Shown here in pieces: positions 1-64,000 of a DNA stretch of 64,000 nt. The position numbers and the translations under genes were made by a program. Numbering within the stretch: position 1 is the first letter of the stretch; each line of letters starts with the position of its first letter. Source of the DNA: Neotamlana sargassicola (lineage in GTDB: Bacteria; Bacteroidota; Bacteroidia; Flavobacteriales; Flavobacteriaceae); the NCBI RefSeq assembly GCF_020523965.1, contig NZ_JAJAPX010000002.1, positions 434,001 through 498,000 of the forward strand, given 5' to 3'. Under the pieces are notes generated by a model, which was given only the letters and a program-made list of their open reading frames with translations, did not search any database and was not told the origin of the DNA.

Positions 1-2
1 AA

Positions 3-365
3 TCCTTTACATCACTTTTGCAAACGGGTGAGTTTAATAGAGAAAAACCACTTATTTGGGCCTTTTACGATGCTATTAACGAACGTCGTGTTGCGATGCG
101 AAAAGGCAAATACAAAATTATGGCGCGTATTGAAGCTAACGGAGAAACCTTAGGAAAAATCCATAACCTTTACGATGGTAACGAAGCATTAGTTAAAAAC
201 GCAGAGTTGGTCGATTTTGTGATGTTTAATCTAGAACAGGATATTAACGAATCGGAAGATTTAAAAGAAAAAGAACCTGAGGTTTTCCATACAATGAAAA
301 TAGCATTTCAAAAGGAATACAAAAAACTATTAGACGAAAGCCATATTTGGGTAAGAGCAGAATAA
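3..365 (+). CDS. S1-type sulfatase, C-terminal fragment (5' end outside window)
   Basis: The reading frame is open from the first in-frame codon and has no initiation context, so this is the end of a gene that begins before the window. About 120 residues remain. They fit the C-terminal part of type I (S1) sulfatases, where a segment like KPLIWAFYDA is followed by VAMRKGKYK and then a helical tail. The catalytic Cys-x-Pro/Ser-x-Arg motif lies upstream and cannot be seen, so neither activity nor subfamily can be judged. The stop codon is 4 bp before the next gene, which makes this the first visible member of a tightly packed operon that runs to the GH29 gene. The family is fairly secure; the substrate is unknown. 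Confidence 0.75.
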   Translation, partial: SFTSLLQTGEFNREKPLIWAFYDAINERRVAMRKGKYKIMARIEANGETLGKIHNLYDGNEALVKNAELVDFVMFNLEQDINESEDLKEKEPEVFHTMKIAFQKEYKKLLDESHIWVRAE

Positions 366-369
366 TTAA

Positions 370-3180
370 ATGATTAAAAAAGTTACCATATTAATTTTCG
401 TATTTACCGTCTTTTTTACTGAAGATGCCACGGCTCAATTTATTTTTCCAGATGAAATTAGTAGAGCGCATCCACGTTTAATTTCGTCAGGAGTTAATCG
501 CGACGCTATTTTAAAAGCTATAGACACTTCGCAGGCAATTAAAACCTCTTTTGAAGCTATTAAAAATGATGTTTCGAAATACATAAATCAGTTTAAAACA
601 GATAAAGATTGGTTGTCGTCTCGTTTGCAAATGTATTGGAAAAGTCATGCAACAAACGTATTTGTAAATGGGGAATTTTATGCCTATGCATCAGGAAAAG
701 CTCCAGTGCCAACCGTTCGATTTACGGGGCAACGCGATTATGTTACCGATTATAAAACACCAAAAATTGAAGATGTAAAACCGTATTTTGAAGATAACCG
801 CGGCCTATTTCTTCAAAATAAAAACACAGATAAATGGGAATGGGTAAGCCCTGAAAAAACGGGACGTGTTATAGAAAACACCAACGAAAATATTATGAAA
901 ATTGCCCGAAATGCGGCATTAGTTTATTTTGTTGAAGGCGATGAAGCCTATGCCAAATTAGCGCAACATGTTTTTGATGTGTATATGCAAGGTTTGTATT
1001 ATAGAAATGAACCTGTAGATTTAAAACAAGGTAATATTCAAAACGTAATTGGCATAACTTCTTTTCAAGTAATTAAAGAAAATATTGTTGATGAGTTAGC
1101 CGAAACGTACGACTTTCTGTATGATTATATACAACAAAATCATAACGACAGAAACGATATTTATACAACCTCATTAAAAAAACTTGCCGAAATTATTATT
1201 AAAAATGGAGTGCCAGATAATAACTGGAACTTACACCAAGCCAATAAAGTAATTGAAATTGCTTTGGTGTTAAATAATGATGAAGATTATAAAGATGGAA
1301 AAGGCTGCCAATATTATTTAAATCGTGTGTTTAATGAGTCGGAAGCAAGACAATGGTCGGTTAACGATGTTTTAAATTATGGCTACGATCAAAACAACGG
1401 TGTTTGGAACGAAAGTGCCGGTTATGCCTTAAGCGTTGCCGAAGGATTTACACATTTAGCCGGCGTTATTGAGGAAGCTTTAGGTGTCGATATTATGCCA
1501 AATATGCCGGTAATTCCAAAGGCAGTAAAAGTAATGCCGCAATATTTATATCCTAACAAAAGTATTGTAGCTTTTGGCGATTCGCATTATGGCGAATTAA
1601 AAAGTCAGCCTTTTTTAGATGTGATAAGTAACGCTCAAAAATTCAATAAAAAAACAGAAGAAGCCACGTTTACAAGCATGCTTTTTATGCTGAAAGATAA
1701 ACAGGAACTACTCACTAAAAAAGCTCCAAAAAATGCCTTTAATGCTTTTGTTTACAACACAAACGTAACATTAAATAAAACCATTGAAGCTGCTGATTTA
1801 ACAGATTATGCAACGGCATCGTTTTACGCACCAAATGTAAGTTGGTTGGCTATGCGAAATGGCATGGATAAGCACAACGGATTAATGATTTCGCAAGCGG
1901 CATCTTTAGGAAACCATGCACATTCTAACGGAATTGCCATGGAATTGTATGGTAAAGGCTATATTTTGGCTCCCGAAGGTGGTCGTGGTTCTAGTTATTT
2001 TAGAGACGATTACCGCCAATATTATTCGCAATTTCCTGCGCACAACACCGTATCGGTAAACGGGAAATCGCAGTACAATAAAATGCGTAGTTATTATGCG
2101 TTTGAAGTGAAGGCGATGTATCCGGCGTCCGAGAGAAAATCTGGCTATTACCCAAATATTAATTTTTCCGATTTATACTTTAACGAGCCAAGTACCAACG
2201 CCGATCAAAATAGAGTAATGAGTATTGTTAGAACAGGAGAAACATCTGGTTATTACATCGATATTTTTAGGTCGAAAACGAAAGCGGGTACTGCTAAATA
2301 TCACGATTATTTTTATCATAATTTAGGGCAAGAGTTGGATTTTTCAACTATAAATAATCAAACTATTGCTTTTAAATCATCTTCAAAATTAAATTCCAAA
2401 TCCGGAAATATTAAAGCTTACGATTTTTTATTTGATGAAACTTCAACACGCATAAAATCACCATTTAAAGCCATCTATAATTTATCTATTAATAATGAGA
2501 ATATTCAGATGAATATGTGGATGAATGCCGATGAAAATAGAGAGCTATTTAAAGTAAAGTCGCCACATTCTGAAGCCTTTCGTAAGATACTTCCCGAGGA
2601 TATTGAAAAAGCACCAATGCTTACAACCGTAGTTCGACAATATGGAGAAGCTTGGAATAACCCTTTTGTTGCGGTTTACGAGCCTTCAACCAATAAAGAA
2701 CCTGCCACAATTAAAACGGTAGAAACTTTTAAAATAGATTCAAAACTTAGTTTTGTTGGGGTAAAAATAGAAAGCAAAACAAACCGGGTAGATTATGTGT
2801 TTTCTTCTACTAGTCCAGAAGTTTGTCAACATCAATCTATTGATTTTACAGGAACATTTGGTGTGTTAACGCAAGAAGGTAATGCAACGACATTGTTTAT
2901 TGGTGCAGGTAAAAAAATAAGTTTTAACGGCTATACCATAGACGTTCTTGGTAAAAAATCGAGTTCGGCCACATTGGTTACTGGCGAGCAGTTTAAACTA
3001 ACATGCAATGATGCCATTTTATTAACCGTTCCAGATACTTTTAAAAAAGGAGCTATGGTTTTAAATATCGGATTTAAACAATTAAACGGAAGCAGAAAAA
3101 CAATAGATGGAAAAAAAGTGGTTCAATTTAAAGTGCCACCTACAAATTATCAAAATATATCAATTAAATTAAAAGAATAA
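370..3180 (+). CDS. heparinase II/III-like polysaccharide lyase, paralogue A
   Basis: A 936-residue secreted protein with a signal peptide ending near ATAQ. An alpha-helical N-terminal half (about 30-460) carries SRLQMYWKS and APVPTVRFTG. The following beta-rich part carries GNHAHSNGIAMELYGKGY and FPAHNTVSVNGKS. This toroid-plus-beta-sandwich arrangement is that of heparinase II/III-type lyases, which cleave uronic-acid-containing polysaccharides by beta-elimination. The His residues of NHAH and AHNT are natural catalytic or metal candidates. It is one of four paralogues in the window (others at 6866, 9519 and 22974). I cannot assign a CAZy PL family without a search; PL37 and PL40 (ulvan or glycosaminoglycan lyases) are possibilities. 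It lies 4 bp from both neighbours, a sulfatase and a GH97, which suggests co-transcription. Confidence 0.75.
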   Translation: MIKKVTILIFVFTVFFTEDATAQFIFPDEISRAHPRLISSGVNRDAILKAIDTSQAIKTSFEAIKNDVSKYINQFKTDKDWLSSRLQMYWKSHATNVFVNGEFYAYASGKAPVPTVRFTGQRDYVTDYKTPKIEDVKPYFEDNRGLFLQNKNTDKWEWVSPEKTGRVIENTNENIMKIARNAALVYFVEGDEAYAKLAQHVFDVYMQGLYYRNEPVDLKQGNIQNVIGITSFQVIKENIVDELAETYDFLYDYIQQNHNDRNDIYTTSLKKLAEIIIKNGVPDNNWNLHQANKVIEIALVLNNDEDYKDGKGCQYYLNRVFNESEARQWSVNDVLNYGYDQNNGVWNESAGYALSVAEGFTHLAGVIEEALGVDIMPNMPVIPKAVKVMPQYLYPNKSIVAFGDSHYGELKSQPFLDVISNAQKFNKKTEEATFTSMLFMLKDKQELLTKKAPKNAFNAFVYNTNVTLNKTIEAADLTDYATASFYAPNVSWLAMRNGMDKHNGLMISQAASLGNHAHSNGIAMELYGKGYILAPEGGRGSSYFRDDYRQYYSQFPAHNTVSVNGKSQYNKMRSYYAFEVKAMYPASERKSGYYPNINFSDLYFNEPSTNADQNRVMSIVRTGETSGYYIDIFRSKTKAGTAKYHDYFYHNLGQELDFSTINNQTIAFKSSSKLNSKSGNIKAYDFLFDETSTRIKSPFKAIYNLSINNENIQMNMWMNADENRELFKVKSPHSEAFRKILPEDIEKAPMLTTVVRQYGEAWNNPFVAVYEPSTNKEPATIKTVETFKIDSKLSFVGVKIESKTNRVDYVFSSTSPEVCQHQSIDFTGTFGVLTQEGNATTLFIGAGKKISFNGYTIDVLGKKSSSATLVTGEQFKLTCNDAILLTVPDTFKKGAMVLNIGFKQLNGSRKTIDGKKVVQFKVPPTNYQNISIKLKE

Positions 3181-3184
3181 ATTA

Positions 3185-5167
3185 ATGAAAATCCTTTTCA
3201 AAAAAAGTAGTGTAGCTGTTTTACTGTTATTGGTTTTAGCAAGCTGTAAACAAAATGAAGTTATTGAATTAGTTTCACCAGACGCATCAAAAAAAATTGT
3301 GTTTATGGATGGTGAAAACTCAAATAATATCTCGTTTTCGGTTCATTACAATAACCAACAAGTTATTCAAACATCCATTTTAGAATTACTTTCAGAAGAG
3401 TTAAATTTTTCAGGAAATATAATGGTTGAAAAAGTTGAAAACACTTCCGAAAATTCAACTTGGAACTCAAAGTTTAGTGAATTAAGTACTATTCCAGACC
3501 ATTATAATCAAATTAAAATTTATTTGAAACAAGGCGAAGCTAAGCTTAATGTTATTGCACGTGCTTATAACGAAGGTGTTGCGTTTGCATACGAAATTCC
3601 TGAGCAAAAGGGTATTAAGGAAATTGGTTTAAGCGAAAAAATCTATTATAATTTTTCAGAAGATTATCCAGTTTGGTCTACACCTAAGCGCGAAAAAGGC
3701 GTGTTAACTGCTCAAGGAAAATACCGAAAAATTCCAATCACCAAATTGGAAGAAGGGGCAGAACGCCCTTTGTTAATTGAGGTTAGCGATAGTATAAAAA
3801 TAGCCTTAGCAGAAGCACGTTTGGTAGATTATGCACGAATGAGTTTTAATCGAGGCAATAGTTCAAAGTATAGTATTGTATCATCTTTAGATGGAAAAGT
3901 AAGTGAGCAAAAACACGATATTGTATCGGGAGCGGTTATTGCCGAAAGAAAAATTGAAGGTGCTCAAGTACATAAAAAACTGCCAATTATGTCGCCTTGG
4001 CGCGTGGTAATGATGGGTAATAGTTATGCCAATTTATTAGAGAAAAATTACATCATTCAAAATTTAAATCCACCATCTGCAATCGATGATTCTTGGGTAG
4101 AGCCTGGTAAAGTGTTGCGTGAAACTACGCTAACAACCCAAGGCGGTTTTGCAGCAATTGATTTTGTGGCAAGCCATAACATGCAATACGTTCATTTTGA
4201 TGCTGGTTGGTATGGAAACGAAATGGATAACAAATCAGATGCGACAACCGTAACACTAGACCCAAAGCGTTCTAAAGGCCCTTTTGATATTGAAGCCATT
4301 TGTAAATATGCCAAAGAAAAAGGCGTAAAAGTAATGCTATACATAAACCGAAGAGCTTTAGAAGGAAAGGTTGATGAGGTTTTTCCTGTGCTTAAAAAAT
4401 GGGGTGTTTCTGGTGTAAAATACGGCTTTGTTCGTGTAGGAGATGAAGATGCCACAGCTTGGATGCACGAAGCGGTTAAAAAAGCTGCAAAGTACAAGTT
4501 GGTTATAGATATTCATGACGAATACAGACCAACAGGGTTTTCAAGAACCTATCCAAATTTATTAACACAAGAAGGTATTCGTGGCGATGAAGAGTCTGTG
4601 CCTAACGAACATACATTAATTACCATGTTTACAAGAATGTTGGCTGGAGCTGCCGATAATACGGTGTGTTACTACAACAAACGCGTAGATAAAATGGGCT
4701 CGCATGCTTCCCAATTGGCAAAAACAGTGTGTATTTTTAGTCCAATGCAGTTTTTATACTGGTACGATAAAGCACCTGCGGCACCTGTAAAAGAGGACGG
4801 ACTTTGGGGCGATACTAAAACCATTGGTAACGAGCCGGAATTAGAGTTTTTTAACAACGTACCAACCACTTGGGATGAAACTAAAGTACTGCAAGCCGAA
4901 ATTGGCGAAATAGGTGTTGTTGCCAGAAGAAAAGGAAATGACTGGTTTGTGGGTTGTATAAACGGAACTAAAGCACAACAAGTTACGGTAGATTTTTCAT
5001 TTTTAGAGTCTAATCAAAATTACGATGCCAAATTATATACCGATGACGAAACGGTAAATACAAGAACCAAAGTAAAAATTACAGAATCAGAATTAAGCAA
5101 TCAATCAAAATTAAACCTATCGGTTAAAGCCAATAATGGTTTTGTAATGCATATCAAAAAACAATAA
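3185..5167 (+). CDS. GH97 family glycoside hydrolase, lipoprotein
   Basis: A 660-residue protein with a lipoprotein signal (lipobox LASC, Cys about 21), so probably membrane-anchored in the periplasm or at the surface. It has the GH97 layout: an N-terminal beta-sandwich with DASKKIVFMD, a (beta/alpha)8 barrel starting near FVASHNMQYVHFDAGWYG, and a short C-terminal sheet domain. GH97 contains inverting alpha-glucosidases and retaining alpha-galactosidases. At about residues 409-413 the motif reads KYGFV, where retaining members have an Asp nucleophile (KVDF-like), so this copy looks like the inverting type. The HDEYRPTG (about 442) and TQEGIRGDE (about 460) segments supply the expected Glu residues. 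Family assignment is good; the assignment to a mechanism is from memory of the family, and the sugar is unknown. It sits 4 bp after lyase A. Confidence 0.8.
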   Translation: MKILFKKSSVAVLLLLVLASCKQNEVIELVSPDASKKIVFMDGENSNNISFSVHYNNQQVIQTSILELLSEELNFSGNIMVEKVENTSENSTWNSKFSELSTIPDHYNQIKIYLKQGEAKLNVIARAYNEGVAFAYEIPEQKGIKEIGLSEKIYYNFSEDYPVWSTPKREKGVLTAQGKYRKIPITKLEEGAERPLLIEVSDSIKIALAEARLVDYARMSFNRGNSSKYSIVSSLDGKVSEQKHDIVSGAVIAERKIEGAQVHKKLPIMSPWRVVMMGNSYANLLEKNYIIQNLNPPSAIDDSWVEPGKVLRETTLTTQGGFAAIDFVASHNMQYVHFDAGWYGNEMDNKSDATTVTLDPKRSKGPFDIEAICKYAKEKGVKVMLYINRRALEGKVDEVFPVLKKWGVSGVKYGFVRVGDEDATAWMHEAVKKAAKYKLVIDIHDEYRPTGFSRTYPNLLTQEGIRGDEESVPNEHTLITMFTRMLAGAADNTVCYYNKRVDKMGSHASQLAKTVCIFSPMQFLYWYDKAPAAPVKEDGLWGDTKTIGNEPELEFFNNVPTTWDETKVLQAEIGEIGVVARRKGNDWFVGCINGTKAQQVTVDFSFLESNQNYDAKLYTDDETVNTRTKVKITESELSNQSKLNLSVKANNGFVMHIKKQ

Positions 5168-5182
5168 TCAAACTAAAATACT

Positions 5183-6850
5183 ATGAAACTAATATTAAAA
5201 TGTGTTACTGTAATGCTTTGTTTTGCGGTAATAGCTTGTAAAAACAAAGAAACCAAACAAAAACCTGTTGTAAAAAAAGAACTTCCGGCTAAGAGACCAA
5301 ACATCATTTTTATGATGTCTGATGATCATGCGTATCAAGCCATTAGTGCCTACAGCAATCATTTAATCGAAACACCAAATATAGATCGTATTGCAAACGA
5401 AGGTATTAAGTTTACCAACGCCTGTGTATCAAACTCTATTTGTGCACCATCAAGAGCAACTATTTTAACTGGTAAACACTGCCACATTCATGGTAAAGTA
5501 GATAATGTTTTTCCTTTTGATGAGTCGCAAACCACCTTTCCGCAACTTATGCAACAAGCGGGTTATAAAACCGCTATGTTTGGTAAATTACACTTTGGAA
5601 ACAACCCAAAAGGCGTTGATGAATTTAAAATTTTACCAGGACAAGGCCGCTATTACAACCCTATTTTTAATACAAACGATGGGCAAATTACGGTTGAAGG
5701 TTATGTAACCGATATTATTATGGACATGACTTTAGAATGGTTAGAGAAAAACAAAAACGACGACCAACCATTTATGTTGTTTTCTATGCAAAAAGCACCG
5801 CACAGAGAGTGGTTGCCTGCACCTCGCCATTTTAAAGAATATACCAAGAAAACCTTTGTAGAGCCAGAAACGTTATTCGACGATTATGAAGGTAGAGGAA
5901 GTGCTGCTAAAACTGCCGAAATGAATTTATTAAAACATATGAATTGGGCTGGTGATGCTAAAATTTATCCAGAACTAATGAAAGAACTCGGTTTGAAAGA
6001 TGAGTCTGGTTGGGATTTAGAAGCTTTTGAACGCGAAGTTGGTGCCATGAACGAAACACAACGAGCCGTTTGGGATTCTACTTACGGACCAGTAATGGCA
6101 GATTTTAAAACTAAATATCCAGAAATGGACGATAAAGCTTTAATGAAATGGCGCTACCAACGTTACATGCAAGATTATTTAGGTTGCATTGCTTCGGTTG
6201 ATGAAAACGTTGGGCGTTTACTAGATTATTTAGAGGATTCTGGTCTAGATGAAAATACCATGATTATTTATACTTCCGATCAAGGATTTTACCTTGGTGA
6301 ACACGGTTGGTTCGATAAGCGTTTTGTGTACGATGAATCGTTTAAAACGCCATTATTAATTAAATGGCCAAATGTTATCGAGCCAGGAATTACAAACACC
6401 GAAATGGTGCAAAATTTAGATTTTGCACAAACCATTTTAGAAGCTGCTCAAATAAAAGCGCCAAATGATATGCAAGGCGAAAGTTTAATACCATTATTAT
6501 TAGGAAATGAAGAAGAATGGACGCGCGATGCTGTGTATTACCATTATTACGAATATCCTGGTATTCATATGGTAAAAAGACATTACGCTATCATAACACA
6601 AGATTATAAGTTGGCGCATTTTTATTATGATGTTGATGAGTGGGAATTATACGACCGTAAAAAAGACCCACAAGAAATGAAAAATGTAATTAACGATCCT
6701 GCTTATGCCGATGTGGTTGTGAAATTAAAAGAACAATTAAAAGAGATGCGTGCGCATTATGGCGATAGCTCGGAGTTAGATCAAGAGATTCTGCGAAAGT
6801 ATTTAGAAGCTAAAGACAACCCAGATATTGAAACCGTACCGTTGCACTAA
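5183..6850 (+). CDS. S1 family sulfatase (CAPSR type), lipoprotein
   Basis: A 555-residue sulfatase with a lipoprotein signal (VIACKN). The catalytic motif is CAPSR, with Cys at residue 87, which would be oxidised to formylglycine. The calcium-binding Asp pair is in MMSDDHAYQAI. The distal metal site is in YTSDQGFYLGEHGWFDK (about 365). The C-terminal part has HYYEYPG and LYDRKKDPQEMKN, the tail typical of N-acetylglucosamine-6-sulfatase-like and mucin-desulfating-like enzymes (probably near S1_11). It is expected to remove sulfate esters from the polymer or its oligosaccharides. A separate sulfatase-maturating enzyme would be needed and is not in the window. Intergenic spacing is 15 bp on both sides, so it belongs to the same operon. 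Subfamily and position of the sulfate are not certain. Confidence 0.9.
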   Translation: MKLILKCVTVMLCFAVIACKNKETKQKPVVKKELPAKRPNIIFMMSDDHAYQAISAYSNHLIETPNIDRIANEGIKFTNACVSNSICAPSRATILTGKHCHIHGKVDNVFPFDESQTTFPQLMQQAGYKTAMFGKLHFGNNPKGVDEFKILPGQGRYYNPIFNTNDGQITVEGYVTDIIMDMTLEWLEKNKNDDQPFMLFSMQKAPHREWLPAPRHFKEYTKKTFVEPETLFDDYEGRGSAAKTAEMNLLKHMNWAGDAKIYPELMKELGLKDESGWDLEAFEREVGAMNETQRAVWDSTYGPVMADFKTKYPEMDDKALMKWRYQRYMQDYLGCIASVDENVGRLLDYLEDSGLDENTMIIYTSDQGFYLGEHGWFDKRFVYDESFKTPLLIKWPNVIEPGITNTEMVQNLDFAQTILEAAQIKAPNDMQGESLIPLLLGNEEEWTRDAVYYHYYEYPGIHMVKRHYAIITQDYKLAHFYYDVDEWELYDRKKDPQEMKNVINDPAYADVVVKLKEQLKEMRAHYGDSSELDQEILRKYLEAKDNPDIETVPLH

Positions 6851-6865
6851 AGAGCAATTTTATTT

Positions 6866-9517
6866 ATGAAATTTAAAATCATTGTAGTTGTTATTTTAAC
6901 CTGTTGTTTAAATGTGGTTGTTGCGCAAAAGGCAGAACATCCAAGAATTTATACAAAGGCAAGCGAGCGCACCAATATTATTAATAAAATTGAAACGGAA
7001 GATTGGGCAAAAACGTCGTGGGAAGCTTTATTACAAGATATTGATGGGCATGTTAATCGTCATGTTACCAATCCGGAATGGATGGTGTCACGATTAGCCA
7101 TGTATTGGAAAGAAGGCGAGCGCTACACGCAATGTTATATTAAAAATCAAGATTGGGATTATGGCGAGGGTAATGCGCCACTTCCAACGGTTCGCTTACC
7201 TGGTATGCGCCGCTGGAACGATTTTGTAAATGTACCTTTAGAAGACAGAACACCTTACAACGCTACTGGCGATATGCTAGGAATTAGCCGTTCAAGTGCC
7301 GATAAAACACCAGTTTTAGTGCCTTATAAGGAAACCGGACACATGATTCGTCAGAATAATTCTGAAATTTTAAAACTAGCCGAAAAATCAGCTTTTGCTT
7401 ATTTCATAACTCAAGAAGAAAAATACGCTAAATTTTCGGCCGATATTTTCTGGACTTGGATGCTTGGTACGTATTACATGCAACCACCTTTAGATCCTGA
7501 AAAATCTAGTAAAGGTCCTGGAGGTTATGCGCCTGGTGGTATTTTAGGCTATTACGATTACGAAGTTATTCACGACGATCGTCAAGATTTTGCAGCGGCC
7601 ATTTACGATTTTCTGTACAATTACTTAAATGCAAATCCGCATAAACATTTAAAAACCATAAATAAATCGGTTACCGATGTGTCTAGCGAAGTGTTTAAAC
7701 GCTTCATTGAAATTGGTTTAGTTCGCGGTGGCAAAAAAGGGAATTGGAATGTAAATCGCTACCGCCACATTATGAATAGTATTTTGGTTTTAGAGCCAAA
7801 TGAATTTTACGCTGATAAAAAAGGACGCGACTATTATATTCCGTTTTACACCGAAAAATCGGGCGATCATTACGCCGGTTTACCCGAAATTGTTGCAAAT
7901 TATAATAAAGTCACTGGTTTATGGCCAGAGTCTCCAGGTTATGCCTCTGGCATGATTCCTTTTGTGTTAGAAATGGGATTAAAGCTGTATAATTCTGGCG
8001 TAAACACTTTGGCAGGAAACCCCATAATAGAAAAAGCAGCTTTAGCCAATTTAGGATGGTTAGATGCCCGCGGAAACTTAGTGTTATTTGGCGATATGCG
8101 CGGTGGTCCAGCAGATATGTCGGCCTTTGAATCGTTGTTAACTTATGCCACTTGGGAAGGGAATACAGAAACAGCCAAAAGTATGGCAACGGCTATTCGA
8201 AAAAATATAGCTTCGGGTCAATATAAACGTGAAAATTCAGGGTGGCAAGGCATTATTTTTAATCAACCCTTACCAGATTCAGGAAGCGAATTGCCGTTTC
8301 ATAAAGCGGCTTATTCGCCATTTCATAGACATATCATCATGAAAAATGGTAACGATGAAGCTAACGGACTAATGTTTACGCTCTACGGCGGAAGATACCA
8401 ATCGCATTTAGCCGAAAACGGTTTGGCTATGCAATTTTATAGTAATGGTTGGGTCATGTCTCCAGATGCTTCGGCTTACGAATCGTATTGGTCTAAAGAT
8501 GCAGGTTATCATCGTGGAATTACAGGCTCAAACACCATTGTTCCAGGCTATAAAAAAGGAGCCATTACCATTAATGCTATGGAACCATCGGTAGACACAA
8601 CAAATAGTTTTTATAATACGACTTCGGTTTCAGATAATGTGTCGTTTGCTGATGTTTCAGCTGAAGAAAAACGCCGATTAGTAGCCATGATTCGTACTTC
8701 GGAAACCACTGGGTATTACGTTGATGTTTTCAGATCAAATCAAAACAATAACGATTATATTCATCATAACTTAGGGCATACAGTGTCATTAAAAAACACA
8801 TCAAATACAACCTTGAAATTGAATGATGTAAATGATTTAGGGACTGAATACGATAAAAACTATAGCTTCTTCAAAAATCAGAAAAAAATAAAATTTAATG
8901 AAGATTTTAATGCTATTTGGGATGTTGATTATTTAACGGTAAATATGTGGATGATGGGACAAAATAACCGCGAACTTTATACGGTTTCAGCGCCGCCAAC
9001 CACACTTAGAAGCGATATTACACCAAACCAGATTAATAAAAGTCCAGAAAATACGCCAACGTTAATTGTGAGGCAAAACGGTATAAATGGCGCAAAATAT
9101 CCTTTTGTATCGGTTTTTGAAACTTATAAAACGGGTAAAAAATCCATTAAAAACATTTCAAAAATTGAAGCCAACCAAAGTTTTGTAGGTATAACTGTTG
9201 AAGGCGAACAAAGCACTCAAATTATTTTAAGTGCTACCGAACAAAAATTAGTTAAACCCGAAAAAGGCATTGCTTTTGAAGGTGTTTTTGGAGTTGTTTC
9301 AGAAAAAAACAATGCTTTTGAATATTTATATTTAGGACAAGGCAAATTGCTTCAACACGGAAACTTTAAAATTGAAGCCTTTGATGAAGCTGTTTCTGCT
9401 GAATTACGATTTAAAGAGGGACGTTATTTTTATTCATCAGATAAACCGGTGTCAATAAAATTAAATAAAGGAGAAGCAAAAAACTATCCTGCTGGATATA
9501 ATATGGAAATTAAATAA
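6866..9517 (+). CDS. heparinase II/III-like protein, divergent paralogue B
   Basis: An 883-residue secreted protein (signal peptide ending near VVAQ). It shares the overall layout of paralogues A, C and D: SRLAMYWKEGE, APLPTVRLPG and the helical half followed by a beta-rich half with YYVDVFRSN and IHHNLGH. It differs where the others are most alike. The NHAH..GI segment is replaced by QSHLAENGLAMQFYSNGW, and the PAHNTV segment by TGSNTIVPG, so two otherwise invariant His positions are changed. The central region is also rewritten (RTPYNATGDM instead of DDxRGLYL). This suggests a different substrate or a changed mechanism, not simple redundancy. It ends 1 bp before paralogue C, so translational coupling is likely. 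Confidence 0.65.
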   Translation: MKFKIIVVVILTCCLNVVVAQKAEHPRIYTKASERTNIINKIETEDWAKTSWEALLQDIDGHVNRHVTNPEWMVSRLAMYWKEGERYTQCYIKNQDWDYGEGNAPLPTVRLPGMRRWNDFVNVPLEDRTPYNATGDMLGISRSSADKTPVLVPYKETGHMIRQNNSEILKLAEKSAFAYFITQEEKYAKFSADIFWTWMLGTYYMQPPLDPEKSSKGPGGYAPGGILGYYDYEVIHDDRQDFAAAIYDFLYNYLNANPHKHLKTINKSVTDVSSEVFKRFIEIGLVRGGKKGNWNVNRYRHIMNSILVLEPNEFYADKKGRDYYIPFYTEKSGDHYAGLPEIVANYNKVTGLWPESPGYASGMIPFVLEMGLKLYNSGVNTLAGNPIIEKAALANLGWLDARGNLVLFGDMRGGPADMSAFESLLTYATWEGNTETAKSMATAIRKNIASGQYKRENSGWQGIIFNQPLPDSGSELPFHKAAYSPFHRHIIMKNGNDEANGLMFTLYGGRYQSHLAENGLAMQFYSNGWVMSPDASAYESYWSKDAGYHRGITGSNTIVPGYKKGAITINAMEPSVDTTNSFYNTTSVSDNVSFADVSAEEKRRLVAMIRTSETTGYYVDVFRSNQNNNDYIHHNLGHTVSLKNTSNTTLKLNDVNDLGTEYDKNYSFFKNQKKIKFNEDFNAIWDVDYLTVNMWMMGQNNRELYTVSAPPTTLRSDITPNQINKSPENTPTLIVRQNGINGAKYPFVSVFETYKTGKKSIKNISKIEANQSFVGITVEGEQSTQIILSATEQKLVKPEKGIAFEGVFGVVSEKNNAFEYLYLGQGKLLQHGNFKIEAFDEAVSAELRFKEGRYFYSSDKPVSIKLNKGEAKNYPAGYNMEIK

Positions 9518-9518
9518 A

Positions 9519-12308
9519 ATGAGTAAAACCAAAATACATATTTATTTAAGTTTCGCTTTAATTTTTGGCGTTGGTGCGTTGTTTGCACAACAACTACAAC
9601 ATCCAAGAGTTTTTGTGACTAACAACGAAAAAGCTGATTTTTTAAAAACTATAAAAACGGTATCTTGGAAAAACGATTTAATTGAAAAAAAGTCTAAAAA
9701 CCTTGAGAAGTATCTAGAATATTGTGAAAAAGATCCCAATTGGTTGGTGTCTCGTTTACAAATGAACTGGAAAACAAAAAACAGTAAAGTGTTTTTAAAA
9801 GGTGGCGATTTTTCACATTCTGAAGGAACTGCACCGGTGCCAACAGTGCGTTATTCGGGAACGCGCGATTGGGCTACCGATTATAATAGGCCGAAGCTAG
9901 AAGATGTAGAACCTTATTTTGACGACCCTCGCGGACTTTACCTGGAGCATAAAAAAACAGGTGAAAAAGAATGGATTCACCCATCGGAAGCGGGTTTTGC
10001 TGTCGAGAAAATTAACGAGCAAATTATGAGTTTAGCTGCCGATGCAGCGCTTTTATACTGGTTAACTAACGATAAAAAATATGCCGAATTTGCGGCGCCT
10101 GTGTTTTTAACTTACATGGAAGGTATGCATTACCGTGATGCGCCTATAGATTTAAATAAATCGAACCAACAATTTATTTCTGGTTTGGCAACTTTCGAGG
10201 TTATCCACGAAGGTATTGTGGTGTCTTTAGTTACCGTTTACGATTTCTTGTTTAATTATTTTAAAACCGAAAACATCGATTTGTCGCATTCGGCAGCGGT
10301 ATTCCAAAAATGGGGAGACCAAATCATTAAATATGGTATTCCAGATAATAATTGGAATTTGTTTCAAGCACGTTTTTTAACCTACATTGCGTTAGTTTTA
10401 GAGCCAAATGCGGCTTATAAAAATGGAAAAGGGCGCGAGTATTATTTAGATTATACCTTCAATATTTCAACCGACCGACAAATTGCTGTAAGCGAATCGT
10501 TAAATGTGTACGACCAAGAAACCGGGATTTGGCCAGAAAGTCCTAATTATTCTGTGCACGTTATTACAACGTTGTTAAAAATATTTACGCTACTCGACCA
10601 TAATACCAACGCCAACGAAATAGCTAAATATCCTATTTTAGAAAAGGCGGTTTTGGCTTCATTTCAGTATTTATTTCCGTCGGGTTATATGGTTGGTTTT
10701 GGCGATGGCGGCCATAAAATTTTGCCTCCAGAGAATTTTGAACTTTTAATTTCAAATTACAGAAAATATGAGCAAAAAGATAAAGAAGCCTTAATTTCTG
10801 GGTTCTTATCGGAGTTTATTTCTGAAAATTTATACAAAAGGCAAGCAAAAGATTTATTTAATTTATTCTTTTATGTTGATGATATTGTGGACAGTAAAGC
10901 CAATTTAAAAGCTTTAACAACGCCAACATTTTATGCGCCAAATGTTAGTATGTTTAATCAGCGTTTAGGTACAGGAAATGATGCTGTTATGCTATCCACT
11001 GTGGCGTCGTTTGGTAATCATGCACACGCCAATGGTATTTCGTTAGAGTTGTTTGCTAACAATTATGTATTGGCTCCAGATTCAGGTAAAGGTCCGAGTT
11101 ATTGGCATCCAACCTTTAGAAATTATTATGCGCGAATGCCAGCACATAATACGGTTATTGTCGACGGAAAATCGAATTATAATAACATGCGAACTTATCA
11201 TCCGTTTACGTTAGATTATAGTTTTCCAAAATCAGCAAAGACAACAACGTTTAATGAGCTAACCTTTTCGCAAGTATCATTTTTAGAGCCAGAAACGGTA
11301 TCTAATCAGCAACGTTTTTCGGCCATAATTAATACACCAACCCAAAAACCTTATGTTATTGATGTGTTTCGGTCTAAAAAACAAAAGGAAGGGAAACAAA
11401 AGCACGAATATATTTACCGAAATTTAGGTCAAGAATTGGCGTTTTTCAATGAAAATTCTAAGCCATTACAGTTTGAAAAAACCAAAGAATTAAATTCTAA
11501 AAACGGACAATTAAAAGCCTACGATTTCTTTTCAAGTAAACAAAAAACATCAACGTCAAATCCAGTAAATGCGTTATTCACATTGAATGAAACAGGAAAA
11601 CCGAGTAACTTCATGAAGCTTTGGATAAAACCTAGCGAAAACCAAACCATTTATAAGTTTAAATCGCCAAACTCAAACGCTTTAAGCGAAGGTACAGCGC
11701 CAAAAACTATTCTTAAAGATTCTTTGCAAACCTTAATTTTAAAGCGCGAAGAAGCGGCGTGGAACAACCCGTTTGCAGTAGTTTATAACCCTTTTATTGA
11801 AGATGAAGAAAACCCTATTAAAAATGTAAAATTTTCAAGCTTAGAAGAAAATCCTTCAACACAAATTATAGATATTAATTTAACTAATGAGTTGTTTACA
11901 GATCGCGTAGTTTTAAATGAAAATGCGAATGGTATTGCTAAAACCAAAAATTTATATCAAAAAGGTTTGTTGTCTGTAATTCGAACTTCAAAAAATAAAG
12001 AAGCTTTCGATTTTATGTTTCTATCGGCTGTAAGTCGAGTAGATTATTATAATTGGACTATTATAGCTTCAACCGAACCTTTAACCTTATCAGTAAAGAA
12101 AACTGAAACAGGTTTTGTGTTAGAAAACGATAAGCCATTTACAATAAATTTACCCTATAAAACTGGAGATAAACGTGCCGAATTAACTGTTTTTGAAAAC
12201 GGAAGAGCTATGTTTAGTCGAACTGCAGTTTTAAATAGAAATAACCCAAATCAGCAATATTTTAAATTAGAAAAACCATATAAAAAATCAACTATAACTT
12301 TAAACTAA
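9519..12308 (+). CDS. heparinase II/III-like polysaccharide lyase, paralogue C
   Basis: A 929-residue secreted protein (signal peptide ending near LFAQ). It is close to paralogue A in order and motifs: SRLQMNWKT, APVPTVRYSGTRDW, DDPRGLYLEH, GNHAHANGISLELFANNY and MPAHNTVIVDGKSNYNNMR. The helical half covers about 30-450 and the beta-sandwich half the rest. The candidate catalytic His residues of NHAH and AHNT are both kept. It is predicted to be a periplasmic or outer-membrane-associated lyase acting on uronate-containing sulfated oligosaccharides. The start follows paralogue B by one base and the stop precedes the beta-helix gene by 7 bp. The PL family cannot be fixed without a database comparison. 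Confidence 0.75.
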   Translation: MSKTKIHIYLSFALIFGVGALFAQQLQHPRVFVTNNEKADFLKTIKTVSWKNDLIEKKSKNLEKYLEYCEKDPNWLVSRLQMNWKTKNSKVFLKGGDFSHSEGTAPVPTVRYSGTRDWATDYNRPKLEDVEPYFDDPRGLYLEHKKTGEKEWIHPSEAGFAVEKINEQIMSLAADAALLYWLTNDKKYAEFAAPVFLTYMEGMHYRDAPIDLNKSNQQFISGLATFEVIHEGIVVSLVTVYDFLFNYFKTENIDLSHSAAVFQKWGDQIIKYGIPDNNWNLFQARFLTYIALVLEPNAAYKNGKGREYYLDYTFNISTDRQIAVSESLNVYDQETGIWPESPNYSVHVITTLLKIFTLLDHNTNANEIAKYPILEKAVLASFQYLFPSGYMVGFGDGGHKILPPENFELLISNYRKYEQKDKEALISGFLSEFISENLYKRQAKDLFNLFFYVDDIVDSKANLKALTTPTFYAPNVSMFNQRLGTGNDAVMLSTVASFGNHAHANGISLELFANNYVLAPDSGKGPSYWHPTFRNYYARMPAHNTVIVDGKSNYNNMRTYHPFTLDYSFPKSAKTTTFNELTFSQVSFLEPETVSNQQRFSAIINTPTQKPYVIDVFRSKKQKEGKQKHEYIYRNLGQELAFFNENSKPLQFEKTKELNSKNGQLKAYDFFSSKQKTSTSNPVNALFTLNETGKPSNFMKLWIKPSENQTIYKFKSPNSNALSEGTAPKTILKDSLQTLILKREEAAWNNPFAVVYNPFIEDEENPIKNVKFSSLEENPSTQIIDINLTNELFTDRVVLNENANGIAKTKNLYQKGLLSVIRTSKNKEAFDFMFLSAVSRVDYYNWTIIASTEPLTLSVKKTETGFVLENDKPFTINLPYKTGDKRAELTVFENGRAMFSRTAVLNRNNPNQQYFKLEKPYKKSTITLN

Positions 12309-12315
12309 ACTAATA

Positions 12316-14679
12316 ATGAAGAACCAAATATCAAGTTTATTATTACTTTTTGTTCTTGTTTTATCCTGTCATATTAAAGCAGAAACCATTCAGCTTTATG
12401 TGTCGCCAACAGGTGATGAAGCTAATTCAGGAAGTCAGTCTGAACCTTTTTCAACTTTAGGGCAAGCCATAGCTAAAGCCACAGCAATTAAAGCAAATCA
12501 AGCCAATGCCGAAATAGTTATTAATGTATTACCGGGAGATTATTACTTGTCTGAAGCTATTAAAATTCCAGCAACTTTAAGCGGAATTACTATTACAGGA
12601 ACAAGTGCCGATGAGGTGGCCATAAAAGGCTCAAAAATATTAGCTCCAAAATGGGAAAAATATAACGACAATATTTATGTAACTGCGGTTGAAGCTGGTT
12701 TAAACTTCGATCTGCTCGTTGTAAATGGCGAAGCTCAAATTTTAGCACGTTATCCCAATTACGATGAAAACGGACATTATTGGCAAGGTTATGCTGCTGA
12801 TGCTATTTCGAAGGAACGATTAGCAACATGGAACAACCCAGAAGGCGCTTATTTTCATGCCTTACACAAAGGGCGTTGGGGTGGTTTTCATTACCAAATT
12901 ACAGGAGTTGATGCCGATGGAAATGCTATTTTAAAAGGCGGACACCAAAATAATCGTGGTAACCGATACCACGATGAATATCAAATGGTTGAAAATGTAT
13001 TTGAAGAGCTAGATAGGCCAGGTGAATGGTTTTTTAATAAAGCAACAAGCCAGTTGTATTATTGGCCTGCTGAAAATGTAAATGTAAATAAAGATGCTTT
13101 TGAAGTAGCTGTTTTAAAAGATTTAATTCAAGTTGAAGGCACATTAGAAAATCCGGTTGAAAATGTAACAATTAGCAACATTACCTTCCAAAACACTACA
13201 AGAACGTTCATGGAAGAGTTCGAACCTTTGTTACGAAGCGATTGGACCATTTATCGTGGTGCTGTGTTGTTTTTTGAAGGTACAGAAGGTTGTAAAGTAG
13301 AAAATAGCGTGTTTACCAATTTGGGTGGCAATGTTATTATGGCGAGTAAATACAATAAAAATTTGGTGGTTGAAGGCAATCATATTGTAAATTGTGGTGG
13401 TAGCGCGGTGTCGTTTATTGGCGATCCTTCAGCGGTACGTTCGCCATCGTTTAATTATGGGCAATTTGTAGATTTAAAAGACATGGACACCGTTCACGGG
13501 CCACAAAATAAATTGTATCCACAAGGATGTTTGGTGGTTAATAATTTGATTCACCGCATTGGTAGAATTGAAAAACAAACCGCCGGTGTACAAATTTCTA
13601 TGGCTATGGATATTACGGTGCGACACAATAGTATTTACGATGTGCCAAGAGCTGGAATTAATATTGGCGATGGAACTTGGGGCGGCCATATTCTGGAGTT
13701 TAACGATGTGTTTAATACGGTTTTAGAAACCAGCGACCATGGGTCGTTTAATTCTTGGGGTCGCGATCGTTTTTGGCATCCAAAACGCGGTAAAATGAAT
13801 GAAATAACTACTGAAATTCCAGATATGTACTTGTGGGATGCCGTTAAAACTACAATAATTAGAAATAACCGTTTTCGTTGCGATCATGGTTGGGATATTG
13901 ATTTAGACGATGGTTCATCAAACTACCATATTTATAATAATTTGATGTTGAATAGCGGACTTAAATTACGTGAAGGTTTTAATCGTGTGGCAGAAAATAA
14001 CATAATGGTTAATAATTCGTTGCATCCGCATGTGTGGTTTGCAAATAGCGAAGATGTGTTTAAATACAATATTGTTGGCGATACCTACCAAGATGTTGGT
14101 TTGTTAGGCTGGGGGAAAGAATTAGATTATAATTTATTTCCAACCGAAGCCGCCATGTTAAAACCTCAAATTTACGATCGCGATAAGCACAGTGCTTTTG
14201 GTGATCCTAAGTTTAAAGATCCAGCAAATTTAGATTTTACAGTTGCAGAAGATTCACCAGCCCTAAAGTTAGGATTTAAAAACTTTCCTATGGATAAATT
14301 TGGTGTGCAAAAGCCAGAGTTAAAACAGTTGGCAAAAACACCAGAGGTTCCTGTAATTAAGGACCCAAGTAAAGCCAAAACAAGTCCAGTGGTGGCATGG
14401 TTACGTAACCAATTAAAAAACGTAGAATCAGCGCAAGAACAATCGGCTTACGGGTTAAATTCAGCCGAAGGTGTTATCGTTTTACGCATCTGGAAACCAA
14501 GTCCAGCAGTACAAAATAACGGCATTAAAAAAGGCGATGTTATTCTTGAAGCCGATGGTAAACCTGTAAAAACCATCACCGATTTTTTCAAAATATCATC
14601 AGAAAATAAAACAAATAAAATGAATTTGGTTATTATGCGTAACCAAACCGAACAAAAATTAACTATAAACACTAAATAA
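12316..14679 (+). CDS. GH141-like right-handed beta-helix protein with C-terminal PDZ domain
   Basis: A 787-residue secreted protein; the signal region has LSCHIKAE, so it may be a lipoprotein. The N-terminal segment YVSPTGDEANSGSQSEPF with a following VLPGDYYL is the usual opening of GH141-type and related beta-helix enzymes. The helix itself (about 230-620) has repeated N-x-I/V-x-x-C/N strands such as VSNITFQN-like and GCKVENSVFTNLGG. From about residue 700 to the end there is a PDZ-like domain (GVIVLRIWKPSP, NGIKKGDVILEADGKPV). GH141 contains alpha-L-fucosidase and xylanase members, and a fucosidase would fit the GH29 gene 6 bp downstream. The beta-helix fold and PDZ are clear; the GH141 assignment is tentative. 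Confidence 0.65.
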   Translation: MKNQISSLLLLFVLVLSCHIKAETIQLYVSPTGDEANSGSQSEPFSTLGQAIAKATAIKANQANAEIVINVLPGDYYLSEAIKIPATLSGITITGTSADEVAIKGSKILAPKWEKYNDNIYVTAVEAGLNFDLLVVNGEAQILARYPNYDENGHYWQGYAADAISKERLATWNNPEGAYFHALHKGRWGGFHYQITGVDADGNAILKGGHQNNRGNRYHDEYQMVENVFEELDRPGEWFFNKATSQLYYWPAENVNVNKDAFEVAVLKDLIQVEGTLENPVENVTISNITFQNTTRTFMEEFEPLLRSDWTIYRGAVLFFEGTEGCKVENSVFTNLGGNVIMASKYNKNLVVEGNHIVNCGGSAVSFIGDPSAVRSPSFNYGQFVDLKDMDTVHGPQNKLYPQGCLVVNNLIHRIGRIEKQTAGVQISMAMDITVRHNSIYDVPRAGINIGDGTWGGHILEFNDVFNTVLETSDHGSFNSWGRDRFWHPKRGKMNEITTEIPDMYLWDAVKTTIIRNNRFRCDHGWDIDLDDGSSNYHIYNNLMLNSGLKLREGFNRVAENNIMVNNSLHPHVWFANSEDVFKYNIVGDTYQDVGLLGWGKELDYNLFPTEAAMLKPQIYDRDKHSAFGDPKFKDPANLDFTVAEDSPALKLGFKNFPMDKFGVQKPELKQLAKTPEVPVIKDPSKAKTSPVVAWLRNQLKNVESAQEQSAYGLNSAEGVIVLRIWKPSPAVQNNGIKKGDVILEADGKPVKTITDFFKISSENKTNKMNLVIMRNQTEQKLTINTK

Positions 14680-14685
14680 TTTTAT

Positions 14686-16053
14686 ATGAAAACAATAAAA
14701 AATATAGCAATATTTGCTTTGGTAGCGGTAATGAGCGCCAATTTGGGGTTTGCGCAAAGCTCAAGCACTAAAAAATTATCAGATGATGAACGTATGCAAT
14801 GGTGGCGCGATTCTAAATTTGGGATGTTTATTCACTGGGGAGCTTACTCTATTGTTGGTGGTGAACGCGGATCTAAAATAGCAGGAGGTGGTGCAGAATG
14901 GGCTATGGATAAATTAGATTATACGGTTGAAGAATACGAAAAATTCCCAAAAATGTTTAATCCAGTTATGTTCGATGCCGATGCATGGGTAAAAATGGCT
15001 AAAGATGCCGGAATGAAGTACATTGTAATTACTAGTAAACACCACGAAGGGTTTTGTTTATGGGATTCTAAAGTAACCGATTATGATATTATGGATATTT
15101 CGCCATTTAAGCGCGATATTATTAAAGAATTAGCCGAAGCTTGTAAAAAACAAGGTATTAAGTTTTGTTTTTATTACTCTATTGTCGATTGGCATCATCA
15201 ACAAGCACAGGGCAATTTATATCCAAACTATAACATTGCACAACATGACGATCCGTCGGTTGTTAATCCAAAATTTCCAAAGTATTTTAAAAATTATATG
15301 AAGCCGCAGGTTAAAGAATTATTAACCAATTATGGCGATGTTGGTGTGGTTTGGTTTGATGGCGATTGGATTTCAGATTATACCACAGAAATGGGTAAAG
15401 AACTTTACGATTTTATTCGCGATATTCAACCAAATACTATTGTAAACAACCGTGTAGATAAAGGAAGAACAGGAATGGATGGTATGAATAATAAACCTGG
15501 TGAATTTGCAGGAGATTTTGGTACCCCAGAGCAAGAAATTCCAGATACAGGAATCGATTCAGATTGGGAAGCATGTATGACCATGAACGGTACTTGGGGG
15601 TACAAACCAGATGATACAAATTGGAAAAGTAGTGAAGATTTAATTCATAAATTAGTAGATATTGTTTCTAAAGGCGGAAACTTTTTACTAAATATTGGTC
15701 CTGATGGATTTGGTAGGTTTCCAGCGCAAAGTATTCGTCGTTTAAATGCTATGGGGCAATGGACAAAAGCTAACGGTGAAGCCATTTATGGCGCAACAGC
15801 AAGTCCTTACGAAAAACCAAAATGGGGACGCTACACAGCAAAAGATGGCGTATTGTATGCACATGTTTTTAACTGGCCAAAAGATGGCGTTTTAAAATTA
15901 CATAAAGATGTAAAAGTTAAAAAAGCAACCTTATTAACAAATCCAGATGTGGAATTGACATCTTTAGCTACATCAAGAGAAGTTTTAGTAGATGTACCAA
16001 TGTTGGCGCCAGATGCTATTGTTTCTGTAGTTAAAATAGAGTTAGCAAATTAA
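14686..16053 (+). CDS. GH29 alpha-L-fucosidase
   Basis: A 455-residue secreted enzyme (signal peptide ending near GFAQ). The barrel domain opens with WWRDSKFGMFIHWGAYS and contains YIVITSKHHEGFCLWDS, both hallmarks of GH29. The nucleophile is the Asp in GVVWFDGDW (residue 225). A C-terminal beta-sandwich starts near KPKWGRYTAKDGVLYAHVF (about 380). GH29 enzymes release alpha-linked L-fucose with retention. Here it should trim fucose from side chains or oligosaccharides of the sulfated polymer. It is the last gene of the first block: a clear hairpin terminator follows 24 bp after the stop. The C-terminal domain reappears at the start of the next gene. Confidence 0.93.
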   Translation: MKTIKNIAIFALVAVMSANLGFAQSSSTKKLSDDERMQWWRDSKFGMFIHWGAYSIVGGERGSKIAGGGAEWAMDKLDYTVEEYEKFPKMFNPVMFDADAWVKMAKDAGMKYIVITSKHHEGFCLWDSKVTDYDIMDISPFKRDIIKELAEACKKQGIKFCFYYSIVDWHHQQAQGNLYPNYNIAQHDDPSVVNPKFPKYFKNYMKPQVKELLTNYGDVGVVWFDGDWISDYTTEMGKELYDFIRDIQPNTIVNNRVDKGRTGMDGMNNKPGEFAGDFGTPEQEIPDTGIDSDWEACMTMNGTWGYKPDDTNWKSSEDLIHKLVDIVSKGGNFLLNIGPDGFGRFPAQSIRRLNAMGQWTKANGEAIYGATASPYEKPKWGRYTAKDGVLYAHVFNWPKDGVLKLHKDVKVKKATLLTNPDVELTSLATSREVLVDVPMLAPDAIVSVVKIELAN

Positions 16054-16076
16054 TTTTTTGCTTTTTCAAAATTTTA

Positions 16077-16108
16077 GGCAAACACCTTCTTGGTGTTTGT
16101 CTTTTTTA
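16077..16108 (+). terminator. intrinsic terminator after GH29 gene
   Basis: A 10-bp stem (arms 16077-16086 and 16092-16101, one G-U pair) with a 5-nt TTCTT loop is followed directly by a run of T residues. It is placed to end the first long operon (sulfatase fragment through GH29). Confidence 0.85.
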
Positions 16109-16139
16109 TATTATTTGAATGTGTAAATAACTTTATAAA

Positions 16140-17078
16140 ATGAAAAAATATAAAAGGATAAGTGTATTTGTTACAGCGATATTGTTTGTAAGTTTGGTGT
16201 TTGCACAAGATGAGAACTATGATGTTCCCGATTGGGGAAAATACACTACAGAAAATGGGTTTTTATACGCTCACGTATCCAAATGGCCAGCAGGTAATAA
16301 GTTGATTATAGATAGAAGAATAAAGCCTAGAAAAGCATCATTTCTGTCTGATCCTTCAACTAAAATTAAAATAAAGCTTGTTAATGACGAATTAACCCTT
16401 TTCCTTCCAGAGAAAAAAGCAGATTCCATTATAAAAATTCAACTCATGCCAGATGAAGATTGGGCCAATTTAAAAAAATATAGGAATGCTAATAAAGCCT
16501 TGTTAAAAGCTCCGAAAAAAGAAAATATGGTGGTTTTTATGGGTAATTCTATAACCGAAAAATGGGTTCAGTTTCATCCAGAATTTTTTCAGGAAAATAA
16601 TTTTGTTGGTCGTGGCATAAGCGGACAAACAACATCGCAAATGCTATTAAGGTTTAAGCAAGATGTTATTAACTTAAAACCAAAGGTTGTTGTAATGCAT
16701 GCAGGAACCAACGATATTGCTGGTAATACAGGGCCTATAAGTATAGAGCAAATTGCCGATAATATTTTTTCTATGGCAGAATTGGCAAAAGCATATAACA
16801 TAAAAGTTGTTTTAGCATCAGTTTTACCAGCGAGTAGTTATTCATGGAGTCCAGCTATTAAACCAATAGAAAAAATAAAGGATTTAAACGATTTAATTAA
16901 AACCTTTGCCAAAGCGAATGGTATGGTGTATTTAGATTATTATTCGAAAATGGTTAATGATGAAAGCGGTTTAATTGAAGCCTATGGAAGAGATACGGTA
17001 CATCCTAATGTAAAAGGTTACACAGTAATGGAAGCTTTAGTTTTACAGACATTAAATAAAATTTTAATTAAATACTAA
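16140..17078 (+). CDS. SGNH/GDSL esterase fused to a GH29-type C-terminal beta-sandwich
   Basis: A 312-residue secreted protein (signal peptide ending near VFAQ). Residues about 25-100 ([20 protein letters not shown] through SIIKIQL) match the C-terminal beta-sandwich of the GH29 enzyme encoded just upstream, strand for strand. Residues about 125-312 form an SGNH hydrolase: GNSITEKW (block I Ser), GRGISGQTT (block II Gly), [10 protein letters not shown] (block III Asn) and [10 protein letters not shown] (block V Asp/His). All four catalytic blocks are present, so it should be an active esterase, most likely removing acetyl or similar groups from the polysaccharide. The order, accessory domain first and esterase second, is unusual and looks like capture of a duplicated GH29 3' end. 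It sits 1 bp before the next sulfatase gene. Confidence 0.85.
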
Positions 17079-17079
17079 A

Positions 17080-18510
17080 GTGAGACTTAAATTATTACTG
17101 TTAATTGTTCTACTATCTTCATGTAAGCAGCAGCTTGAAAGCGATAAAAAGCAACCTTCAAAAAATGTGTTGCTTATTTGCATTGACGATTTACGACCAG
17201 AATTAAATTGCTTTGGGGCTTCATATATAAAATCGCCAAATATGGATGCGTTAGCTTCAAAAGGAATCATATTTACCAATCATTTTGTTAATGCTCCAAG
17301 TTGCGGTCCTTCAAGATATTCTTTACTAACGGGACAGTATGGTCTTCAATATAGAAAAAATCACAATCAAGCGTTGTTTTTAAGAGGAAAAGCTTACGCT
17401 AAAAATCCGCTTAGTTTACCGCCTACAATGCCAGAGTATTTTAAAAATAATGGCTACACGACGGTTTCTGTAGGGAAAGTTTCCCATCATCCTGGAGGAA
17501 GAGGTGGCGATAATTGGGATAACGATTCTATTATAGAAATTCCAAATGCATGGACACAGCATATAATGCCTGTTGGTGATTGGCAAACGCCTAAAGGCGC
17601 TATGCATGGTTTGGCAAACGGACAAGCAAGAACGCCTGAACATCGTGAGGTTATGGAAGCTTTTAATGGTATAGATTCTAGCTATCCTGATGGTTTAATT
17701 GTAGAAGAAGGCTTAAATCAATTAGAAGAATTAGCAAAAAATGATGCGCCTTTTTTTCTGGCTATTGGCTTAATAAAACCACATTTGCCTTTTGGAATGC
17801 CCAAAAAATATCTCGATTTATATGAAGATGTTTCTATACCAAAAATAAATCATCCCGAAAAACCAAATGGTAAAACCACATGGCATAAATCTGGAGAGTT
17901 CATGGGGTATAATCATAACGGTAAAGACCCAAGGACAGATTTTGAGTATGCTTTGAAACTTAAAAAATACTACGCCGCTTGTATAAGTTATGCCGATAAA
18001 CATGTTGGCGATATTTTAAATAAACTAAAAGAAACCGGTGCCGATAAAAATACGGTTGTTGTGCTTTGGGGCGATCATGGTTGGCATTTAGGTGAGCATG
18101 GTATTTGGGGGAAACATAGCTTGTTCGAAGAATCTTTAAAATCACCATTAATAATTTACGATCCTTCATTAAAAACGAGTACGAATAAAGTTAAAACTAT
18201 TGTTGAAACGGTTGATGTTTTTCCAACACTTACTGAATTATGTGAATTGCCTAATCCAGAGTTTTCTAACGGAGAGTCTTTAGTCCCATTAATAAATGAT
18301 AAAACCCGACAAAAAAAAGCTGCCGTAGCTTATAGCGGGAATGCAATTACATTAAGAACAAAAAACTACAGGTTTGTAGAACATAGCGATGGCTTCGTAG
18401 AGCTATATAATCATGCTAAAGATGCAGGGGAAACTTTAAACGTGGCAGAAGAAAATACCGAACAAGTTATAGCCCTTAAAAAACAGCTTCATGAGCAATT
18501 AAAAAAATAA
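17080..18510 (+). CDS. S1 family sulfatase, iduronate-2-sulfatase-like (CGPSR type)
   Basis: A 476-residue lipoprotein-type sulfatase (LLSSCKQ) that starts with GTG one base after the previous stop, so coupled translation is likely. The opening [18 protein letters not shown], the formylglycine motif CGPSR (Cys 75) followed by YSLLTGQYG, and [23 protein letters not shown] (about 325) are the pattern of iduronate-2-sulfatase-like S1_7 enzymes. [13 protein letters not shown] is also typical. If the S1_7 assignment holds, a 2-O-sulfated hexuronic acid is a plausible target, which would suit a block that also encodes lyases. The actual substrate is not known. A palindrome overlaps the stop codon. 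Confidence 0.88.
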
Positions 18511-18521
18511 CATGTTATTTT
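18504..18521. terminator. perfect 18-nt palindrome over a stop codon, possible weak terminator
   Basis: The sequence reads identically on both strands with a centre between 18512 and 18513. It covers the end of the sulfatase gene and is followed by TCG and then mixed AT sequence, not a clean T-run. It could be a weak terminator or a protein site, or it may be chance in AT-rich DNA. Confidence 0.25.
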
Positions 18522-18547
18522 CGTTTCAAATATGTATTTATATTTAA

Positions 18548-18676
18548 TTGTTTTTGGAAAAAATCAGCGAAACACTAGCTGCTTTAGCACTTAAAAAAAA
18601 CGTAAATATTCATGAGGTAGATTACCAAGTGTTAAAAGAACAATTATTAAAAGACGATCAAGTTTTATCCTATTAA
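18548..18676 (+). pseudogene. unidentified C-terminal gene remnant
   Basis: In the 222-bp space between the sulfatase and esterase genes, one frame stays open for 42 codons after a stop at 18545. It encodes a hydrophilic, protein-like segment ending in IHEVDYQVLKEQLLKDD and QVLSY before a stop at 18674. There is no convincing start codon or ribosome-binding context; the only candidate is TTG at 18548. The regular alternation and charged helix-like composition suggest the tail of a once longer enzyme. I do not recognise the family. It may be the scar of a deletion in the locus, or a chance open frame. Confidence 0.3.
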
Positions 18677-18732
18677 TAAAAGGGAATCGTTGTAATAATA
18701 ATTATATTGCAAACAACTTAATTTGATTAATT

Positions 18733-19602
18733 ATGAAATTAAAAAAAGGCTTCTTTTTAATATTGGGATTTGTTTTGATGTTTGTTAAAATGCAATCACA
18801 AGAATATCAACCAACGAAAAAAATATTATATAAGGTTGTAAATAAAGATAGCCTTTATTTACATGTTTTTGAGCCGAAAACCACAATAAAACCAACAGCG
18901 GCCATTGTGTTTTTCTTTGGTGGAGGTTGGGTTGGAGGTAACCCAAAACAGTTTTACCAACAAGCCGATTATTTATCATCTAGAGGCATTTTGGCAATCT
19001 CCGCAGAGTATCGCGTAAAAAACACACACGGTACTTCACCTTTTGATGCGGTTGAGGATGCAAAATCGGCCATTCGTAAAGTGCGCGAGTTTGCTCCTAT
19101 TTTAGAAATTGATCCTAATAAAGTAGTGGCAGCTGGTGGTTCTGCTGGCGGGCATTTAGCTATTTGCACTGCGTTAATTGAAGGGCTAGATAATCCAGAT
19201 GAAAACCTTAACATTAGTTCTGTCCCCAATGCCGTAATTGGTTATAATCCTGTTTTCGATACTACCGAAAATGGCTACGGAGCTAAAAAAGTAGCGGGCA
19301 GGGAAACCGAAATTTCACCTTGCCATCAAGTAAAAGAAAATTTACCGCCTATGCTGTTATTTCATGGTAAAGCCGATAAAACCGTGCCTTTTGAAAATGC
19401 AAAACGGTTTAATAAACTTATGAAGAAAGCTAAAAATAACTCAACGTTATTTGCTTATAAAAATCAAGGCCATGGTTTTTTTAATGGTAGTTTTTTTAGA
19501 AAAAAAAGCGACGATACTTTCTTCAACGAAACCATGTATCAAACAGATTTATTTTTAATAAGGTTGGGATATTTGAGTGGAGATCCAACTATAGCTAATT
19601 AA
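18733..19602 (+). CDS. alpha/beta-hydrolase esterase (BD-FAE/lipase-like)
   Basis: A 289-residue secreted alpha/beta hydrolase with an N-terminal signal peptide. The oxyanion region is FFGGGWVGGNPKQF, the nucleophile elbow is GGSAGGHLAI (Ser about 140), the acid lies in LLFHGKADKTVPFEN and the catalytic His in NQGHGFFNG. This set is typical of esterases in polysaccharide loci that remove acetyl or feruloyl-type esters. ISAEYRVKN also matches the family. The neighbouring sulfatases and SGNH esterase suggest that the substrate polymer is decorated with both sulfate and acyl groups. A hairpin terminator follows 28 bp after the stop. Confidence 0.85.
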   Translation: MKLKKGFFLILGFVLMFVKMQSQEYQPTKKILYKVVNKDSLYLHVFEPKTTIKPTAAIVFFFGGGWVGGNPKQFYQQADYLSSRGILAISAEYRVKNTHGTSPFDAVEDAKSAIRKVREFAPILEIDPNKVVAAGGSAGGHLAICTALIEGLDNPDENLNISSVPNAVIGYNPVFDTTENGYGAKKVAGRETEISPCHQVKENLPPMLLFHGKADKTVPFENAKRFNKLMKKAKNNSTLFAYKNQGHGFFNGSFFRKKSDDTFFNETMYQTDLFLIRLGYLSGDPTIAN

Positions 19603-19630
19603 CCATACTTTTTAATAAATAATTTAAAAG

Positions 19631-19659
19631 CTTCACTGTTATTAACAGTGAAGTTTTTT
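19631..19659 (+). terminator. intrinsic terminator after esterase gene
   Basis: A perfect 10-bp stem (19631-19640 with 19644-19653) and a 3-nt ATT loop are followed by six T residues. It ends the SGNH esterase/sulfatase/esterase block. Confidence 0.88.
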
Positions 19660-19734
19660 GTTTTACAAAAATGAATAATTATGACGTTTCTTGGGTAATA
19701 ATTTATCTAACAAGAAGCATGATTTATACCAAAG

Positions 19735-19768
19735 TTTAGTCTTAACATGTATTATTGTCTAGACTAAA
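19735..19768. promoter_or_regulatory. inverted repeat upstream of sulfatase operon
   Basis: Eight-base arms TTTAGTCT (19735-19742) and AGACTAAA (19761-19768) are separated by 18 bp. They lie between the upstream terminator and the ATG at 19782. The location fits an operator or leader hairpin for the sulfatase-sulfatase-lyase-esterase operon. I see no clear flavobacterial -7 element (TAnnTTTG) here, so this is tentative. Confidence 0.3.
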
Positions 19769-19781
19769 TCTATTTAAAATA

Positions 19782-21137
19782 ATGACAATCAAGAATACAA
19801 TTAATTATTTGATGGTTTTAATTTTTTCAGGATTCATTTTCTCTTGTAAAACTTCTGGAAAAACAACTCCGCCAAACATCATTTTAATAATGGCCGACGA
19901 TTTGGGTTACGGCGAATTATCCTGCTACGGTAGCCAAAAGGTTAAAACACCCAATCTAGATAAATTAGCATCGCAAGGTGTTAAGTTTTTAGATTTTCAT
20001 GCTAACGGACCAGTTTGTAGCCCAACAAGAGCAGCGTTAATGACAGGGAAATATCAGCAACGAACCGGAGTTGAAGGCGTTATTACAGCGGCCGATCATC
20101 GAGAAGTTGGGTTGAGTTTAAACGAACTTACCATGGCAGAAGCTATGAAAAACCAAGGCTACACAACCGCCATGTATGGAAAATGGCATTTAGGATATGC
20201 CGAACCTTACAATCCTATTTATCAAGGTTTCGATGATTTTAGAGGATTTGTTAGCGGAAACATCGATTATCATTCGCATATCGATCAAGCGGGTTATCTC
20301 GATTGGTGGGTTAATAATAAAGTTGAAGACGAGCCAGGTTACACCACCGATTTAATTACAAAATATGCTTCAAAATTTATAAAAGAAAATAATTCTAAAA
20401 AAACAGGAAAACCTTTCTTTTTATACTTAGCACAAGAGGCACCACATTATCCTATTCAAGGTAGAAGCGATAAACCGTTGCGAAAAGAAGGAAGTGGTAA
20501 ATTTATTAGAAAAGTACCTAAAGATAGGGTGCCAATTATTTATACTGAAATGATTGAACTTATGGACGAAGGTATTGGCGATATTATGGAAACTCTTGAT
20601 GCGGAAGGATTAAGCGAAAACACCATTGTCGTATTTTGTTCCGATAATGGGCCTGCCGGAAAACGTGGCGATAGCGGTGGCTTAAGAGCTGCCAAAACAT
20701 CTATTTACGAAGGCGGACACCGTGTGCCTGCAATTGTTCGTTATCCTAAAAAAATAAAAGCCGGTTCTGTAAGTAATGAAACTGTTTTAACCATGGATTT
20801 GCTTCCAACTTTTGTCGATTTCTCAGAGGGATCAACTACTATCGAAAATTTAGATGGTATTAGCATTAAAAATCATTTATTAAAAGCTGAAAGTTTGCTA
20901 AATCGCGATGTGTTTTGGAGTTTTAAAGGACGCTCTACAATTAGAAATGGCGCCTGGAAACTTCTTGAAATTCCTAATGACGATGGCATAGTTTATGAAC
21001 TATATAATCTTGAAACCGATTTATCTGAAACCAAGAATCTTGCCGCCGAAAATCCAGATAAAGTAGAAGCTTTAAAGCAAAGGTTAAGTCGTTGGAAAAC
21101 CAATGTTAGGCAAGGAGTAACTTCTGTTGCGCTGTAA
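19782..21137 (+). CDS. S1 family sulfatase (CSPTR type), lipoprotein
   Basis: I chose the ATG at 19782 over an in-frame TTG at 19755, because it gives a normal lipoprotein signal (FIFSCKT). The 451-residue product has IILIMADDLGYGELSCYG (metal-binding Asp pair), the formylglycine motif CSPTR (Cys 79), YGKWHLG and FCSDNGPAGKRGDSGGLRAAK (about 285). This Thr-variant motif and layout are those of arylsulfatase A-like exo-sulfatases (S1_16/S1_19/S1_20 neighbourhood). The protein would be anchored in a membrane facing the periplasm or the surface. It is the first gene of a four-gene run (sulfatase, sulfatase, lyase D, esterase) with gaps of 18, 24 and 8 bp. The sulfate position it attacks is unknown. 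Confidence 0.9.
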   Translation: MTIKNTINYLMVLIFSGFIFSCKTSGKTTPPNIILIMADDLGYGELSCYGSQKVKTPNLDKLASQGVKFLDFHANGPVCSPTRAALMTGKYQQRTGVEGVITAADHREVGLSLNELTMAEAMKNQGYTTAMYGKWHLGYAEPYNPIYQGFDDFRGFVSGNIDYHSHIDQAGYLDWWVNNKVEDEPGYTTDLITKYASKFIKENNSKKTGKPFFLYLAQEAPHYPIQGRSDKPLRKEGSGKFIRKVPKDRVPIIYTEMIELMDEGIGDIMETLDAEGLSENTIVVFCSDNGPAGKRGDSGGLRAAKTSIYEGGHRVPAIVRYPKKIKAGSVSNETVLTMDLLPTFVDFSEGSTTIENLDGISIKNHLLKAESLLNRDVFWSFKGRSTIRNGAWKLLEIPNDDGIVYELYNLETDLSETKNLAAENPDKVEALKQRLSRWKTNVRQGVTSVAL

Positions 21138-21155
21138 ATATAAATTCAAAAAAAC

Positions 21156-22949
21156 ATGTTTAGTAAACTAAAATTTGGTGCCCTTTTTATAACTTTTACT
21201 TGTCTTTTTTCAAACTCAATTTTGGCTAAAGACAAAGCACAAACAAGACCACCAAACATCGTTTTTGTTATAACCGACGATCAAGGTAAAGGCGATTTAG
21301 GTTGTGAAGGAAATCCATTTATAATAACACCTCATATCGATAAGTTTTTTTCGGATGCTGTTCGTTTCAATAATTATCATGTGTCTACAACCTGTGCGCC
21401 TACACGAGGTTCTATAATGACGGGTCGGCACACCAATAGAGTAAACGTTTTCCATACCATAACTGGGCGTTCGCTATTATTTGAAGATGAGGTTATATTA
21501 CCGCAAATATTGGCTCAAAATGGTTATGTTAACGGTATGTTTGGGAAGTGGCATTTAGGCGATAATTATCCGTACAGACCAGAAGATCGAGGTTTTACTG
21601 AAGTTGTTCGTCATGGTGGTGGCGGTATTACTCAAGGGCCAGATTATTGGGGTAACGATTATTTTGATGATACTTATTGGCACAACGGTAAAACCGAAAA
21701 ATATAAAGGCTATTGCACAGATGTGTTTTTTAATGAAGCACTAAAATTTATTGAAGTTAATAAGGATAGACCATTTTTCTGCTATATATCAACCAATGCA
21801 CCACATTCACCTTATAATGTCGATGAAAAATATATAAATCTGTATAAAAAAAATAAAAACATACCCGAACGTACCAAGCGTTTTTACGGTATGATAACCA
21901 ATATCGATGAAAATTTTAAAGCTTTAGAAAACAAGTTAAAAGAATTAAATATTGATGATAATACCATTGTAATTTTTACAACCGATAATGGGACTGCTGC
22001 AGGTAGAAAAGTATATAATGCAGGATTAAAAGGAGGGAAAGGAAGTGTTTACGAAGGTGGGCATCGTGTGCCACTTTATGTGCGTTGGCCAAATGGAAAG
22101 CTCATTGGCGGTAAGGATATTAACAATTTGGTGGCACATTACGATTTGCTACCAACCTTTGTAGATTTACTCGATTTAAATTTTAATCCGGTAAAGCGAC
22201 TAGACGGGAAAAGTTTAAAGCCGCTTTTATATAACGAAAATCAAGATTGGGAGAATCGTATTTTATATATGGATACCCAAAGAAAGCAAAACTTAATAAA
22301 GTATAAAGCGTATACCGTAATGGACAATAACTGGCGATTGGTTAACGGTAACCAGTTGTATAATATCAATACTGATTTAGGTCAAGAACATAACGTTATA
22401 GATAAATATCCCGAAGTAACAATGCGTTTAAAGGAAGGATACGAAAAATGGGGGCAATCTATTATGTCTGAAAATCCAAATGAAAGATATGCCTATATAA
22501 AAGTTGGGTCGCCTAAAGAAAACCCAAGTCGTATTTCTTCTCACGATATGTTAACTGGTAAATTTGACCACATGTGGCATCAATATGGTGCAGCTACAGC
22601 AGCTCAGGCAACCGGGCGATGGAAAATAGAATTTGTTGAAGATGGTGAATATAAAATAGCATTAAGACGTTTTCCTAGAGAAAGCAAATTACTAATTAAT
22701 GCCGTATTTCCAGCGGTAGAGAAAAGCATTGCATTCGATAAGACCATGCCGGCGAGCAAGAAAAATGATTTTACCGAAGCGTTTTTATATGTCGCAAACA
22801 TACAAGGTGAACATAAAATTGAAAAAAATCAAGAAGAGGTTACTTTTACTGGTTTTGTTCCTGCCGGAAAATACGATATGGAAGCACAACTTATCGATGC
22901 ACAAAATCGTGTGCATCCAGCGTATTACATTTATGTAGAAAAAATTTAA
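21156..22949 (+). CDS. S1 family sulfatase (CAPTR type) with extra C-terminal beta-domain
   Basis: A 597-residue secreted sulfatase (signal peptide ending near LAKD). It has NIVFVITDDQGKGDLGCEGN, the formylglycine motif CAPTR (Cys 80), FGKWHLGDNYPYRPEDRGF, and FTTDNGTAAGRKVYNAGLKG near 275. After the usual sulfatase C-terminus (about 440) comes an additional region of about 150 residues containing ATGRWKIEFVEDGEYKIALR and FVPAGKYDMEAQLID. This looks like a beta-sandwich and may help bind substrate; I do not recognise its family. The length is about 100-150 residues more than most sulfatases in the window. It lies 18 bp after the preceding sulfatase. Confidence 0.88.
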   Translation: MFSKLKFGALFITFTCLFSNSILAKDKAQTRPPNIVFVITDDQGKGDLGCEGNPFIITPHIDKFFSDAVRFNNYHVSTTCAPTRGSIMTGRHTNRVNVFHTITGRSLLFEDEVILPQILAQNGYVNGMFGKWHLGDNYPYRPEDRGFTEVVRHGGGGITQGPDYWGNDYFDDTYWHNGKTEKYKGYCTDVFFNEALKFIEVNKDRPFFCYISTNAPHSPYNVDEKYINLYKKNKNIPERTKRFYGMITNIDENFKALENKLKELNIDDNTIVIFTTDNGTAAGRKVYNAGLKGGKGSVYEGGHRVPLYVRWPNGKLIGGKDINNLVAHYDLLPTFVDLLDLNFNPVKRLDGKSLKPLLYNENQDWENRILYMDTQRKQNLIKYKAYTVMDNNWRLVNGNQLYNINTDLGQEHNVIDKYPEVTMRLKEGYEKWGQSIMSENPNERYAYIKVGSPKENPSRISSHDMLTGKFDHMWHQYGAATAAQATGRWKIEFVEDGEYKIALRRFPRESKLLINAVFPAVEKSIAFDKTMPASKKNDFTEAFLYVANIQGEHKIEKNQEEVTFTGFVPAGKYDMEAQLIDAQNRVHPAYYIYVEKI

Positions 22950-22973
22950 CCAACATTTATAAATAAACTACTA

Positions 22974-25709
22974 ATGATTAAACGGATTGTAATAATATTG
23001 GTTGTTGCTACAGCTCATGTTTTAGGAGCGCAGCAAATAAATATTCCATTACCTACAGATTTAGAACAAGGTTACCCAAGAATGTATATCTCGCAATCGG
23101 AAAAAAAGGGATTACAAAAAACAATAAAAAAAGAAGCATGGGCCAGTGATGTGCTCGAAGGTATTCATAATAAAATTGATGCTTATGTAAAACGTCATGA
23201 AACCGATCCAGAATGGATGCCGTCTAGGTTAATGATGTACTGGAAAACTAAAGCAGCAAATGTTTACGTTAACGGTATTTATTATTCGCATGCCGATGGC
23301 AATGCGCCTGTGCCAACTGTTAGGTTTACAGGCTCACGAGACCATACTACAAATTATGCCATGCCAAGTTTAGAAGATATTTTGCCGTACATGGACGACG
23401 AGCGTGGGCTATATTTACGCAATAAAACCAAGCCAGGTAAGCCTTTAGAGTGGGTAGAGCAATCTAAAACCGGAGGAATTATACATAGGCATAACCAAAA
23501 ACTTATGGGGTATGCTCGCGATGCTGCTTTTTTATCGTGGTTAGAAAACGATGAGAAATTTGCAAAATTCGCTTTCGATATTTTCGATACCTACATGTTA
23601 GGAATGTATCATCGAAATGCGCCTAAAGATTTATTAAACGGCCATATTCAAACGTTGGTTGGCATGGAGTGTTTTCAAGTAATACATGAGCATACTTTAA
23701 TTTACGCTTCAGAAGTTTACGATTTTCTGCATCAATACATAGAAAAAAATCATCCTGAAAAAATTGAAATTTATGATGCTACCATTAAAAAATGGAACGA
23801 CCAAATTATAAAAAACGGCGTGCCACAAAATAACTGGAATTTGCATCAAGCAAAAATTATTTTAAAAGCCGCTATGGTGTTACAGGATAATAATAATTAT
23901 GAAGATGAAAAAGGGCGTGAATATTACATCAATTATATTTTAAACGAAACCTCTGCGCGACAATGGTCGTTAACCAAGTTTATGGATTATGGTTACGATT
24001 ATAACAACGGTGTTTGGGCCGAATGTCCAGGCTATTCCTTTGGTGTAACTAAAGATTTAACGCATTTTATAAACGATTTCGACAATACGTTTAATCATAA
24101 TTTATTGCCATACATGCCGGTTATGGAAAAAGCGGTTAAAGTTTTGCCGCAATATGTATTTCCAAATGGGCAAACCATTGCTTTTGGCGATAGTAATTAT
24201 ACCGATTTAAAAACGGAAGCGATAAGCGATATGATTCGTACAACGCAAAAAAACGGAAATAAAGATTTAGAAAAGGAATTCACCGAAATGTACCGTTTGT
24301 TTGTCAAACACGATGAAGTTAAAAAAACATCAAAACCTAAATCAGACATCAGTTCGTTTTTTGCTAGTAAACCAGTGGTTTTAAACCCTAAATTTAAAGC
24401 AGGAAATGTGTCTGATTATATGACGCAAACCTTTTACGCGCCAAATGTGAGTTGGCATGTACAACGAAATGGTACTGGTAAACATGGTATGATGGTTTCG
24501 CTCAATGCTTCGTTAGGAAACCACATGCACGCCAATGGTATTAATATGGAATTGTATGGAAAAGGTTTCGTGCAAGGCGCCGATCCTGGTAAAGGTGCAG
24601 GTTATTTACAACCCATTTATTTAGAATATTATTCGCAATTTCCGGCACATAATACGGTTATGGTCGATGGCGTTTCATCGTACACCGAAATGTTAAGTTA
24701 TCATGCTTTCGATTTAAAGGGAGAATATCCAAAATCTGAGCAGAAAACAGGTTACTTTAGCGATATTTCGTATTCCAATGTTTATTTTTTAGAGCCTGAA
24801 ACGCGAAGCGATCAAACCCGATTGGTTAGTATTGTAAAAACGGGTGAAGAAACCGGTTATTATATCGATGTTTTTAGGTCGAAAAAACAGCGTGAAGGCG
24901 ATAAATTTCACGATTACTACTATCATAATTTAGGGCAAACCATGCAAGTAATGGATGCTAAAGGCGATCATTTGAAGCTTGAACCAACAGACGAAATGGG
25001 GTTCGCTGGAGGTCATTTATATGCCTTAGATTATATGTGGGATAAAAAATCTACAAAAGTTAACGAGGATTACCAAGCACAATGGCAAATAGATATGCCA
25101 GAAGGCGAAGACGATGTGTTTATGAATTTATGGATGAAAGGTTACGAAGGTCGCGAGGTATTTTCAATAAAGTCGCCACCAAATAAGGCCTTTAAAGGAA
25201 ATCACGGTTTGCCATACGATGTTAGCAATCAGCCTTATTTAACATTTACCGCCAGGCAACACGGTGCTGCATGGGAAACTCCATTTGTTTCGGTTTTCGA
25301 ACCGTTTACAGCATCGCAAGGAAAAAGCATAAAAGCTATTTCTAGTTTTAATGATGAGCATGGAAATACCGAGTTTGTAGGTTTAAATATAAGTCACAAA
25401 TCGGGTCGAGAAGATTTGGTTTTTTCTTCTGCAAATCATAAAAAAAATAAATACAAATCTATTGAAACCGATGCGGCTTACACTTTGGTTGCAAACGAAA
25501 CAAATGGCGATTGGGTAGTTTTTATTGGTAATGGTGAAGAAGTTAAAGCTAAAGATTATTCAATTTTTGCCCAACAAACAGGAAATGTAGTTTTAAAATT
25601 TACAGAAGATAAACTTTGGTTACATAACGAAATTCCTGTTAAAATAAAATTCAAAAATAAGACCGTAAATTTTGAAGCTAGAGATTTAAGACCTATTCAA
25701 ATTCAATAA
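22974..25709 (+). CDS. heparinase II/III-like polysaccharide lyase, paralogue D
   Basis: A 911-residue secreted protein (signal peptide ending near VLGAQ), most similar to paralogue A at 370. Shared landmarks are SRLMMYWKTKA, APVPTVRFTGSRDH, MDDERGLYLRN, GNHMHANGINMELYGKGF, FPAHNTVMVDGVSSY and YYIDVFRSKKQ. The first His of NHAH becomes part of NHMH here, with both His kept, and AHNT is intact. The two-part helical and beta-rich architecture is complete. The gene lies between two sulfatases and an esterase, so desulfation, deacylation and chain cleavage appear to be co-expressed. The difference in residues around the active region from A and C may reflect another sulfation pattern. The PL family remains open. 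Confidence 0.75.
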   Translation: MIKRIVIILVVATAHVLGAQQINIPLPTDLEQGYPRMYISQSEKKGLQKTIKKEAWASDVLEGIHNKIDAYVKRHETDPEWMPSRLMMYWKTKAANVYVNGIYYSHADGNAPVPTVRFTGSRDHTTNYAMPSLEDILPYMDDERGLYLRNKTKPGKPLEWVEQSKTGGIIHRHNQKLMGYARDAAFLSWLENDEKFAKFAFDIFDTYMLGMYHRNAPKDLLNGHIQTLVGMECFQVIHEHTLIYASEVYDFLHQYIEKNHPEKIEIYDATIKKWNDQIIKNGVPQNNWNLHQAKIILKAAMVLQDNNNYEDEKGREYYINYILNETSARQWSLTKFMDYGYDYNNGVWAECPGYSFGVTKDLTHFINDFDNTFNHNLLPYMPVMEKAVKVLPQYVFPNGQTIAFGDSNYTDLKTEAISDMIRTTQKNGNKDLEKEFTEMYRLFVKHDEVKKTSKPKSDISSFFASKPVVLNPKFKAGNVSDYMTQTFYAPNVSWHVQRNGTGKHGMMVSLNASLGNHMHANGINMELYGKGFVQGADPGKGAGYLQPIYLEYYSQFPAHNTVMVDGVSSYTEMLSYHAFDLKGEYPKSEQKTGYFSDISYSNVYFLEPETRSDQTRLVSIVKTGEETGYYIDVFRSKKQREGDKFHDYYYHNLGQTMQVMDAKGDHLKLEPTDEMGFAGGHLYALDYMWDKKSTKVNEDYQAQWQIDMPEGEDDVFMNLWMKGYEGREVFSIKSPPNKAFKGNHGLPYDVSNQPYLTFTARQHGAAWETPFVSVFEPFTASQGKSIKAISSFNDEHGNTEFVGLNISHKSGREDLVFSSANHKKNKYKSIETDAAYTLVANETNGDWVVFIGNGEEVKAKDYSIFAQQTGNVVLKFTEDKLWLHNEIPVKIKFKNKTVNFEARDLRPIQIQ

Positions 25710-25717
25710 AAAGCATC

Positions 25718-26635
25718 ATGAAGTTTAATATCATTTTAATTATAATATTTAGTTTTTCTGTTATTACAAACGCACAAAAACCAGACGAGCAAGACATTTT
25801 AAATACATTTCCAAACAAAGAGGTTGTAACCTATAAAACAGTTGATGGAAAAACGTTAAAAATGACCATTTTTTACCCAGAAAACGATAAGTTACAAAAG
25901 AAAAACCCTTGGATGTTGCATGTTCACGGTGGTGGTTGGGCAGGAGGAAGCCAATACAACATATTAAAAAAGGCCTTTTTAGGAACACTTCGTGGTTTGT
26001 TGGATAATGGCGTTGTTTGTGCAACCATAGAATACCGATTAGCAAGAGGAAAAACTACGGCTTACGAAGCAGTTGTCGACGCCAAAGACGCCGCCCGTTT
26101 TTTAATAAAACATGCAAAGCAATATAAATTGAGTAAAAAACATTACGGTGTTTGGGGTGGTTCTGCTGGTGGGCATTTAAGTTTACTTACTGCTTTGGGG
26201 CATAATTCCGATTTTTTAGGCGATACTGAATTGCAAGCAATTGTTCCAAAATTTAAGTGTATTGCGTCTTATTTTCCGTTTACATCTTGCGTAAATCCAG
26301 AAATTAGACCAGGTTCTATTTTTGAAGATGGAAAATTATTTGTTCGCCTTTTAGGTGCACCAATTGAAGAAAAACCAGAGTTGGCCAAATTGTTAAGTCC
26401 AACAGAATATTTAAATAAAAAAACGCCACCAATTTTACTATTACATGGCGATCAAGACGATGTGCTTCCAATAAAAAACTCAACCTACATGCTGGAAGTT
26501 GCTAAGCAAAAACAAGCCAACGTAGAGCTGCTTACTATAAAAGGAGCAGCACATAGTTTTCATGGTAAAAACATTTCGCCATCTATTGAAGAATTAAATA
26601 ATTATGCTACAGAATTTATTTTATCACATTTATAA
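25718..26635 (+). CDS. alpha/beta-hydrolase esterase
   Basis: A 305-residue secreted alpha/beta hydrolase (signal peptide ending near TNAQ). The oxyanion motif HVHGGGWAGGS, the nucleophile elbow WGGSAGGHLSL (Ser about 150), the acid in LLHGDQDDVLPIKN and the His in GAAHSFHG form a complete catalytic set. It belongs to the same broad group as the esterase at 18733 but has the standard HGGG. It is likely to remove acyl groups from polysaccharide fragments. It ends the four-gene run that starts at 19782; about 157 bp separate it from the GH95 gene, where I see no strong terminator. Confidence 0.85.
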   Translation: MKFNIILIIIFSFSVITNAQKPDEQDILNTFPNKEVVTYKTVDGKTLKMTIFYPENDKLQKKNPWMLHVHGGGWAGGSQYNILKKAFLGTLRGLLDNGVVCATIEYRLARGKTTAYEAVVDAKDAARFLIKHAKQYKLSKKHYGVWGGSAGGHLSLLTALGHNSDFLGDTELQAIVPKFKCIASYFPFTSCVNPEIRPGSIFEDGKLFVRLLGAPIEEKPELAKLLSPTEYLNKKTPPILLLHGDQDDVLPIKNSTYMLEVAKQKQANVELLTIKGAAHSFHGKNISPSIEELNNYATEFILSHL

Positions 26636-26792
26636 TTTACACTTAAGAGCGCATTTATAAAATTGATTAATGAAATATTTTGAACCTTTTTTCAAAAATA
26701 TAAAAATATATTGGGGTTAATTTTAAAGGTTTAATGGGTTTTTTTGCTGCCCAAAAACAAGCAAAATGTAATTTAAATAAACTTAATAAAGC

Positions 26793-29294
26793 ATGCAAAG
26801 CGCTTTTAAAATACTAATTGTTTTTTCGGTAATCATTACAACTGCTAGTTATTCGCAATCTAAAAATTTAAAACTTTGGTACGATGCTCCAGCTGCCAAC
26901 TGGAACGAAGCCTTGCCAATTGGGAATGGCCGTCTAGGAGCCATGGTTTTTGGTAATCCGGTAAACGAAAATATTCAGTTAAACGAGTTAACACTTTGGG
27001 CTGGCGGACCGCATAGAAACGATAATCCAGAGGCAAAAGCTGCTTTGAAAGACGTTCAAAGCTTGTTGTTTCAAGAAAAGTACGACGAGGCACATCGATT
27101 GGCTAACGACAAATTCTTATCGAAAACATCACATGGTATGCCTTACGAAACCGTGGGGAATTTAAGGTTGAATTTTAATAACCACGAAAACGTAAGTAAT
27201 TATTACCGTGAGTTAGACATAGAAAAAGCAATAAATAAAACTACTTATAGCGTAAATGGTGTCGATTATTCCCGAGAAATTTTCACCTCGTTTACCGATA
27301 ATGTTATCGTTATTAAGCTAACGGCAAACAAAAAGAAAAGCATCAGTTTTACGGCTTCAATGGATAGGCCAGAACCTGCGAAAGTTGAACATTTTACAGA
27401 AAACAACAATGTTTTGGTAATGACAGGTTTTGGAAGTGATAATAAAAACAAGCGTTTGCCAAAAGAAACAGAAGCTATAAAAGGCGAAGTAGAATTTGAT
27501 TCTCGCATTAAAATAGTAGCCAAAGGCGGACGTGTCGAGGCTAAAAACAACACGCTTGAAGTTTCAAAAGCTAATAGCGTACTTATTTATTTGTCTATTG
27601 CAACCAATTTTATAAACTATCAAGACGTAAGCGGCGATGCACATAAAAAGGCTTCAAATTATATCGCTTCCGCGGAAAAGAAATCGTACGAAAACTTGCT
27701 AGAATCACACACAAATTTCTATCAAGAATACTTCAATCGTGTGTCTTTAAATTTAGGTACCTCTGAAGCGGCTAAACTTCCAACCGATGTTAGGATAAAA
27801 GCATTTAAAGACGGATTCGATCCAGAATTGGCAGCCTTATATTTTCAATATGGAAGATACTTGTTAATTTCTTCGTCCCAACCAGGAGGGCAGCCTGCAA
27901 ACCTTCAAGGGTTATGGAATAAAGATTTAACACCACCATGGAAAAGTGCCTACACCGTAAATATTAATACCGAAATGAATTATTGGCCAGCCGAAGTCAC
28001 TAATTTAACCGAAATGCATGAGCCATTAATTGAGATGGTAAAAGATTTATCGGTTGCCGGTCAAGAAACAGCAAAAGTAATGTACGACGCCGAAGGTTGG
28101 GTTACACACCACAACACCGATTTATGGCGTATTTGTGGCCCTGTAGATGGTGCTACTTGGGGGATGTGGCCAACCGGAGGTGTTTGGTTAACACAACATG
28201 CCTGGGAAAAATTTATGTTTAATGGCGATCTAGATTATTTAAAATCGGTTTATCCAGCCATGAAAGGCGCTTCACAATTTTGTTTAAGTATTTTAACACC
28301 AGAACCAACAAATGGTTGGTTAATTGTTACTCCTTCAATTTCGCCAGAACATGGTCCAAAAGGGCGAACAACTAGAGTTAATATTGAGGCAGGAACCACT
28401 ATGGATAATCAATTGGTGTTCGATATGCTTACTAAAACCATTTTAGCAGCGCAGTTATTAAATGTCGATACTGAATTAATAAACAAAATGGAAGCAGCTT
28501 TAGCGAAATTACCACCCATGCAAGTGGGTAAATACAACCAATTACAAGAGTGGTTAAAAGATTTAGACGATCCTGAAGATAAACACCGTCACGTGTCGCA
28601 TCTGTATGGTTTATATCCTTCGAATCTAATTTCGCCTTATAGAAATCCAGAATTGTTTAAAGCGGCCGAAAATACTTTAATTCAACGAGGCGATCCATCA
28701 ACAGGATGGTCTATGAACTGGAAAATTAATCTTTGGGCACGTTTGTTAGATGGTAATCATGCGTATAAGCTTATGGGCGATCAAATAAAACTAGTAGGCC
28801 GTCCAGGTTCTCCAAAAGGAGGTGGTACTTATGCTAATATGCTCGATGCGCATCCACCATTTCAAATTGATGGGAATTTTGGTTTTACTTCAGGTTTAAC
28901 CGAAATGTTGGTGCAAAGTCATGATGGAGCAGTGCATTTAATTCCGGCCTTACCAGATGTTTGGAAAAATGGTAAAGTAACTGGTTTACGAGCTAGAGGT
29001 GGTTTTGAAGTTTCGGAATTAGTTTGGGAAAACGGAAAAGTTGTAAAAGCGGTAATCAAGTCTAATTTAGGAGGGAAGTTACGTATTCGTGCATATAACG
29101 AATTACAACTAGAAAAAAGTAACCTATTAGTTGAGGCAACAGGTGTAAATACAAACGCATTTTACCAGGTTCCTAAAATTAAAAATCCGTTATTAACCAA
29201 TGCAACTAATATTGAACCAATAGCGTTAAAGGCTTCTTATTTATATGATGTTGAAACAAAAAAAGGAGAAGAAATAACTTTAATTCAGAAGTAA
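26793..29294 (+). CDS. GH95 alpha-L-fucosidase (or alpha-L-galactosidase)
   Basis: An 833-residue secreted protein. It opens after the signal peptide with [27 protein letters not shown], a GH95 signature, followed by [18 protein letters not shown]. The catalytic regions are intact: [12 protein letters not shown] (Asn residues that assist the catalytic water), SISPEHGP (general acid Glu 519) and [15 protein letters not shown] (Asp 693). GH95 enzymes are inverting and mostly remove alpha-1,2-linked L-fucose; some members prefer alpha-L-galactose, and this cannot be decided by eye. With GH29 and the GH141-like protein it gives three independent fucosidase-type families in one locus. The gene converges on the opposite-strand beta-helix gene and shares a terminator with it. 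Confidence 0.92.
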
Positions 29295-29325
29295 TAAAAG
29301 CTTTAAATTTCGATTAGATATAATT

Positions 29326-29360
29326 AAAAGCGCATTAAAATTTATTTTAATGCGCTTTTT
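29326..29360. terminator. bidirectional terminator between convergent genes
   Basis: A near-perfect 16-bp stem has its arms starting at 29326 and ending at 29359, with a 2-nt centre. It has AAAA on the left and TTTTT on the right, so it would work for both the GH95 gene on the plus strand and the beta-helix gene on the minus strand. Confidence 0.85.
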
Positions 29361-29388
29361 ATATAACTTGATTTAAACTTGGTTGTCT

Positions 29389-32300
29389 CTAACGTTTAAT
29401 AAGTTTTTTAACAACACTTCCTTGATTATTGCTAAACTTCAAGAAGTGAATACCAGAACTTAAAGAATGTAATGAAATAATATTTTGACCAGCTGATACG
29501 TTAATAGTTTTTTCTAAAATCCCTTGAACATTATAAATTTCCAGAGTCGAATTTTCTGCATTTTTAATGTTTAGTAAATTATTGGCCGGATTTGGATAAA
29601 GTTGTAAATCATTAAATGATGTTTTATTTACGCTAAGGGTATTACTGCCGTAAACTTCTACTTCCGCAAGTGAAATAGCTCTATTCGAAGTTTTAGATAT
29701 TTTTACAATTTTACCAACTGTTGTTCCAACATCAATAGTCAATGGGCGGCTACTTGGGTAAGAGGCATAAAATTGAGAAAAAGTTACATCGCCGTTAGCC
29801 TTGATAATTTCTACAGTAAAATTATTCAAATCATCAATATAATTACTTCCTGTTCTGCCATATACTTTAATTTCATTAATGGTTTTATCGGCTCCTAAAT
29901 CTACTTGCCACCATTTAAGGACACCTTCGGCACCATGTTCTGTGTGAGTAACAGAGCCTCCGCCGTAATTTCCATCGGTATTTCCGTCGTTTGCTCTGCT
30001 TGCATCGCCTTCGTAAGCGGTGCCAGATTGAGATGCAATGCCGCCATTTGAAGCCAAAGCTAAATTTATTGACTCTTGGGTTTCTGCATGAAATTTAAAC
30101 CAATCAATATTAAACTCATTATTGCCAAAATAAATATAAACATCATGAATACCTGTTACTTCTTGGTTTAAAGGCACGGTTACTTCTTGCCAAACTTCCC
30201 ATCCTCCTGTTTGCGGTACTGTTGTTGTGGCAATCATGGTGCCATCGTACGGGTGACTTAACATAACGTTTACGTAGCCTGTAGTTGTGCTAAGTCCTGC
30301 AAGGTTTAATGTGATTTCTGCCGGACTTGTTGACGTAAAATCTACGTTGCTATAGCGAATCCAATCGCCATCGTGAATACCACCAAGGTATTCGTCGTTT
30401 ATGGGTATAACACCAAGCATACCGCAATAGCTTAAGGCGTCTATTTGAGTATAAGCATCGTATGAAACACCAAAGCATTCATCGTTTTGAAAGTAAAAAT
30501 TATCGAACTTTAACCATGTTCCTGTACCTTCAGTAAATACAAAATAGATGTCGTGAATTCCTGTTAGTTCACTACTTGTATAACTTTTAAACACATCGTA
30601 TGTGTCCCAGTCGCCGGTGCTTTCTACAGATATTGTTGCAAGCAAAGTACCGTCTACAGCACCGCTTCTAACTTCTACTTTACCATTTGAAGTTGCCGAA
30701 GCTAAAATTTCTACAGCATTATAAACATCGTCATACCCAAAATCGACATTCGAGAATTTTATGTAATCGGTGTTTTCTATATCGCTAACTACATCGTTAA
30801 AAATAGAAAGGTTTTCAATTGTAACACCACTACCATCACAATAATCTTCGGCGCTTAAACGGAAAAACGGATTATAACTTGTTGTACAAGGGTCTTCAAC
30901 AAACTTAATGACATCAATATTAAAAAGCCATCCAGTATCGGAGGGTGAATTTGCTACAAAATATAAATCGGTTGTACCAGAAATAGTTTGGTTTAAATTA
31001 GCAGAATACTCTTGGTAAGTTAAATAATTACCCGTGCTTGAAATAGGAATTGTAGCCAAAAGCGTACCCGTTGAGCTGCCTTGTCTAACCTGTAACGACA
31101 CGTTGTCTTTTGTTCCAGAAGCTTTAACTGTTACCGAAGCCATGTTTGTTAAATCGATGGCGTTAAAACTTATCCAATCGCCTGAATTTATACCATACAC
31201 TTCACGTTCGTTGGTGTCGCCTGCTATATCTTGAGTGCCAATACCTAGCATATTGTCGTAACATTCGGCCTGCAAATTGTCTGCACGGTTATCGCAAGGT
31301 CTAATATAATCGCAGGTTGTTAAGGTTGTAATTGTGTTTCCAGAACCATTATCGGTAACAGGGCCACAAGAATAAATATCGCAATTTGTTGCAGTTTCTA
31401 AAATAACAGGATATTTGGTGTTATTAGTAAATGTAATATTTTCGGCACTTCGAGATGGTGGAGGTTCAACAGATCCTGTTAAAAATCTATTTGCGTATCT
31501 ATGGCCTCCTAAAACAATTTGGATATCCGGATTGTAGTATGTTGTGCCATCGTGTATAGTAATATTGTGGTTTGTTCCACCTGCAAAAAAGTATGGTGTA
31601 TTTCCAATTTTAGGTATGTAATTGTCTAAAATAGTAACCTCGTAAGTGGCGTTCGAGCGATGAATGTCTTCCGATAAAATCGGTCCAACAGAGGCATCTG
31701 CAAAACAATTAATAACATCGCCGTCGTTACCAAGCCAGAACCCACCTTCGCAAGCTAGGGCAGTACAGTTTTCAATACGTTTATTATCGCCACCTTCTGC
31801 ACCGGTATTAACACCAACCCGCATTTTTACAATGGTACAATCTATAACCGTAGTATTTAAGGTTTGTCTGGCAGTTTCAGTGGTTGGATTTCCGTCGCTA
31901 TCGTAAACTACACCTGTTGAATATGCTCTAATTCCAGCTTCTTGTAAGCTAAAAGTATAATCGCTTGTGTGATCTTTTAAATTGAAGCCCCAAACGGTTT
32001 CAAAATCTACATTATCGGCAGGAGAATCTGTGCCTTCTTCTTGAAGCATTTCACCTACGGTTCTTAATTCACCTTCAACATAACAGCCTTCAATAATAGC
32101 ATCGTGAGAGCCTTGTACAAAAATACCATGACCATAAGCACGCATAATAACTGTACAGTTTTTTAAATGATTTCTGTCTCCTCTAACTAACATGCCGGCA
32201 TGTTTGTTATGAGCAATTACAGAGCCACCGCCTTTACCAAAAGTATCGCCGTAGCCATATGGAAACGAGCCTCTAACAGTTGTTTTAAAGCCTTCAATTA

Positions 32301-32715
32301 GGTTGTCGGCACCATCTAGGTGTACAGTGCTTGCTCCTTTTGTAGGAACAGTCATGCCAATATCTTCGAGGGTTAAGTTTTTGTAAGTATTGTTGCTTCC
32401 AACCGGCCAAAATTCTATAACATCTACATTACCATACAAGGTGAAAATTTCGGTGTCAATTTCAAATTTAACATCAGTAAAATCAAACGTTGAATTGTTT
32501 CCAGTAAATAATAACAATCTAGGGTCATCAAAAAGTTTGCCTTCACCGCAATTGCTGGTGTTGAAATAATAGGTTCCTGGCGTCATAACAAAATTGCCGT
32601 TGTCGTCGTCTAATCTATCCTTTAATTCGGCAAGAGAGGTAATTGTTGTTTGAGCTCCAGATTTGGCTGCAATAAGCAGAATCAAACACAAAATTAATTG
32701 AGTAATGTTTCTCAT
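29389..32715 (-). CDS. T9SS-secreted right-handed beta-helix protein with three CBM6-like and one F5/8-type domain
   Basis: An 1108-residue secreted protein, the only large gene on the minus strand. After the signal peptide, residues about 25-470 form a right-handed beta-helix of the same family as the genes at 37276, 38711, 40070 and 46013, with PYGYGDTFGKGGG, NKHAGMLVRGD, RAYGHGIFVQG and GELRTVGEML. Three CBM6-like beta-sandwiches follow (about 475-605, 610-740, 745-880), each with a GDWIxxxxVDF-like or IENTDYIKF strand pattern. Next is an F5/8 type C (discoidin-like) domain (about 883-1020). Last is a T9SS type A sorting domain (LQLYPNPANNLLNI through VVKKLIKR). It should act outside the cell on intact polymer, perhaps as the first, endo-acting step. 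Catalytic activity is not known. Confidence 0.85.
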   Translation of the reverse strand: MRNITQLILCLILLIAAKSGAQTTITSLAELKDRLDDDNGNFVMTPGTYYFNTSNCGEGKLFDDPRLLLFTGNNSTFDFTDVKFEIDTEIFTLYGNVDVIEFWPVGSNNTYKNLTLEDIGMTVPTKGASTVHLDGADNLIEGFKTTVRGSFPYGYGDTFGKGGGSVIAHNKHAGMLVRGDRNHLKNCTVIMRAYGHGIFVQGSHDAIIEGCYVEGELRTVGEMLQEEGTDSPADNVDFETVWGFNLKDHTSDYTFSLQEAGIRAYSTGVVYDSDGNPTTETARQTLNTTVIDCTIVKMRVGVNTGAEGGDNKRIENCTALACEGGFWLGNDGDVINCFADASVGPILSEDIHRSNATYEVTILDNYIPKIGNTPYFFAGGTNHNITIHDGTTYYNPDIQIVLGGHRYANRFLTGSVEPPPSRSAENITFTNNTKYPVILETATNCDIYSCGPVTDNGSGNTITTLTTCDYIRPCDNRADNLQAECYDNMLGIGTQDIAGDTNEREVYGINSGDWISFNAIDLTNMASVTVKASGTKDNVSLQVRQGSSTGTLLATIPISSTGNYLTYQEYSANLNQTISGTTDLYFVANSPSDTGWLFNIDVIKFVEDPCTTSYNPFFRLSAEDYCDGSGVTIENLSIFNDVVSDIENTDYIKFSNVDFGYDDVYNAVEILASATSNGKVEVRSGAVDGTLLATISVESTGDWDTYDVFKSYTSSELTGIHDIYFVFTEGTGTWLKFDNFYFQNDECFGVSYDAYTQIDALSYCGMLGVIPINDEYLGGIHDGDWIRYSNVDFTSTSPAEITLNLAGLSTTTGYVNVMLSHPYDGTMIATTTVPQTGGWEVWQEVTVPLNQEVTGIHDVYIYFGNNEFNIDWFKFHAETQESINLALASNGGIASQSGTAYEGDASRANDGNTDGNYGGGSVTHTEHGAEGVLKWWQVDLGADKTINEIKVYGRTGSNYIDDLNNFTVEIIKANGDVTFSQFYASYPSSRPLTIDVGTTVGKIVKISKTSNRAISLAEVEVYGSNTLSVNKTSFNDLQLYPNPANNLLNIKNAENSTLEIYNVQGILEKTINVSAGQNIISLHSLSSGIHFLKFSNNQGSVVKKLIKR

Positions 32716-33024
32716 AGTAATTAGTTTTATTTGGTCTTTTTTAGTTTTTATAAAAGAACAAATAAAGCCTCTGTCTTTTTTTTATTTATTACTCAATAAC
32801 TGTAAAATATAACCCATTTGGTTTACGGGAAATTGAAATTAGATTGAATTATGTAGGGTTTAACTGTATATTAAAACCAAAACCAACATATGTTATAGTT
32901 TATGAGTGATAGTTTAAAGTGGTAAAAGATTTAAACAATTATAATTGTTTAATGTTTTCAAAATAAATAGGTCTGCAGGAATGTAGAGGTTTTAAAAACA
33001 CCTAAACCAAACTAAATATTATAC
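32716..33024. promoter_or_regulatory. divergent intergenic region
   Basis: 309 bp lie between the starts of the minus-strand beta-helix gene and the plus-strand GH31 gene, so promoters for both should be here. I find no clean TAnnTTTG -7 element in either direction. The notable element is a perfect palindrome at 32931-32952. No open frame of interest was seen. Confidence 0.5.
32931..32952. promoter_or_regulatory. 22-nt perfect palindrome, candidate operator
   Basis: The arms TTAAACAATTA and TAATTGTTTAA are exact reverse complements with no spacer. It lies 73 bp upstream of the GH31 start and 216 bp from the divergent gene. The length and position suit a dimeric regulator, but AT-rich DNA yields such palindromes by chance more often than balanced DNA. 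Confidence 0.4.
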
Positions 33025-35664
33025 ATGCCACAATTAAGTAAAAAATCAATTTTAAGTTTATTGTCAATGGTCGTTTTGTTTACAAGTTGCCATTCAAAGT
33101 TTAAGCATCAATACACAAAAACAGCTCACGGTGTAAGTATTGAGAATGATAGTATAATTATTGATGTTGAAATAATAAATGAAGCCATAATTCATGTTAA
33201 TAAAATGAAATTGGGGAGTGAGCCAACTTCAATTCCAGATTATGTTACAGTTTTAGAGCCACAAAATGTGGAATGGAGCATTATTGAGTCTGCAGATAAT
33301 TTAAGTATTGAAACTGAAGCTTTAAAAGTAGAAATTAATACTGATGGAGAAATAGTTTATAAAAGTAAAGATAATCGAAGTTTAGTTTCAGAAACAAACG
33401 AAAAAACGTTCATTAACTTAAATTCAGAAGTTTCTCATCCGGTTTCACAAGCATTTACAGCAGGCGACGAGGCGCTTTACGGGTTAGGGCAGTTCCAAAG
33501 TGGCATCATGAACTGGAAAAACGTGCCGATTCGTTTACAACAATACAATCAAGAAATTGCTATTCCGTTTTTGGTTTCAACAAAAGGTTACGGTATTTAT
33601 TGGCATAATTATAGTTTAACAGATTTTAATTTGCCAGATAATGAAATAGAGTTCGCTTCCGCGGAAGTGTTGCCAGATGCTCCAAAAAATAAGGAAACAA
33701 AAATTCAAGGAGAGAAGGAAGATGTTGCATTGCATTTATCAAAACAAAATATATCTAAAAATATTCGTGAAACCACCTTTAAACCAACGCAAACGGGTGA
33801 ATATACCTTTTTAGCATTAAGTGATAATAATGGAAGAATGCGAGGTGAAATAAAAGTTACTATTGATGGTGACGACATCATCAACTACGAAACCATTTGG
33901 GTGCCGCGTCGTTATTCTGGGAAAAAACATTTAGAAGCCGGTAAAACATATAAGGTAGTTTTTAAAAATACAGGCGCTAAAATACCAGGGAAATTATTTT
34001 ATAACACGCCCGATTTTAACAAAACCGTGTTTAGCAGCACGCAAGGTAACGCCATCGATTATTATTTAATTCAAGGTGACAACCCAGAAAAAGTAATTTC
34101 AGAATATCAAAATCTTACCGGAAAAGCACCATTATTTCCTAAAACAGCTTATGGTTTTTGGCAATGTCGAGAGCGCTATCATAACCAAGAAGAATTATTG
34201 GAAAATGCGAACGAAATGCGCAAGCGCCAAATTCCTTTCGATAATATTGTGCAAGACTGGTTTTATTGGCCGGAAGGAACCAAAGGTCCGGAGTGGGATG
34301 CTGCCAAATATCCAAGTCCAGATTCTATGGTCGATGAGTTAAAAAAATTAAATTTAAAACTAATGGTTTCGGTTTGGCCAGAGATTAATAATAAAGCACT
34401 TGAAGAAAAATATAATCTTAAAAAAATAGAGAGTTCGAATTATGTTGATATTTATGATACAGGCGTAAGCGAGCGTTTTTATAAAATGATTAGCGACTCC
34501 ATGTTTCAAAAAGGTGTTAGTTCAATTTGGCTAGACGGCACAGAGCCAGAAGGCGTAAAAGATGTGACTAAAATGACTGCGGTTGGTCGTTTCGAAGAGG
34601 TTCAAAATCCATATTCCTTAGAGGTTACAAGGGCTATGTATGAAGGTCGCAGAAACGAATTTCCAAACGAACGGGTGTTTAATTTAACACGTTCGGCTTA
34701 TGCGGGGCAACAACGTTATGGTGCCACATCTTGGTCGGGCGATGTTGAAGCGTCTTGGGAACAATTAGAAGAGCAAATTTCTGCCGGACTTAATTTTACC
34801 ATGGCGGGTATTCCATACTGGACACACGATATTGGTGGCTTTTTTAGAGATTCAAAATCCATCAATCCACGTTTCGATAATCAATACACCAATCCAGAAT
34901 TTATCGAGTTGCTAACCCGTTGGTTTCAGTTTGGAGCATTTAGCCCAATTTTTAGAATTCATGGCTATAAATCGGAAACCGAAATTTGGAGATACAATAA
35001 AGAGTTTGAAGATATTGCTCGAAAATTTATCGATATCCGCTACCAACTTATGCCATACATTTATTCCGAAGCTTGGAAAGCTACAACCGAGGGTAAATTG
35101 ATTATGGCGCCATTAACCTATCAATATCCAAACGATAAAAATGTTTGGGGTATAAAAGATCAGTTTTTGTTTGGCGAATCTATGATGGTGGGTATTGTTA
35201 CCAAATATAAGCAACGAACTAAAAATATGTATTTGCCAGCAGGAACTTGGTATAACTTTTGGACAGATAAGCAAGTTGAAGGAAACCAAAAAATAACGGT
35301 TAATGCGCCATTAAATGAAACGCCAATTTTTGTAAAAGCAGGAAGTATTTTACCTATTGGTCCTAAAGTACAAAATGTAACCGATAGTGCTAAAAAACCA
35401 ATAAATATAGTGGTTTACCCTGGTGAAGACGCTAAATATACCATGTATTTAGATGATGGTGAATCTTATAATTACGAGGATGGTTCTTATTCTGAAATTG
35501 AATTTTCTTATTCAGAATCAACCAAAATCCTAACCGTAAAAAAAGGTGAAGGTGATTATCACGATTTTGAAAATACACCAATAAAATTTACGTTTCAAAT
35601 GATTGGAGAAAATAGAAGCGACCAGAAGGATTTTGTTGGACAAGAACTTACAATTCAGTTTTAA
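33025..35664 (+). CDS. GH31 alpha-glycosidase with PA14 insert, lipoprotein
   Basis: An 879-residue lipoprotein (FTSCHS). The GH31 N-terminal beta-sandwich is interrupted at about 225-325 by a PA14-like module (TQTGEYTFLALSDNNGRMRGEI, KKHLEAGKTYKVVFKN), as in known alpha-xylosidases of this family. The barrel has IVQDWFYWPEG, the nucleophile Asp in WLDGTEPEG (Asp 504) and the acid/base Asp in SWSGDVEASW (Asp 573), followed by GIPYWTHDIGGF and FRIHGYKSE. It is probably an exo-acting alpha-glycosidase; alpha-xyloside is a reasonable guess from the PA14 architecture. It is the first gene after the divergent promoter region and lies 2 bp before a sulfatase. Confidence 0.9.
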   Translation: MPQLSKKSILSLLSMVVLFTSCHSKFKHQYTKTAHGVSIENDSIIIDVEIINEAIIHVNKMKLGSEPTSIPDYVTVLEPQNVEWSIIESADNLSIETEALKVEINTDGEIVYKSKDNRSLVSETNEKTFINLNSEVSHPVSQAFTAGDEALYGLGQFQSGIMNWKNVPIRLQQYNQEIAIPFLVSTKGYGIYWHNYSLTDFNLPDNEIEFASAEVLPDAPKNKETKIQGEKEDVALHLSKQNISKNIRETTFKPTQTGEYTFLALSDNNGRMRGEIKVTIDGDDIINYETIWVPRRYSGKKHLEAGKTYKVVFKNTGAKIPGKLFYNTPDFNKTVFSSTQGNAIDYYLIQGDNPEKVISEYQNLTGKAPLFPKTAYGFWQCRERYHNQEELLENANEMRKRQIPFDNIVQDWFYWPEGTKGPEWDAAKYPSPDSMVDELKKLNLKLMVSVWPEINNKALEEKYNLKKIESSNYVDIYDTGVSERFYKMISDSMFQKGVSSIWLDGTEPEGVKDVTKMTAVGRFEEVQNPYSLEVTRAMYEGRRNEFPNERVFNLTRSAYAGQQRYGATSWSGDVEASWEQLEEQISAGLNFTMAGIPYWTHDIGGFFRDSKSINPRFDNQYTNPEFIELLTRWFQFGAFSPIFRIHGYKSETEIWRYNKEFEDIARKFIDIRYQLMPYIYSEAWKATTEGKLIMAPLTYQYPNDKNVWGIKDQFLFGESMMVGIVTKYKQRTKNMYLPAGTWYNFWTDKQVEGNQKITVNAPLNETPIFVKAGSILPIGPKVQNVTDSAKKPINIVVYPGEDAKYTMYLDDGESYNYEDGSYSEIEFSYSESTKILTVKKGEGDYHDFENTPIKFTFQMIGENRSDQKDFVGQELTIQF

Positions 35665-35666
35665 AT

Positions 35667-37202
35667 ATGAAAAAATCAATTTTAATTTTATGTTGTGTTT
35701 TTACATGTTTTGGAATCAACTCTAATATTGAAGCTCAAAACACAAAGCGGCCAAATATTATTTTTTTAATGACCGACGATCAGCGTTGGGATAATATGGG
35801 ATGCTACGGAAGGTCTGAGTTTTACACCCCATACCTCGATAGTTTGGCGGCAAAAAGTGTGGTTTTCGATAATGCATATTATGCCGTAGCTATTTGTATG
35901 CCAAGTCGAGTTACCATGATGACTGGGCGTTATAATTCCAATCATCGTGTAGGTTTCGTTGCTCCAGATAATTATACTTTGTCTCAAACCGATTTAGCTA
36001 AAACTTATCCTGCCATGCTAAAAAATGCAGGATACCGAACGGGTTTTGTTGGTAAAGTAGGTTTTACAGTTACCGAAAATGGACAACGACCTAGTATTCC
36101 AAAAGAACATTTTTACAAAGAAAATTTAGGGCAAACTTTCGATTTTTTTGCCGGTAGCGAAACACGACCAACTAAAGGTTTAGTGTTATGGCCAGAAAAC
36201 GATGAGGCGCTTAAAGAAATTTACAAACCGAGCAGAACAAATACAGGCAGAACCTTAAAAACGGGCGAAGCCATGTTAAGGTTTATAGATACGCAACCAG
36301 AAGATAAACCGTTTTGCTTATCGGTGAGTTTTTATGCGGTAAAGCACGACTCTGACAAACACATGTATATGCCGCATTTCGAGCAATTTAAAAATGAAGA
36401 CTTTTCGGTGCCTGAGAATTATGTAGAAGGCGATAACGAAAAACTACCACAAGTTGTAAAAGAGAATGCACGTGGTGTTTATCTGCATCGAAACAGGTCA
36501 TCGAAACCCGAGCAATATCAGCGATTAGTGCGCCGATTTGCTACGCAAGGGTATAGTGTAGATGACCAAGTGGGGAAACTAATTAAAAAACTAAAAGAGA
36601 AAAATTTACTCGATAACACTATAATAATTTATACCAGCGATAATGGCCGTTTTCAAGGCTCGCATGGACTTTTCGATAAATGCTTGCTTTACGACGAGTC
36701 GGTTAAAGCACCACTTATTATTTACGACGGTCGTAAAACAGTTTCGGAGCAAAGTAGGCGAGAAGATGCGTTGATTTCTTCAGTAGATATGGCGCCAACA
36801 ATAGTTTCAATGGCTGGTTTAAAGCCAGCAAATACCATGCAAGGTCGAGATATTACAAAGGTTTTAAACCAAACACAAGATTTATCGCAATGGCGCGATG
36901 CTGTGTTTATGGAAGATTTGTTTTTAGTTGATATGTTTAAAGCTAAAAACAGTAATAATCCAGATGCATTAAATCAAGAATTAATTAAAAACAATAAATC
37001 GTATCGAGCAAGAGGCGTGCGCACTAAAAAGTGGAAATATTTTGTGTATTACGAGCACGAACCTAAAATAGAGGAATTGTACGATATGGAAAGCGATCCT
37101 TTAGAGCAAAATAATTTAGCTAATAAATCTCAGTATAATTCTGTTCTAAAACAACTTAGAGAGAAAACAGAAACGTATTATAGCAGTATTACGCGATTTT
37201 AA
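35667..37202 (+). CDS. S1 family sulfatase (CMPSR type)
   Basis: A 511-residue secreted sulfatase (signal peptide ending near IEAQ). It has NIIFLMTDDQRWDNMGCYGR, the formylglycine motif CMPSR (Cys 77) with VTMMTGRYN, and YTSDNGRFQGSHGLFDKCLLYDES (about 325). The C-terminal part has KKWKYFVYYEHEP and LYDMESDPLEQNNLA. These fit choline-sulfatase/N-sulfoglucosamine-sulfohydrolase-like S1 members (S1_8 to S1_11 region), but the subfamily is not certain. GKVGF stands where GKWH is usual in the metal and substrate pocket, a small deviation. It follows the GH31 gene by 2 bp, so the two are almost certainly co-translated. Confidence 0.88.
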   Translation: MKKSILILCCVFTCFGINSNIEAQNTKRPNIIFLMTDDQRWDNMGCYGRSEFYTPYLDSLAAKSVVFDNAYYAVAICMPSRVTMMTGRYNSNHRVGFVAPDNYTLSQTDLAKTYPAMLKNAGYRTGFVGKVGFTVTENGQRPSIPKEHFYKENLGQTFDFFAGSETRPTKGLVLWPENDEALKEIYKPSRTNTGRTLKTGEAMLRFIDTQPEDKPFCLSVSFYAVKHDSDKHMYMPHFEQFKNEDFSVPENYVEGDNEKLPQVVKENARGVYLHRNRSSKPEQYQRLVRRFATQGYSVDDQVGKLIKKLKEKNLLDNTIIIYTSDNGRFQGSHGLFDKCLLYDESVKAPLIIYDGRKTVSEQSRREDALISSVDMAPTIVSMAGLKPANTMQGRDITKVLNQTQDLSQWRDAVFMEDLFLVDMFKAKNSNNPDALNQELIKNNKSYRARGVRTKKWKYFVYYEHEPKIEELYDMESDPLEQNNLANKSQYNSVLKQLREKTETYYSSITRF

Positions 37203-37275
37203 AATATCAATTTAAAGAGGCGGTAAGAGATATTTATAAGCATTTATACAATCAACTTTAACTAGACATAACAAA

Positions 37276-38682
37276 ATGATTAAACAAACTTTATCTATCC
37301 TAACGCTATTACTTATGGTGTTTTCATGTCGAGCGCAATTAGCAGACAAGTCATCAGCAGTTATAGAAATCAGTTCGATCGCTGAATTCAAAAAATATAT
37401 AAATCAAGATAATGTACATGTAAAACTTAAACCTGGTAATTATCAAATCGATTCGGCCGAAAAAATCCGATTTATCGAAATAACAGGAAACAATTCATAT
37501 TTCGATTTAACTGGAGCCAGATTTATGGTAGATACGAAGTTGTTTAATCGTCCAGATTTAATAAAAAGTAGCGATGGAAACAGCATGTATTGTGCCATCG
37601 AAATATCGGGTAATCACACCACGCTCGAAGGTTTGTATATTGAAACTTATGGCGATACTCCAGGAAGACAAAGTAAAAATAAAATGTTTAATCTAGTTGG
37701 TGAGTCTGTTACTTTAAAAAACGTCGAAGTCAGAACCACAGGTTCTAGCCCTTGGGGATATGGTTACTTATATGGATTAGGCGGTGGCGATGTGCGTAAA
37801 ATGAACGGCATTCGTATTGGTTATCCGGCTAAAAATGTAAAGTTACTTGGATGCAAGGTGCATATGCGAGCCATGGGACACGCCATCTTTTTGCAAGGTG
37901 CAGAAAATACTCTAATTGAGGAGTGCGAAGTAGATGGTTTGCTGCGAACTACCGATGCAATGCTTGCTGAAACCTCCGGTTATGGTTTCGATAAGAATTT
38001 TTATGCTGCAAAAGGCAATTATATCGAAGGCACCATTGTGGCAGCAGATGGTAAAATACTACCAGGTGAAATTATTTCATTAAGTGAAGATGGTATTCGC
38101 ATATATCCAGAATATAATGGCTTTAAAACTAAAAATACAACGGTTAAAAATTGTACAGTTACCCAAATGAGACGAGGTATTTGTACTGGGTTAGGTGCTG
38201 CAAGCGATACCGTAATAGATTGTGTAGTGCGCGATTGCGTAGCAACAGGATTTAATGTTGGGAATGGTGATACACTAATTAATTGTAGTGCCAACGCTAA
38301 ATATGGCGAGGCGTTTTGCATTCCGTATACCAATGCTAAAAACGCTAAAGTAGATATTACAATTTTAGATAGTAGAAACGGATTAGCCAATAACCTGTTA
38401 GCGAAAATAAACGGAACGGGTCATTCTGTATTAATTAAAACAGATAATGATGCGTATATCCCAGAAACTATGGCGATAAAATTATCGGTGTGGGAAGGTT
38501 ATGGCAATTTTAACGAAAATGCAACCATGCATGCTACCAATATTACATTGGATAATAAAACCTCGACAGAGGTTATAAAGTTTAACGGCACAAAGCAATT
38601 AAAAGTGAAAAGTGTAGGGAAAGTACGTGAAGCTACCAATTCGGAAAACCTTATAAATGAAGGTAATCGTACAAAGAGGTAA
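37276..38682 (+). CDS. right-handed beta-helix protein, paralogue 2 (divergent)
   Basis: A 468-residue secreted protein; the signal region VFSCRAQ could be a lipobox. It starts with SSIAEFKKYINQDNVHVKLKPGNYQI, the N-terminal cap of a beta-helix, and has rungs such as VTLKNVEVRTTG and TVKNCTVTQMRRGICTG. Family landmarks kept are PWGYGYLYGLGGGD, RAMGHAIFLQG, LLRTTDAMLAETSG, EDGIRIYP and NCTVTQMRRG. The KHSG/KHAG segment of the other four members is replaced by MNGIRIG, so a conserved Lys-His pair is missing. The enzyme class is unknown; beta-helix lyases (PL6-type) and hydrolases both use this fold. It lies 73 bp after the sulfatase and 28 bp before the next paralogue. Confidence 0.75.
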   Translation: MIKQTLSILTLLLMVFSCRAQLADKSSAVIEISSIAEFKKYINQDNVHVKLKPGNYQIDSAEKIRFIEITGNNSYFDLTGARFMVDTKLFNRPDLIKSSDGNSMYCAIEISGNHTTLEGLYIETYGDTPGRQSKNKMFNLVGESVTLKNVEVRTTGSSPWGYGYLYGLGGGDVRKMNGIRIGYPAKNVKLLGCKVHMRAMGHAIFLQGAENTLIEECEVDGLLRTTDAMLAETSGYGFDKNFYAAKGNYIEGTIVAADGKILPGEIISLSEDGIRIYPEYNGFKTKNTTVKNCTVTQMRRGICTGLGAASDTVIDCVVRDCVATGFNVGNGDTLINCSANAKYGEAFCIPYTNAKNAKVDITILDSRNGLANNLLAKINGTGHSVLIKTDNDAYIPETMAIKLSVWEGYGNFNENATMHATNITLDNKTSTEVIKFNGTKQLKVKSVGKVREATNSENLINEGNRTKR

Positions 38683-38710
38683 TTTTAACTTATTTGATAA
38701 TTAAATCAAT

Positions 38711-40066
38711 ATGAAAAAGTTTTTAGTAAAATTAATCTTTTCATTATTTTTTGGTATAAGCACTACCATATTTGCAAAAGACATTAAAATAAATTCCCTA
38801 AAAGAATTAGCTAAATATGCTGCAGAAAGTGGAAATACCATTACGATGGAGCCTGGAGTTTATAAATTAACAGATTATTTAACTCCCGAAATTGTTAAAA
38901 CTCGTAAAAATAATAAAGAATATCAGTACATCACTTTTAGCGGAAATAATAATATTTTCAATTTAAATGACGTTGAAATAGAGGTAGATACAGAAATTAG
39001 AACTTGGTTAAAACCACCCATTCATTCTGATGAATTTTTAGTTACAGGTGTACATAATACTTTTATAGGGTTAACTATTAGATGTGTTGGAAACGGAACA
39101 TCACCAGGAGGTACAGTGTTACAAGTTGCTGGAGAAGCCAATGTTTTAAAAAATGTTACGTTGCACGTAGCGGGATCTTATCCTTATGGATATGGAGATT
39201 TATTTGGAAAAGGAAAACAAAAAGAAACCACTGTAAAACACAGAAAACATAGCGGACTTTTAGTAACGGGAGACGAAACTAAATTGTATGGTTGTAAAGT
39301 ATTAAGCCGCTCTTTTGGGCATTGTTTTTTTATTCAGCAACATCCTAAAAATGTATATTTTGAAAATTGTTATGCCGAAGGAGAAGTACGTTCCACAGAC
39401 GAGGTTTTGGCAGAAACATCTGGACCTGCTTTTGATGTGAACTTTAAAACTTGGACTCAAAATCGTGAAGGGGAATATGTTGTAACTCCTGGTTATATGA
39501 AATCGCTTTGCGAAGACGGATTTAGAACTTACGGAACATGTGAAAACATTGCCTTTAAAAATTGTACAGCCAAAAATACCAGAGGTGGATTTGAACTTCG
39601 TTTTAACAAAGCACATGTAGAAAATTGTACAACTATTGGAACAGAACGCGCGTATTGGATTGGAGATAACACCACAATGATTAACTGCAAAGGCGATGCT
39701 AATTACGGGCCTCTTTTGTTTGTTGAGGGAAATAATGTAGATGTAGAGTTGATGGTTGATTCAGCAGAATCTGATAGAAAAGTACATTCATTAATTACTG
39801 TTTTAGGAACTGATAATAAAGTAGTATTAAAAGCTGCTGATGGAAAAAATAGAACTCAAGGATTGCCAATTTTGGTAGGGTATACGCCTCCTATGCATGG
39901 TGAATCTATGTCTCCGTATAGTCAAGCCGAAGTAAATAAACTTCATTTAATAAATAAAACAGAAATGCCGGTGTCTGTTGGCCAAATGGCATCAAATTGT
40001 ACCATTGAAACCAATGGGAAGGTTATAGAAAAAAAGGGAGAGAATAATCAAATACTAGAAAAATAA
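38711..40066 (+). CDS. right-handed beta-helix protein, paralogue 3
   Basis: A 451-residue secreted protein (signal peptide ending near TIFAKD). The cap motif INSLKELAKYAAESGNTITM and PGVYKLTDYLTPE are shared almost word for word with the next gene, so the pair is a tandem duplication. The conserved core has SYPYGYGDLFGKG, KHRKHSGLLVTGD, RSFGHCFFIQ, NCYAEGEVRSTDEVLAETSG and CEDGFRTYG. These polar residues fall on neighbouring rungs and may line one active cleft. The fold is clear; activity, substrate and CAZy family are not. Gly is mostly GGA here, whereas most genes of the island prefer GGT or GGC, which hints at a separate origin. Confidence 0.78.
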   Translation: MKKFLVKLIFSLFFGISTTIFAKDIKINSLKELAKYAAESGNTITMEPGVYKLTDYLTPEIVKTRKNNKEYQYITFSGNNNIFNLNDVEIEVDTEIRTWLKPPIHSDEFLVTGVHNTFIGLTIRCVGNGTSPGGTVLQVAGEANVLKNVTLHVAGSYPYGYGDLFGKGKQKETTVKHRKHSGLLVTGDETKLYGCKVLSRSFGHCFFIQQHPKNVYFENCYAEGEVRSTDEVLAETSGPAFDVNFKTWTQNREGEYVVTPGYMKSLCEDGFRTYGTCENIAFKNCTAKNTRGGFELRFNKAHVENCTTIGTERAYWIGDNTTMINCKGDANYGPLLFVEGNNVDVELMVDSAESDRKVHSLITVLGTDNKVVLKAADGKNRTQGLPILVGYTPPMHGESMSPYSQAEVNKLHLINKTEMPVSVGQMASNCTIETNGKVIEKKGENNQILEK

Positions 40067-40069
40067 TTT

Positions 40070-41440
40070 ATGAAAAAGCGTCAAACGGTTATCGTTTTTG
40101 GATTTTTGTTGCTGTGTAATTTTTTGCGCGCTTCAGAAATTAAAATCAACTCCCTAAAAGAATTAGCAACCTATGCTGCCAAAAGTGGAAATACCATTGT
40201 TATGGCGCCCGGAGTTTATCAAATGAAAGAATACTTAACAACTGAGGTGATTAAAAATATAGTGCCAGATGAAATTGGAAGATATGCCATGATAAAATTT
40301 TCTGGAAACCATAATGTTTTTGATTTTACAGGAGTAACTATTGAAGTTGATACCAAACTGTTAAGTGTTTTTAAAGCACGAGTAAGTGAGTTTTATGTTG
40401 AAGGAAGTCATGTGCATATCAAAGGATTAACGGTTACAGATATAGGAAATCATCCAACGGCAAAAGGTGGGCATTCATTTACTGTGGCTGGAGATGATGC
40501 GGTTATAGAAAAAGTAACTTTAAATATGAGCGGATCTTTTCCTTATGGATATGGAGATTTATTAGGAAAAGGAAAGGGCGCTTTGGTACCTTTAAAAAAA
40601 CATAGTGGTATGTGTATAGAAGGGTTAAATGATAAAATTAAGGATTGCTCTATTTATTCTAAATCTTACGGACATTGCTTTTTTGTCCAAGGTGGTCGCA
40701 ATGTGCTTTTTGAGAATTGCTATGCAGAAGGTGTTACAAGAACTACAGACGATATGCTATCTGAAATTTCAGGGCCAGCATTCGATGTGAATTTTGCATC
40801 GGTTTATAAAAATTACGCAGGTGAAAATATAATAACTCCTGGCTACACAAAATCTTTAAATGAGTGTGGTTTTCGTATGTACGGAAAAGGTGGTGTAAAC
40901 GCTATTAAAACAGGAGCGGTTACCGCTATAAATTGTACCGCTAAAAATACTCGAATTGGTTTCGCCTTTGCTAAAATTTCAGGAGATGTTTTAATTAAGG
41001 ATAGCAAAGCTATAGGGTGCGAATTAGGATATTATGTGGAAGGATTAACGGTTGAAAATAGTATAGGAGATGCCGCAAACGGCCCCTTGTTATATGTAAA
41101 TAAAGGAGAAAAAACAACGGTAGAAATAGCATTGTTACCCACGGAAGCTAAAACAAAAGTACACGTATTGGCTGCCATTGCCGGAGATAATCACAATATC
41201 ACCTTAACGAATTGGAGAAATTTGAAAAGAGGGCAACAGCTTCCTATAAAAATAGGAGTAACTCATCCGCCAGCAAACAATAGTTTTTCTCCGTTGGGAA
41301 CAGCAAAAACGACTGCGGTAGTTTTAAAAAATACAACAGGAATGCCGGTAGAACTAAATTCGGAAACTAGTTTGTGTGAAGTTTTTAGTAATGCTGCTGT
41401 TAAAGATAAAGGCACTAATAATTTGATAAATAAAAAATAA
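40070..41440 (+). CDS. right-handed beta-helix protein, paralogue 4
   Basis: A 456-residue secreted protein (signal peptide ending near LRASE), starting 3 bp after the previous stop. It repeats INSLKELATYAAKSGNTIVM and has SFPYGYGDLLGKGKG, KKHSGMCIEGL, KSYGHCFFVQGG, NCYAEGVTRTTDDMLSEISG, NECGFRMYGKG and NCTAKNTRIGF. It is the closest relative of the gene at 38711 in the window, yet the two differ throughout, so the duplication is not recent. Gly codon use (GGA-rich) matches that sister gene. Predicted to be periplasmic or surface-exposed and to act with the DUF6250-like and GH28-like proteins downstream. Catalytic role unproven. Confidence 0.78.
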   Translation: MKKRQTVIVFGFLLLCNFLRASEIKINSLKELATYAAKSGNTIVMAPGVYQMKEYLTTEVIKNIVPDEIGRYAMIKFSGNHNVFDFTGVTIEVDTKLLSVFKARVSEFYVEGSHVHIKGLTVTDIGNHPTAKGGHSFTVAGDDAVIEKVTLNMSGSFPYGYGDLLGKGKGALVPLKKHSGMCIEGLNDKIKDCSIYSKSYGHCFFVQGGRNVLFENCYAEGVTRTTDDMLSEISGPAFDVNFASVYKNYAGENIITPGYTKSLNECGFRMYGKGGVNAIKTGAVTAINCTAKNTRIGFAFAKISGDVLIKDSKAIGCELGYYVEGLTVENSIGDAANGPLLYVNKGEKTTVEIALLPTEAKTKVHVLAAIAGDNHNITLTNWRNLKRGQQLPIKIGVTHPPANNSFSPLGTAKTTAVVLKNTTGMPVELNSETSLCEVFSNAAVKDKGTNNLINKK

Positions 41441-41455
41441 ATTAAATCAGGAAAA

Positions 41456-42193
41456 ATGATAAAAAAGCTATTAACAATTAGTATTGTGTTTTTAAGTATG
41501 TATTCATGTAAACACACTGAGGTGCGTACATTAAAACTAACTGAAGATTTAACAGTAAATGCCGAACTAATTTTAAGTGACGATTTTACAGAAGGTATAG
41601 ATAATTGGAAAGTAGAGCAAATGCCAGGTGGAAGTTATTATCATAAAGATGGGAAATTAGAAATTAATGATGCTGCCGGTTGTACCGCTTGGTATAAAGA
41701 AAAATTTGAAGGTCCCATTATGATTGAGTACGATGCTCATGTTATTAAGGCTGATGGAGAATTTGATAGAGCTTCAGACTTAAATTGTTTCTGGATGGCA
41801 ACCGATAGCGAAAATCCAGATAACTTATTTGCAAATTCTGCGGCAAGATCGGGACGTTTTCCAAATTATAATGCGCTGAGTTTGTATTATGTTGGTATGG
41901 GCGGACATTACAATACCAAAACACGATTCAGACGCTATTCTGGTAACGGCGAAAAACCACTTTTACCAGAACATGATTTAAGCGATTCTATTTATCTTAT
42001 TAAACCAAATACAACGAAACAAATTCGCCTAATTGCTTATAACGATGTTATTCAATATTACCGAAACGATACTTTAATTTATGATTATAGAGATAAAAAA
42101 CCTTACACAAGTGGTCATTTTGGTTTACGAACAGTGCATAATCATATGACGTTAGATAATTTTAAAGTGTATAAGTTATCAGAAGTAAACTAA
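41456..42193 (+). CDS. DUF6250-like concanavalin-type lipoprotein
   Basis: A 245-residue lipoprotein (MYSCKH). The pattern DDFTEGIDNWKVEQ, MIEYDAHVIK, LNCFWMATD, GGHYNTKTRFRRY, LLPEHDLSD, YLIKPNTTKQIRLIAY and KPYTSGHFGLRTVHNHM, DNFKVY is that of DUF6250-type beta-jellyroll proteins found in Bacteroidota polysaccharide loci, often beside GH28 or rhamnogalacturonan enzymes. Whether they are lyases, hydrolases or binding proteins is not known to me. The conserved His/Arg/Asp set suggests an enzyme. The stop codon overlaps the start of the GH28-like gene by one base, which supports a functional pairing. Confidence 0.65.
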   Translation: MIKKLLTISIVFLSMYSCKHTEVRTLKLTEDLTVNAELILSDDFTEGIDNWKVEQMPGGSYYHKDGKLEINDAAGCTAWYKEKFEGPIMIEYDAHVIKADGEFDRASDLNCFWMATDSENPDNLFANSAARSGRFPNYNALSLYYVGMGGHYNTKTRFRRYSGNGEKPLLPEHDLSDSIYLIKPNTTKQIRLIAYNDVIQYYRNDTLIYDYRDKKPYTSGHFGLRTVHNHMTLDNFKVYKLSEVN

Positions 42194-43725
42194 TGAATAA
42201 CAATAAAATGATAAGTTATACGCTAAACAAAAAACACATAGTTGCATTATTTTATCTAGTTACTTTTTTTGTAACAGTTTCCTGTTCTAAAAAAGTGGTT
42301 GAAAAAGTAATAGTTTATCCAGCGCCCGAAGGTATTGAATTATCGAAATTATATAAGGTTACGGTTCAAGATATAAATGTGCCAGTTTATAATACTAAAA
42401 TCCCACCTTCAAAACCTATTCCGCGTTTAAACCCGATTCGTGGTGAGTTAGGGTTAGCTTCAATCGCATCTTTCGATATGGATGAATCGGTTACTATTTC
42501 CGTTGAATCTCCAGAACAAGTTCAATCGGTTAAAATTTTACCAACCTCCTATAATATTAAACCAATTGTTTCGGGAAATAAAATTACTTTTCAGCTAGAG
42601 CATCCAGGACATGTTACGGTCGAAATTAATGGTGATTGGCACCAATCCTTACATATTTTAGCAAATCCGTTTGAAGTAAACCGACCAGACCCAAAAAATC
42701 CAGATGTTATATATTTTGCGCCCGGGATTCACGAGGTTTCTCAAATAACGGTAAAAGATAACCAAACGGTTTATTTGGCTGGCGGCGCTTATATTCGCTG
42801 TGTTTTACCGGAGCAGGAAGAAGAAATAGAAGTACGAGGGCATTTAAGAAAAAAACCAACCTTTATATTAGATGGAACCAATGTGGCCATTAAAGGGCGT
42901 GGTATAATAGACCAAAGTGCTATTCCTAAAAAGCAAAGGCGCTATACTATTTTAGCTCATAAAGCTAAAAATGTAACCATTGAAGGTGTTACAATTTTCG
43001 ATCCGAGCCATTGGACCATTCCTATTCAAAGTTCAGACAACGTGCATGTCGATAATATTAAAATTATTGGCTGGCGCGGAAATGCCGATGGTGTTGATAT
43101 TACGAGTAGTCGCGATGTGTTAGTTGAGAATTGTTTTATGCGCACTTTTGATGATGCTGTGGTAATTAAATCTTTTGGTGGTTATGGCGAAGTAAATAAT
43201 GTTCACACCAGAAAATGCGTAGTTTGGAACGAATTAGCGCATTCGTTAAGCATAGGAGCCGAAGTTCACGAAAATATTAGCAATGTACTTTTTGAAGATT
43301 GCGATGTAATTCACGATGTTGGTAGAGAAACGGCATTAAGAGTATATCACTGCGACGATGCCGTTATTAGTAACGTAACTTTTGATAATATTAGAATTGA
43401 AGAAGCACGCCGTTTAATTTCCTGTTGGATTGGTAAAACACGATGGACAGAAACTGAGGAGCGTGGCCATGTAAAAAATGTAACCTTTAAAAATATCACA
43501 GCTACTTCGGCACCCATCGATACAACACTTACTGGTTTTCAAGATGGAACCGATTGGAAACCGTACATTATAAAAAATCACGCAAGTATTAATTTAATAG
43601 GCTTCGATGACGACCATTTGGTTGAAGATATTGTATTCGAAAATGTTGTTTTGGATGGAAAAGCAATTGATTCTACTCAAATTACCACAAATGCCTTTGT
43701 TAAAAATATAACGGTGAATAAATAA
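42193..43725 (+). CDS. GH28-like beta-helix glycoside hydrolase, lipoprotein
   Basis: A 510-residue protein with a lipoprotein signal (TVSCSKK). An N-terminal beta-domain (about 50-160) precedes a right-handed beta-helix with VTIEGVTIFDPSHWTIPIQ, GNADGVDITSS and RTFDDAVVIKSFGGYG. These correspond to the NTD and DD catalytic Asp motifs of GH28 polygalacturonases. The GHG motif, which holds a conserved His, reads SLSIGAEVHEN instead, and no typical RIK is evident. It therefore looks like a divergent GH28-type exo-enzyme; a galacturonidase or a neutral-sugar activity are both possible. It overlaps the DUF6250-like gene by one base and precedes the GH39 gene by 24 bp. Confidence 0.7.
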   Translation: MNNNKMISYTLNKKHIVALFYLVTFFVTVSCSKKVVEKVIVYPAPEGIELSKLYKVTVQDINVPVYNTKIPPSKPIPRLNPIRGELGLASIASFDMDESVTISVESPEQVQSVKILPTSYNIKPIVSGNKITFQLEHPGHVTVEINGDWHQSLHILANPFEVNRPDPKNPDVIYFAPGIHEVSQITVKDNQTVYLAGGAYIRCVLPEQEEEIEVRGHLRKKPTFILDGTNVAIKGRGIIDQSAIPKKQRRYTILAHKAKNVTIEGVTIFDPSHWTIPIQSSDNVHVDNIKIIGWRGNADGVDITSSRDVLVENCFMRTFDDAVVIKSFGGYGEVNNVHTRKCVVWNELAHSLSIGAEVHENISNVLFEDCDVIHDVGRETALRVYHCDDAVISNVTFDNIRIEEARRLISCWIGKTRWTETEERGHVKNVTFKNITATSAPIDTTLTGFQDGTDWKPYIIKNHASINLIGFDDDHLVEDIVFENVVLDGKAIDSTQITTNAFVKNITVNK

Positions 43726-43749
43726 TTAGACTAAACTAAACAATATAAA

Positions 43750-45384
43750 ATGAAAAAAATAGAGGTTACACTTGTAGCCATTTTTGCGGTATTTACTGTA
43801 AATGCGCAAGACATTAAAATAGATGGAAAAAAAACAGGCAAAAAATTTGAGCACTTTTGGAGTAAAAGTGTAGGTGCTGGTCGAGCCAACGAAGGTCTGC
43901 GAGCCGGTTGGCTAGAGCAGTTGCAAAAAGTGCAAGAAAATTGCGGGTTCGAGTTTGTGCGTTTTCATGGTATTTTTCATGACGATATGTTTCCTGTTTT
44001 CGAAAAAGATGGGAAGTACACCTATAACTGGCAATACATTGACGATTTGTTCGATAGAATGCTCGATTTAAACGTGCGTCCGTTTGTAGAATTGGCGTTT
44101 TTCCCAACGCCGTTAGCAGCCGAAAATAGCAAGACGCAATTTTGGTGGAAAGCCAATATTACGCCCGACGAATCTAAATACAACGAGTGGCATAACTTAG
44201 TAAAAGCGTTTACGCAGCATTGTGTAGATCGCTATGGTATCGATGAGGTGTTAACCTGGTATTTCGAGGTTTGGAACGAGCCTAATTTACATTATGGTTT
44301 TTTCGATGGAACCAAATCGCAGTATTTCGAGTTGTATAAACAATCGGTTTTAGCAGTGCGTTCTGTAGACGACCGATTAAAAGTAGGCGGGCCATCAAGT
44401 AGTAATTTCGTAGCCGACGGGCGTTACAATGGTGAGATTGAAAGTAGAGATGGAGATTTAATTACCTTTACTGCCGATAATATTAACGACTTAGAATGGA
44501 AGGGCTCTTGGATCGTAGATTTTTTAGAATACTGCGAAAAAGAAAAACTTCCAGTAGATTTTGTGTCAACGCATCCATATCCAACCGATTATCCGTTTAA
44601 TCCAACTACAGGAAAAGGAAAAGATTTTTCTAGATATGTAAATTCAACAAAAGACGATATCGAATGGTTAAATAAAACCATAAAAAACAGTGCATTTCCA
44701 AATGCCGAAATTCATTTAACCGAATGGAATACCAGCCCGAACAGTAGAGATGCGATGCACGATTTTTTACCGCCGGCAGCTTATATTACGAAGGTAAATT
44801 TAGATTGTATAGGTTTAACCAACTCTTTGGCATTTTGGACCTTTACTGATATTTTTGAAGAAAAAGGCGGCGGAGAAAGTATTTTTCATGGTGGTTTTGG
44901 TATGATAAACTATCAAGGTTTAGTAAAACCATCATATCATGCCTACAGAATGTTACATCAATTAGGTGATGAAAAACTGTTTAAAAACGATTATTTGTTT
45001 GTAAGTAAAAAATCAGAAAATGGTAAAATTGTGGCTTTAGCTTATAACTATCCAGAAGATCATTATAATGCTGTGCCTTCTAGTATTAAAAAGATTGATA
45101 AATATGAAAACGGTAAAACAAGACCATTAAATTTTACGGTACATAATTTAAAACCAGGAACCCAGTTTAAACTAGAAATTCTAGATAAAAACCACGGGAA
45201 TATTTACAATTTTTGGGAGGACATGGGAAAACCAGAACCACCAACACGAGAGCAAATAAAAGTGATGAAACAATACGCCGAAAATTTAAAAACAGAGTTG
45301 GTTACAGCTGGAAAAAATGGCGTGTTAAAAATAAATCGAGAACTAGCGCCTTGGAGCTTGGTGTTAATTGAGCAAGTTAATTAA
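43750..45384 (+). CDS. GH39 glycoside hydrolase (beta-xylosidase/alpha-L-iduronidase family)
   Basis: A 544-residue secreted protein (signal peptide ending near VNAQ). The retaining clan A barrel has VRFHGIFHDDMFPVF, the acid/base Glu in FEVWNEPNLHYGF (Glu 177) and the nucleophile Glu in LTEWNTSPNS (Glu 325), with a C-terminal beta-domain from about 440. GH39 comprises beta-xylosidases, alpha-L-iduronidases and a few others. Iduronidase would be attractive beside an iduronate-2-sulfatase-like gene, but the sequence alone does not separate these. In the flavobacterial ulvan locus GH39 enzymes also occur. It is the last gene of the GH31-to-GH39 run and is followed by a terminator. Confidence 0.88.
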   Translation: MKKIEVTLVAIFAVFTVNAQDIKIDGKKTGKKFEHFWSKSVGAGRANEGLRAGWLEQLQKVQENCGFEFVRFHGIFHDDMFPVFEKDGKYTYNWQYIDDLFDRMLDLNVRPFVELAFFPTPLAAENSKTQFWWKANITPDESKYNEWHNLVKAFTQHCVDRYGIDEVLTWYFEVWNEPNLHYGFFDGTKSQYFELYKQSVLAVRSVDDRLKVGGPSSSNFVADGRYNGEIESRDGDLITFTADNINDLEWKGSWIVDFLEYCEKEKLPVDFVSTHPYPTDYPFNPTTGKGKDFSRYVNSTKDDIEWLNKTIKNSAFPNAEIHLTEWNTSPNSRDAMHDFLPPAAYITKVNLDCIGLTNSLAFWTFTDIFEEKGGGESIFHGGFGMINYQGLVKPSYHAYRMLHQLGDEKLFKNDYLFVSKKSENGKIVALAYNYPEDHYNAVPSSIKKIDKYENGKTRPLNFTVHNLKPGTQFKLEILDKNHGNIYNFWEDMGKPEPPTREQIKVMKQYAENLKTELVTAGKNGVLKINRELAPWSLVLIEQVN

Positions 45385-45408
45385 GGATAACAATAATTTT
45401 CGCGATAA

Positions 45409-45450
45409 AATGAATCTTAGTAAAATTTACTATTAAGATTCATTTTTTTT
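45409..45450 (+). terminator. intrinsic terminator after GH39 gene
   Basis: An 11-bp perfect stem (45409-45419 with 45434-45444) closes a 14-nt loop that can itself fold, followed by a run of eight T residues. It ends the operon starting at 33025. Confidence 0.82.
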
Positions 45451-45559
45451 GTGCTAAACATCAAATTTGAACTTTGTTTTACATGGCTTGCATCATAATT
45501 TATATAAAAAAAGCAGTAAGCTATTTAGTTTTACCTTAAACTATAACCAACTAAAACCA

Positions 45560-45955
45560 ATGGCATTTCTTGCAATTCTAAATTTTGTTATTGCTGCATT
45601 AAGCTCTTTAATTTCGATAATTACAGGTGTATTGCTTATTAGGCATCGTCAAGTTATATTTTACTTTAAAAGTGCATTTTCATTTATTAAAGACGATTAT
45701 GTGTTTGAAGAAGAAATAAACTACAATGGATTTTTTAAGGAAGCTATTCAGGTGCTTAAATTTGGGATTAAATCTTTAGGGAAAAGCAGTTCTAAAACCG
45801 TTTATGGCGACAATCAAATTTTTGAAATTTCAATACTCGTTGTGTTATTAGGGAAGGTTTTGGTGTTTATTGGGTTTGTAGGCATTGTATTAAAATTTAT
45901 TGGTTCTATTTGGATGCTTTCAACCTCACATGTTAATATCGATATTTTTAATTAA
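45560..45955 (+). CDS. small membrane protein of unknown function
   Basis: I use the ATG at 45560, which starts directly with a hydrophobic helix (MAFLAILNFVIAALSSL), in preference to an in-frame TTG at 45467. The product has 131 residues with one N-terminal membrane segment, a central charged region (IKDDYVFEEEINYNGFF, GKSSSKTVYGDN) and a C-terminal hydrophobic segment (VVLLGKVLVFIGFVGIVL). No family is recognised. It lies alone between the GH39 terminator and the fifth beta-helix gene, 57 bp before the latter. It does not resemble transport or enzyme components of the polysaccharide locus and may be a general membrane protein or a remnant neighbour. Confidence 0.5.
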   Translation: MAFLAILNFVIAALSSLISIITGVLLIRHRQVIFYFKSAFSFIKDDYVFEEEINYNGFFKEAIQVLKFGIKSLGKSSSKTVYGDNQIFEISILVVLLGKVLVFIGFVGIVLKFIGSIWMLSTSHVNIDIFN

Positions 45956-46012
45956 AACACTTTAAAAAGTGATGACTAATTCAATAAAATAAACGCTCTA
46001 TCAAAATATCTT

Positions 46013-47452
46013 ATGACGACTTTCAATTCAACAAAAAATAAAATAAAAATTAGCATTGTTTTTTTAATGTTGCTTTTACCTATTGCTAGTTTTTATGCGC
46101 AAACGGTAGTGGGTTCATTACAAGAATTATTGCCTTATTTAAGTGAAAACAATGTAAAGGTAAAACTTAAACCAGGTGCGTATGTTGTGTCTGCAAACGA
46201 TATAAATAACGGCGATTTTGCCACTGCTACTAAAGTGAAAAACCATGCCAATGTTTTATTCCTGTTTTCAGGAAATAACAGTGAATACGATTTTTCTGGA
46301 GTAGTTATAAATGTAAAAACCGATGTTTTAACTGCATTTCCAAGTAAAAATGAAGAACTGTATGAAATTCAAATTATTGGGAATAAAAATGTTTTAAAAA
46401 ATTTGACCCTAGTTGATGATGGCTCGGTTTACGATGCGCCAACACGACGCGCAACAAACATTGTTATGGATGGCGCTAGTAACAGAATTGAAGGGTTTCA
46501 TATTACAACAAGAGGTGCTTATCCATATGGTTATGGCGAGGCCTTTGGTAAAGGCGGTAAAAGTGTAATAAATCACCGGAAGCATTCGTCGTTTTTAGTG
46601 CGTGGTTATAAAAATCATGCTAAAAATTGTACCATAATACACCGTTCTTATGGGCACGCCATGTTTATGCAAGCTGCCGATTGGCCTATTATTGAAGGTT
46701 GTTATGTTGAAGGTGCTATGCGCTCTACAGACGATATGTGGAAAGAAAAAGGCACAGGAACCGATGCCGATAAAGTGAATTTTAAAACCGTTTGGGGTTA
46801 TAAATTACCAAAAGGGTATATGATGTGTTTGGGTGAAGAAGGTATTCGTGCCTACAACGGAGGCGAAACCATTATTGATGGAAAAGAGTATCGACGAGGA
46901 ACATCTAACCCAACAATTATTAATTGCACGGTTAAAAATATGAGAGCAGGAGTAACCTTAACACATGCAACGGGTAAAAAATATGTAGAAGGTACAACAG
47001 TTATAGGTTGCGAAAGAGGATTCTGTATTGGTTCGGGCGATATAGTGGATTGTTATGCCGATACACAACATGGTCCAGCCTTAGGTGTCGATTACGAAAG
47101 AGATCAAGGTACAAAAGCCGATATCACCCTGTTACCTTACCAGGGAAAATCTTATAACGGAAGCGGTCATGCAGCGATAATAATTGGGAGTAATCACAAA
47201 ATTATTTTTAGAAGCGTGGTTGAAAAAGCCGATCAAAATTTAAAAATTAATATTGGTGGTGATAATAAAACCATTGGTATGTTGTCTAAAGATGAAAACT
47301 ACAGGGCATCAAATATTATTTTACACAATTTTACCAATTATCCGGTGGTTTTAGATGACAATAGTAAGAATTGCACAGGTGTTTCTGTGGGTGAGGTAAA
47401 GGATGAAGGATTCAACAATCACATTTTTAACATAAACAATTCAGAAAAATAA
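46013..47452 (+). CDS. right-handed beta-helix protein, paralogue 5
   Basis: A 479-residue secreted protein (signal peptide ending near FYAQ). It is closest to the beta-helix part of the T9SS protein at 29389, sharing AYPYGYGEAFGKGGKSVI, HRKHSSFLVRG, RSYGHAMFMQA, IIEGCYVEGAMRSTDDM, GTGTDADKVNF, KTVWGYKL, EEGIRAYNGG and NCTVKNMRAG. It has no binding modules and no T9SS tail. It may thus be the periplasmic counterpart, acting on oligosaccharides after the exported version has cut the polymer. This division of labour is inference. It is the last recognisable gene of the degradation island; no terminator is obvious after it. Confidence 0.78.
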   Translation: MTTFNSTKNKIKISIVFLMLLLPIASFYAQTVVGSLQELLPYLSENNVKVKLKPGAYVVSANDINNGDFATATKVKNHANVLFLFSGNNSEYDFSGVVINVKTDVLTAFPSKNEELYEIQIIGNKNVLKNLTLVDDGSVYDAPTRRATNIVMDGASNRIEGFHITTRGAYPYGYGEAFGKGGKSVINHRKHSSFLVRGYKNHAKNCTIIHRSYGHAMFMQAADWPIIEGCYVEGAMRSTDDMWKEKGTGTDADKVNFKTVWGYKLPKGYMMCLGEEGIRAYNGGETIIDGKEYRRGTSNPTIINCTVKNMRAGVTLTHATGKKYVEGTTVIGCERGFCIGSGDIVDCYADTQHGPALGVDYERDQGTKADITLLPYQGKSYNGSGHAAIIIGSNHKIIFRSVVEKADQNLKINIGGDNKTIGMLSKDENYRASNIILHNFTNYPVVLDDNSKNCTGVSVGEVKDEGFNNHIFNINNSEK

Positions 47453-47904
47453 TCACTTAAAAGTATATAAGCTTTGCATCATGGCTAGGAAGAATCTAGC
47501 TGAACAAGCAGTGTCGTTTTCAATGTTTATTAGAGTTCAATGGACAGTGTTGACTGATTCTAGAAATGGCAATACCGGCTTTGAGTTTAACAACACTTTG
47601 ATGTATTTGTAAGGTTAGGGTATTCAGAAAACACTGAGTAAAGGTAGTGCTTATATATTACGCAAAATGAACGATAATTTATTCGATTTGAACCATAAAT
47701 TACATCATAAAATATTTTAACTCCGTAGGTTTGAGCCTATAAGTCTCTCAATAATTAATTAGTCTATACTTCTGTCTATTATGGTCGAAGTAAGTTTTGA
47801 AATTACTGATTGTCGTGAATCATATAATTCGGTTTTGATTATAAAATTGAAACCATTCGGGGTTAGTTTTATATAGTTTACGATAGTGTTGTTAAATAAT
47901 ATTG
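47453..47904. other. gene-free region between degradation island and export module
   Basis: 452 bp without a convincing gene. The longest start-to-stop frame I followed is 43 codons (47481-47612) with no recognisable family. A 5-bp stem GCTAG/CTAGC near 47483-47500 lacks a T-run. No clear TAnnTTTG element was found, although a promoter for the O-antigen-ligase-like gene must be here if it is not read through from upstream. It marks the boundary between two functionally unrelated gene sets. Confidence 0.5.
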
Positions 47905-49812
47905 ATGGATTTATTTAAAAATTATGTTTTGTTTTATAAAGGGTTGTTATTGACCCTTTTTCTATTATTCTTATATCTTCCTTCGGTAAACCAGACAGAT
48001 TACGTTAATTCGACCATAACATCAAAAACAGTGTTTTTTCTTTATGCGCTCATCGTTACACTAAGTTGCTGGGGGCTTCAAATGGTTGTCAACAAGAATA
48101 AACAACGGGCAGTAAAAATATCTATCCTAGATGTTTTACTAGCTCTATTATTGGTTTTTATTTGTGTTAATAGGTATGTTTTACAATCTAACTATGGGTT
48201 TTCTATTCGATTTATAGAACTATTAGGGTTGAGTCTTTTATATGTAATATTAAGAGGGCTACCTGTGAAGCATTTTGTGTGGATTTTGTTCGCTATAGTG
48301 CTTTCAGGTGTCATACAAGCGGGTTATGGTAACTTCCAGTTATTGGGGTATTACCCGTCTAATCATTCTGGATTTAAAATGACAGGAAGCTTTTTTAATC
48401 CAGGGCCTTTTGCTGGTCTTTTAACATCGGTATGGACGATGGCCTTAGGACTTTACTTGTATAGAGAACAGATTTTCAAACAGTTTTTATATCTAAGTAC
48501 CTCTTCAACTTTAAGACTGAACACTTTAATAAAGTACACTTTCGAGTATATCCTACTATTGGCTATTATAGGCATTCTATTGGTAGTACCCGCATCACAA
48601 TCCAGAGCGTCTTGGTTGGCTATTGCAATTACTACCGTAATATTATTAGAATTTAAGTACTGTTATCTTAAAAAACTTTTTGCTAAGATTTCAAGATTTA
48701 AAAAAGTAATGCTTTCTATGGGACTATTGATCGTATTGGGTTTAAGTCTATTTGGGATTTATCATTTTAAAAAAGGGTCTTCGGATGGGCGCTTATTTAT
48801 ATGGAAAGTTTCCTTTGAAATAATTAAAGAGAACCCTGTGGTCGGCGTGGGGTTCGATAGGTTTAAAGCACACTACATGGATGCCCAAGCCAATTATTTT
48901 GCTGAGCATGGCGAAACGACTGAGGCTATGGTGGCAGACAATTCATATTATGCATTTAATGAATTTGTGCAGTTTGTTGTTGAAAATGGCTTAGTGGGAT
49001 TGTTGTCTCTTATAATTCTTAGTGTTCTGCTATTTAAAACAAAAGTAGAAAAAGAAAATACATACATTTCTAATATTCTTAAAACATGCTTATTGGCTAT
49101 TAGTGTATTTGCATGTTTTTCATACCCCATGCAAATATTACCTATTAAAATAATTCTGGTAGCTGCTCTGGCTATGTTGACTACTGTAAATGCTAAGGTT
49201 TATGAAATCAAAATAACTCAAAGTAATACCATGCATAAAGTTTTTAAAACATCCTTGTTGGTAATTGCAATTTTTGGTGTTACTAAAGCGAGTTTATATG
49301 CTAATGTGCTTAATGAGGGTTTTAAAACATGGCAATATGCTCTAAGTCCTTATGGAAGTTACGAGGATGTTTTAGAGGATTACAAAGCTGTTTACCCCCT
49401 ATTTAAAAGGGATGGTGATTTTTTAATGAACTATGGTAAAACATTGTGTTTAGAAAAAAAATACCCTCAGGCAATCTCAATTTTGCAGCAAGCGAAACAA
49501 CATCTGAATACTACCATTATTGAAACGGCTTTGGGAGATGCTTATAAAGGCATTAAACAATATGAAAAAGCAGAAATAACCTACAAAAAAGCTTATCATA
49601 TGATTCCGTCTAGGTTTTACCCTTTGTATTTATTGGCTAACCTATATGATGAGAGTGGTGATAAGACCAAGGCGGTAACCATGGCAAAGAGACTACTTGA
49701 TAAAGAAGTAAAAATACCCTCAACTGCTATAAAAGAAATGAAAACTGAAATGAAAAGAATAATTACTAAACATAATACAAGTTCTACAGATAAAAAAAGT
49801 CAATATAAATGA
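47905..49812 (+). CDS. O-antigen-ligase/Wzy-like membrane protein with C-terminal TPR repeats
   Basis: I start at ATG 47905, one codon after a TTG. The 635-residue product has about ten to twelve membrane helices and a periplasmic loop with TGSFFNPGPFAGLL and GRLFIWKVSFEIIKENPVVGVGFDRF. These are typical of the O-antigen ligase/polymerase (Wzy_C) family. After the last helix (about 470) there are two or three TPR-like repeats (LGDAYKGIKQYEKAEITYKKAY, PLYLLANLYDESGDKTKA). In other bacteria such proteins join glycan or polymer chains to a carrier, or glycosylate proteins. The role here is unclear. The stop codon overlaps the adaptor gene by 4 bp (ATGA), so it is tied to the exporter operon and not to a polysaccharide synthesis cluster. 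Confidence 0.78.
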   Translation: MDLFKNYVLFYKGLLLTLFLLFLYLPSVNQTDYVNSTITSKTVFFLYALIVTLSCWGLQMVVNKNKQRAVKISILDVLLALLLVFICVNRYVLQSNYGFSIRFIELLGLSLLYVILRGLPVKHFVWILFAIVLSGVIQAGYGNFQLLGYYPSNHSGFKMTGSFFNPGPFAGLLTSVWTMALGLYLYREQIFKQFLYLSTSSTLRLNTLIKYTFEYILLLAIIGILLVVPASQSRASWLAIAITTVILLEFKYCYLKKLFAKISRFKKVMLSMGLLIVLGLSLFGIYHFKKGSSDGRLFIWKVSFEIIKENPVVGVGFDRFKAHYMDAQANYFAEHGETTEAMVADNSYYAFNEFVQFVVENGLVGLLSLIILSVLLFKTKVEKENTYISNILKTCLLAISVFACFSYPMQILPIKIILVAALAMLTTVNAKVYEIKITQSNTMHKVFKTSLLVIAIFGVTKASLYANVLNEGFKTWQYALSPYGSYEDVLEDYKAVYPLFKRDGDFLMNYGKTLCLEKKYPQAISILQQAKQHLNTTIIETALGDAYKGIKQYEKAEITYKKAYHMIPSRFYPLYLLANLYDESGDKTKAVTMAKRLLDKEVKIPSTAIKEMKTEMKRIITKHNTSSTDKKSQYK

Positions 49813-50909
49813 AAAAAAATCATATGTCCAAAGCGGTGAAATCTTTAATGATTCTTATTCTTTTAATCTGTTTCAACTGCACTCAAAAAAAAGACAAACC
49901 TGAAGAGGAAGAATTCATCGATAAAAAAGCACACGGCATTCAAAAAAATGAAGTTAGTGTTGCCCTGTTAGAACAAAAACCTTTTAAACGCGAATTGGTT
50001 AGTAACGGTAAATTAATAGCCATTCAAAAAAATGTATTAAAGTTTGAAGTTGGTGAGCGTTTAGAAAAATTATATGTAGCCAATGGCGATCTGGTAAAAA
50101 AAGGACAAACCTTAGCTGTGTTAAAACCCTATAAATTCAAACAAAAGCTAGATAAAGCCACTATAAGTTTAAAAAAAGCCACTTTAGATTTTAAAGACCA
50201 ACTTTTAGGTCGTGGTTACGATTACGATGTCAAAGATAGTATTCCCAAAAATATTTACGAAATGGTGGCTATTCGTAGTGGTTATGATGATGCTTTACGC
50301 GATTTGGAAGATGCTAAATACGAGTTGCGATCTTCTAAACTTGTAGCGCCATTTAGTGGTAGAGTTGCTAATATTGAAAGTAAACAGTTTGAGCAGGTAA
50401 GCGTAGGAAGAGATTTTATGACTTTAATTAACGATTCAACCTTTGAAGTAGAATTTCATCTTATAGAGTCTGAAGTAGGTGATGTTCGAGTAAACGACCA
50501 GGTAGAAATTGTACCCTTTGCTTTAGAGAAAACCTATCAGGGTAAAATTACCACAATTAATCCTATAGTAGAAAAAAACGGTACCATTCTCGTTAAAGCC
50601 CTTGTTAAAAATGATGGGCAATTAATTGAAGGGATGAATGTAAAAGTATTAATACAAAAAGATATTCCAGACCAATTAGTAGTGCCTAAAGAAGCTGTTA
50701 TTTTAAGACAAAATCAAGAAGTTTTATTTAAAGTTGTTGATGGTAGAGCCTTTTGGACCTATGTTTTAACAACCAACGAAAACAGTAAGCATTATGCAGT
50801 CATACCGCATCCAGACAAAAGTTCTGCAAAGCTAACCCCTGGAGACTCTATAATTGTTTCGGGTAACTTGAATTTGGCACATGATAGTGAGGTGGTTGTT
50901 AAAAAATAA
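49809..50909 (+). CDS. RND efflux periplasmic adaptor (membrane fusion protein), lipoprotein
   Basis: A 366-residue lipoprotein (LICFNCTQ, with a Glu-rich stretch after the Cys). It shows the membrane fusion protein layout: a barrel-sandwich half-motif (KFEVGERLEKLYVANGDLVKKGQTLAVL), a helical hairpin (about 110-180), the second half-motif (SSKLVAPFSGRVANIESKQFEQVSVG), a beta-barrel domain (VNDQVEIVPFA) and a membrane-proximal domain (VVPKEAVILRQNQEVLFKV). It should link an RND permease to the TolC-like channel encoded downstream. ATGA overlap with the upstream gene and 7 bp to the permease gene show a single operon. Only one adaptor is visible for two RND permeases. Confidence 0.9.
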   Translation: MKKNHMSKAVKSLMILILLICFNCTQKKDKPEEEEFIDKKAHGIQKNEVSVALLEQKPFKRELVSNGKLIAIQKNVLKFEVGERLEKLYVANGDLVKKGQTLAVLKPYKFKQKLDKATISLKKATLDFKDQLLGRGYDYDVKDSIPKNIYEMVAIRSGYDDALRDLEDAKYELRSSKLVAPFSGRVANIESKQFEQVSVGRDFMTLINDSTFEVEFHLIESEVGDVRVNDQVEIVPFALEKTYQGKITTINPIVEKNGTILVKALVKNDGQLIEGMNVKVLIQKDIPDQLVVPKEAVILRQNQEVLFKVVDGRAFWTYVLTTNENSKHYAVIPHPDKSSAKLTPGDSIIVSGNLNLAHDSEVVVKK

Positions 50910-50916
50910 AAAATAG

Positions 50917-53900
50917 ATGGTAAAGTTCCTTATACACAAACCCATTGCGGTTTTAATGACGACACTAGGTATATTGATTTTAGGTTTTTATTCCTCAAAT
51001 TTTATACCCATATCGCTAATGCCAGATATTGATATTCCAGAAATAACAGTACAGATAAGCGATGAGAATTTGTCTGCACGCCAATTAGAAGATGGTGTTA
51101 TAAAAAGCTTAAGGAACGAATTAAAGCAAGTAAGCCATTTAAAAGATATAAAAAGCGAAACCACCAATGGTATGGCTATAGTAAGGTTGCTTTTTACACA
51201 TGGCACTAAAATAAATTATTCGTTTATAGAGGTCAATGAGAAAATAGACCGATTTATGGGGCGACTACCCAAAACCATGAAACGTCCCAAAGTTATTAAA
51301 GCCAGTGCTACAGATATTCCTGTGTTTTACATTAGTGCTACTTTAAAAGGCAATCGAGCCAAAAGGGGTATACAAAACAAAGATTTATACCCTGTGTCTC
51401 AAGAGTTTGTAGACTTTAATCGTTTTACCAATCAAGTTATAAAAAAACGTATTGAGCAAGTTAACGAGGTTGCCATGGTAGATATTAGTGGTTTGGTAGC
51501 CTCAGAAATTTTAATTATTCCAAATCTAGATAAAATACAATCTCTTGGTCTTACACTAGATGAATTAGAAAGCGCTATAAAAAGAGCTGATGTAGACATT
51601 GGTAATCTATCTATTAAAGATAGTCAGTACCAATATAACATACGTTTGGGTAGTGAAGTGGTAGACATTAGAGATGTAGAAAATTTATACATAAAAAAGC
51701 ACAATCGTGTGTTTCAACTAAAAGATCTTGCGCAAGTTCTAGAACACCCACAAAAACGCAAAGGTTTAGTGTTATCTAACGGAAAAGAAGCCATTACTAT
51801 GGCCATTATAAAACAACATGATGCACGTATGGGCGATCTTAAAGAAAAGTTAGACGAACTCCTAAAGCGTTTACGGAAAGATTATAAAACTATAGATTTT
51901 AGGGTGACGCGAAGCCAAACCAAGCTACTAGATTACGCCATTAATAATTTAACCCAGAGTTTATTATGGGGAGTGATACTTGCTTTTTCAGTCATGTTTT
52001 TGTTTTTAAAAAATATGAAGTCTCCTTTTTTAATTGCTATAGTTGTTCCGGTTTCTATGGTGGTTTGTTTGCTGTTTTTTCAATTGTTTCATATTTCCAT
52101 CAACATTATCTCACTATCCGGATTGGTTTTAGGCATTGGATTAATGATTGATAATTCCATTATCGTAATAGATAACATCACACAATATATAGAACAAGGT
52201 AAATCCTTACCTAAAGCCTGTGTTTTAGGAACCAACGAAGTGTTTAAGCCGCTTTTAAGTTCTGCATTAACAACCTGCGCCGTGTTTTTACCTTTAATAT
52301 TTATAAGTGGTGTTACAGGGGCGTTGTTTTATGATCAGGCTATGGCAGTTAGTATTGGACTTTTTGTATCATTAGTAGTGTCTTTAACCTTATTGCCAGT
52401 ATTGTATTATCTATTTCATAAACGAAAGAAAGTTAAAAAAGGGCGAATATCTATATTTTTAGAAAAAACAAACCTTATAAACTACAATGCGGTATACGAA
52501 AAAGGCTTTCGTTGGGTGATGCGCAGGCAAAAAATAGCTTGGTCTATTATTGCTTTATTAGGTATTACTGTAGTTGGTTTATATGCTGTATTACCCAAAA
52601 CACAAATGCCAGAATTTTCTAAAACCGAAACCTTATTAAAAATAGACTGGAATGAACAAATTAATGCCGATGAAAACAAGCAACGTATTATTGCAACTCT
52701 AGAACCTATTAAAGACTACTTAAAAGATCATACCGCATTAGTAGGAAGTCAGCAATTTGTACTCGATAAAGAAGCTTTAGCTAAACCATCAGAAGTTAAC
52801 TTGTACTTAAACTGTGGCAATCAAAAAACATTAGATAAGATCACTAATACATTAAGTGATTATCTCAATAAAAATTACCCTGAAGCTTTATATAGATATG
52901 GAGAGGTCGATAATATTTTCAGTGCTATATTTTCTGATGACGAACCGCCTCTGGTAGCGAGAATGCGAAACGTAAGTGGTTTAAAAAACAGACAAAACGA
53001 ACAATTAAAAGCCTTGTGGTATCAAGTTAACGATGCTATGGATAACTTACAATTGAAACCCATTGTGTGGCAAGAATCTATGGTATTGGTTGCCGATAAA
53101 GAAAAACTTATGATTTACGATGTTAATGAAAACCAGCTGTTTAATAAGTTAAAAAGTGCTTTTGGTGAAAGACAGGTGTTTTCAATAACCGATAATCAAG
53201 ATATTGTTCCCATTGTATTAGGAGGCGAAATAAAGCCTATAGAAAATGTCCTTGATGAAACGGTAGTCGTTTCAAAAGACAGTGCTGTAATTCATGTAAA
53301 AGAATTTATAAATGTGATGCATACTAAAGATTTAAAAACCATTGTTGGTGGTACAGAAGGCGAATATTACCCTATAGCTTTAGAAGTAGATCCTGATAAT
53401 GCTACAGATACGCAATATCAAGTTAAAGACATAGTTAACCATAATAAGTGGTACGAAGTTAATTTTTCAGGACGTGTTTTTACTAGTCAGGCGATGTTAA
53501 AAGAGTTAATCATTGTTTTATTAATTTCACTATTACTGCTGTATTTTATTCTCGCATCACAATTTGAATCGTTTTTATTGCCTTTAATTGTGTTAATAGA
53601 AGTCCCTATAGATTTGGCAGGAGCTTTTTTATTTTTAAAACTCTTTGGGATGAGTATTAACTTAATGTCACTTATAGGTATTGTCGTTATGAGTGGCATC
53701 ATAATAAACGACTCTATATTAAAAATAGATACCATTATACAATTACAGCGTCAAGGCTATTCACAAATAAAAGCTTTGTTGGTTGCGGGCAAAAGACGTT
53801 TAAAACCTATATTAATGACTAGTTTAACAACCATTTTGGCATTAATTCCGTTGTTATTTTCTTCGGGCCTAGGCGCAGAATTACAGGCACCTTTAGCGGT

Positions 53901-53991
53901 TTCATTAATAGGCGGTATGCTTTTAGGCACACTTATAAGCTTATATTTTATTCCGTTGTGTTATTATTATTTATCAAAAATTAAATCTTAA
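50917..53991 (+). CDS. RND family efflux permease 1
   Basis: A 1024-residue inner-membrane transporter of full RND length. The N-terminal helix (KFLIHKPIAVLMTTLGILI), a large periplasmic loop starting PISLMPDIDIPEITV, and repeated six-helix bundles are present. Helix 4 has LVLGIGLMIDNSIIVIDNI with the proton-relay Asp. The second half repeats the pattern, with ILASQFESFLLPLIVLIEVPI and GIVVMSGIIINDSI. Substrate is unknown. In the usual scheme it forms a trimer coupling proton influx to export across the envelope with the adaptor and TolC-like protein that flank it. The neighbouring peptide genes make a peptidic cargo worth considering. The permease appears intact. Confidence 0.92.
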   Translation: MVKFLIHKPIAVLMTTLGILILGFYSSNFIPISLMPDIDIPEITVQISDENLSARQLEDGVIKSLRNELKQVSHLKDIKSETTNGMAIVRLLFTHGTKINYSFIEVNEKIDRFMGRLPKTMKRPKVIKASATDIPVFYISATLKGNRAKRGIQNKDLYPVSQEFVDFNRFTNQVIKKRIEQVNEVAMVDISGLVASEILIIPNLDKIQSLGLTLDELESAIKRADVDIGNLSIKDSQYQYNIRLGSEVVDIRDVENLYIKKHNRVFQLKDLAQVLEHPQKRKGLVLSNGKEAITMAIIKQHDARMGDLKEKLDELLKRLRKDYKTIDFRVTRSQTKLLDYAINNLTQSLLWGVILAFSVMFLFLKNMKSPFLIAIVVPVSMVVCLLFFQLFHISINIISLSGLVLGIGLMIDNSIIVIDNITQYIEQGKSLPKACVLGTNEVFKPLLSSALTTCAVFLPLIFISGVTGALFYDQAMAVSIGLFVSLVVSLTLLPVLYYLFHKRKKVKKGRISIFLEKTNLINYNAVYEKGFRWVMRRQKIAWSIIALLGITVVGLYAVLPKTQMPEFSKTETLLKIDWNEQINADENKQRIIATLEPIKDYLKDHTALVGSQQFVLDKEALAKPSEVNLYLNCGNQKTLDKITNTLSDYLNKNYPEALYRYGEVDNIFSAIFSDDEPPLVARMRNVSGLKNRQNEQLKALWYQVNDAMDNLQLKPIVWQESMVLVADKEKLMIYDVNENQLFNKLKSAFGERQVFSITDNQDIVPIVLGGEIKPIENVLDETVVVSKDSAVIHVKEFINVMHTKDLKTIVGGTEGEYYPIALEVDPDNATDTQYQVKDIVNHNKWYEVNFSGRVFTSQAMLKELIIVLLISLLLLYFILASQFESFLLPLIVLIEVPIDLAGAFLFLKLFGMSINLMSLIGIVVMSGIIINDSILKIDTIIQLQRQGYSQIKALLVAGKRRLKPILMTSLTTILALIPLLFSSGLGAELQAPLAVSLIGGMLLGTLISLYFIPLCYYYLSKIKS

Positions 53992-54050
53992 GTACATGAC
54001 AAAAAACAATACAATAGCTATATATACCAAAAATGAACAAAGTAAAATGT

Positions 54051-54130
54051 TGTCTCCTCGAACGCAGTTGATAGGTCTTCATATTAGTATGAATTACAAT
54101 ATTGAGGTCTCGACTGCGCTCGACCAGACA
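54051..54130. repeat. REP-like imperfect palindrome
   Basis: Arms 54051-54078 and 54105-54130 are imperfect inverted repeats around a 26-nt AT-rich centre; the core is CGACTGCGCTCGACC on the right arm. Related GAGCGCAGTCGA-type palindromes are common, to my knowledge, between genes of many Bacteroidota. It lies between the permease and outer-membrane channel genes and is not part of either. It can form a hairpin and may adjust expression within the operon or be a mobile REP element. An in-frame TTG for the next gene lies in it but is unlikely to be the true start. Confidence 0.6.
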
Positions 54131-54146
54131 TTTTAGAAAAGTAAAA

Positions 54147-55682
54147 ATGAATGGGTTTAAAATTATGAATAAGCAAAATATAAAAACCATAGTTATAACA
54201 ATATTATGTACTTTTTTTATACATACTGTATTGCTTTCTCAAAGCATTGAGAAGACTATACAGGCTAAAGACATTACCCTTGAAGATGTTTTGGCTCTGG
54301 CCAGTAAAAATTCATTAGATGCTTTTAAAGCCAAACGACAATACGAATATAGCTATTGGAACTTTAGAGCGTTTAAAGCCAGTTTATTACCGAGTATAGA
54401 TTTTACTACAAAACCATTAACTTATACTAGTTCTGTTGTTGAACGTTATGATTCAGAATTAAATCAAGATGTGTTTAGACCCATACGTACTTTAAACTCA
54501 TATGCAGGTTTATCCTTAGGGCAAAATATTTCACAAACCGGTGGACGTATATCTCTTAATTCAACTTATAATAAACTTACTAATTATACAGATGGTAATA
54601 CAACAAATAGCTTTAGTGTTACACCTGTTAATATTGCTTTATCACAACCCTTAATGGCGCATAATAGCTTTAAATGGTTAAAAAAAACAGCACCATTAGA
54701 GTACAAAAAAGCGCATAAAGAATTAATCTCTCAGTTACAAAACATTAATATTAATGCGGTGCAGTACTTTTTTAATTGGGCATTAGCCTCAAAAAGAAAA
54801 GATATGGCAGGAGAGCGCGTAGCCTCATCAAAAAAGTTATTTGCCATTAGCAAAAAACGCTACGAGATAGGTAGTATAGAAAAAGAAGATGTATTAAACC
54901 TGGAATTGCAATTGTATAATGCAGAAACCGACCTAGCTATTCAAGAAAACGATTTAAAACGTATAAAACAAGACTTGGAACTGTTTTTAAGAAGCGATTT
55001 ACCAGAAAACACAGTACCTATTTTACCAGAATTAATTCCCAGTTTAAAAATTAATGTTGACGAAGCCATTGCATTATGCGAAAAAAATAACCCAGATATG
55101 TTGGATATAGAAATAAGTAAAATAGAAGCCGAAAGAGATTTAGACCAAGCCATTAAAGATAACCGTTTCGATTTGTCATTAACTGCCAGTTATGGTTTAA
55201 ACCAACAGGCAGAAACCTTTTCTGGAGCTTATGTTAACTTACTACAACAAGAATTAGTTGCTATAACTTTTACCATGCCTATTTTAGATTGGGGAGAGCG
55301 TCGAGGCAATATAAAAAAAGCACGTATGAACAAAGCTGTTCTTGATATTGATAACGAACAAGCCGAAAGTACATTAAAGCAGGATATTAAAGCTAAAATC
55401 ATAGATTTTAACCTCCAAGAAAAACTGGTGTTAAATGCACAACATGCCAGCGAAATAGCCAGAGAATCTTACTTAATTACAGAAAAGCGCTTTTTGGCAG
55501 GTCGGGTAGATTTATTACGTCTAACAAGCGCCTTAAATGCGTGGCAATCCAGTAACGAAAGTTATATGAATAAACTCTCTAATTATTGGCGATATTATTA
55601 CCAAATACAACAATACACCTTATATAATTATAGAGAATCTCGAGAACTAACTGTTGACCTAGAAAAAGGCATTTTAGATTAA
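54147..55682 (+). CDS. TolC-like outer-membrane efflux channel
   Basis: I choose ATG 54147 (MNGFKIMNKQN), which gives an N-terminal signal ending near LLSQS; the longer frame starting at TTG 54102 runs through a repeat. The 511-residue protein has the outer membrane efflux protein layout: two long alpha-helical repeats with YNAETDLAIQENDLKRIKQ and coiled-coil character, separated by beta strands (YAGLSLGQNISQTGGRI, ITFTMPILDWGERRGNIKKA). It should form the outer-membrane duct for the RND pump whose adaptor and permease are upstream. It lies 17 bp before the small regulator gene. Confidence 0.88.
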   Translation: MNGFKIMNKQNIKTIVITILCTFFIHTVLLSQSIEKTIQAKDITLEDVLALASKNSLDAFKAKRQYEYSYWNFRAFKASLLPSIDFTTKPLTYTSSVVERYDSELNQDVFRPIRTLNSYAGLSLGQNISQTGGRISLNSTYNKLTNYTDGNTTNSFSVTPVNIALSQPLMAHNSFKWLKKTAPLEYKKAHKELISQLQNININAVQYFFNWALASKRKDMAGERVASSKKLFAISKKRYEIGSIEKEDVLNLELQLYNAETDLAIQENDLKRIKQDLELFLRSDLPENTVPILPELIPSLKINVDEAIALCEKNNPDMLDIEISKIEAERDLDQAIKDNRFDLSLTASYGLNQQAETFSGAYVNLLQQELVAITFTMPILDWGERRGNIKKARMNKAVLDIDNEQAESTLKQDIKAKIIDFNLQEKLVLNAQHASEIARESYLITEKRFLAGRVDLLRLTSALNAWQSSNESYMNKLSNYWRYYYQIQQYTLYNYRESRELTVDLEKGILD

Positions 55683-55699
55683 CCATAAAATTTAATGTT

Positions 55700-55900
55700 A
55701 TGACTTACAGAGAGCGAAAAGAAAAAGAACAACATATTTTATCGTTAATTGAAAAAGAGAGATTAATATGTTTAGAAAAAGTAGCACAAGATTACCAATG
55801 TAGTAAAAGAACAGTTGAGCGTATGATAAAAGAATTGAGAGAAGAAGGGAATAATATTGTGTTTTGTAGAAAGCGTTGTAAGTATTTTATAGATAGCTAA
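55700..55900 (+). CDS. small winged-HTH (DeoR-like) DNA-binding protein
   Basis: A 66-residue basic protein that is almost entirely one helix-turn-helix: EKVAQDYQCSKRTVERMIKELREE is the classical HTH_11/DeoR pattern, followed by a short wing (NNIVFCRKRCKYFI). No ligand-binding domain is present. Such minimal regulators usually act as dimers on palindromes. A 10-bp-arm inverted repeat starts 3 bp after its stop codon, at the edge of the leader of the peptide genes, and is a plausible target. It follows the TolC-like gene by 17 bp and may thus report exporter transcription to the peptide promoter. The fold is confident, the target is inference. Confidence 0.72.
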   Translation: MTYRERKEKEQHILSLIEKERLICLEKVAQDYQCSKRTVERMIKELREEGNNIVFCRKRCKYFIDS

Positions 55901-55902
55901 TG

Positions 55903-55923
55903 AACCGACAAATTTTGTCGGTT
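55903..55923. promoter_or_regulatory. perfect inverted repeat, operator or terminator
   Basis: Arms AACCGACAAA and TTTGTCGGTT are exact reverse complements around a single T (55913). It starts just after the HTH gene and 9 bp before a -7-like element. With no T-run behind it, an operator or an anti-termination hairpin fits better than a standard terminator, but either is possible. Confidence 0.55.
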
Positions 55924-55931
55924 ACACTTCT

Positions 55932-55939
55932 TATCTTTG
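55932..55939 (+). promoter_or_regulatory. candidate Bacteroidota -7 promoter element
   Basis: TATCTTTG matches the TAnnTTTG consensus of Bacteroidota promoters exactly. The nearest upstream TTTG (55914-55917) is only 14 bp away, short of the usual 17-23 bp. If used, transcription would start near 55946 and yield a 5' leader of about 280 nt before the first peptide gene. Confidence 0.45.
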
Positions 55940-56224
55940 TAAGAATTAAGATACTAAGCCTCTGGGTTTAAAAAATTAAAACAATTTGCGAAATGTATAA
56001 CTTTTAAAATGTAATGCCTATGTAACATAAACAAAATACCCAGAGGATAGACTTATAGTGCTGAACTCGATTCAGCGTCTTATTATTTGAGATAAAACAT
56101 CAAAAATAAGACAAATAAGCTATCGCAACAACTAAAAATATAAGTTGTTGTCATGTTTTATAAAGTAGCGTGCTTTTTTAGACTTTGTAAAATCAATTAA
56201 TATTTAAATTTTAAAAATAATAAA

Positions 56225-56548
56225 ATGAAAAAAATAAAAAAGTTTGTAGTATTTGGAATAATTACATGCTTAAGTATTGTTTTAATTGGGTTTAATAAAG
56301 AAGGGGAAACAGAAAGTTTTTCGCTGGATAGCTTAATTGAAGTTGCTAATGCCCAAGGAGAGGTAGAATTAAACCCTTCTTACACTATATATCATCCAAC
56401 AGAAGTAACATGTGTTGTTAACGTGTATACATATATAGCCGCTCCAGGAGGTTATTTGGTTAAAGCATTAGTTAGTTCAACACCAGGTACAAGAATTGAT
56501 TGTCCAAGTGGCGAAATGATTTGTGCACCAACTACCTGTGCTATTTAA
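56225..56548 (+). CDS. NVEALA-like secreted peptide 1, cysteine-patterned C-terminus
   Basis: A 107-residue precursor. A lysine-rich start and hydrophobic helix (VVFGIITCLSIVLIGF) precede a leader segment FSLDSLIEVANAQGE. This resembles the NVEALA family of small Bacteroidota peptides, in which a short hydrophilic stretch ends in a VEALA-like or AxAQ site before the mature part. Processing after ANA or AQ is likely. The mature part of about 60 residues has four Cys; its end DCPSGEMICAPTTCAI aligns with the end of the next peptide. No RiPP modification enzyme is nearby. It is the first gene after the long leader and lies 26 bp before peptide 2. Confidence 0.6.
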   Translation: MKKIKKFVVFGIITCLSIVLIGFNKEGETESFSLDSLIEVANAQGEVELNPSYTIYHPTEVTCVVNVYTYIAAPGGYLVKALVSSTPGTRIDCPSGEMICAPTTCAI

Positions 56549-56574
56549 TAATGTTTAATAATATAAAATAAAAA

Positions 56575-56952
56575 ATGAAGAAAATAATAGGGATTTGTTT
56601 AATTGGAATTATGGTTTTTGGAGTAACTGCTTTAAATAATAGAGAAAAAGAAGTTAAAACAGAAACTGTTTTTTCCTTAGAAAATTTAATTGAAAAAGCC
56701 CAAGCACAATGTGAAAATGGTTCGGTTACTAGTCCTCAGTATTTAAAGTATACGGTTGTAGAAAAAACCTGTTCGATAACTTTATCAGTATCTCAAGCTA
56801 ATGCTTTAAATGCATCTATTAGTGCTAATGGAGCCAATTTGGGAACGACATCTAGTACTACTTATTATGCTGGGTCTACTTATCCAGACGCTACATATAT
56901 TAAATGTTACAGTGGTTCTTGTTATTGTGCTGTTATGGCATGTACAATATAA
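56575..56952 (+). CDS. NVEALA-like secreted peptide 2, cysteine-patterned C-terminus
   Basis: A 125-residue precursor paralogous to peptide 1. It has a lysine start and hydrophobic helix (GICLIGIMVFGVTAL), the leader VFSLENLIEKAQAQCE, and a Thr/Ser/Ala-rich middle. The end KCYSGSCYCAVMACTI lines up with DCPSGEMICAPTTCAI of peptide 1 (shared C-x-S-G-x3-C-A-x3-C-x-I). It has extra Cys after the leader and in the CYC segment. The middle parts hardly match, so selection seems to hold the leader and the Cys tail. It is followed by a strong hairpin before the propeller gene. It is likely secreted and disulfide-bonded or processed. Function unknown. Confidence 0.6.
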   Translation: MKKIIGICLIGIMVFGVTALNNREKEVKTETVFSLENLIEKAQAQCENGSVTSPQYLKYTVVEKTCSITLSVSQANALNASISANGANLGTTSSTTYYAGSTYPDATYIKCYSGSCYCAVMACTI

Positions 56953-56956
56953 TAAA

Positions 56957-56990
56957 AAAGGTTCTAAATAATATATTATTTAGAACCTTT
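56957..56990. terminator. 16-bp hairpin after peptide genes, partial terminator or attenuator
   Basis: Perfect 16-bp arms (56957-56972 and 56975-56990) flank a 2-nt centre just after the stop of peptide 2. On the plus strand only three T follow the G+C part, on the minus strand six, so plus-strand termination may be incomplete. This would give higher transcript levels of the peptides than of the downstream lipoprotein genes, or stabilise the peptide mRNA end. Confidence 0.6.
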
Positions 56991-57001
56991 AAAAATAATA
57001 A

Positions 57002-58279
57002 ATGATGAAATTAAATAAAATTTTAAGTTATTGGGCATTGTTAGTGCTTACTATTATACTAGGATGTGAAAATAAATCAAAAAAGGATGTAGACGATTTA
57101 GCTCCAATTTATAAAGAATACAATACAGATAAAGTTAGATTAAATGACTTAGATTCTATAGAAAGGCAGTTGAATGATTATGAGAATATTAAAATTATTG
57201 AGCTTGGTGATAAGGAATCTGAGCAAATAAATGCCTCTTCTATAATAGACACTTGTTGGTATGTGGCTTTAGAAACTAAAGAAGAAAGCCTATTTGGTAA
57301 AGTGGATAAAATATTGATTGAAGATGATCTCATATTTATCTTAGATGAAGATGGCACAAAATCGATATTTATTTTTGACATGAATGGTAAATTCATATCA
57401 AAAATAAATAAACATGGTAGAGGTCCAGATGAATATTCTGCGATTCGTGATTTTACGTTAGATTCGGAAAATAGACAAGTAATAGTTTTTGATGATTTTT
57501 TAGCAAAACTTTTTTATTATAGGTATGATGGTACATTTGTGAAAACAGAAAAAACTTTTTTTAGGTTTCGAGAGTTTTCTAAATTAGGTAGTAATACCTA
57601 TTATTATTTAGGTTCAGCTGATAATAAGCATTATCCATTTCTAGAAGAAAATTTTATAGTGAAGCAAAATAAGGGTAAATTTATAGAAACAGCCATAGAA
57701 AATCCGCAATATAAATTTATTAGACTTGAAGCTCAAAATCAAGTTCAAGTATCAGGAAATCATTTAAGTTTTGCGATTCCCGTAATGGATAACCATATTT
57801 ATAATATAGTAGGAGAAAATGTTGTACCCTCGTTTAAATTAGATTTCGGAGATGGAACTATTAAACCTTCAGACTTGAATAAAAAATATCAAACCAAAAT
57901 TATGGATGCAGTTAAAGAGGATAAAAAATGTCTTTTTGCGGGAATGCATTGTGAAACAAATAAAACACTATATTTTAGATATATAGAAAAAGGAGTGTTT
58001 ATGAATTGTTATTTTAATAAAAAAAGTGGGAATTTGAAAATTATAAAAAATACTATTCCTGATTTAAGTAGTATTATGACTCCAGTAGAGTCTCCTGCTT
58101 ATGCTATTTATGATGAAGATGTTTTTGTTTCTTTAATAGACCCACAGTTGATTACCATGAATAAAGATTATGTTAATCATGAAAGTTCTAATAAAACAAA
58201 AAAACTGAAGAGTCTTGTGAATAGTGTGAAAAATACAGATAATGTAGTGTTATGTTTTCATAAGTTGAAAGATTTTTAG
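57002..58279 (+). CDS. 6-bladed beta-propeller lipoprotein A
   Basis: A 425-residue lipoprotein (TIILGCENK). It has the pattern of the Bacteroidota 6-bladed beta-propeller family that often neighbours NVEALA peptides: CWYVALETKEESLFGKVDKI, IFIFDMNGKFISKINKHGRGPDEYSAIRDFTLD, and repeated blades with VIVFDDFLAKLFYYRYDG and YYLGSADNK. A spacer of about 60 residues after the lipid anchor would hold the propeller away from the membrane. Known members have no enzymatic assignment; binding of peptides or proteins is likely. It starts 50 bp after peptide 2 and ends 2 bp before the thioredoxin-fold gene. Confidence 0.8.
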   Translation: MMKLNKILSYWALLVLTIILGCENKSKKDVDDLAPIYKEYNTDKVRLNDLDSIERQLNDYENIKIIELGDKESEQINASSIIDTCWYVALETKEESLFGKVDKILIEDDLIFILDEDGTKSIFIFDMNGKFISKINKHGRGPDEYSAIRDFTLDSENRQVIVFDDFLAKLFYYRYDGTFVKTEKTFFRFREFSKLGSNTYYYLGSADNKHYPFLEENFIVKQNKGKFIETAIENPQYKFIRLEAQNQVQVSGNHLSFAIPVMDNHIYNIVGENVVPSFKLDFGDGTIKPSDLNKKYQTKIMDAVKEDKKCLFAGMHCETNKTLYFRYIEKGVFMNCYFNKKSGNLKIIKNTIPDLSSIMTPVESPAYAIYDEDVFVSLIDPQLITMNKDYVNHESSNKTKKLKSLVNSVKNTDNVVLCFHKLKDF

Positions 58280-58281
58280 AT

Positions 58282-58785
58282 ATGAAAAATATTTATTTTT
58301 TTTTAAATATTGTGTTTATTATTCTATTCTTTAGTTCATGTTTGAATTCTGAAAGTAATTCTAAATATTTTATACAAGGGTTACGATTAGATTCTGATGC
58401 TGTTTTAAAAAGTGATGAGGATAGTTTAGTTAAACTAAAAGATTTAAAAAAACCAATATTAATATTTCAATATTCTGAATTGAATTGTGGTGTTTGTGTT
58501 GATTCTGTTATTGTCACTCTAAAAAATATAGATAAAGAAATACCATATATATACATAGCAGACTATAAAAGAAAAACAGACCTTTATTTATTTAAGAGAG
58601 TTAATAAGATAAAAAAGGATGTCTATAGGACTAATTATAAAACAGATGTAGATACCTTAAATGTTCCTTATGTTTATATTTTGGATGATAAAAGTTTAGT
58701 TCAAAAATCTCTTTTTATACCTAGAAAAGAAAATATTTTAGATTTTAAAGAATACCTTGACAAGGTATCAAAACATTATTGGTAA
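58282..58785 (+). CDS. thioredoxin-fold (redoxin-like) lipoprotein with CxxC
   Basis: A 167-residue lipoprotein (FFSSCLNS). The segment PILIFQYSELNCGVCVDSV places a CGVC active site (Cys 69 and Cys 72) after the first core strand, as in thioredoxin-fold proteins. VPYVYILDD near 132 supplies the cis-Pro loop. It is likely a periplasm-facing thiol-disulfide protein, although short for a TlpA-type enzyme. The neighbouring cysteine-patterned peptides are obvious candidate partners (inference). A decayed second copy of its C-terminal half lies at 60836-61131. It is 2 bp after propeller A and 1 bp before the DUF1573 gene. Confidence 0.68.
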   Translation: MKNIYFFLNIVFIILFFSSCLNSESNSKYFIQGLRLDSDAVLKSDEDSLVKLKDLKKPILIFQYSELNCGVCVDSVIVTLKNIDKEIPYIYIADYKRKTDLYLFKRVNKIKKDVYRTNYKTDVDTLNVPYVYILDDKSLVQKSLFIPRKENILDFKEYLDKVSKHYW

Positions 58786-58786
58786 A

Positions 58787-59197
58787 GTGATAAATGGAAT
58801 TAATATTAAAAATAAACTTTACTTCTTGTTTTTAGTTTATATAATTTTTATGTCATCCTGTAATAGTTATAATCTAAAGAATACTTCGATAAAGTTTTTT
58901 ACTACTTTTCATAATTTTGGGGAAATACGATTTAGATCTACTTCAGAAAATGCGATATTCTATTTTACTAATACAGGAAAATATCCTTTAAAAATAGAAA
59001 AAGTGGAAACGAACTGCGGTTGTGTTTTGTTCGAGTTCACAAAAGATTTTGTAAAACCAGATCATGAAGGACAAATAATTATTAATTATGATTCACGATA
59101 TTCAGGTAACTTTAAGCAAACGATTAAGGTTTTTTATAATGGAGTGAATTCTCCTGATAACTTGAAGATCAAAGGGGAAGTTTTATTCCCAGAGTAA
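58787..59197 (+). CDS. DUF1573 family lipoprotein
   Basis: I prefer the GTG at 58787, which gives a normal lipoprotein signal (FMSSCNS) one base after the previous stop, over an in-frame TTG at 58757 that overlaps the upstream gene. The 136-residue product has the DUF1573 immunoglobulin-like pattern: HNFGEIRFRS, FYFTNTGKYPLKIEKVETNCGCV, KPDHEGQIIINYDSRYSGNF and KTIKVFYNG-like strands. The paired cysteines of NCGC are typical. DUF1573 proteins are thought to be periplasmic or surface beta-domains that associate with other proteins. Its place between redoxin and signal peptidase genes suggests a part in the same envelope module; no activity is known. Confidence 0.75.
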   Translation: MINGINIKNKLYFLFLVYIIFMSSCNSYNLKNTSIKFFTTFHNFGEIRFRSTSENAIFYFTNTGKYPLKIEKVETNCGCVLFEFTKDFVKPDHEGQIIINYDSRYSGNFKQTIKVFYNGVNSPDNLKIKGEVLFPE

Positions 59198-59246
59198 TAA
59201 TTTAACATACTGTATTATTTGAAATTTATAGTAAGAGTTTTATTTA

Positions 59247-59723
59247 ATGAATAAATCTATTGAATTTCTTAATTTTTATATTTTGTTTAAAAAGTATTCA
59301 AAACATATTAAAAAGAAATATTTAATACTTGTTTTACTATTTGTAGTTTTAACTATTTATGGTGTGTTTTGGTTAGGTGGCACTATTCTAATTATAGCAT
59401 TGTTATATTTAAGTATAAACTATTTATTATCTCTTATAAAAAACATCTTTATAAAAAAACTATGTAAAGGTATATTCTCTTTTTTAATCTTCTTATTTGT
59501 GGCTATAGGTATTCGTGTATTTGTGGTAGATATTTATTTAATACCAAGCTCTTCAATGGAAAATACCTTATACCCTAAAGATGTTATTTTGGTAAATAAA
59601 TTAAAATATGGTCCTAACCTACCTAAATCACCTTACGAAATCCCTTGGGTGAATTTATATTATTTGCTACAAGACAACTCTAAAGAAGCAGTGACTAAAA
59701 GAATATGGCCAGTTAAACGTTAA
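59247..59723 (+). pseudogene. lepB: truncated signal peptidase I (lepB fragment)
   Basis: A 158-residue product nearly matching the first 140 residues of the full signal peptidase at 61128. It keeps the membrane segments and the catalytic Ser in IPSSSMENTLYPKDVILVN (Ser 103) and continues through LKYGPNLPKSPYEIPW to WPVKR. There it stops at a TAA exactly where the intact copy has the Leu codon TTA after WPAKR. The following bases still vaguely resemble the intact gene before they diverge. The part with the catalytic Lys and the GDNR box is absent, so peptidase activity is not expected. It could be a simple relic or a membrane stub. Confidence 0.8.
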
Positions 59724-59751
59724 GCGGCCACCACCCTTAAAAAACAACATT

Positions 59752-60843
59752 ATGAAATATCTAAAAATACTATCAATTTCTTTAATATTAATTTTTTTTA
59801 GTTGTTCTAAGAAGAATAATGATATTAGTCAAACAACTTTAGAAATACCTTATGAGTCTCATAACAATTTTATTATGCTTTCTAAATACTTTAAAACTAT
59901 AAAGTTTTTACCTTTAGAAACAAATAAAGAGTCTATAATAGGTTCTATTAAGAAATTGAAAATCATCAATAATAGAATCTATATTTTTGATAATATTGGA
60001 AATTCAATTCTTGTTTTTAATAGTCATGGTCAATTTGAAAAAAAAATATCTTCAATCGGGAGTGGTCCCGATGAATATATTTCAATAAGTGACTTTGATG
60101 TTGAAAATAACAATCTATACATAATGGATATATCTGGAAAAATCCTCCATTTTAAAAATGATGTATATGTTAACTCCATTAAAATTGATTTTAGAGCAAC
60201 AGATTTTTGCATTACCAAAGGAGGATTTATCTTCAAAATTTTAGAATTTGATAACAAATCCGGTCAGTTTATAGCAACATCTAAAGATTTAAAAATTAAA
60301 AATAAACTTTTGCCTATTTCTGAACCAAATTCAAAGAAATTCAAATTTAACTATGGATTCTCAAATAATTTTGGAATAAATAATTCCAAAACCTATTTTT
60401 CGCAGAATTTTTCAAGATCTATCTATGAATTAGATGATGAAGAATTTACTTTCAAACATGAGTACGTATTAGATTTTGGTAGTAAAAGTTTACCTGAAAA
60501 TGATAATGTAAACAATTATGATATGCTAAGTCCAGATTTTAAATTTTTAGTACGAAACAACTTTTATTTTCATAATAACTACATTATTTTAGATTATTTT
60601 CACAATAATGTTCGTCGAATTGATTGGATTGACACAGGCAAAAACATACATAACGTTGGTATACCAAAAAACGATATTAATAAAATTCCGTTTATCCCAA
60701 AATGGGGGTTTAATGATGGTCTCGTTGGATTTATGAATGCAGAACAATTGATTGACGAGGAAGATTTAATGAAAAATGTTAAGATTAAAAATATCAAAAC
60801 AGGAGATAATCCAATTTTAATGATTTATACATTTAATGATTAG
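59752..60843 (+). CDS. 6-bladed beta-propeller lipoprotein B
   Basis: A 363-residue lipoprotein (FFSCSKKN) of the same family as propeller A, with FKTIKFLPLETNKESIIGSI, ILVFNSHGQFEKKISSIGSGPDEYISISDFDVE, ILHFKNDVYVNSI and SIYELDDEEF blades. It lacks the long N-terminal spacer of copy A. Sequence identity is confined mainly to the GPDEY region and blade cores, so the duplication is old. Base composition is very AT-rich even for this genome. Its end overlaps the start of a decayed redoxin gene by 8 bp, mirroring the order around propeller A. Confidence 0.78.
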   Translation: MKYLKILSISLILIFFSCSKKNNDISQTTLEIPYESHNNFIMLSKYFKTIKFLPLETNKESIIGSIKKLKIINNRIYIFDNIGNSILVFNSHGQFEKKISSIGSGPDEYISISDFDVENNNLYIMDISGKILHFKNDVYVNSIKIDFRATDFCITKGGFIFKILEFDNKSGQFIATSKDLKIKNKLLPISEPNSKKFKFNYGFSNNFGINNSKTYFSQNFSRSIYELDDEEFTFKHEYVLDFGSKSLPENDNVNNYDMLSPDFKFLVRNNFYFHNNYIILDYFHNNVRRIDWIDTGKNIHNVGIPKNDINKIPFIPKWGFNDGLVGFMNAEQLIDEEDLMKNVKIKNIKTGDNPILMIYTFND

Positions 60844-61131
60844 ATTTATATTGTTACTATTTTTTGCAAATTGTTCTAATAGTTCTCTTGAAAAAATAAG
60901 TGATATTTTGGGAAAATAAATAACGGTTCTGTTGTTAAAAGTTTTTTAAATTCTACCCGTTGTGCATTTAGACAATATTTAATTCCCTATGAAGAAGTAA
61001 ATGTGCCTTATTATTTCTTTATAGATTCAACTTTAAGAATTACAATTTTTTTTATACCACAAAAAGACAAACCAAAATTATCTATAGTTTATTTAAATTA
61101 TGCTTTAAAAAAACATTTTAATAAAAATTGA
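60836..61131 (+). pseudogene. decayed redoxin-like lipoprotein gene
   Basis: A short frame from ATG 60836 to a stop at 60917 encodes a lipoprotein-like start (LLLFFANCSNSS). In a different frame, downstream to the TGA at 61129, the translation includes STRCAFRQY, EEVNVPYYFFIDSTL and ITIFFIPQKDK. The latter lines up with DTLNVPYVYILDDKSL and SLFIPRKEN of the intact gene at 58282. The core with CGVC has been deleted or lost. This is the second copy of the redoxin gene, inactivated by deletion and frameshift. The final TGA overlaps the TTG start of the signal peptidase gene. Confidence 0.7.
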
Positions 61132-62306
61132 GACACATAAAAAAAAATCATTTAGTACTAATCATATTATCAATAGTTTTTGCTATTTATGGACTGTTTT
61201 GGTTGTGTGCAGCTATAACTTTTATCATGTCCATATATTGGACTGTAAACTATTTATTAGACCATATAAAATACAGTTTTATAAAAAAAATATGTAAAGG
61301 TGTTTTTTCGTTTTTAATGATACTCTTCATTGTTATAAATGTTCGTATCTTGATTGCAGATATTTATTTAATACCAAGTTCATCTATGGAAAACACTTTA
61401 TATCCTAAAGATGTAATTTTGGTTAATAAGTTAAAATACGGACCTAATTTACCACGGTCGCCTTATGAAATTCCTTGGGTAAATTTATATTACTTGTTAC
61501 AAGACAACTCAAAAGAAGCTGTTACAAAAAAAAGATGGCCAGCCAAACGTTTAGCAGGTGCCAGCCATGTTAAACAAGGAGATGTAATAGTTTTTAAAAA
61601 TTTTAGTAAAGATGTCGTTTTTGTTAAGCGCTGTGCTGCTATTGCCGGTGATACGTTAAAAATAAAAAATGGAGAGGTCATTACAAATAACAATTTATAC
61701 GATGCAGCAGAACACATTCGTAATAATTATGCTTTTAAAATAAAGTCGCCCAAGGGGTTTTATAATACCATAGATTCTTTGAATATTGATACCCATTTTT
61801 ATTCGCTTAAAAGTGATGGCTATTGGAAAGAAGCAGAATTATCGTATTTAGAAATAGAAAAACTAAAAGGTTTAAACCTTATAGATTCTGTACAAAAAAA
61901 AACAGATGTTTATATTTTAGATGAAAAAAAGTTGTATGGAAGAGGTGGTGAAAACCAAGCTTGGACACTGGATAATTATGGGCCTGTTGTTGTACCCAGA
62001 GCAGGTATGGAAATACAATTAACAAACGAGGCTTTTCGATTGTATAGGGGTTTAATAAAACATAATGAAAATGTTTTTATTAAAAGAAAGAAAAATAATA
62101 CTTTTCACGTCAATGGCAAACGAATAACAAGTTATACCTTTAAGAAAAACTATTATTTTATGTTGGGAGATAATAGAAAACAATCACGCGACTCAAGATA
62201 TTTTGGCTTTCTACCAGAAGAAAAAATTATTGGCAAAGTATCTTGTGTTTTATTTTCTAATAAAGACGACAAATTTCAATGGAATCGTTTATTTAAAGGT
62301 GTGTAA
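61128..62306 (+). CDS. lepB: signal peptidase I (full-length, locus-dedicated)
   Basis: A 392-residue membrane peptidase. The TTG start overlaps the upstream stop; an in-frame stop at 61122 excludes a longer form, and no ATG comes before residue 30. Two membrane segments precede IPSSSMENTLYPKDVILVN (catalytic Ser 86). VFVKRCAAIAGDTLKI supplies the catalytic Lys 167, and YYFMLGDNRKQSRDSRYFGFLPE is the conserved box E. It is a complete type I signal peptidase of the longer Bacteroidota form with an insert of about 100 residues. A housekeeping copy is expected elsewhere; this one, beside secreted peptide genes and RND pumps, may cleave the peptide leaders. It lies 6 bp before the second permease gene. 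Confidence 0.88.
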   Translation: MRHIKKNHLVLIILSIVFAIYGLFWLCAAITFIMSIYWTVNYLLDHIKYSFIKKICKGVFSFLMILFIVINVRILIADIYLIPSSSMENTLYPKDVILVNKLKYGPNLPRSPYEIPWVNLYYLLQDNSKEAVTKKRWPAKRLAGASHVKQGDVIVFKNFSKDVVFVKRCAAIAGDTLKIKNGEVITNNNLYDAAEHIRNNYAFKIKSPKGFYNTIDSLNIDTHFYSLKSDGYWKEAELSYLEIEKLKGLNLIDSVQKKTDVYILDEKKLYGRGGENQAWTLDNYGPVVVPRAGMEIQLTNEAFRLYRGLIKHNENVFIKRKKNNTFHVNGKRITSYTFKKNYYFMLGDNRKQSRDSRYFGFLPEEKIIGKVSCVLFSNKDDKFQWNRLFKGV

Positions 62307-62312
62307 TTAAGT

Positions 62313-64000
62313 ATGAGACTCAAGTTTTCTTCTTTTACAATTTTAACTGTTTTTATTTGCCTTTCTATCATTGGCGCAAGTTTAATACCCTTATTAAGTG
62401 TTCAGCTTAAACCCTCTCAACAAAAAACAGCTTTAAATATTAATTTTAGCTGGCGAGATGCATCTGCTAAGGTTTTAGAACAAGAAGTGACCTCTAAACT
62501 GGAAGGTGTTTTTAATACGGTTAGGGGTATTCGAAATATACGCTCTGTATCTCGAAAAGGTATAGGTTCTGTGTACTTAGATTTTAAGAAAGGCTCCGAT
62601 ATGGAAGCCATTCGTTTCGAGTTGACTAACCTTATACGTCAAACTTACGAAGACTTGCCCGAAGGCGTAAGCTACCCTTACCTATCAGGTAATATACAAA
62701 CTGAAGATACCGATAGAAAAAAAGCCATTTTAACCTATAGTATCAATGCCCATGAAAATCCCTATTACATAAAAAAATATACCGAAGATAAATTAGTGCC
62801 CAGACTTACTGAAATTAAAGGGGTTAATGAAGTAAGCGTTAGAGGTGCTTCAACATACGAATGGGTTATAACATACAATACCAATACATTATTACAGCTA
62901 AACTTATCTGTAGACGATATCTCTCAGGCTATTAATACGTTTCTGCAAAAAAAACAATTAGGTGTTGGTAGTTTTGCGTCTAAAAGCAGTTCAAAAAAAG
63001 AAGAAGTCTCTATGTCTATGGTTTTTAATTCGGATGAAACTATTGACTGGTCATCTATTCCAATTAAAAAGATTGGAGATAGGGTTATTTATCTAGAAGA
63101 TGTCACTAAAATTAAATTTCAAGAAGCACAGGTAAATAGTTATCATCGTATTAACGGATTAAACTCGGTATCTATAGTCATAATTTCAGAAAAAGGTGTA
63201 AATACCATAGATTTAGCAAAACAAGTAAGAGTCATTGTCGATGGCTTAAAGGATGAGGTTTATAACGATGGGTATTCTTTGAGACTTACTCGAGATGCCT
63301 CGGAATTTTTATCTGAAGAAATTGGTAAAATAGAATTACGTACACTTTATTCATTACTTATTTTATTAGTACTCATTTTAATAATAAATAGAAGCCTAAA
63401 ATATCTAGTGGTTTTACTTTTAAGTATTATTATAAATTTATCTATTGCTGTTATTTTTTATTATTTGCTTCATGTAGAACTGCATATGTACTCCTTTGCA
63501 GGTATTACTATTTCCTTTGGTATTATAATAGACAATAGTATTATTATGATAGATCACCTTAGAAACAAAGGTGATAAAAAAGCATTTTTAGCCATACTTG
63601 CAGCAACATTAACAACCATTGGCGCATTAATGATTATTTTCTTTTTAAAGGAAGCCCAACGTATAAACCTATGGGATTTTGCTATTGTTATAGCGATTAA
63701 TGTTGGTGTCTCCTTAGCTGTGTCATTATTTTTTGTGCCTGCATTGTTAGAAAAATTTAAAATAGAAAAAAAGCGGGTTAATTATTCTAGAAAACGTAAA
63801 CGTGCAGTTGTAAAATTCAACAAAGGGTATTTAAAAACCATGTTGCTTTTTAAACGTAAACCTGTAAAATGGGTGTTTGTTTTACTATTTATTTTTGGCT
63901 TTGGTTTACCTTTACATTTAACACCCGAAAAAATTAAGGGAGAAGGATTCTGGATAGACACCTACAATAAAACATTTGGTAACGAATGGTTTAAAAAAGA
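62313..64000 (+). CDS. RND family efflux permease 2 (3' end outside window)
   Basis: The frame is open from ATG 62313 through the window end, 562 complete codons. The N-terminal helix (SSFTILTVFICLSIIGASLI), the first periplasmic domain with VTSKLEGVFNTVRGIRNI, and the helix bundle with FAGITISFGIIIDNSIIMIDHL (proton-relay Asp in helix 4) identify an RND permease. The segment LRTLYSLLILLVLILIIN is helix 2. It is not a close copy of permease 1 (50917), so the module has two distinct RND subunits and one visible adaptor. It could form a mixed pump as in MdtBC-type systems, or a second exporter whose adaptor lies downstream. It starts 6 bp after the signal peptidase gene. Confidence 0.9.
   Translation, partial: MRLKFSSFTILTVFICLSIIGASLIPLLSVQLKPSQQKTALNINFSWRDASAKVLEQEVTSKLEGVFNTVRGIRNIRSVSRKGIGSVYLDFKKGSDMEAIRFELTNLIRQTYEDLPEGVSYPYLSGNIQTEDTDRKKAILTYSINAHENPYYIKKYTEDKLVPRLTEIKGVNEVSVRGASTYEWVITYNTNTLLQLNLSVDDISQAINTFLQKKQLGVGSFASKSSSKKEEVSMSMVFNSDETIDWSSIPIKKIGDRVIYLEDVTKIKFQEAQVNSYHRINGLNSVSIVIISEKGVNTIDLAKQVRVIVDGLKDEVYNDGYSLRLTRDASEFLSEEIGKIELRTLYSLLILLVLILIINRSLKYLVVLLLSIIINLSIAVIFYYLLHVELHMYSFAGITISFGIIIDNSIIMIDHLRNKGDKKAFLAILAATLTTIGALMIIFFLKEAQRINLWDFAIVIAINVGVSLAVSLFFVPALLEKFKIEKKRVNYSRKRKRAVVKFNKGYLKTMLLFKRKPVKWVFVLLFIFGFGLPLHLTPEKIKGEGFWIDTYNKTFGNEWFKK

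Follow-up and report, generated by a model that had tools for sequence, protein, structure and literature searches.

A co-directional locus of Neotamlana sargassicola with a putative role in the maturation and export of small peptides across Bacteroidota

Gene content of the locus

The window, a stretch of 64,000 nucleotides from contig NZ_JAJAPX010000002.1 of Neotamlana sargassicola, was found to end in a block of about fifteen genes (Table 1). The genes are all co-directional, and the block starts at position 47905, reaches the end of the window and continues for about 3.4 kb beyond it. ORF calls combined with Pfam and NCBIfam searches recovered every gene named in the original prediction, on the plus strand and in the order given there. 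Downstream of the window, the block closes after RND2 with a gene for a transglutaminase-like F5/8-C lipoprotein ending at 67450, and sulfatase-like genes come next. The Pfam scores given for the window proteins were above the curated cut-offs, except for the HTH_11 match. The Wzy_C/TPR gene has an ATG at 47905 and an in-frame TTG at 47902, and for the TolC gene the ATG at 54147 seems a likelier start than the TTG at 54102 that opens the ORF.

Table 1. Features of the locus, in window positions
Feature	Position	Strand	Evidence
Wzy_C (O-antigen ligase-like) membrane protein, C-terminal TPRs	47905-49812	+	Pfam Wzy_C 68.9 bits
RND periplasmic adaptor	49809-50909	+	HlyD_3 47.9 bits; NCBIfam RND_mfp 128.1 bits, above cut-off
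RND permease 1 (RND1), system-specific clade	50917-53991	+	Pfam ACR_tran 547.9 bits
TolC-family outer-membrane channel	54147-55682	+	Pfam OEP 123.6 bits
66-aa HTH protein	55700-55900	+	HTH_DeoR 21.1 bits (cut-off 21); HTH_11 24.9 (cut-off 25)
Palindrome GACAAATTTTGTC, possible operator	55907-55919	no strand	just after HTH stop
TATCTTTG, candidate -7 box	55932-55939	+	sequence fit to TAnnTTTG
Conserved leader element CCTCTGGG...GCCTATG...ACCCAGAGG	55959-56046	+	recurrence across loci
Leader peptide A, 107 aa	56225-56548	+	helix, spacer, presumed site, Cys tail
Leader peptide B, 125 aa	56575-56952	+	helix, spacer, presumed site, Cys tail
6-bladed propeller lipoprotein 1	57002-58279	+	Pfam DUF5128 149.0 bits
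CxxC thioredoxin-fold lipoprotein (RDX)	58282-58785	+	invariant CxxC; predicted fold
DUF1573 protein, exact start uncertain	58757-59197	+	Pfam DUF1573 87.5 bits
Truncated second lepB copy	59247-59723	+	300 nt, 79% identity to full copy
6-bladed propeller lipoprotein 2, without own peptide	59752-60843	+	Pfam DUF5128 129.1 bits
Decayed RDX gene, C-terminal part only	60960-61127 (approximate)	+	38.9 bits to RDX profile
Full-length signal peptidase I (lepB)	61128-62306	+	Peptidase_S26 118.8 bits; TIGR02227 125.7 (cut-off 47)
RND permease 2 (RND2), system marker	62313-64000, on to window-equivalent 65471	+	ACR_tran 302.2 bits, whole protein

As expected of HAE-type RND permeases, both RND1 and RND2 carry the ACR_tran domain and an aspartate in TM4, which was conserved as Asp412 in 60/60 homologues of RND1 and as Asp407 in 93/93 homologues of RND2. 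An AcrB/AcrD/MtrD type of fold was predicted for RND2, the permease to which fold prediction was confined. The full-length lepB product passed the TIGR02227 cut-off and has the Ser/Lys dyad of signal peptidase I (Ser86 in 42 of 43 homologues, with one gap, and Lys167 in all 43). The second cassette is decayed. The truncated lepB copy breaks off short of where the catalytic Lys and the C-terminal box would lie, and the RDX copy behind propeller 2 is without the CxxC.

Comparison of RND2 loci across Bacteroidota

RND2 represents a family of its own. Of the 220 relatives identified, 80 were sampled and the other 140 left aside. The main counts are based on 52 RND2 loci with full flanks and 20 generic RND control loci; two rows were omitted, L037, which coincides with G044 in contig and position, and L090, for which no RND2 ORF was called. 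RND1 was present in 42 of the full RND2 loci, the adaptor in 38 and TolC in 32. Propellers were found in 46/52 full loci against 2/20 controls (Fisher test, 5e-10), RDX or DUF1573 in 37/52 against 0/20 (1e-8), lepB in 31/52 against 0/20 (1e-6) and a Cys-peptide directly before a propeller in 31/52 against 2/20 (1.5e-4). This contrast between the 52 full loci and the 20 control loci shows that the gene arrangement is not due to chance, with the qualification that the profiles were built from the compared RND2 loci, which biases the counts in their favour, and that the RND2 loci are related and their counts therefore not independent. NVEALA-like peptides had been predicted to recur together with the RND pair and lepB in other Bacteroidota, and the comparison was positive on this point.

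The two permeases were inherited together (Mantel rho 0.95, n=59). A search for the RND1 clade gave seven system copies in six genomes at E<=2e-241, and every other RND listed in the eight genomes searched stood at E>=4.7e-69. A single RND2 gene was present in 51 of the 52 loci, accompanied by zero to four cassettes. Peptide cassettes standing apart from the core, which would speak against a common system, were also seen, for example at G380:C4 (control cL153) and in G512 with cassettes 66-96 kb off. They count against it only weakly, since G380 does carry the RND core, as do 35 of the 37 NVEALA genomes in the family of G479. Lower-scoring RND2 relatives outside the class (403-647 bits, 51 genomes) were treated as an outgroup, and in the seven taken from them propellers were found in six, Cys-peptides in three and lepB in none. 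A role as a defence system was rejected; the sole PADLOC match among the eight proteins scanned, BrxB against RDX with 17.7 bits, was taken as due to chance.

RND pumps carry mostly small molecules, and an unlikely alternative is that the substrate exported by the pair is a small molecule, a lipid or a glycan, the peptides being periplasmic or surface partners (subunits, inhibitors or stress reporters) and not cargo. Linkage of Wzy_C/TPR homologues in 10/52 full loci (0/20 controls) and of transglutaminase-like proteins in 14/52 would fit such an export, as would the fact that no co-diversification of peptides and propellers was detected (rho -0.12, null -0.08). However, among the top 45 families listed from 85 loci, judged by reading the sequences, the sole clear metabolic-enzyme type outside the module in at least three loci was short-chain-dehydrogenase-like (four loci), and the peptides are highly variable, with several cassettes per single transport core, as would be expected of cargo.

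The DNA in front of the peptide genes was also compared. The palindrome occurs once in the window and not at all in shuffled sequence, and related sites were found in 11/85 loci. TATCTTTG fits TAnnTTTG, the -7 box consensus of Bacteroidota promoters, and may be part of a promoter. The leader element was recovered in 13 plus-strand copies from 10/85 loci and in none of 20 controls, and 11 of the 13 copies lie 119-198 nt upstream of a leader peptide. Assignment of the element to an Rfam family was rejected, all matches being far below the gathering scores (best E 3.2). As the stem hardly varies, covariation is evidence neither way; double-sided changes were seen in two of 14 pairs, and these two lie within the palindrome. 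The 66-aa HTH protein is specific to the system: of 149 family genomes, two have it, and each of these carries RND2. It probably controls the peptide promoter via the adjacent palindrome. The position of the HTH gene and palindrome beside that promoter is also what would be seen in a sensing system, in which surface propellers bind ligands or the peptides of neighbours, the peptides are cell-to-cell signals and the HTH protein gives the readout. Such a system appears very unlikely, since 66 residues can scarcely accommodate a ligand domain and the protein was present in 10/52 full loci, while the top 45 families included no kinase or receptor family and a response-regulator-like family in three loci only.

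Leader peptides and presumed cleavage site

Peptides A and B have spacers of 19 and 24 residues after the helix, presumed sites VANA^Q and KAQA^Q, and four and six cysteines in the mature part, respectively. They thus have the architecture of NVEALA peptides, that is a helix, a spacer, a putative ALA/ANA-type site and a Cys-bearing tail. The designation NVEALA-like did not extend to family membership, as neither peptide matched Pfam NVEALA PF14055 (cut-off 27 bits; E up to 0.1), but true NVEALA peptides do occur in homologous loci. An Alistipes peptide in locus L084 passed the model with 35.4 bits, peptides of G380 and G479 were likewise above the cut-off, and weak matches below it were found in G199 and G268. 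PF14055 was passed in 2 of 345 genomes of the phylum sample, both of which carry a high-scoring RND2 and the NVEALA peptide on one contig. In the G479 family, RND2 was present in 35 of the 37 genomes with NVEALA peptides, at a distance of 7-30 kb in 21 genomes (median 11.7 kb); the association by presence only was not significant (p=0.067). As part of the best explanation as a whole, the NVEALA peptides are probably one branch of a wider peptide system.

An even number of cysteines was found in 65 of 70 mature peptides. Of 70 cassettes, 48 have RDX or DUF1573 behind the propeller. RDX had been described as a CxxC redoxin. No noteworthy Pfam or NCBIfam family match was obtained for it, but the CxxC was confirmed (C69 and C72 are the only invariant positions among 22 sequences), and RDX is predicted to be a thioredoxin-like protein resembling ResA (AF2 pLDDT 86; Foldseek matches to ResA and its kin at E about 1e-5 and TM-scores about 0.5). 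The even cysteine counts and the predicted fold with its CxxC support the oxidation step of the original prediction.

A dedicated lepB was borne out in part, the gene being within 10 kb of RND2 in the 31 full loci counted above but not in the other 21, so that it is not universal. In family genomes, one lepB locus was present in 16/16 RND2-negative genomes and more than one in 4/5 RND2-positive genomes. In families f5 and f8, none of the nine genomes of the same class had lepB within 10 kb of RND2, and short leaders were seen in seven of the nine peptides measured there. Spacers longer than 12 residues were found in 41/50 peptides with lepB in the locus, the remaining nine being short, against 8/18 without (p=0.005), and with a first-site rule long spacers were found in 36/52 against 5/18 (p=0.005). 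The result depends on how the cleavage site is chosen: by a strict first AxA rule the lepB contrast faded (p=0.14) and peptide leaders resembled TolC signals (medians 19.5 and 19, p=0.39), a strict AxA site being present in 54/70 peptides and 10/47 TolC signals, whereas a loose pattern applied as one rule to both gave medians of 17 and 4 (p=0.002).

GG-leader peptides were rejected as a general substrate; the one pattern used, which missed the MAG/GG-type leaders of outgroup G345, matched 2/103 loci. A third match, in L080, was the NVEALA peptide itself. The window peptides have no GG leader, and no C39 peptidase or ABC transporter domain was found in the module. These observations bear on the improbable view of the RND pair as an immunity pump, which would protect the producer by clearing its periplasm of toxic peptides while the peptides leave by another route. 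RND pumps have been solved with antimicrobial peptides, and according to PDB titles the fold relatives of RND2 include MtrD with LL-37, which speaks for this view and equally for peptide export by RND2. Against it, the module offers no ABC or C39 route and GG leaders are rare, and it also overlaps with export via the same pump.

Proposed function and relation to known systems

The reading of the locus as a peptide maturation and export module was partly supported overall, the comparison across Bacteroidota being largely favourable. The locus probably represents a Bacteroidota-wide system that matures, and probably secretes, small disulphide-bonded peptides. The precursor would enter the inner membrane via Sec through its N-terminal helix. 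The dedicated signal peptidase I would then cut at a motif observed in the precursors, of the L-x-x-L...N-x-A-N-A or A-N-V-E-A-L-A type, often some 17-28 residues past the helix and farther than is usual for this enzyme. The freed Cys-rich peptide may be oxidised or proof-read by the RDX lipoprotein, and the propeller lipoprotein encoded in its cassette may hold it or hand it over. RND1 and RND2, with one common adaptor and one TolC, would expel it from the periplasm into the surroundings, as suggested by gene linkage and the known behaviour of RND pumps, and a single transport core would serve one to several cassettes. The last step is the weakest: once outside, the peptides would most likely serve as bacteriocins or signals directed at other bacteria. 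More tentatively, and with somewhat less than even confidence, NVEALA-type peptides and the RND1/RND2 core may constitute a phylum-wide, RND-powered secretion in which a private signal peptidase reads a distal leader motif. Such peptide secretion would be of a kind not described before.

If the explanation is right, several kinds of Bacteroidota protein now annotated as unrelated parts form one system, namely many nameless peptides, DUF5128/DUF4221/TolB_like propellers, CxxC lipoproteins and RND pumps labelled "multidrug". RND pumps would join the machines secreting ribosomal peptides, the distance from the helix at which signal peptidase cutting is still possible could be tested on the system, and an unread layer of Bacteroidota peptide chemistry would be indicated. 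RND2 is a single marker gene by which such loci can be found. A description of the system was not found in the literature searched, mostly open papers without bioRxiv preprints, nor was the NVEALA family mentioned there by name; PF14055 gave Plasmodium papers only, taken as gene-name matches. A copy seems to be present in the model organism Bacteroides thetaiotaomicron, where an expression table lists an O-antigen ligase (BT0662), a propeller (BT0664), lepB (BT0667) and an RND adaptor (BT0669) with closely spaced locus tags (PMC10434189). The table concerns the iron response, with p 0.11-0.44 for genes of the BT0662-BT0669 region, and lists them singly and not as one system.

The locus resembles the NVEALA family in helix, spacer, ALA-type site, short Cys tail and adjoining propeller genes, and differs in that the window peptides fail the Pfam model. 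Microcins and bacteroidetocins have ribosomal precursors with a leader, and microcins use a dedicated exporter acting via an adaptor and TolC. In contrast, the present locus has a Sec-type leader and lepB, and no GG leader, C39 or ABC component. Like SipW, the dedicated signal peptidase encoded in an operon beside its substrate TasA, the private signal peptidase I adjoins its presumed substrates. The presumed site is, however, often about 20 residues past the helix, depending on site choice, and the peptidase gene is coupled to RND genes. Adaptor, TolC, RND fold and TM4 Asp are shared with AcrAB-TolC, MdtABC and MtrCDE. Unlike in these pumps, the permeases of the locus fall into two clades that are clearly distinct yet co-inherited and are tied to peptide cassettes, often with lepB, and both permeases score far below the cut-offs of NCBI drug-pump models (best model NF033617, 495 bits for RND1 and 270 for RND2, cut-off 1250).

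Gene order and recurrence of the module

The window (G000:C21:434001-498000 of a 3.6 Mb genome) ends in 14 co-directional reading frames, and all genes named in the original prediction, from the Wzy/TPR protein to the second RND permease (RND2), were found in the predicted order. In the transglutaminase-like lipoprotein beyond RND2, Cys was kept in 22/22 and His in 21/22 aligned sequences. A remnant of a CxxC-protein gene separates the second propeller from the full signal peptidase I gene (lepB).

Coordinates of the module and associated features (window positions unless a locus is named)
Feature	Position	Description
Flanking protein	46013-47452	No Pfam match
Module	47905 to window end, + strand	14 reading frames
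Module, first part		Wzy_C/TPR membrane protein, RND adaptor, RND permease 1 (RND1), TolC-like channel, 66-aa HTH protein
Palindrome	55907-55919	GACAAATTTTGTC, after HTH stop codon; perfect, central base unpaired
5' leader element	55959-56046	CCTCTGrG...GCCTATG...ACCCAGAGG, 3' of palindrome, before NVEALA-like peptide genes
Module, middle		Two small peptides with secretion leaders, propeller lipoprotein, CxxC lipoprotein, DUF1573 protein
Module, last part		Truncated lepB, second propeller, full lepB, RND2
Decayed second cassette	59247-61127	Truncated lepB, propeller without peptide, only C-terminal part of CxxC gene left
RND2, 3' end	65471	Past window end
Transglutaminase-like lipoprotein	after RND2, to 67450	F5/8-C domains; then sulfatase-like genes
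Far-end fragment	L006:3460-3816	37% identical to flanking protein over 90 aa
RND2 fragment	L026:9048-9560, - strand (G014:C1)	Interrupted frame, 84% identical over 154 aa

The flanking protein and its matching far-end fragment give the impression that the module was inserted into a polysaccharide-use region.

RND2 was rare and distinct, with matches at E<=1e-60 in 6/149 family genomes (its own genome counted; one match was a fragment only). Alignment of the six sequences gave 220 relatives among named genomes. The best 80 of these 220 were retrieved and include Flavobacteriaceae, Prolixibacteraceae, Marinifilum, Odoribacter, Rikenellaceae, Capnocytophaga and others, some labelled just Bacteroidota or Bacteroidetes. 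RND1 was equally distinct: seven system copies in 6 of 8 genomes searched matched at E<=2e-241, the other RNDs among the matches listed for the same genomes were all at E>=4.7e-69, and the best match in the two genomes without RND2 was 2.5e-47. The RND2 fragment in L026, near genes transposase-like in appearance, is likely the remnant of a lost module. Numerous propellers, along with small peptides whose leaders are of the MAG/GG type, surround a distant RND2 relative (501 bits; L133, G345:C105); this may be a sister system outside the class. At two outgroup loci (L130 and L132, in G409 and G177) short Cys-peptides adjoin a small membrane protein, which we take to be MauE/DoxX-like; the G409 locus also has a CxxC protein.

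Reading frames were called in 79 of 80 fetched loci and six further loci (85 in all), profiles were built from recurring families and gene maps were drawn; eleven RND2 loci were added later. Genes were counted within 10 kb of RND2. The 52 loci with full flanks contained RND1 (42), propeller (46), the CxxC lipoprotein (RDX) or DUF1573 (37), adaptor (38), TolC (32), lepB (31), transglutaminase (14), Wzy/TPR (10) and HTH (10), with a Cys-peptide immediately 5' of the propeller in 31. Truncated loci (n=43) contained lepB in 16, propeller in 19 and RND1 in 27. Co-occurrence of the module genes in other Bacteroidota was borne out around RND2: among 20 control loci around other RND permeases, two had a propeller, two a peptide before a propeller, and none had lepB, RDX/DUF1573, transglutaminase or Wzy/TPR, with the reservation that the profiles were derived from RND2 loci, which favors these over controls, and that the loci are related to one another. 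One of the two control loci that scored positive (cL153) overlapped an NVEALA match. Two families of the class (f5 and f8, nine genomes together) had the core with no lepB nearby and short leaders in 7/9 measured peptides, which suggests that the RND pair rather than lepB is the constant part of the system.

Peptides and their upstream region

The description of the two window peptides as NVEALA-like held in part: they did not match PF14055, but homologous loci carry a related type of motif. In a comparison made partly by eye, an ANVEALA-type motif was observed in peptides of Rikenellaceae loci and of two genomes, G380 and G479, and at its position Flavobacteriaceae peptides have L-x-x-L-x-x-x-N-x-A-N-A. 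One Alistipes peptide passed the PF14055 cut-off. Among 345 genomes of the phylum only G380 and G479 had matches over the cut-off, and 5/6 and 3/5 of their NVEALA hits, respectively, were on the RND2 contig. There the cassettes stand in rows closed by adaptor, RND1, TolC and RND2; lepB, transglutaminase and Wzy/TPR are interspersed. Among the 65 genomes of the G479 family, NVEALA was found in 37 and RND2 in 57; RND2 was present in 35/37 genomes with NVEALA and 22/28 without (p=0.067), and the nearest listed peptide was 7-30 kb from RND2 in at least 21 genomes.

Anatomy was studied in 70 Cys-bearing peptides from 42 loci, each preceding a propeller; peptides with fewer than two Cys were left out. 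The mature part contained 4 (29 peptides), 6 (19), 2 (14), 8 (3), 5 (3), 7 (1) or 9 (1) Cys, an even number in 65/70. With the AxA-like site closest upstream of the first Cys, the median distance from the helix was 22.5 residues (68 peptides with a site), and spacers exceeded 12 residues in 41/50 peptides of lepB loci versus 8/18 of loci scored without lepB (p=0.005), part of which end at contig ends. With the first [AVSGI]xA, the median was 17 in peptides versus 4 in TolC signals, 30/47 of which had a site (p=0.002); the contrast between loci with and without lepB persisted (36/52 versus 5/18). With the first strict AxA, neither comparison differed significantly. Since the spacer differences depend on the site rule, support for a putative distal cleavage site comes mainly from the recurring motif.

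Sites related to the palindrome, of the form GAC[AG][AG]A[AT]TTTGTC, were found in 11/85 loci; L034 and L036 each have a second copy. The palindrome overlaps the position of a putative -33 element before TATCTTTG. The leader element (80-98 nt, bordered by CCTCT and AGAGG) had 13 + strand copies in 10/85 loci, 11 of them 119-198 nt upstream of a leader peptide, and three more on the other strand. It was absent from the 20 control loci and reached no Rfam family.

Enzymes and pumps

In lepB, Ser86 was conserved in 42/43 homologues (one gap) and Lys167 in 43/43. Asp412 of RND1 was found in 60/60 and Asp407 of RND2 in 93/93 sequences, and the two cysteines of RDX were the sole residues invariant across 22. 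The predicted RDX structure (pLDDT 86) resembled ResA, TlpA and other thiol oxidoreductases with TM-scores of about 0.5. The RND2 model (pLDDT 76) aligned over its full length with AcrB, AcrD and MtrD (TM about 0.7), among them MtrD in a structure with LL-37. A single lepB locus was present in 16/16 RND2-negative family genomes. Of the five RND2-positive ones, G000, G044, G118 and G131 had extra lepB copies in their RND2 loci; that of G128 was detected by profile only.

Comparison with known systems

The best account of the data (linkage, the motif, parity of the cysteines, catalytic residues and the predicted folds) is a pathway that matures and exports disulphide-bonded peptides. In it a private signal peptidase would cut the peptides, a thioredoxin-fold lipoprotein would oxidize them and a double RND pump would transport them. 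The protein families are each known; in the literature searched, no mention of NVEALA and no description of this gene set was found, and the system is new as far as could be seen. In separate rows of its table, with p values of 0.11 to 0.44, an iron-response paper (PMC10434189) gives an O-antigen ligase (BT0662), a hypothetical protein (BT0663), a 6-bladed propeller (BT0664), signal peptidase I (BT0667) and an RND adaptor (BT0669) of B. thetaiotaomicron. From the gene descriptions and neighboring tags in these rows, BT0662-BT0669 looks like the same system, which this model organism probably has. Tripartite peptide exporters have GG leaders, a C39 peptidase and an ABC pump, all three absent from the RND system, but a similar mode of working is proposed for it.
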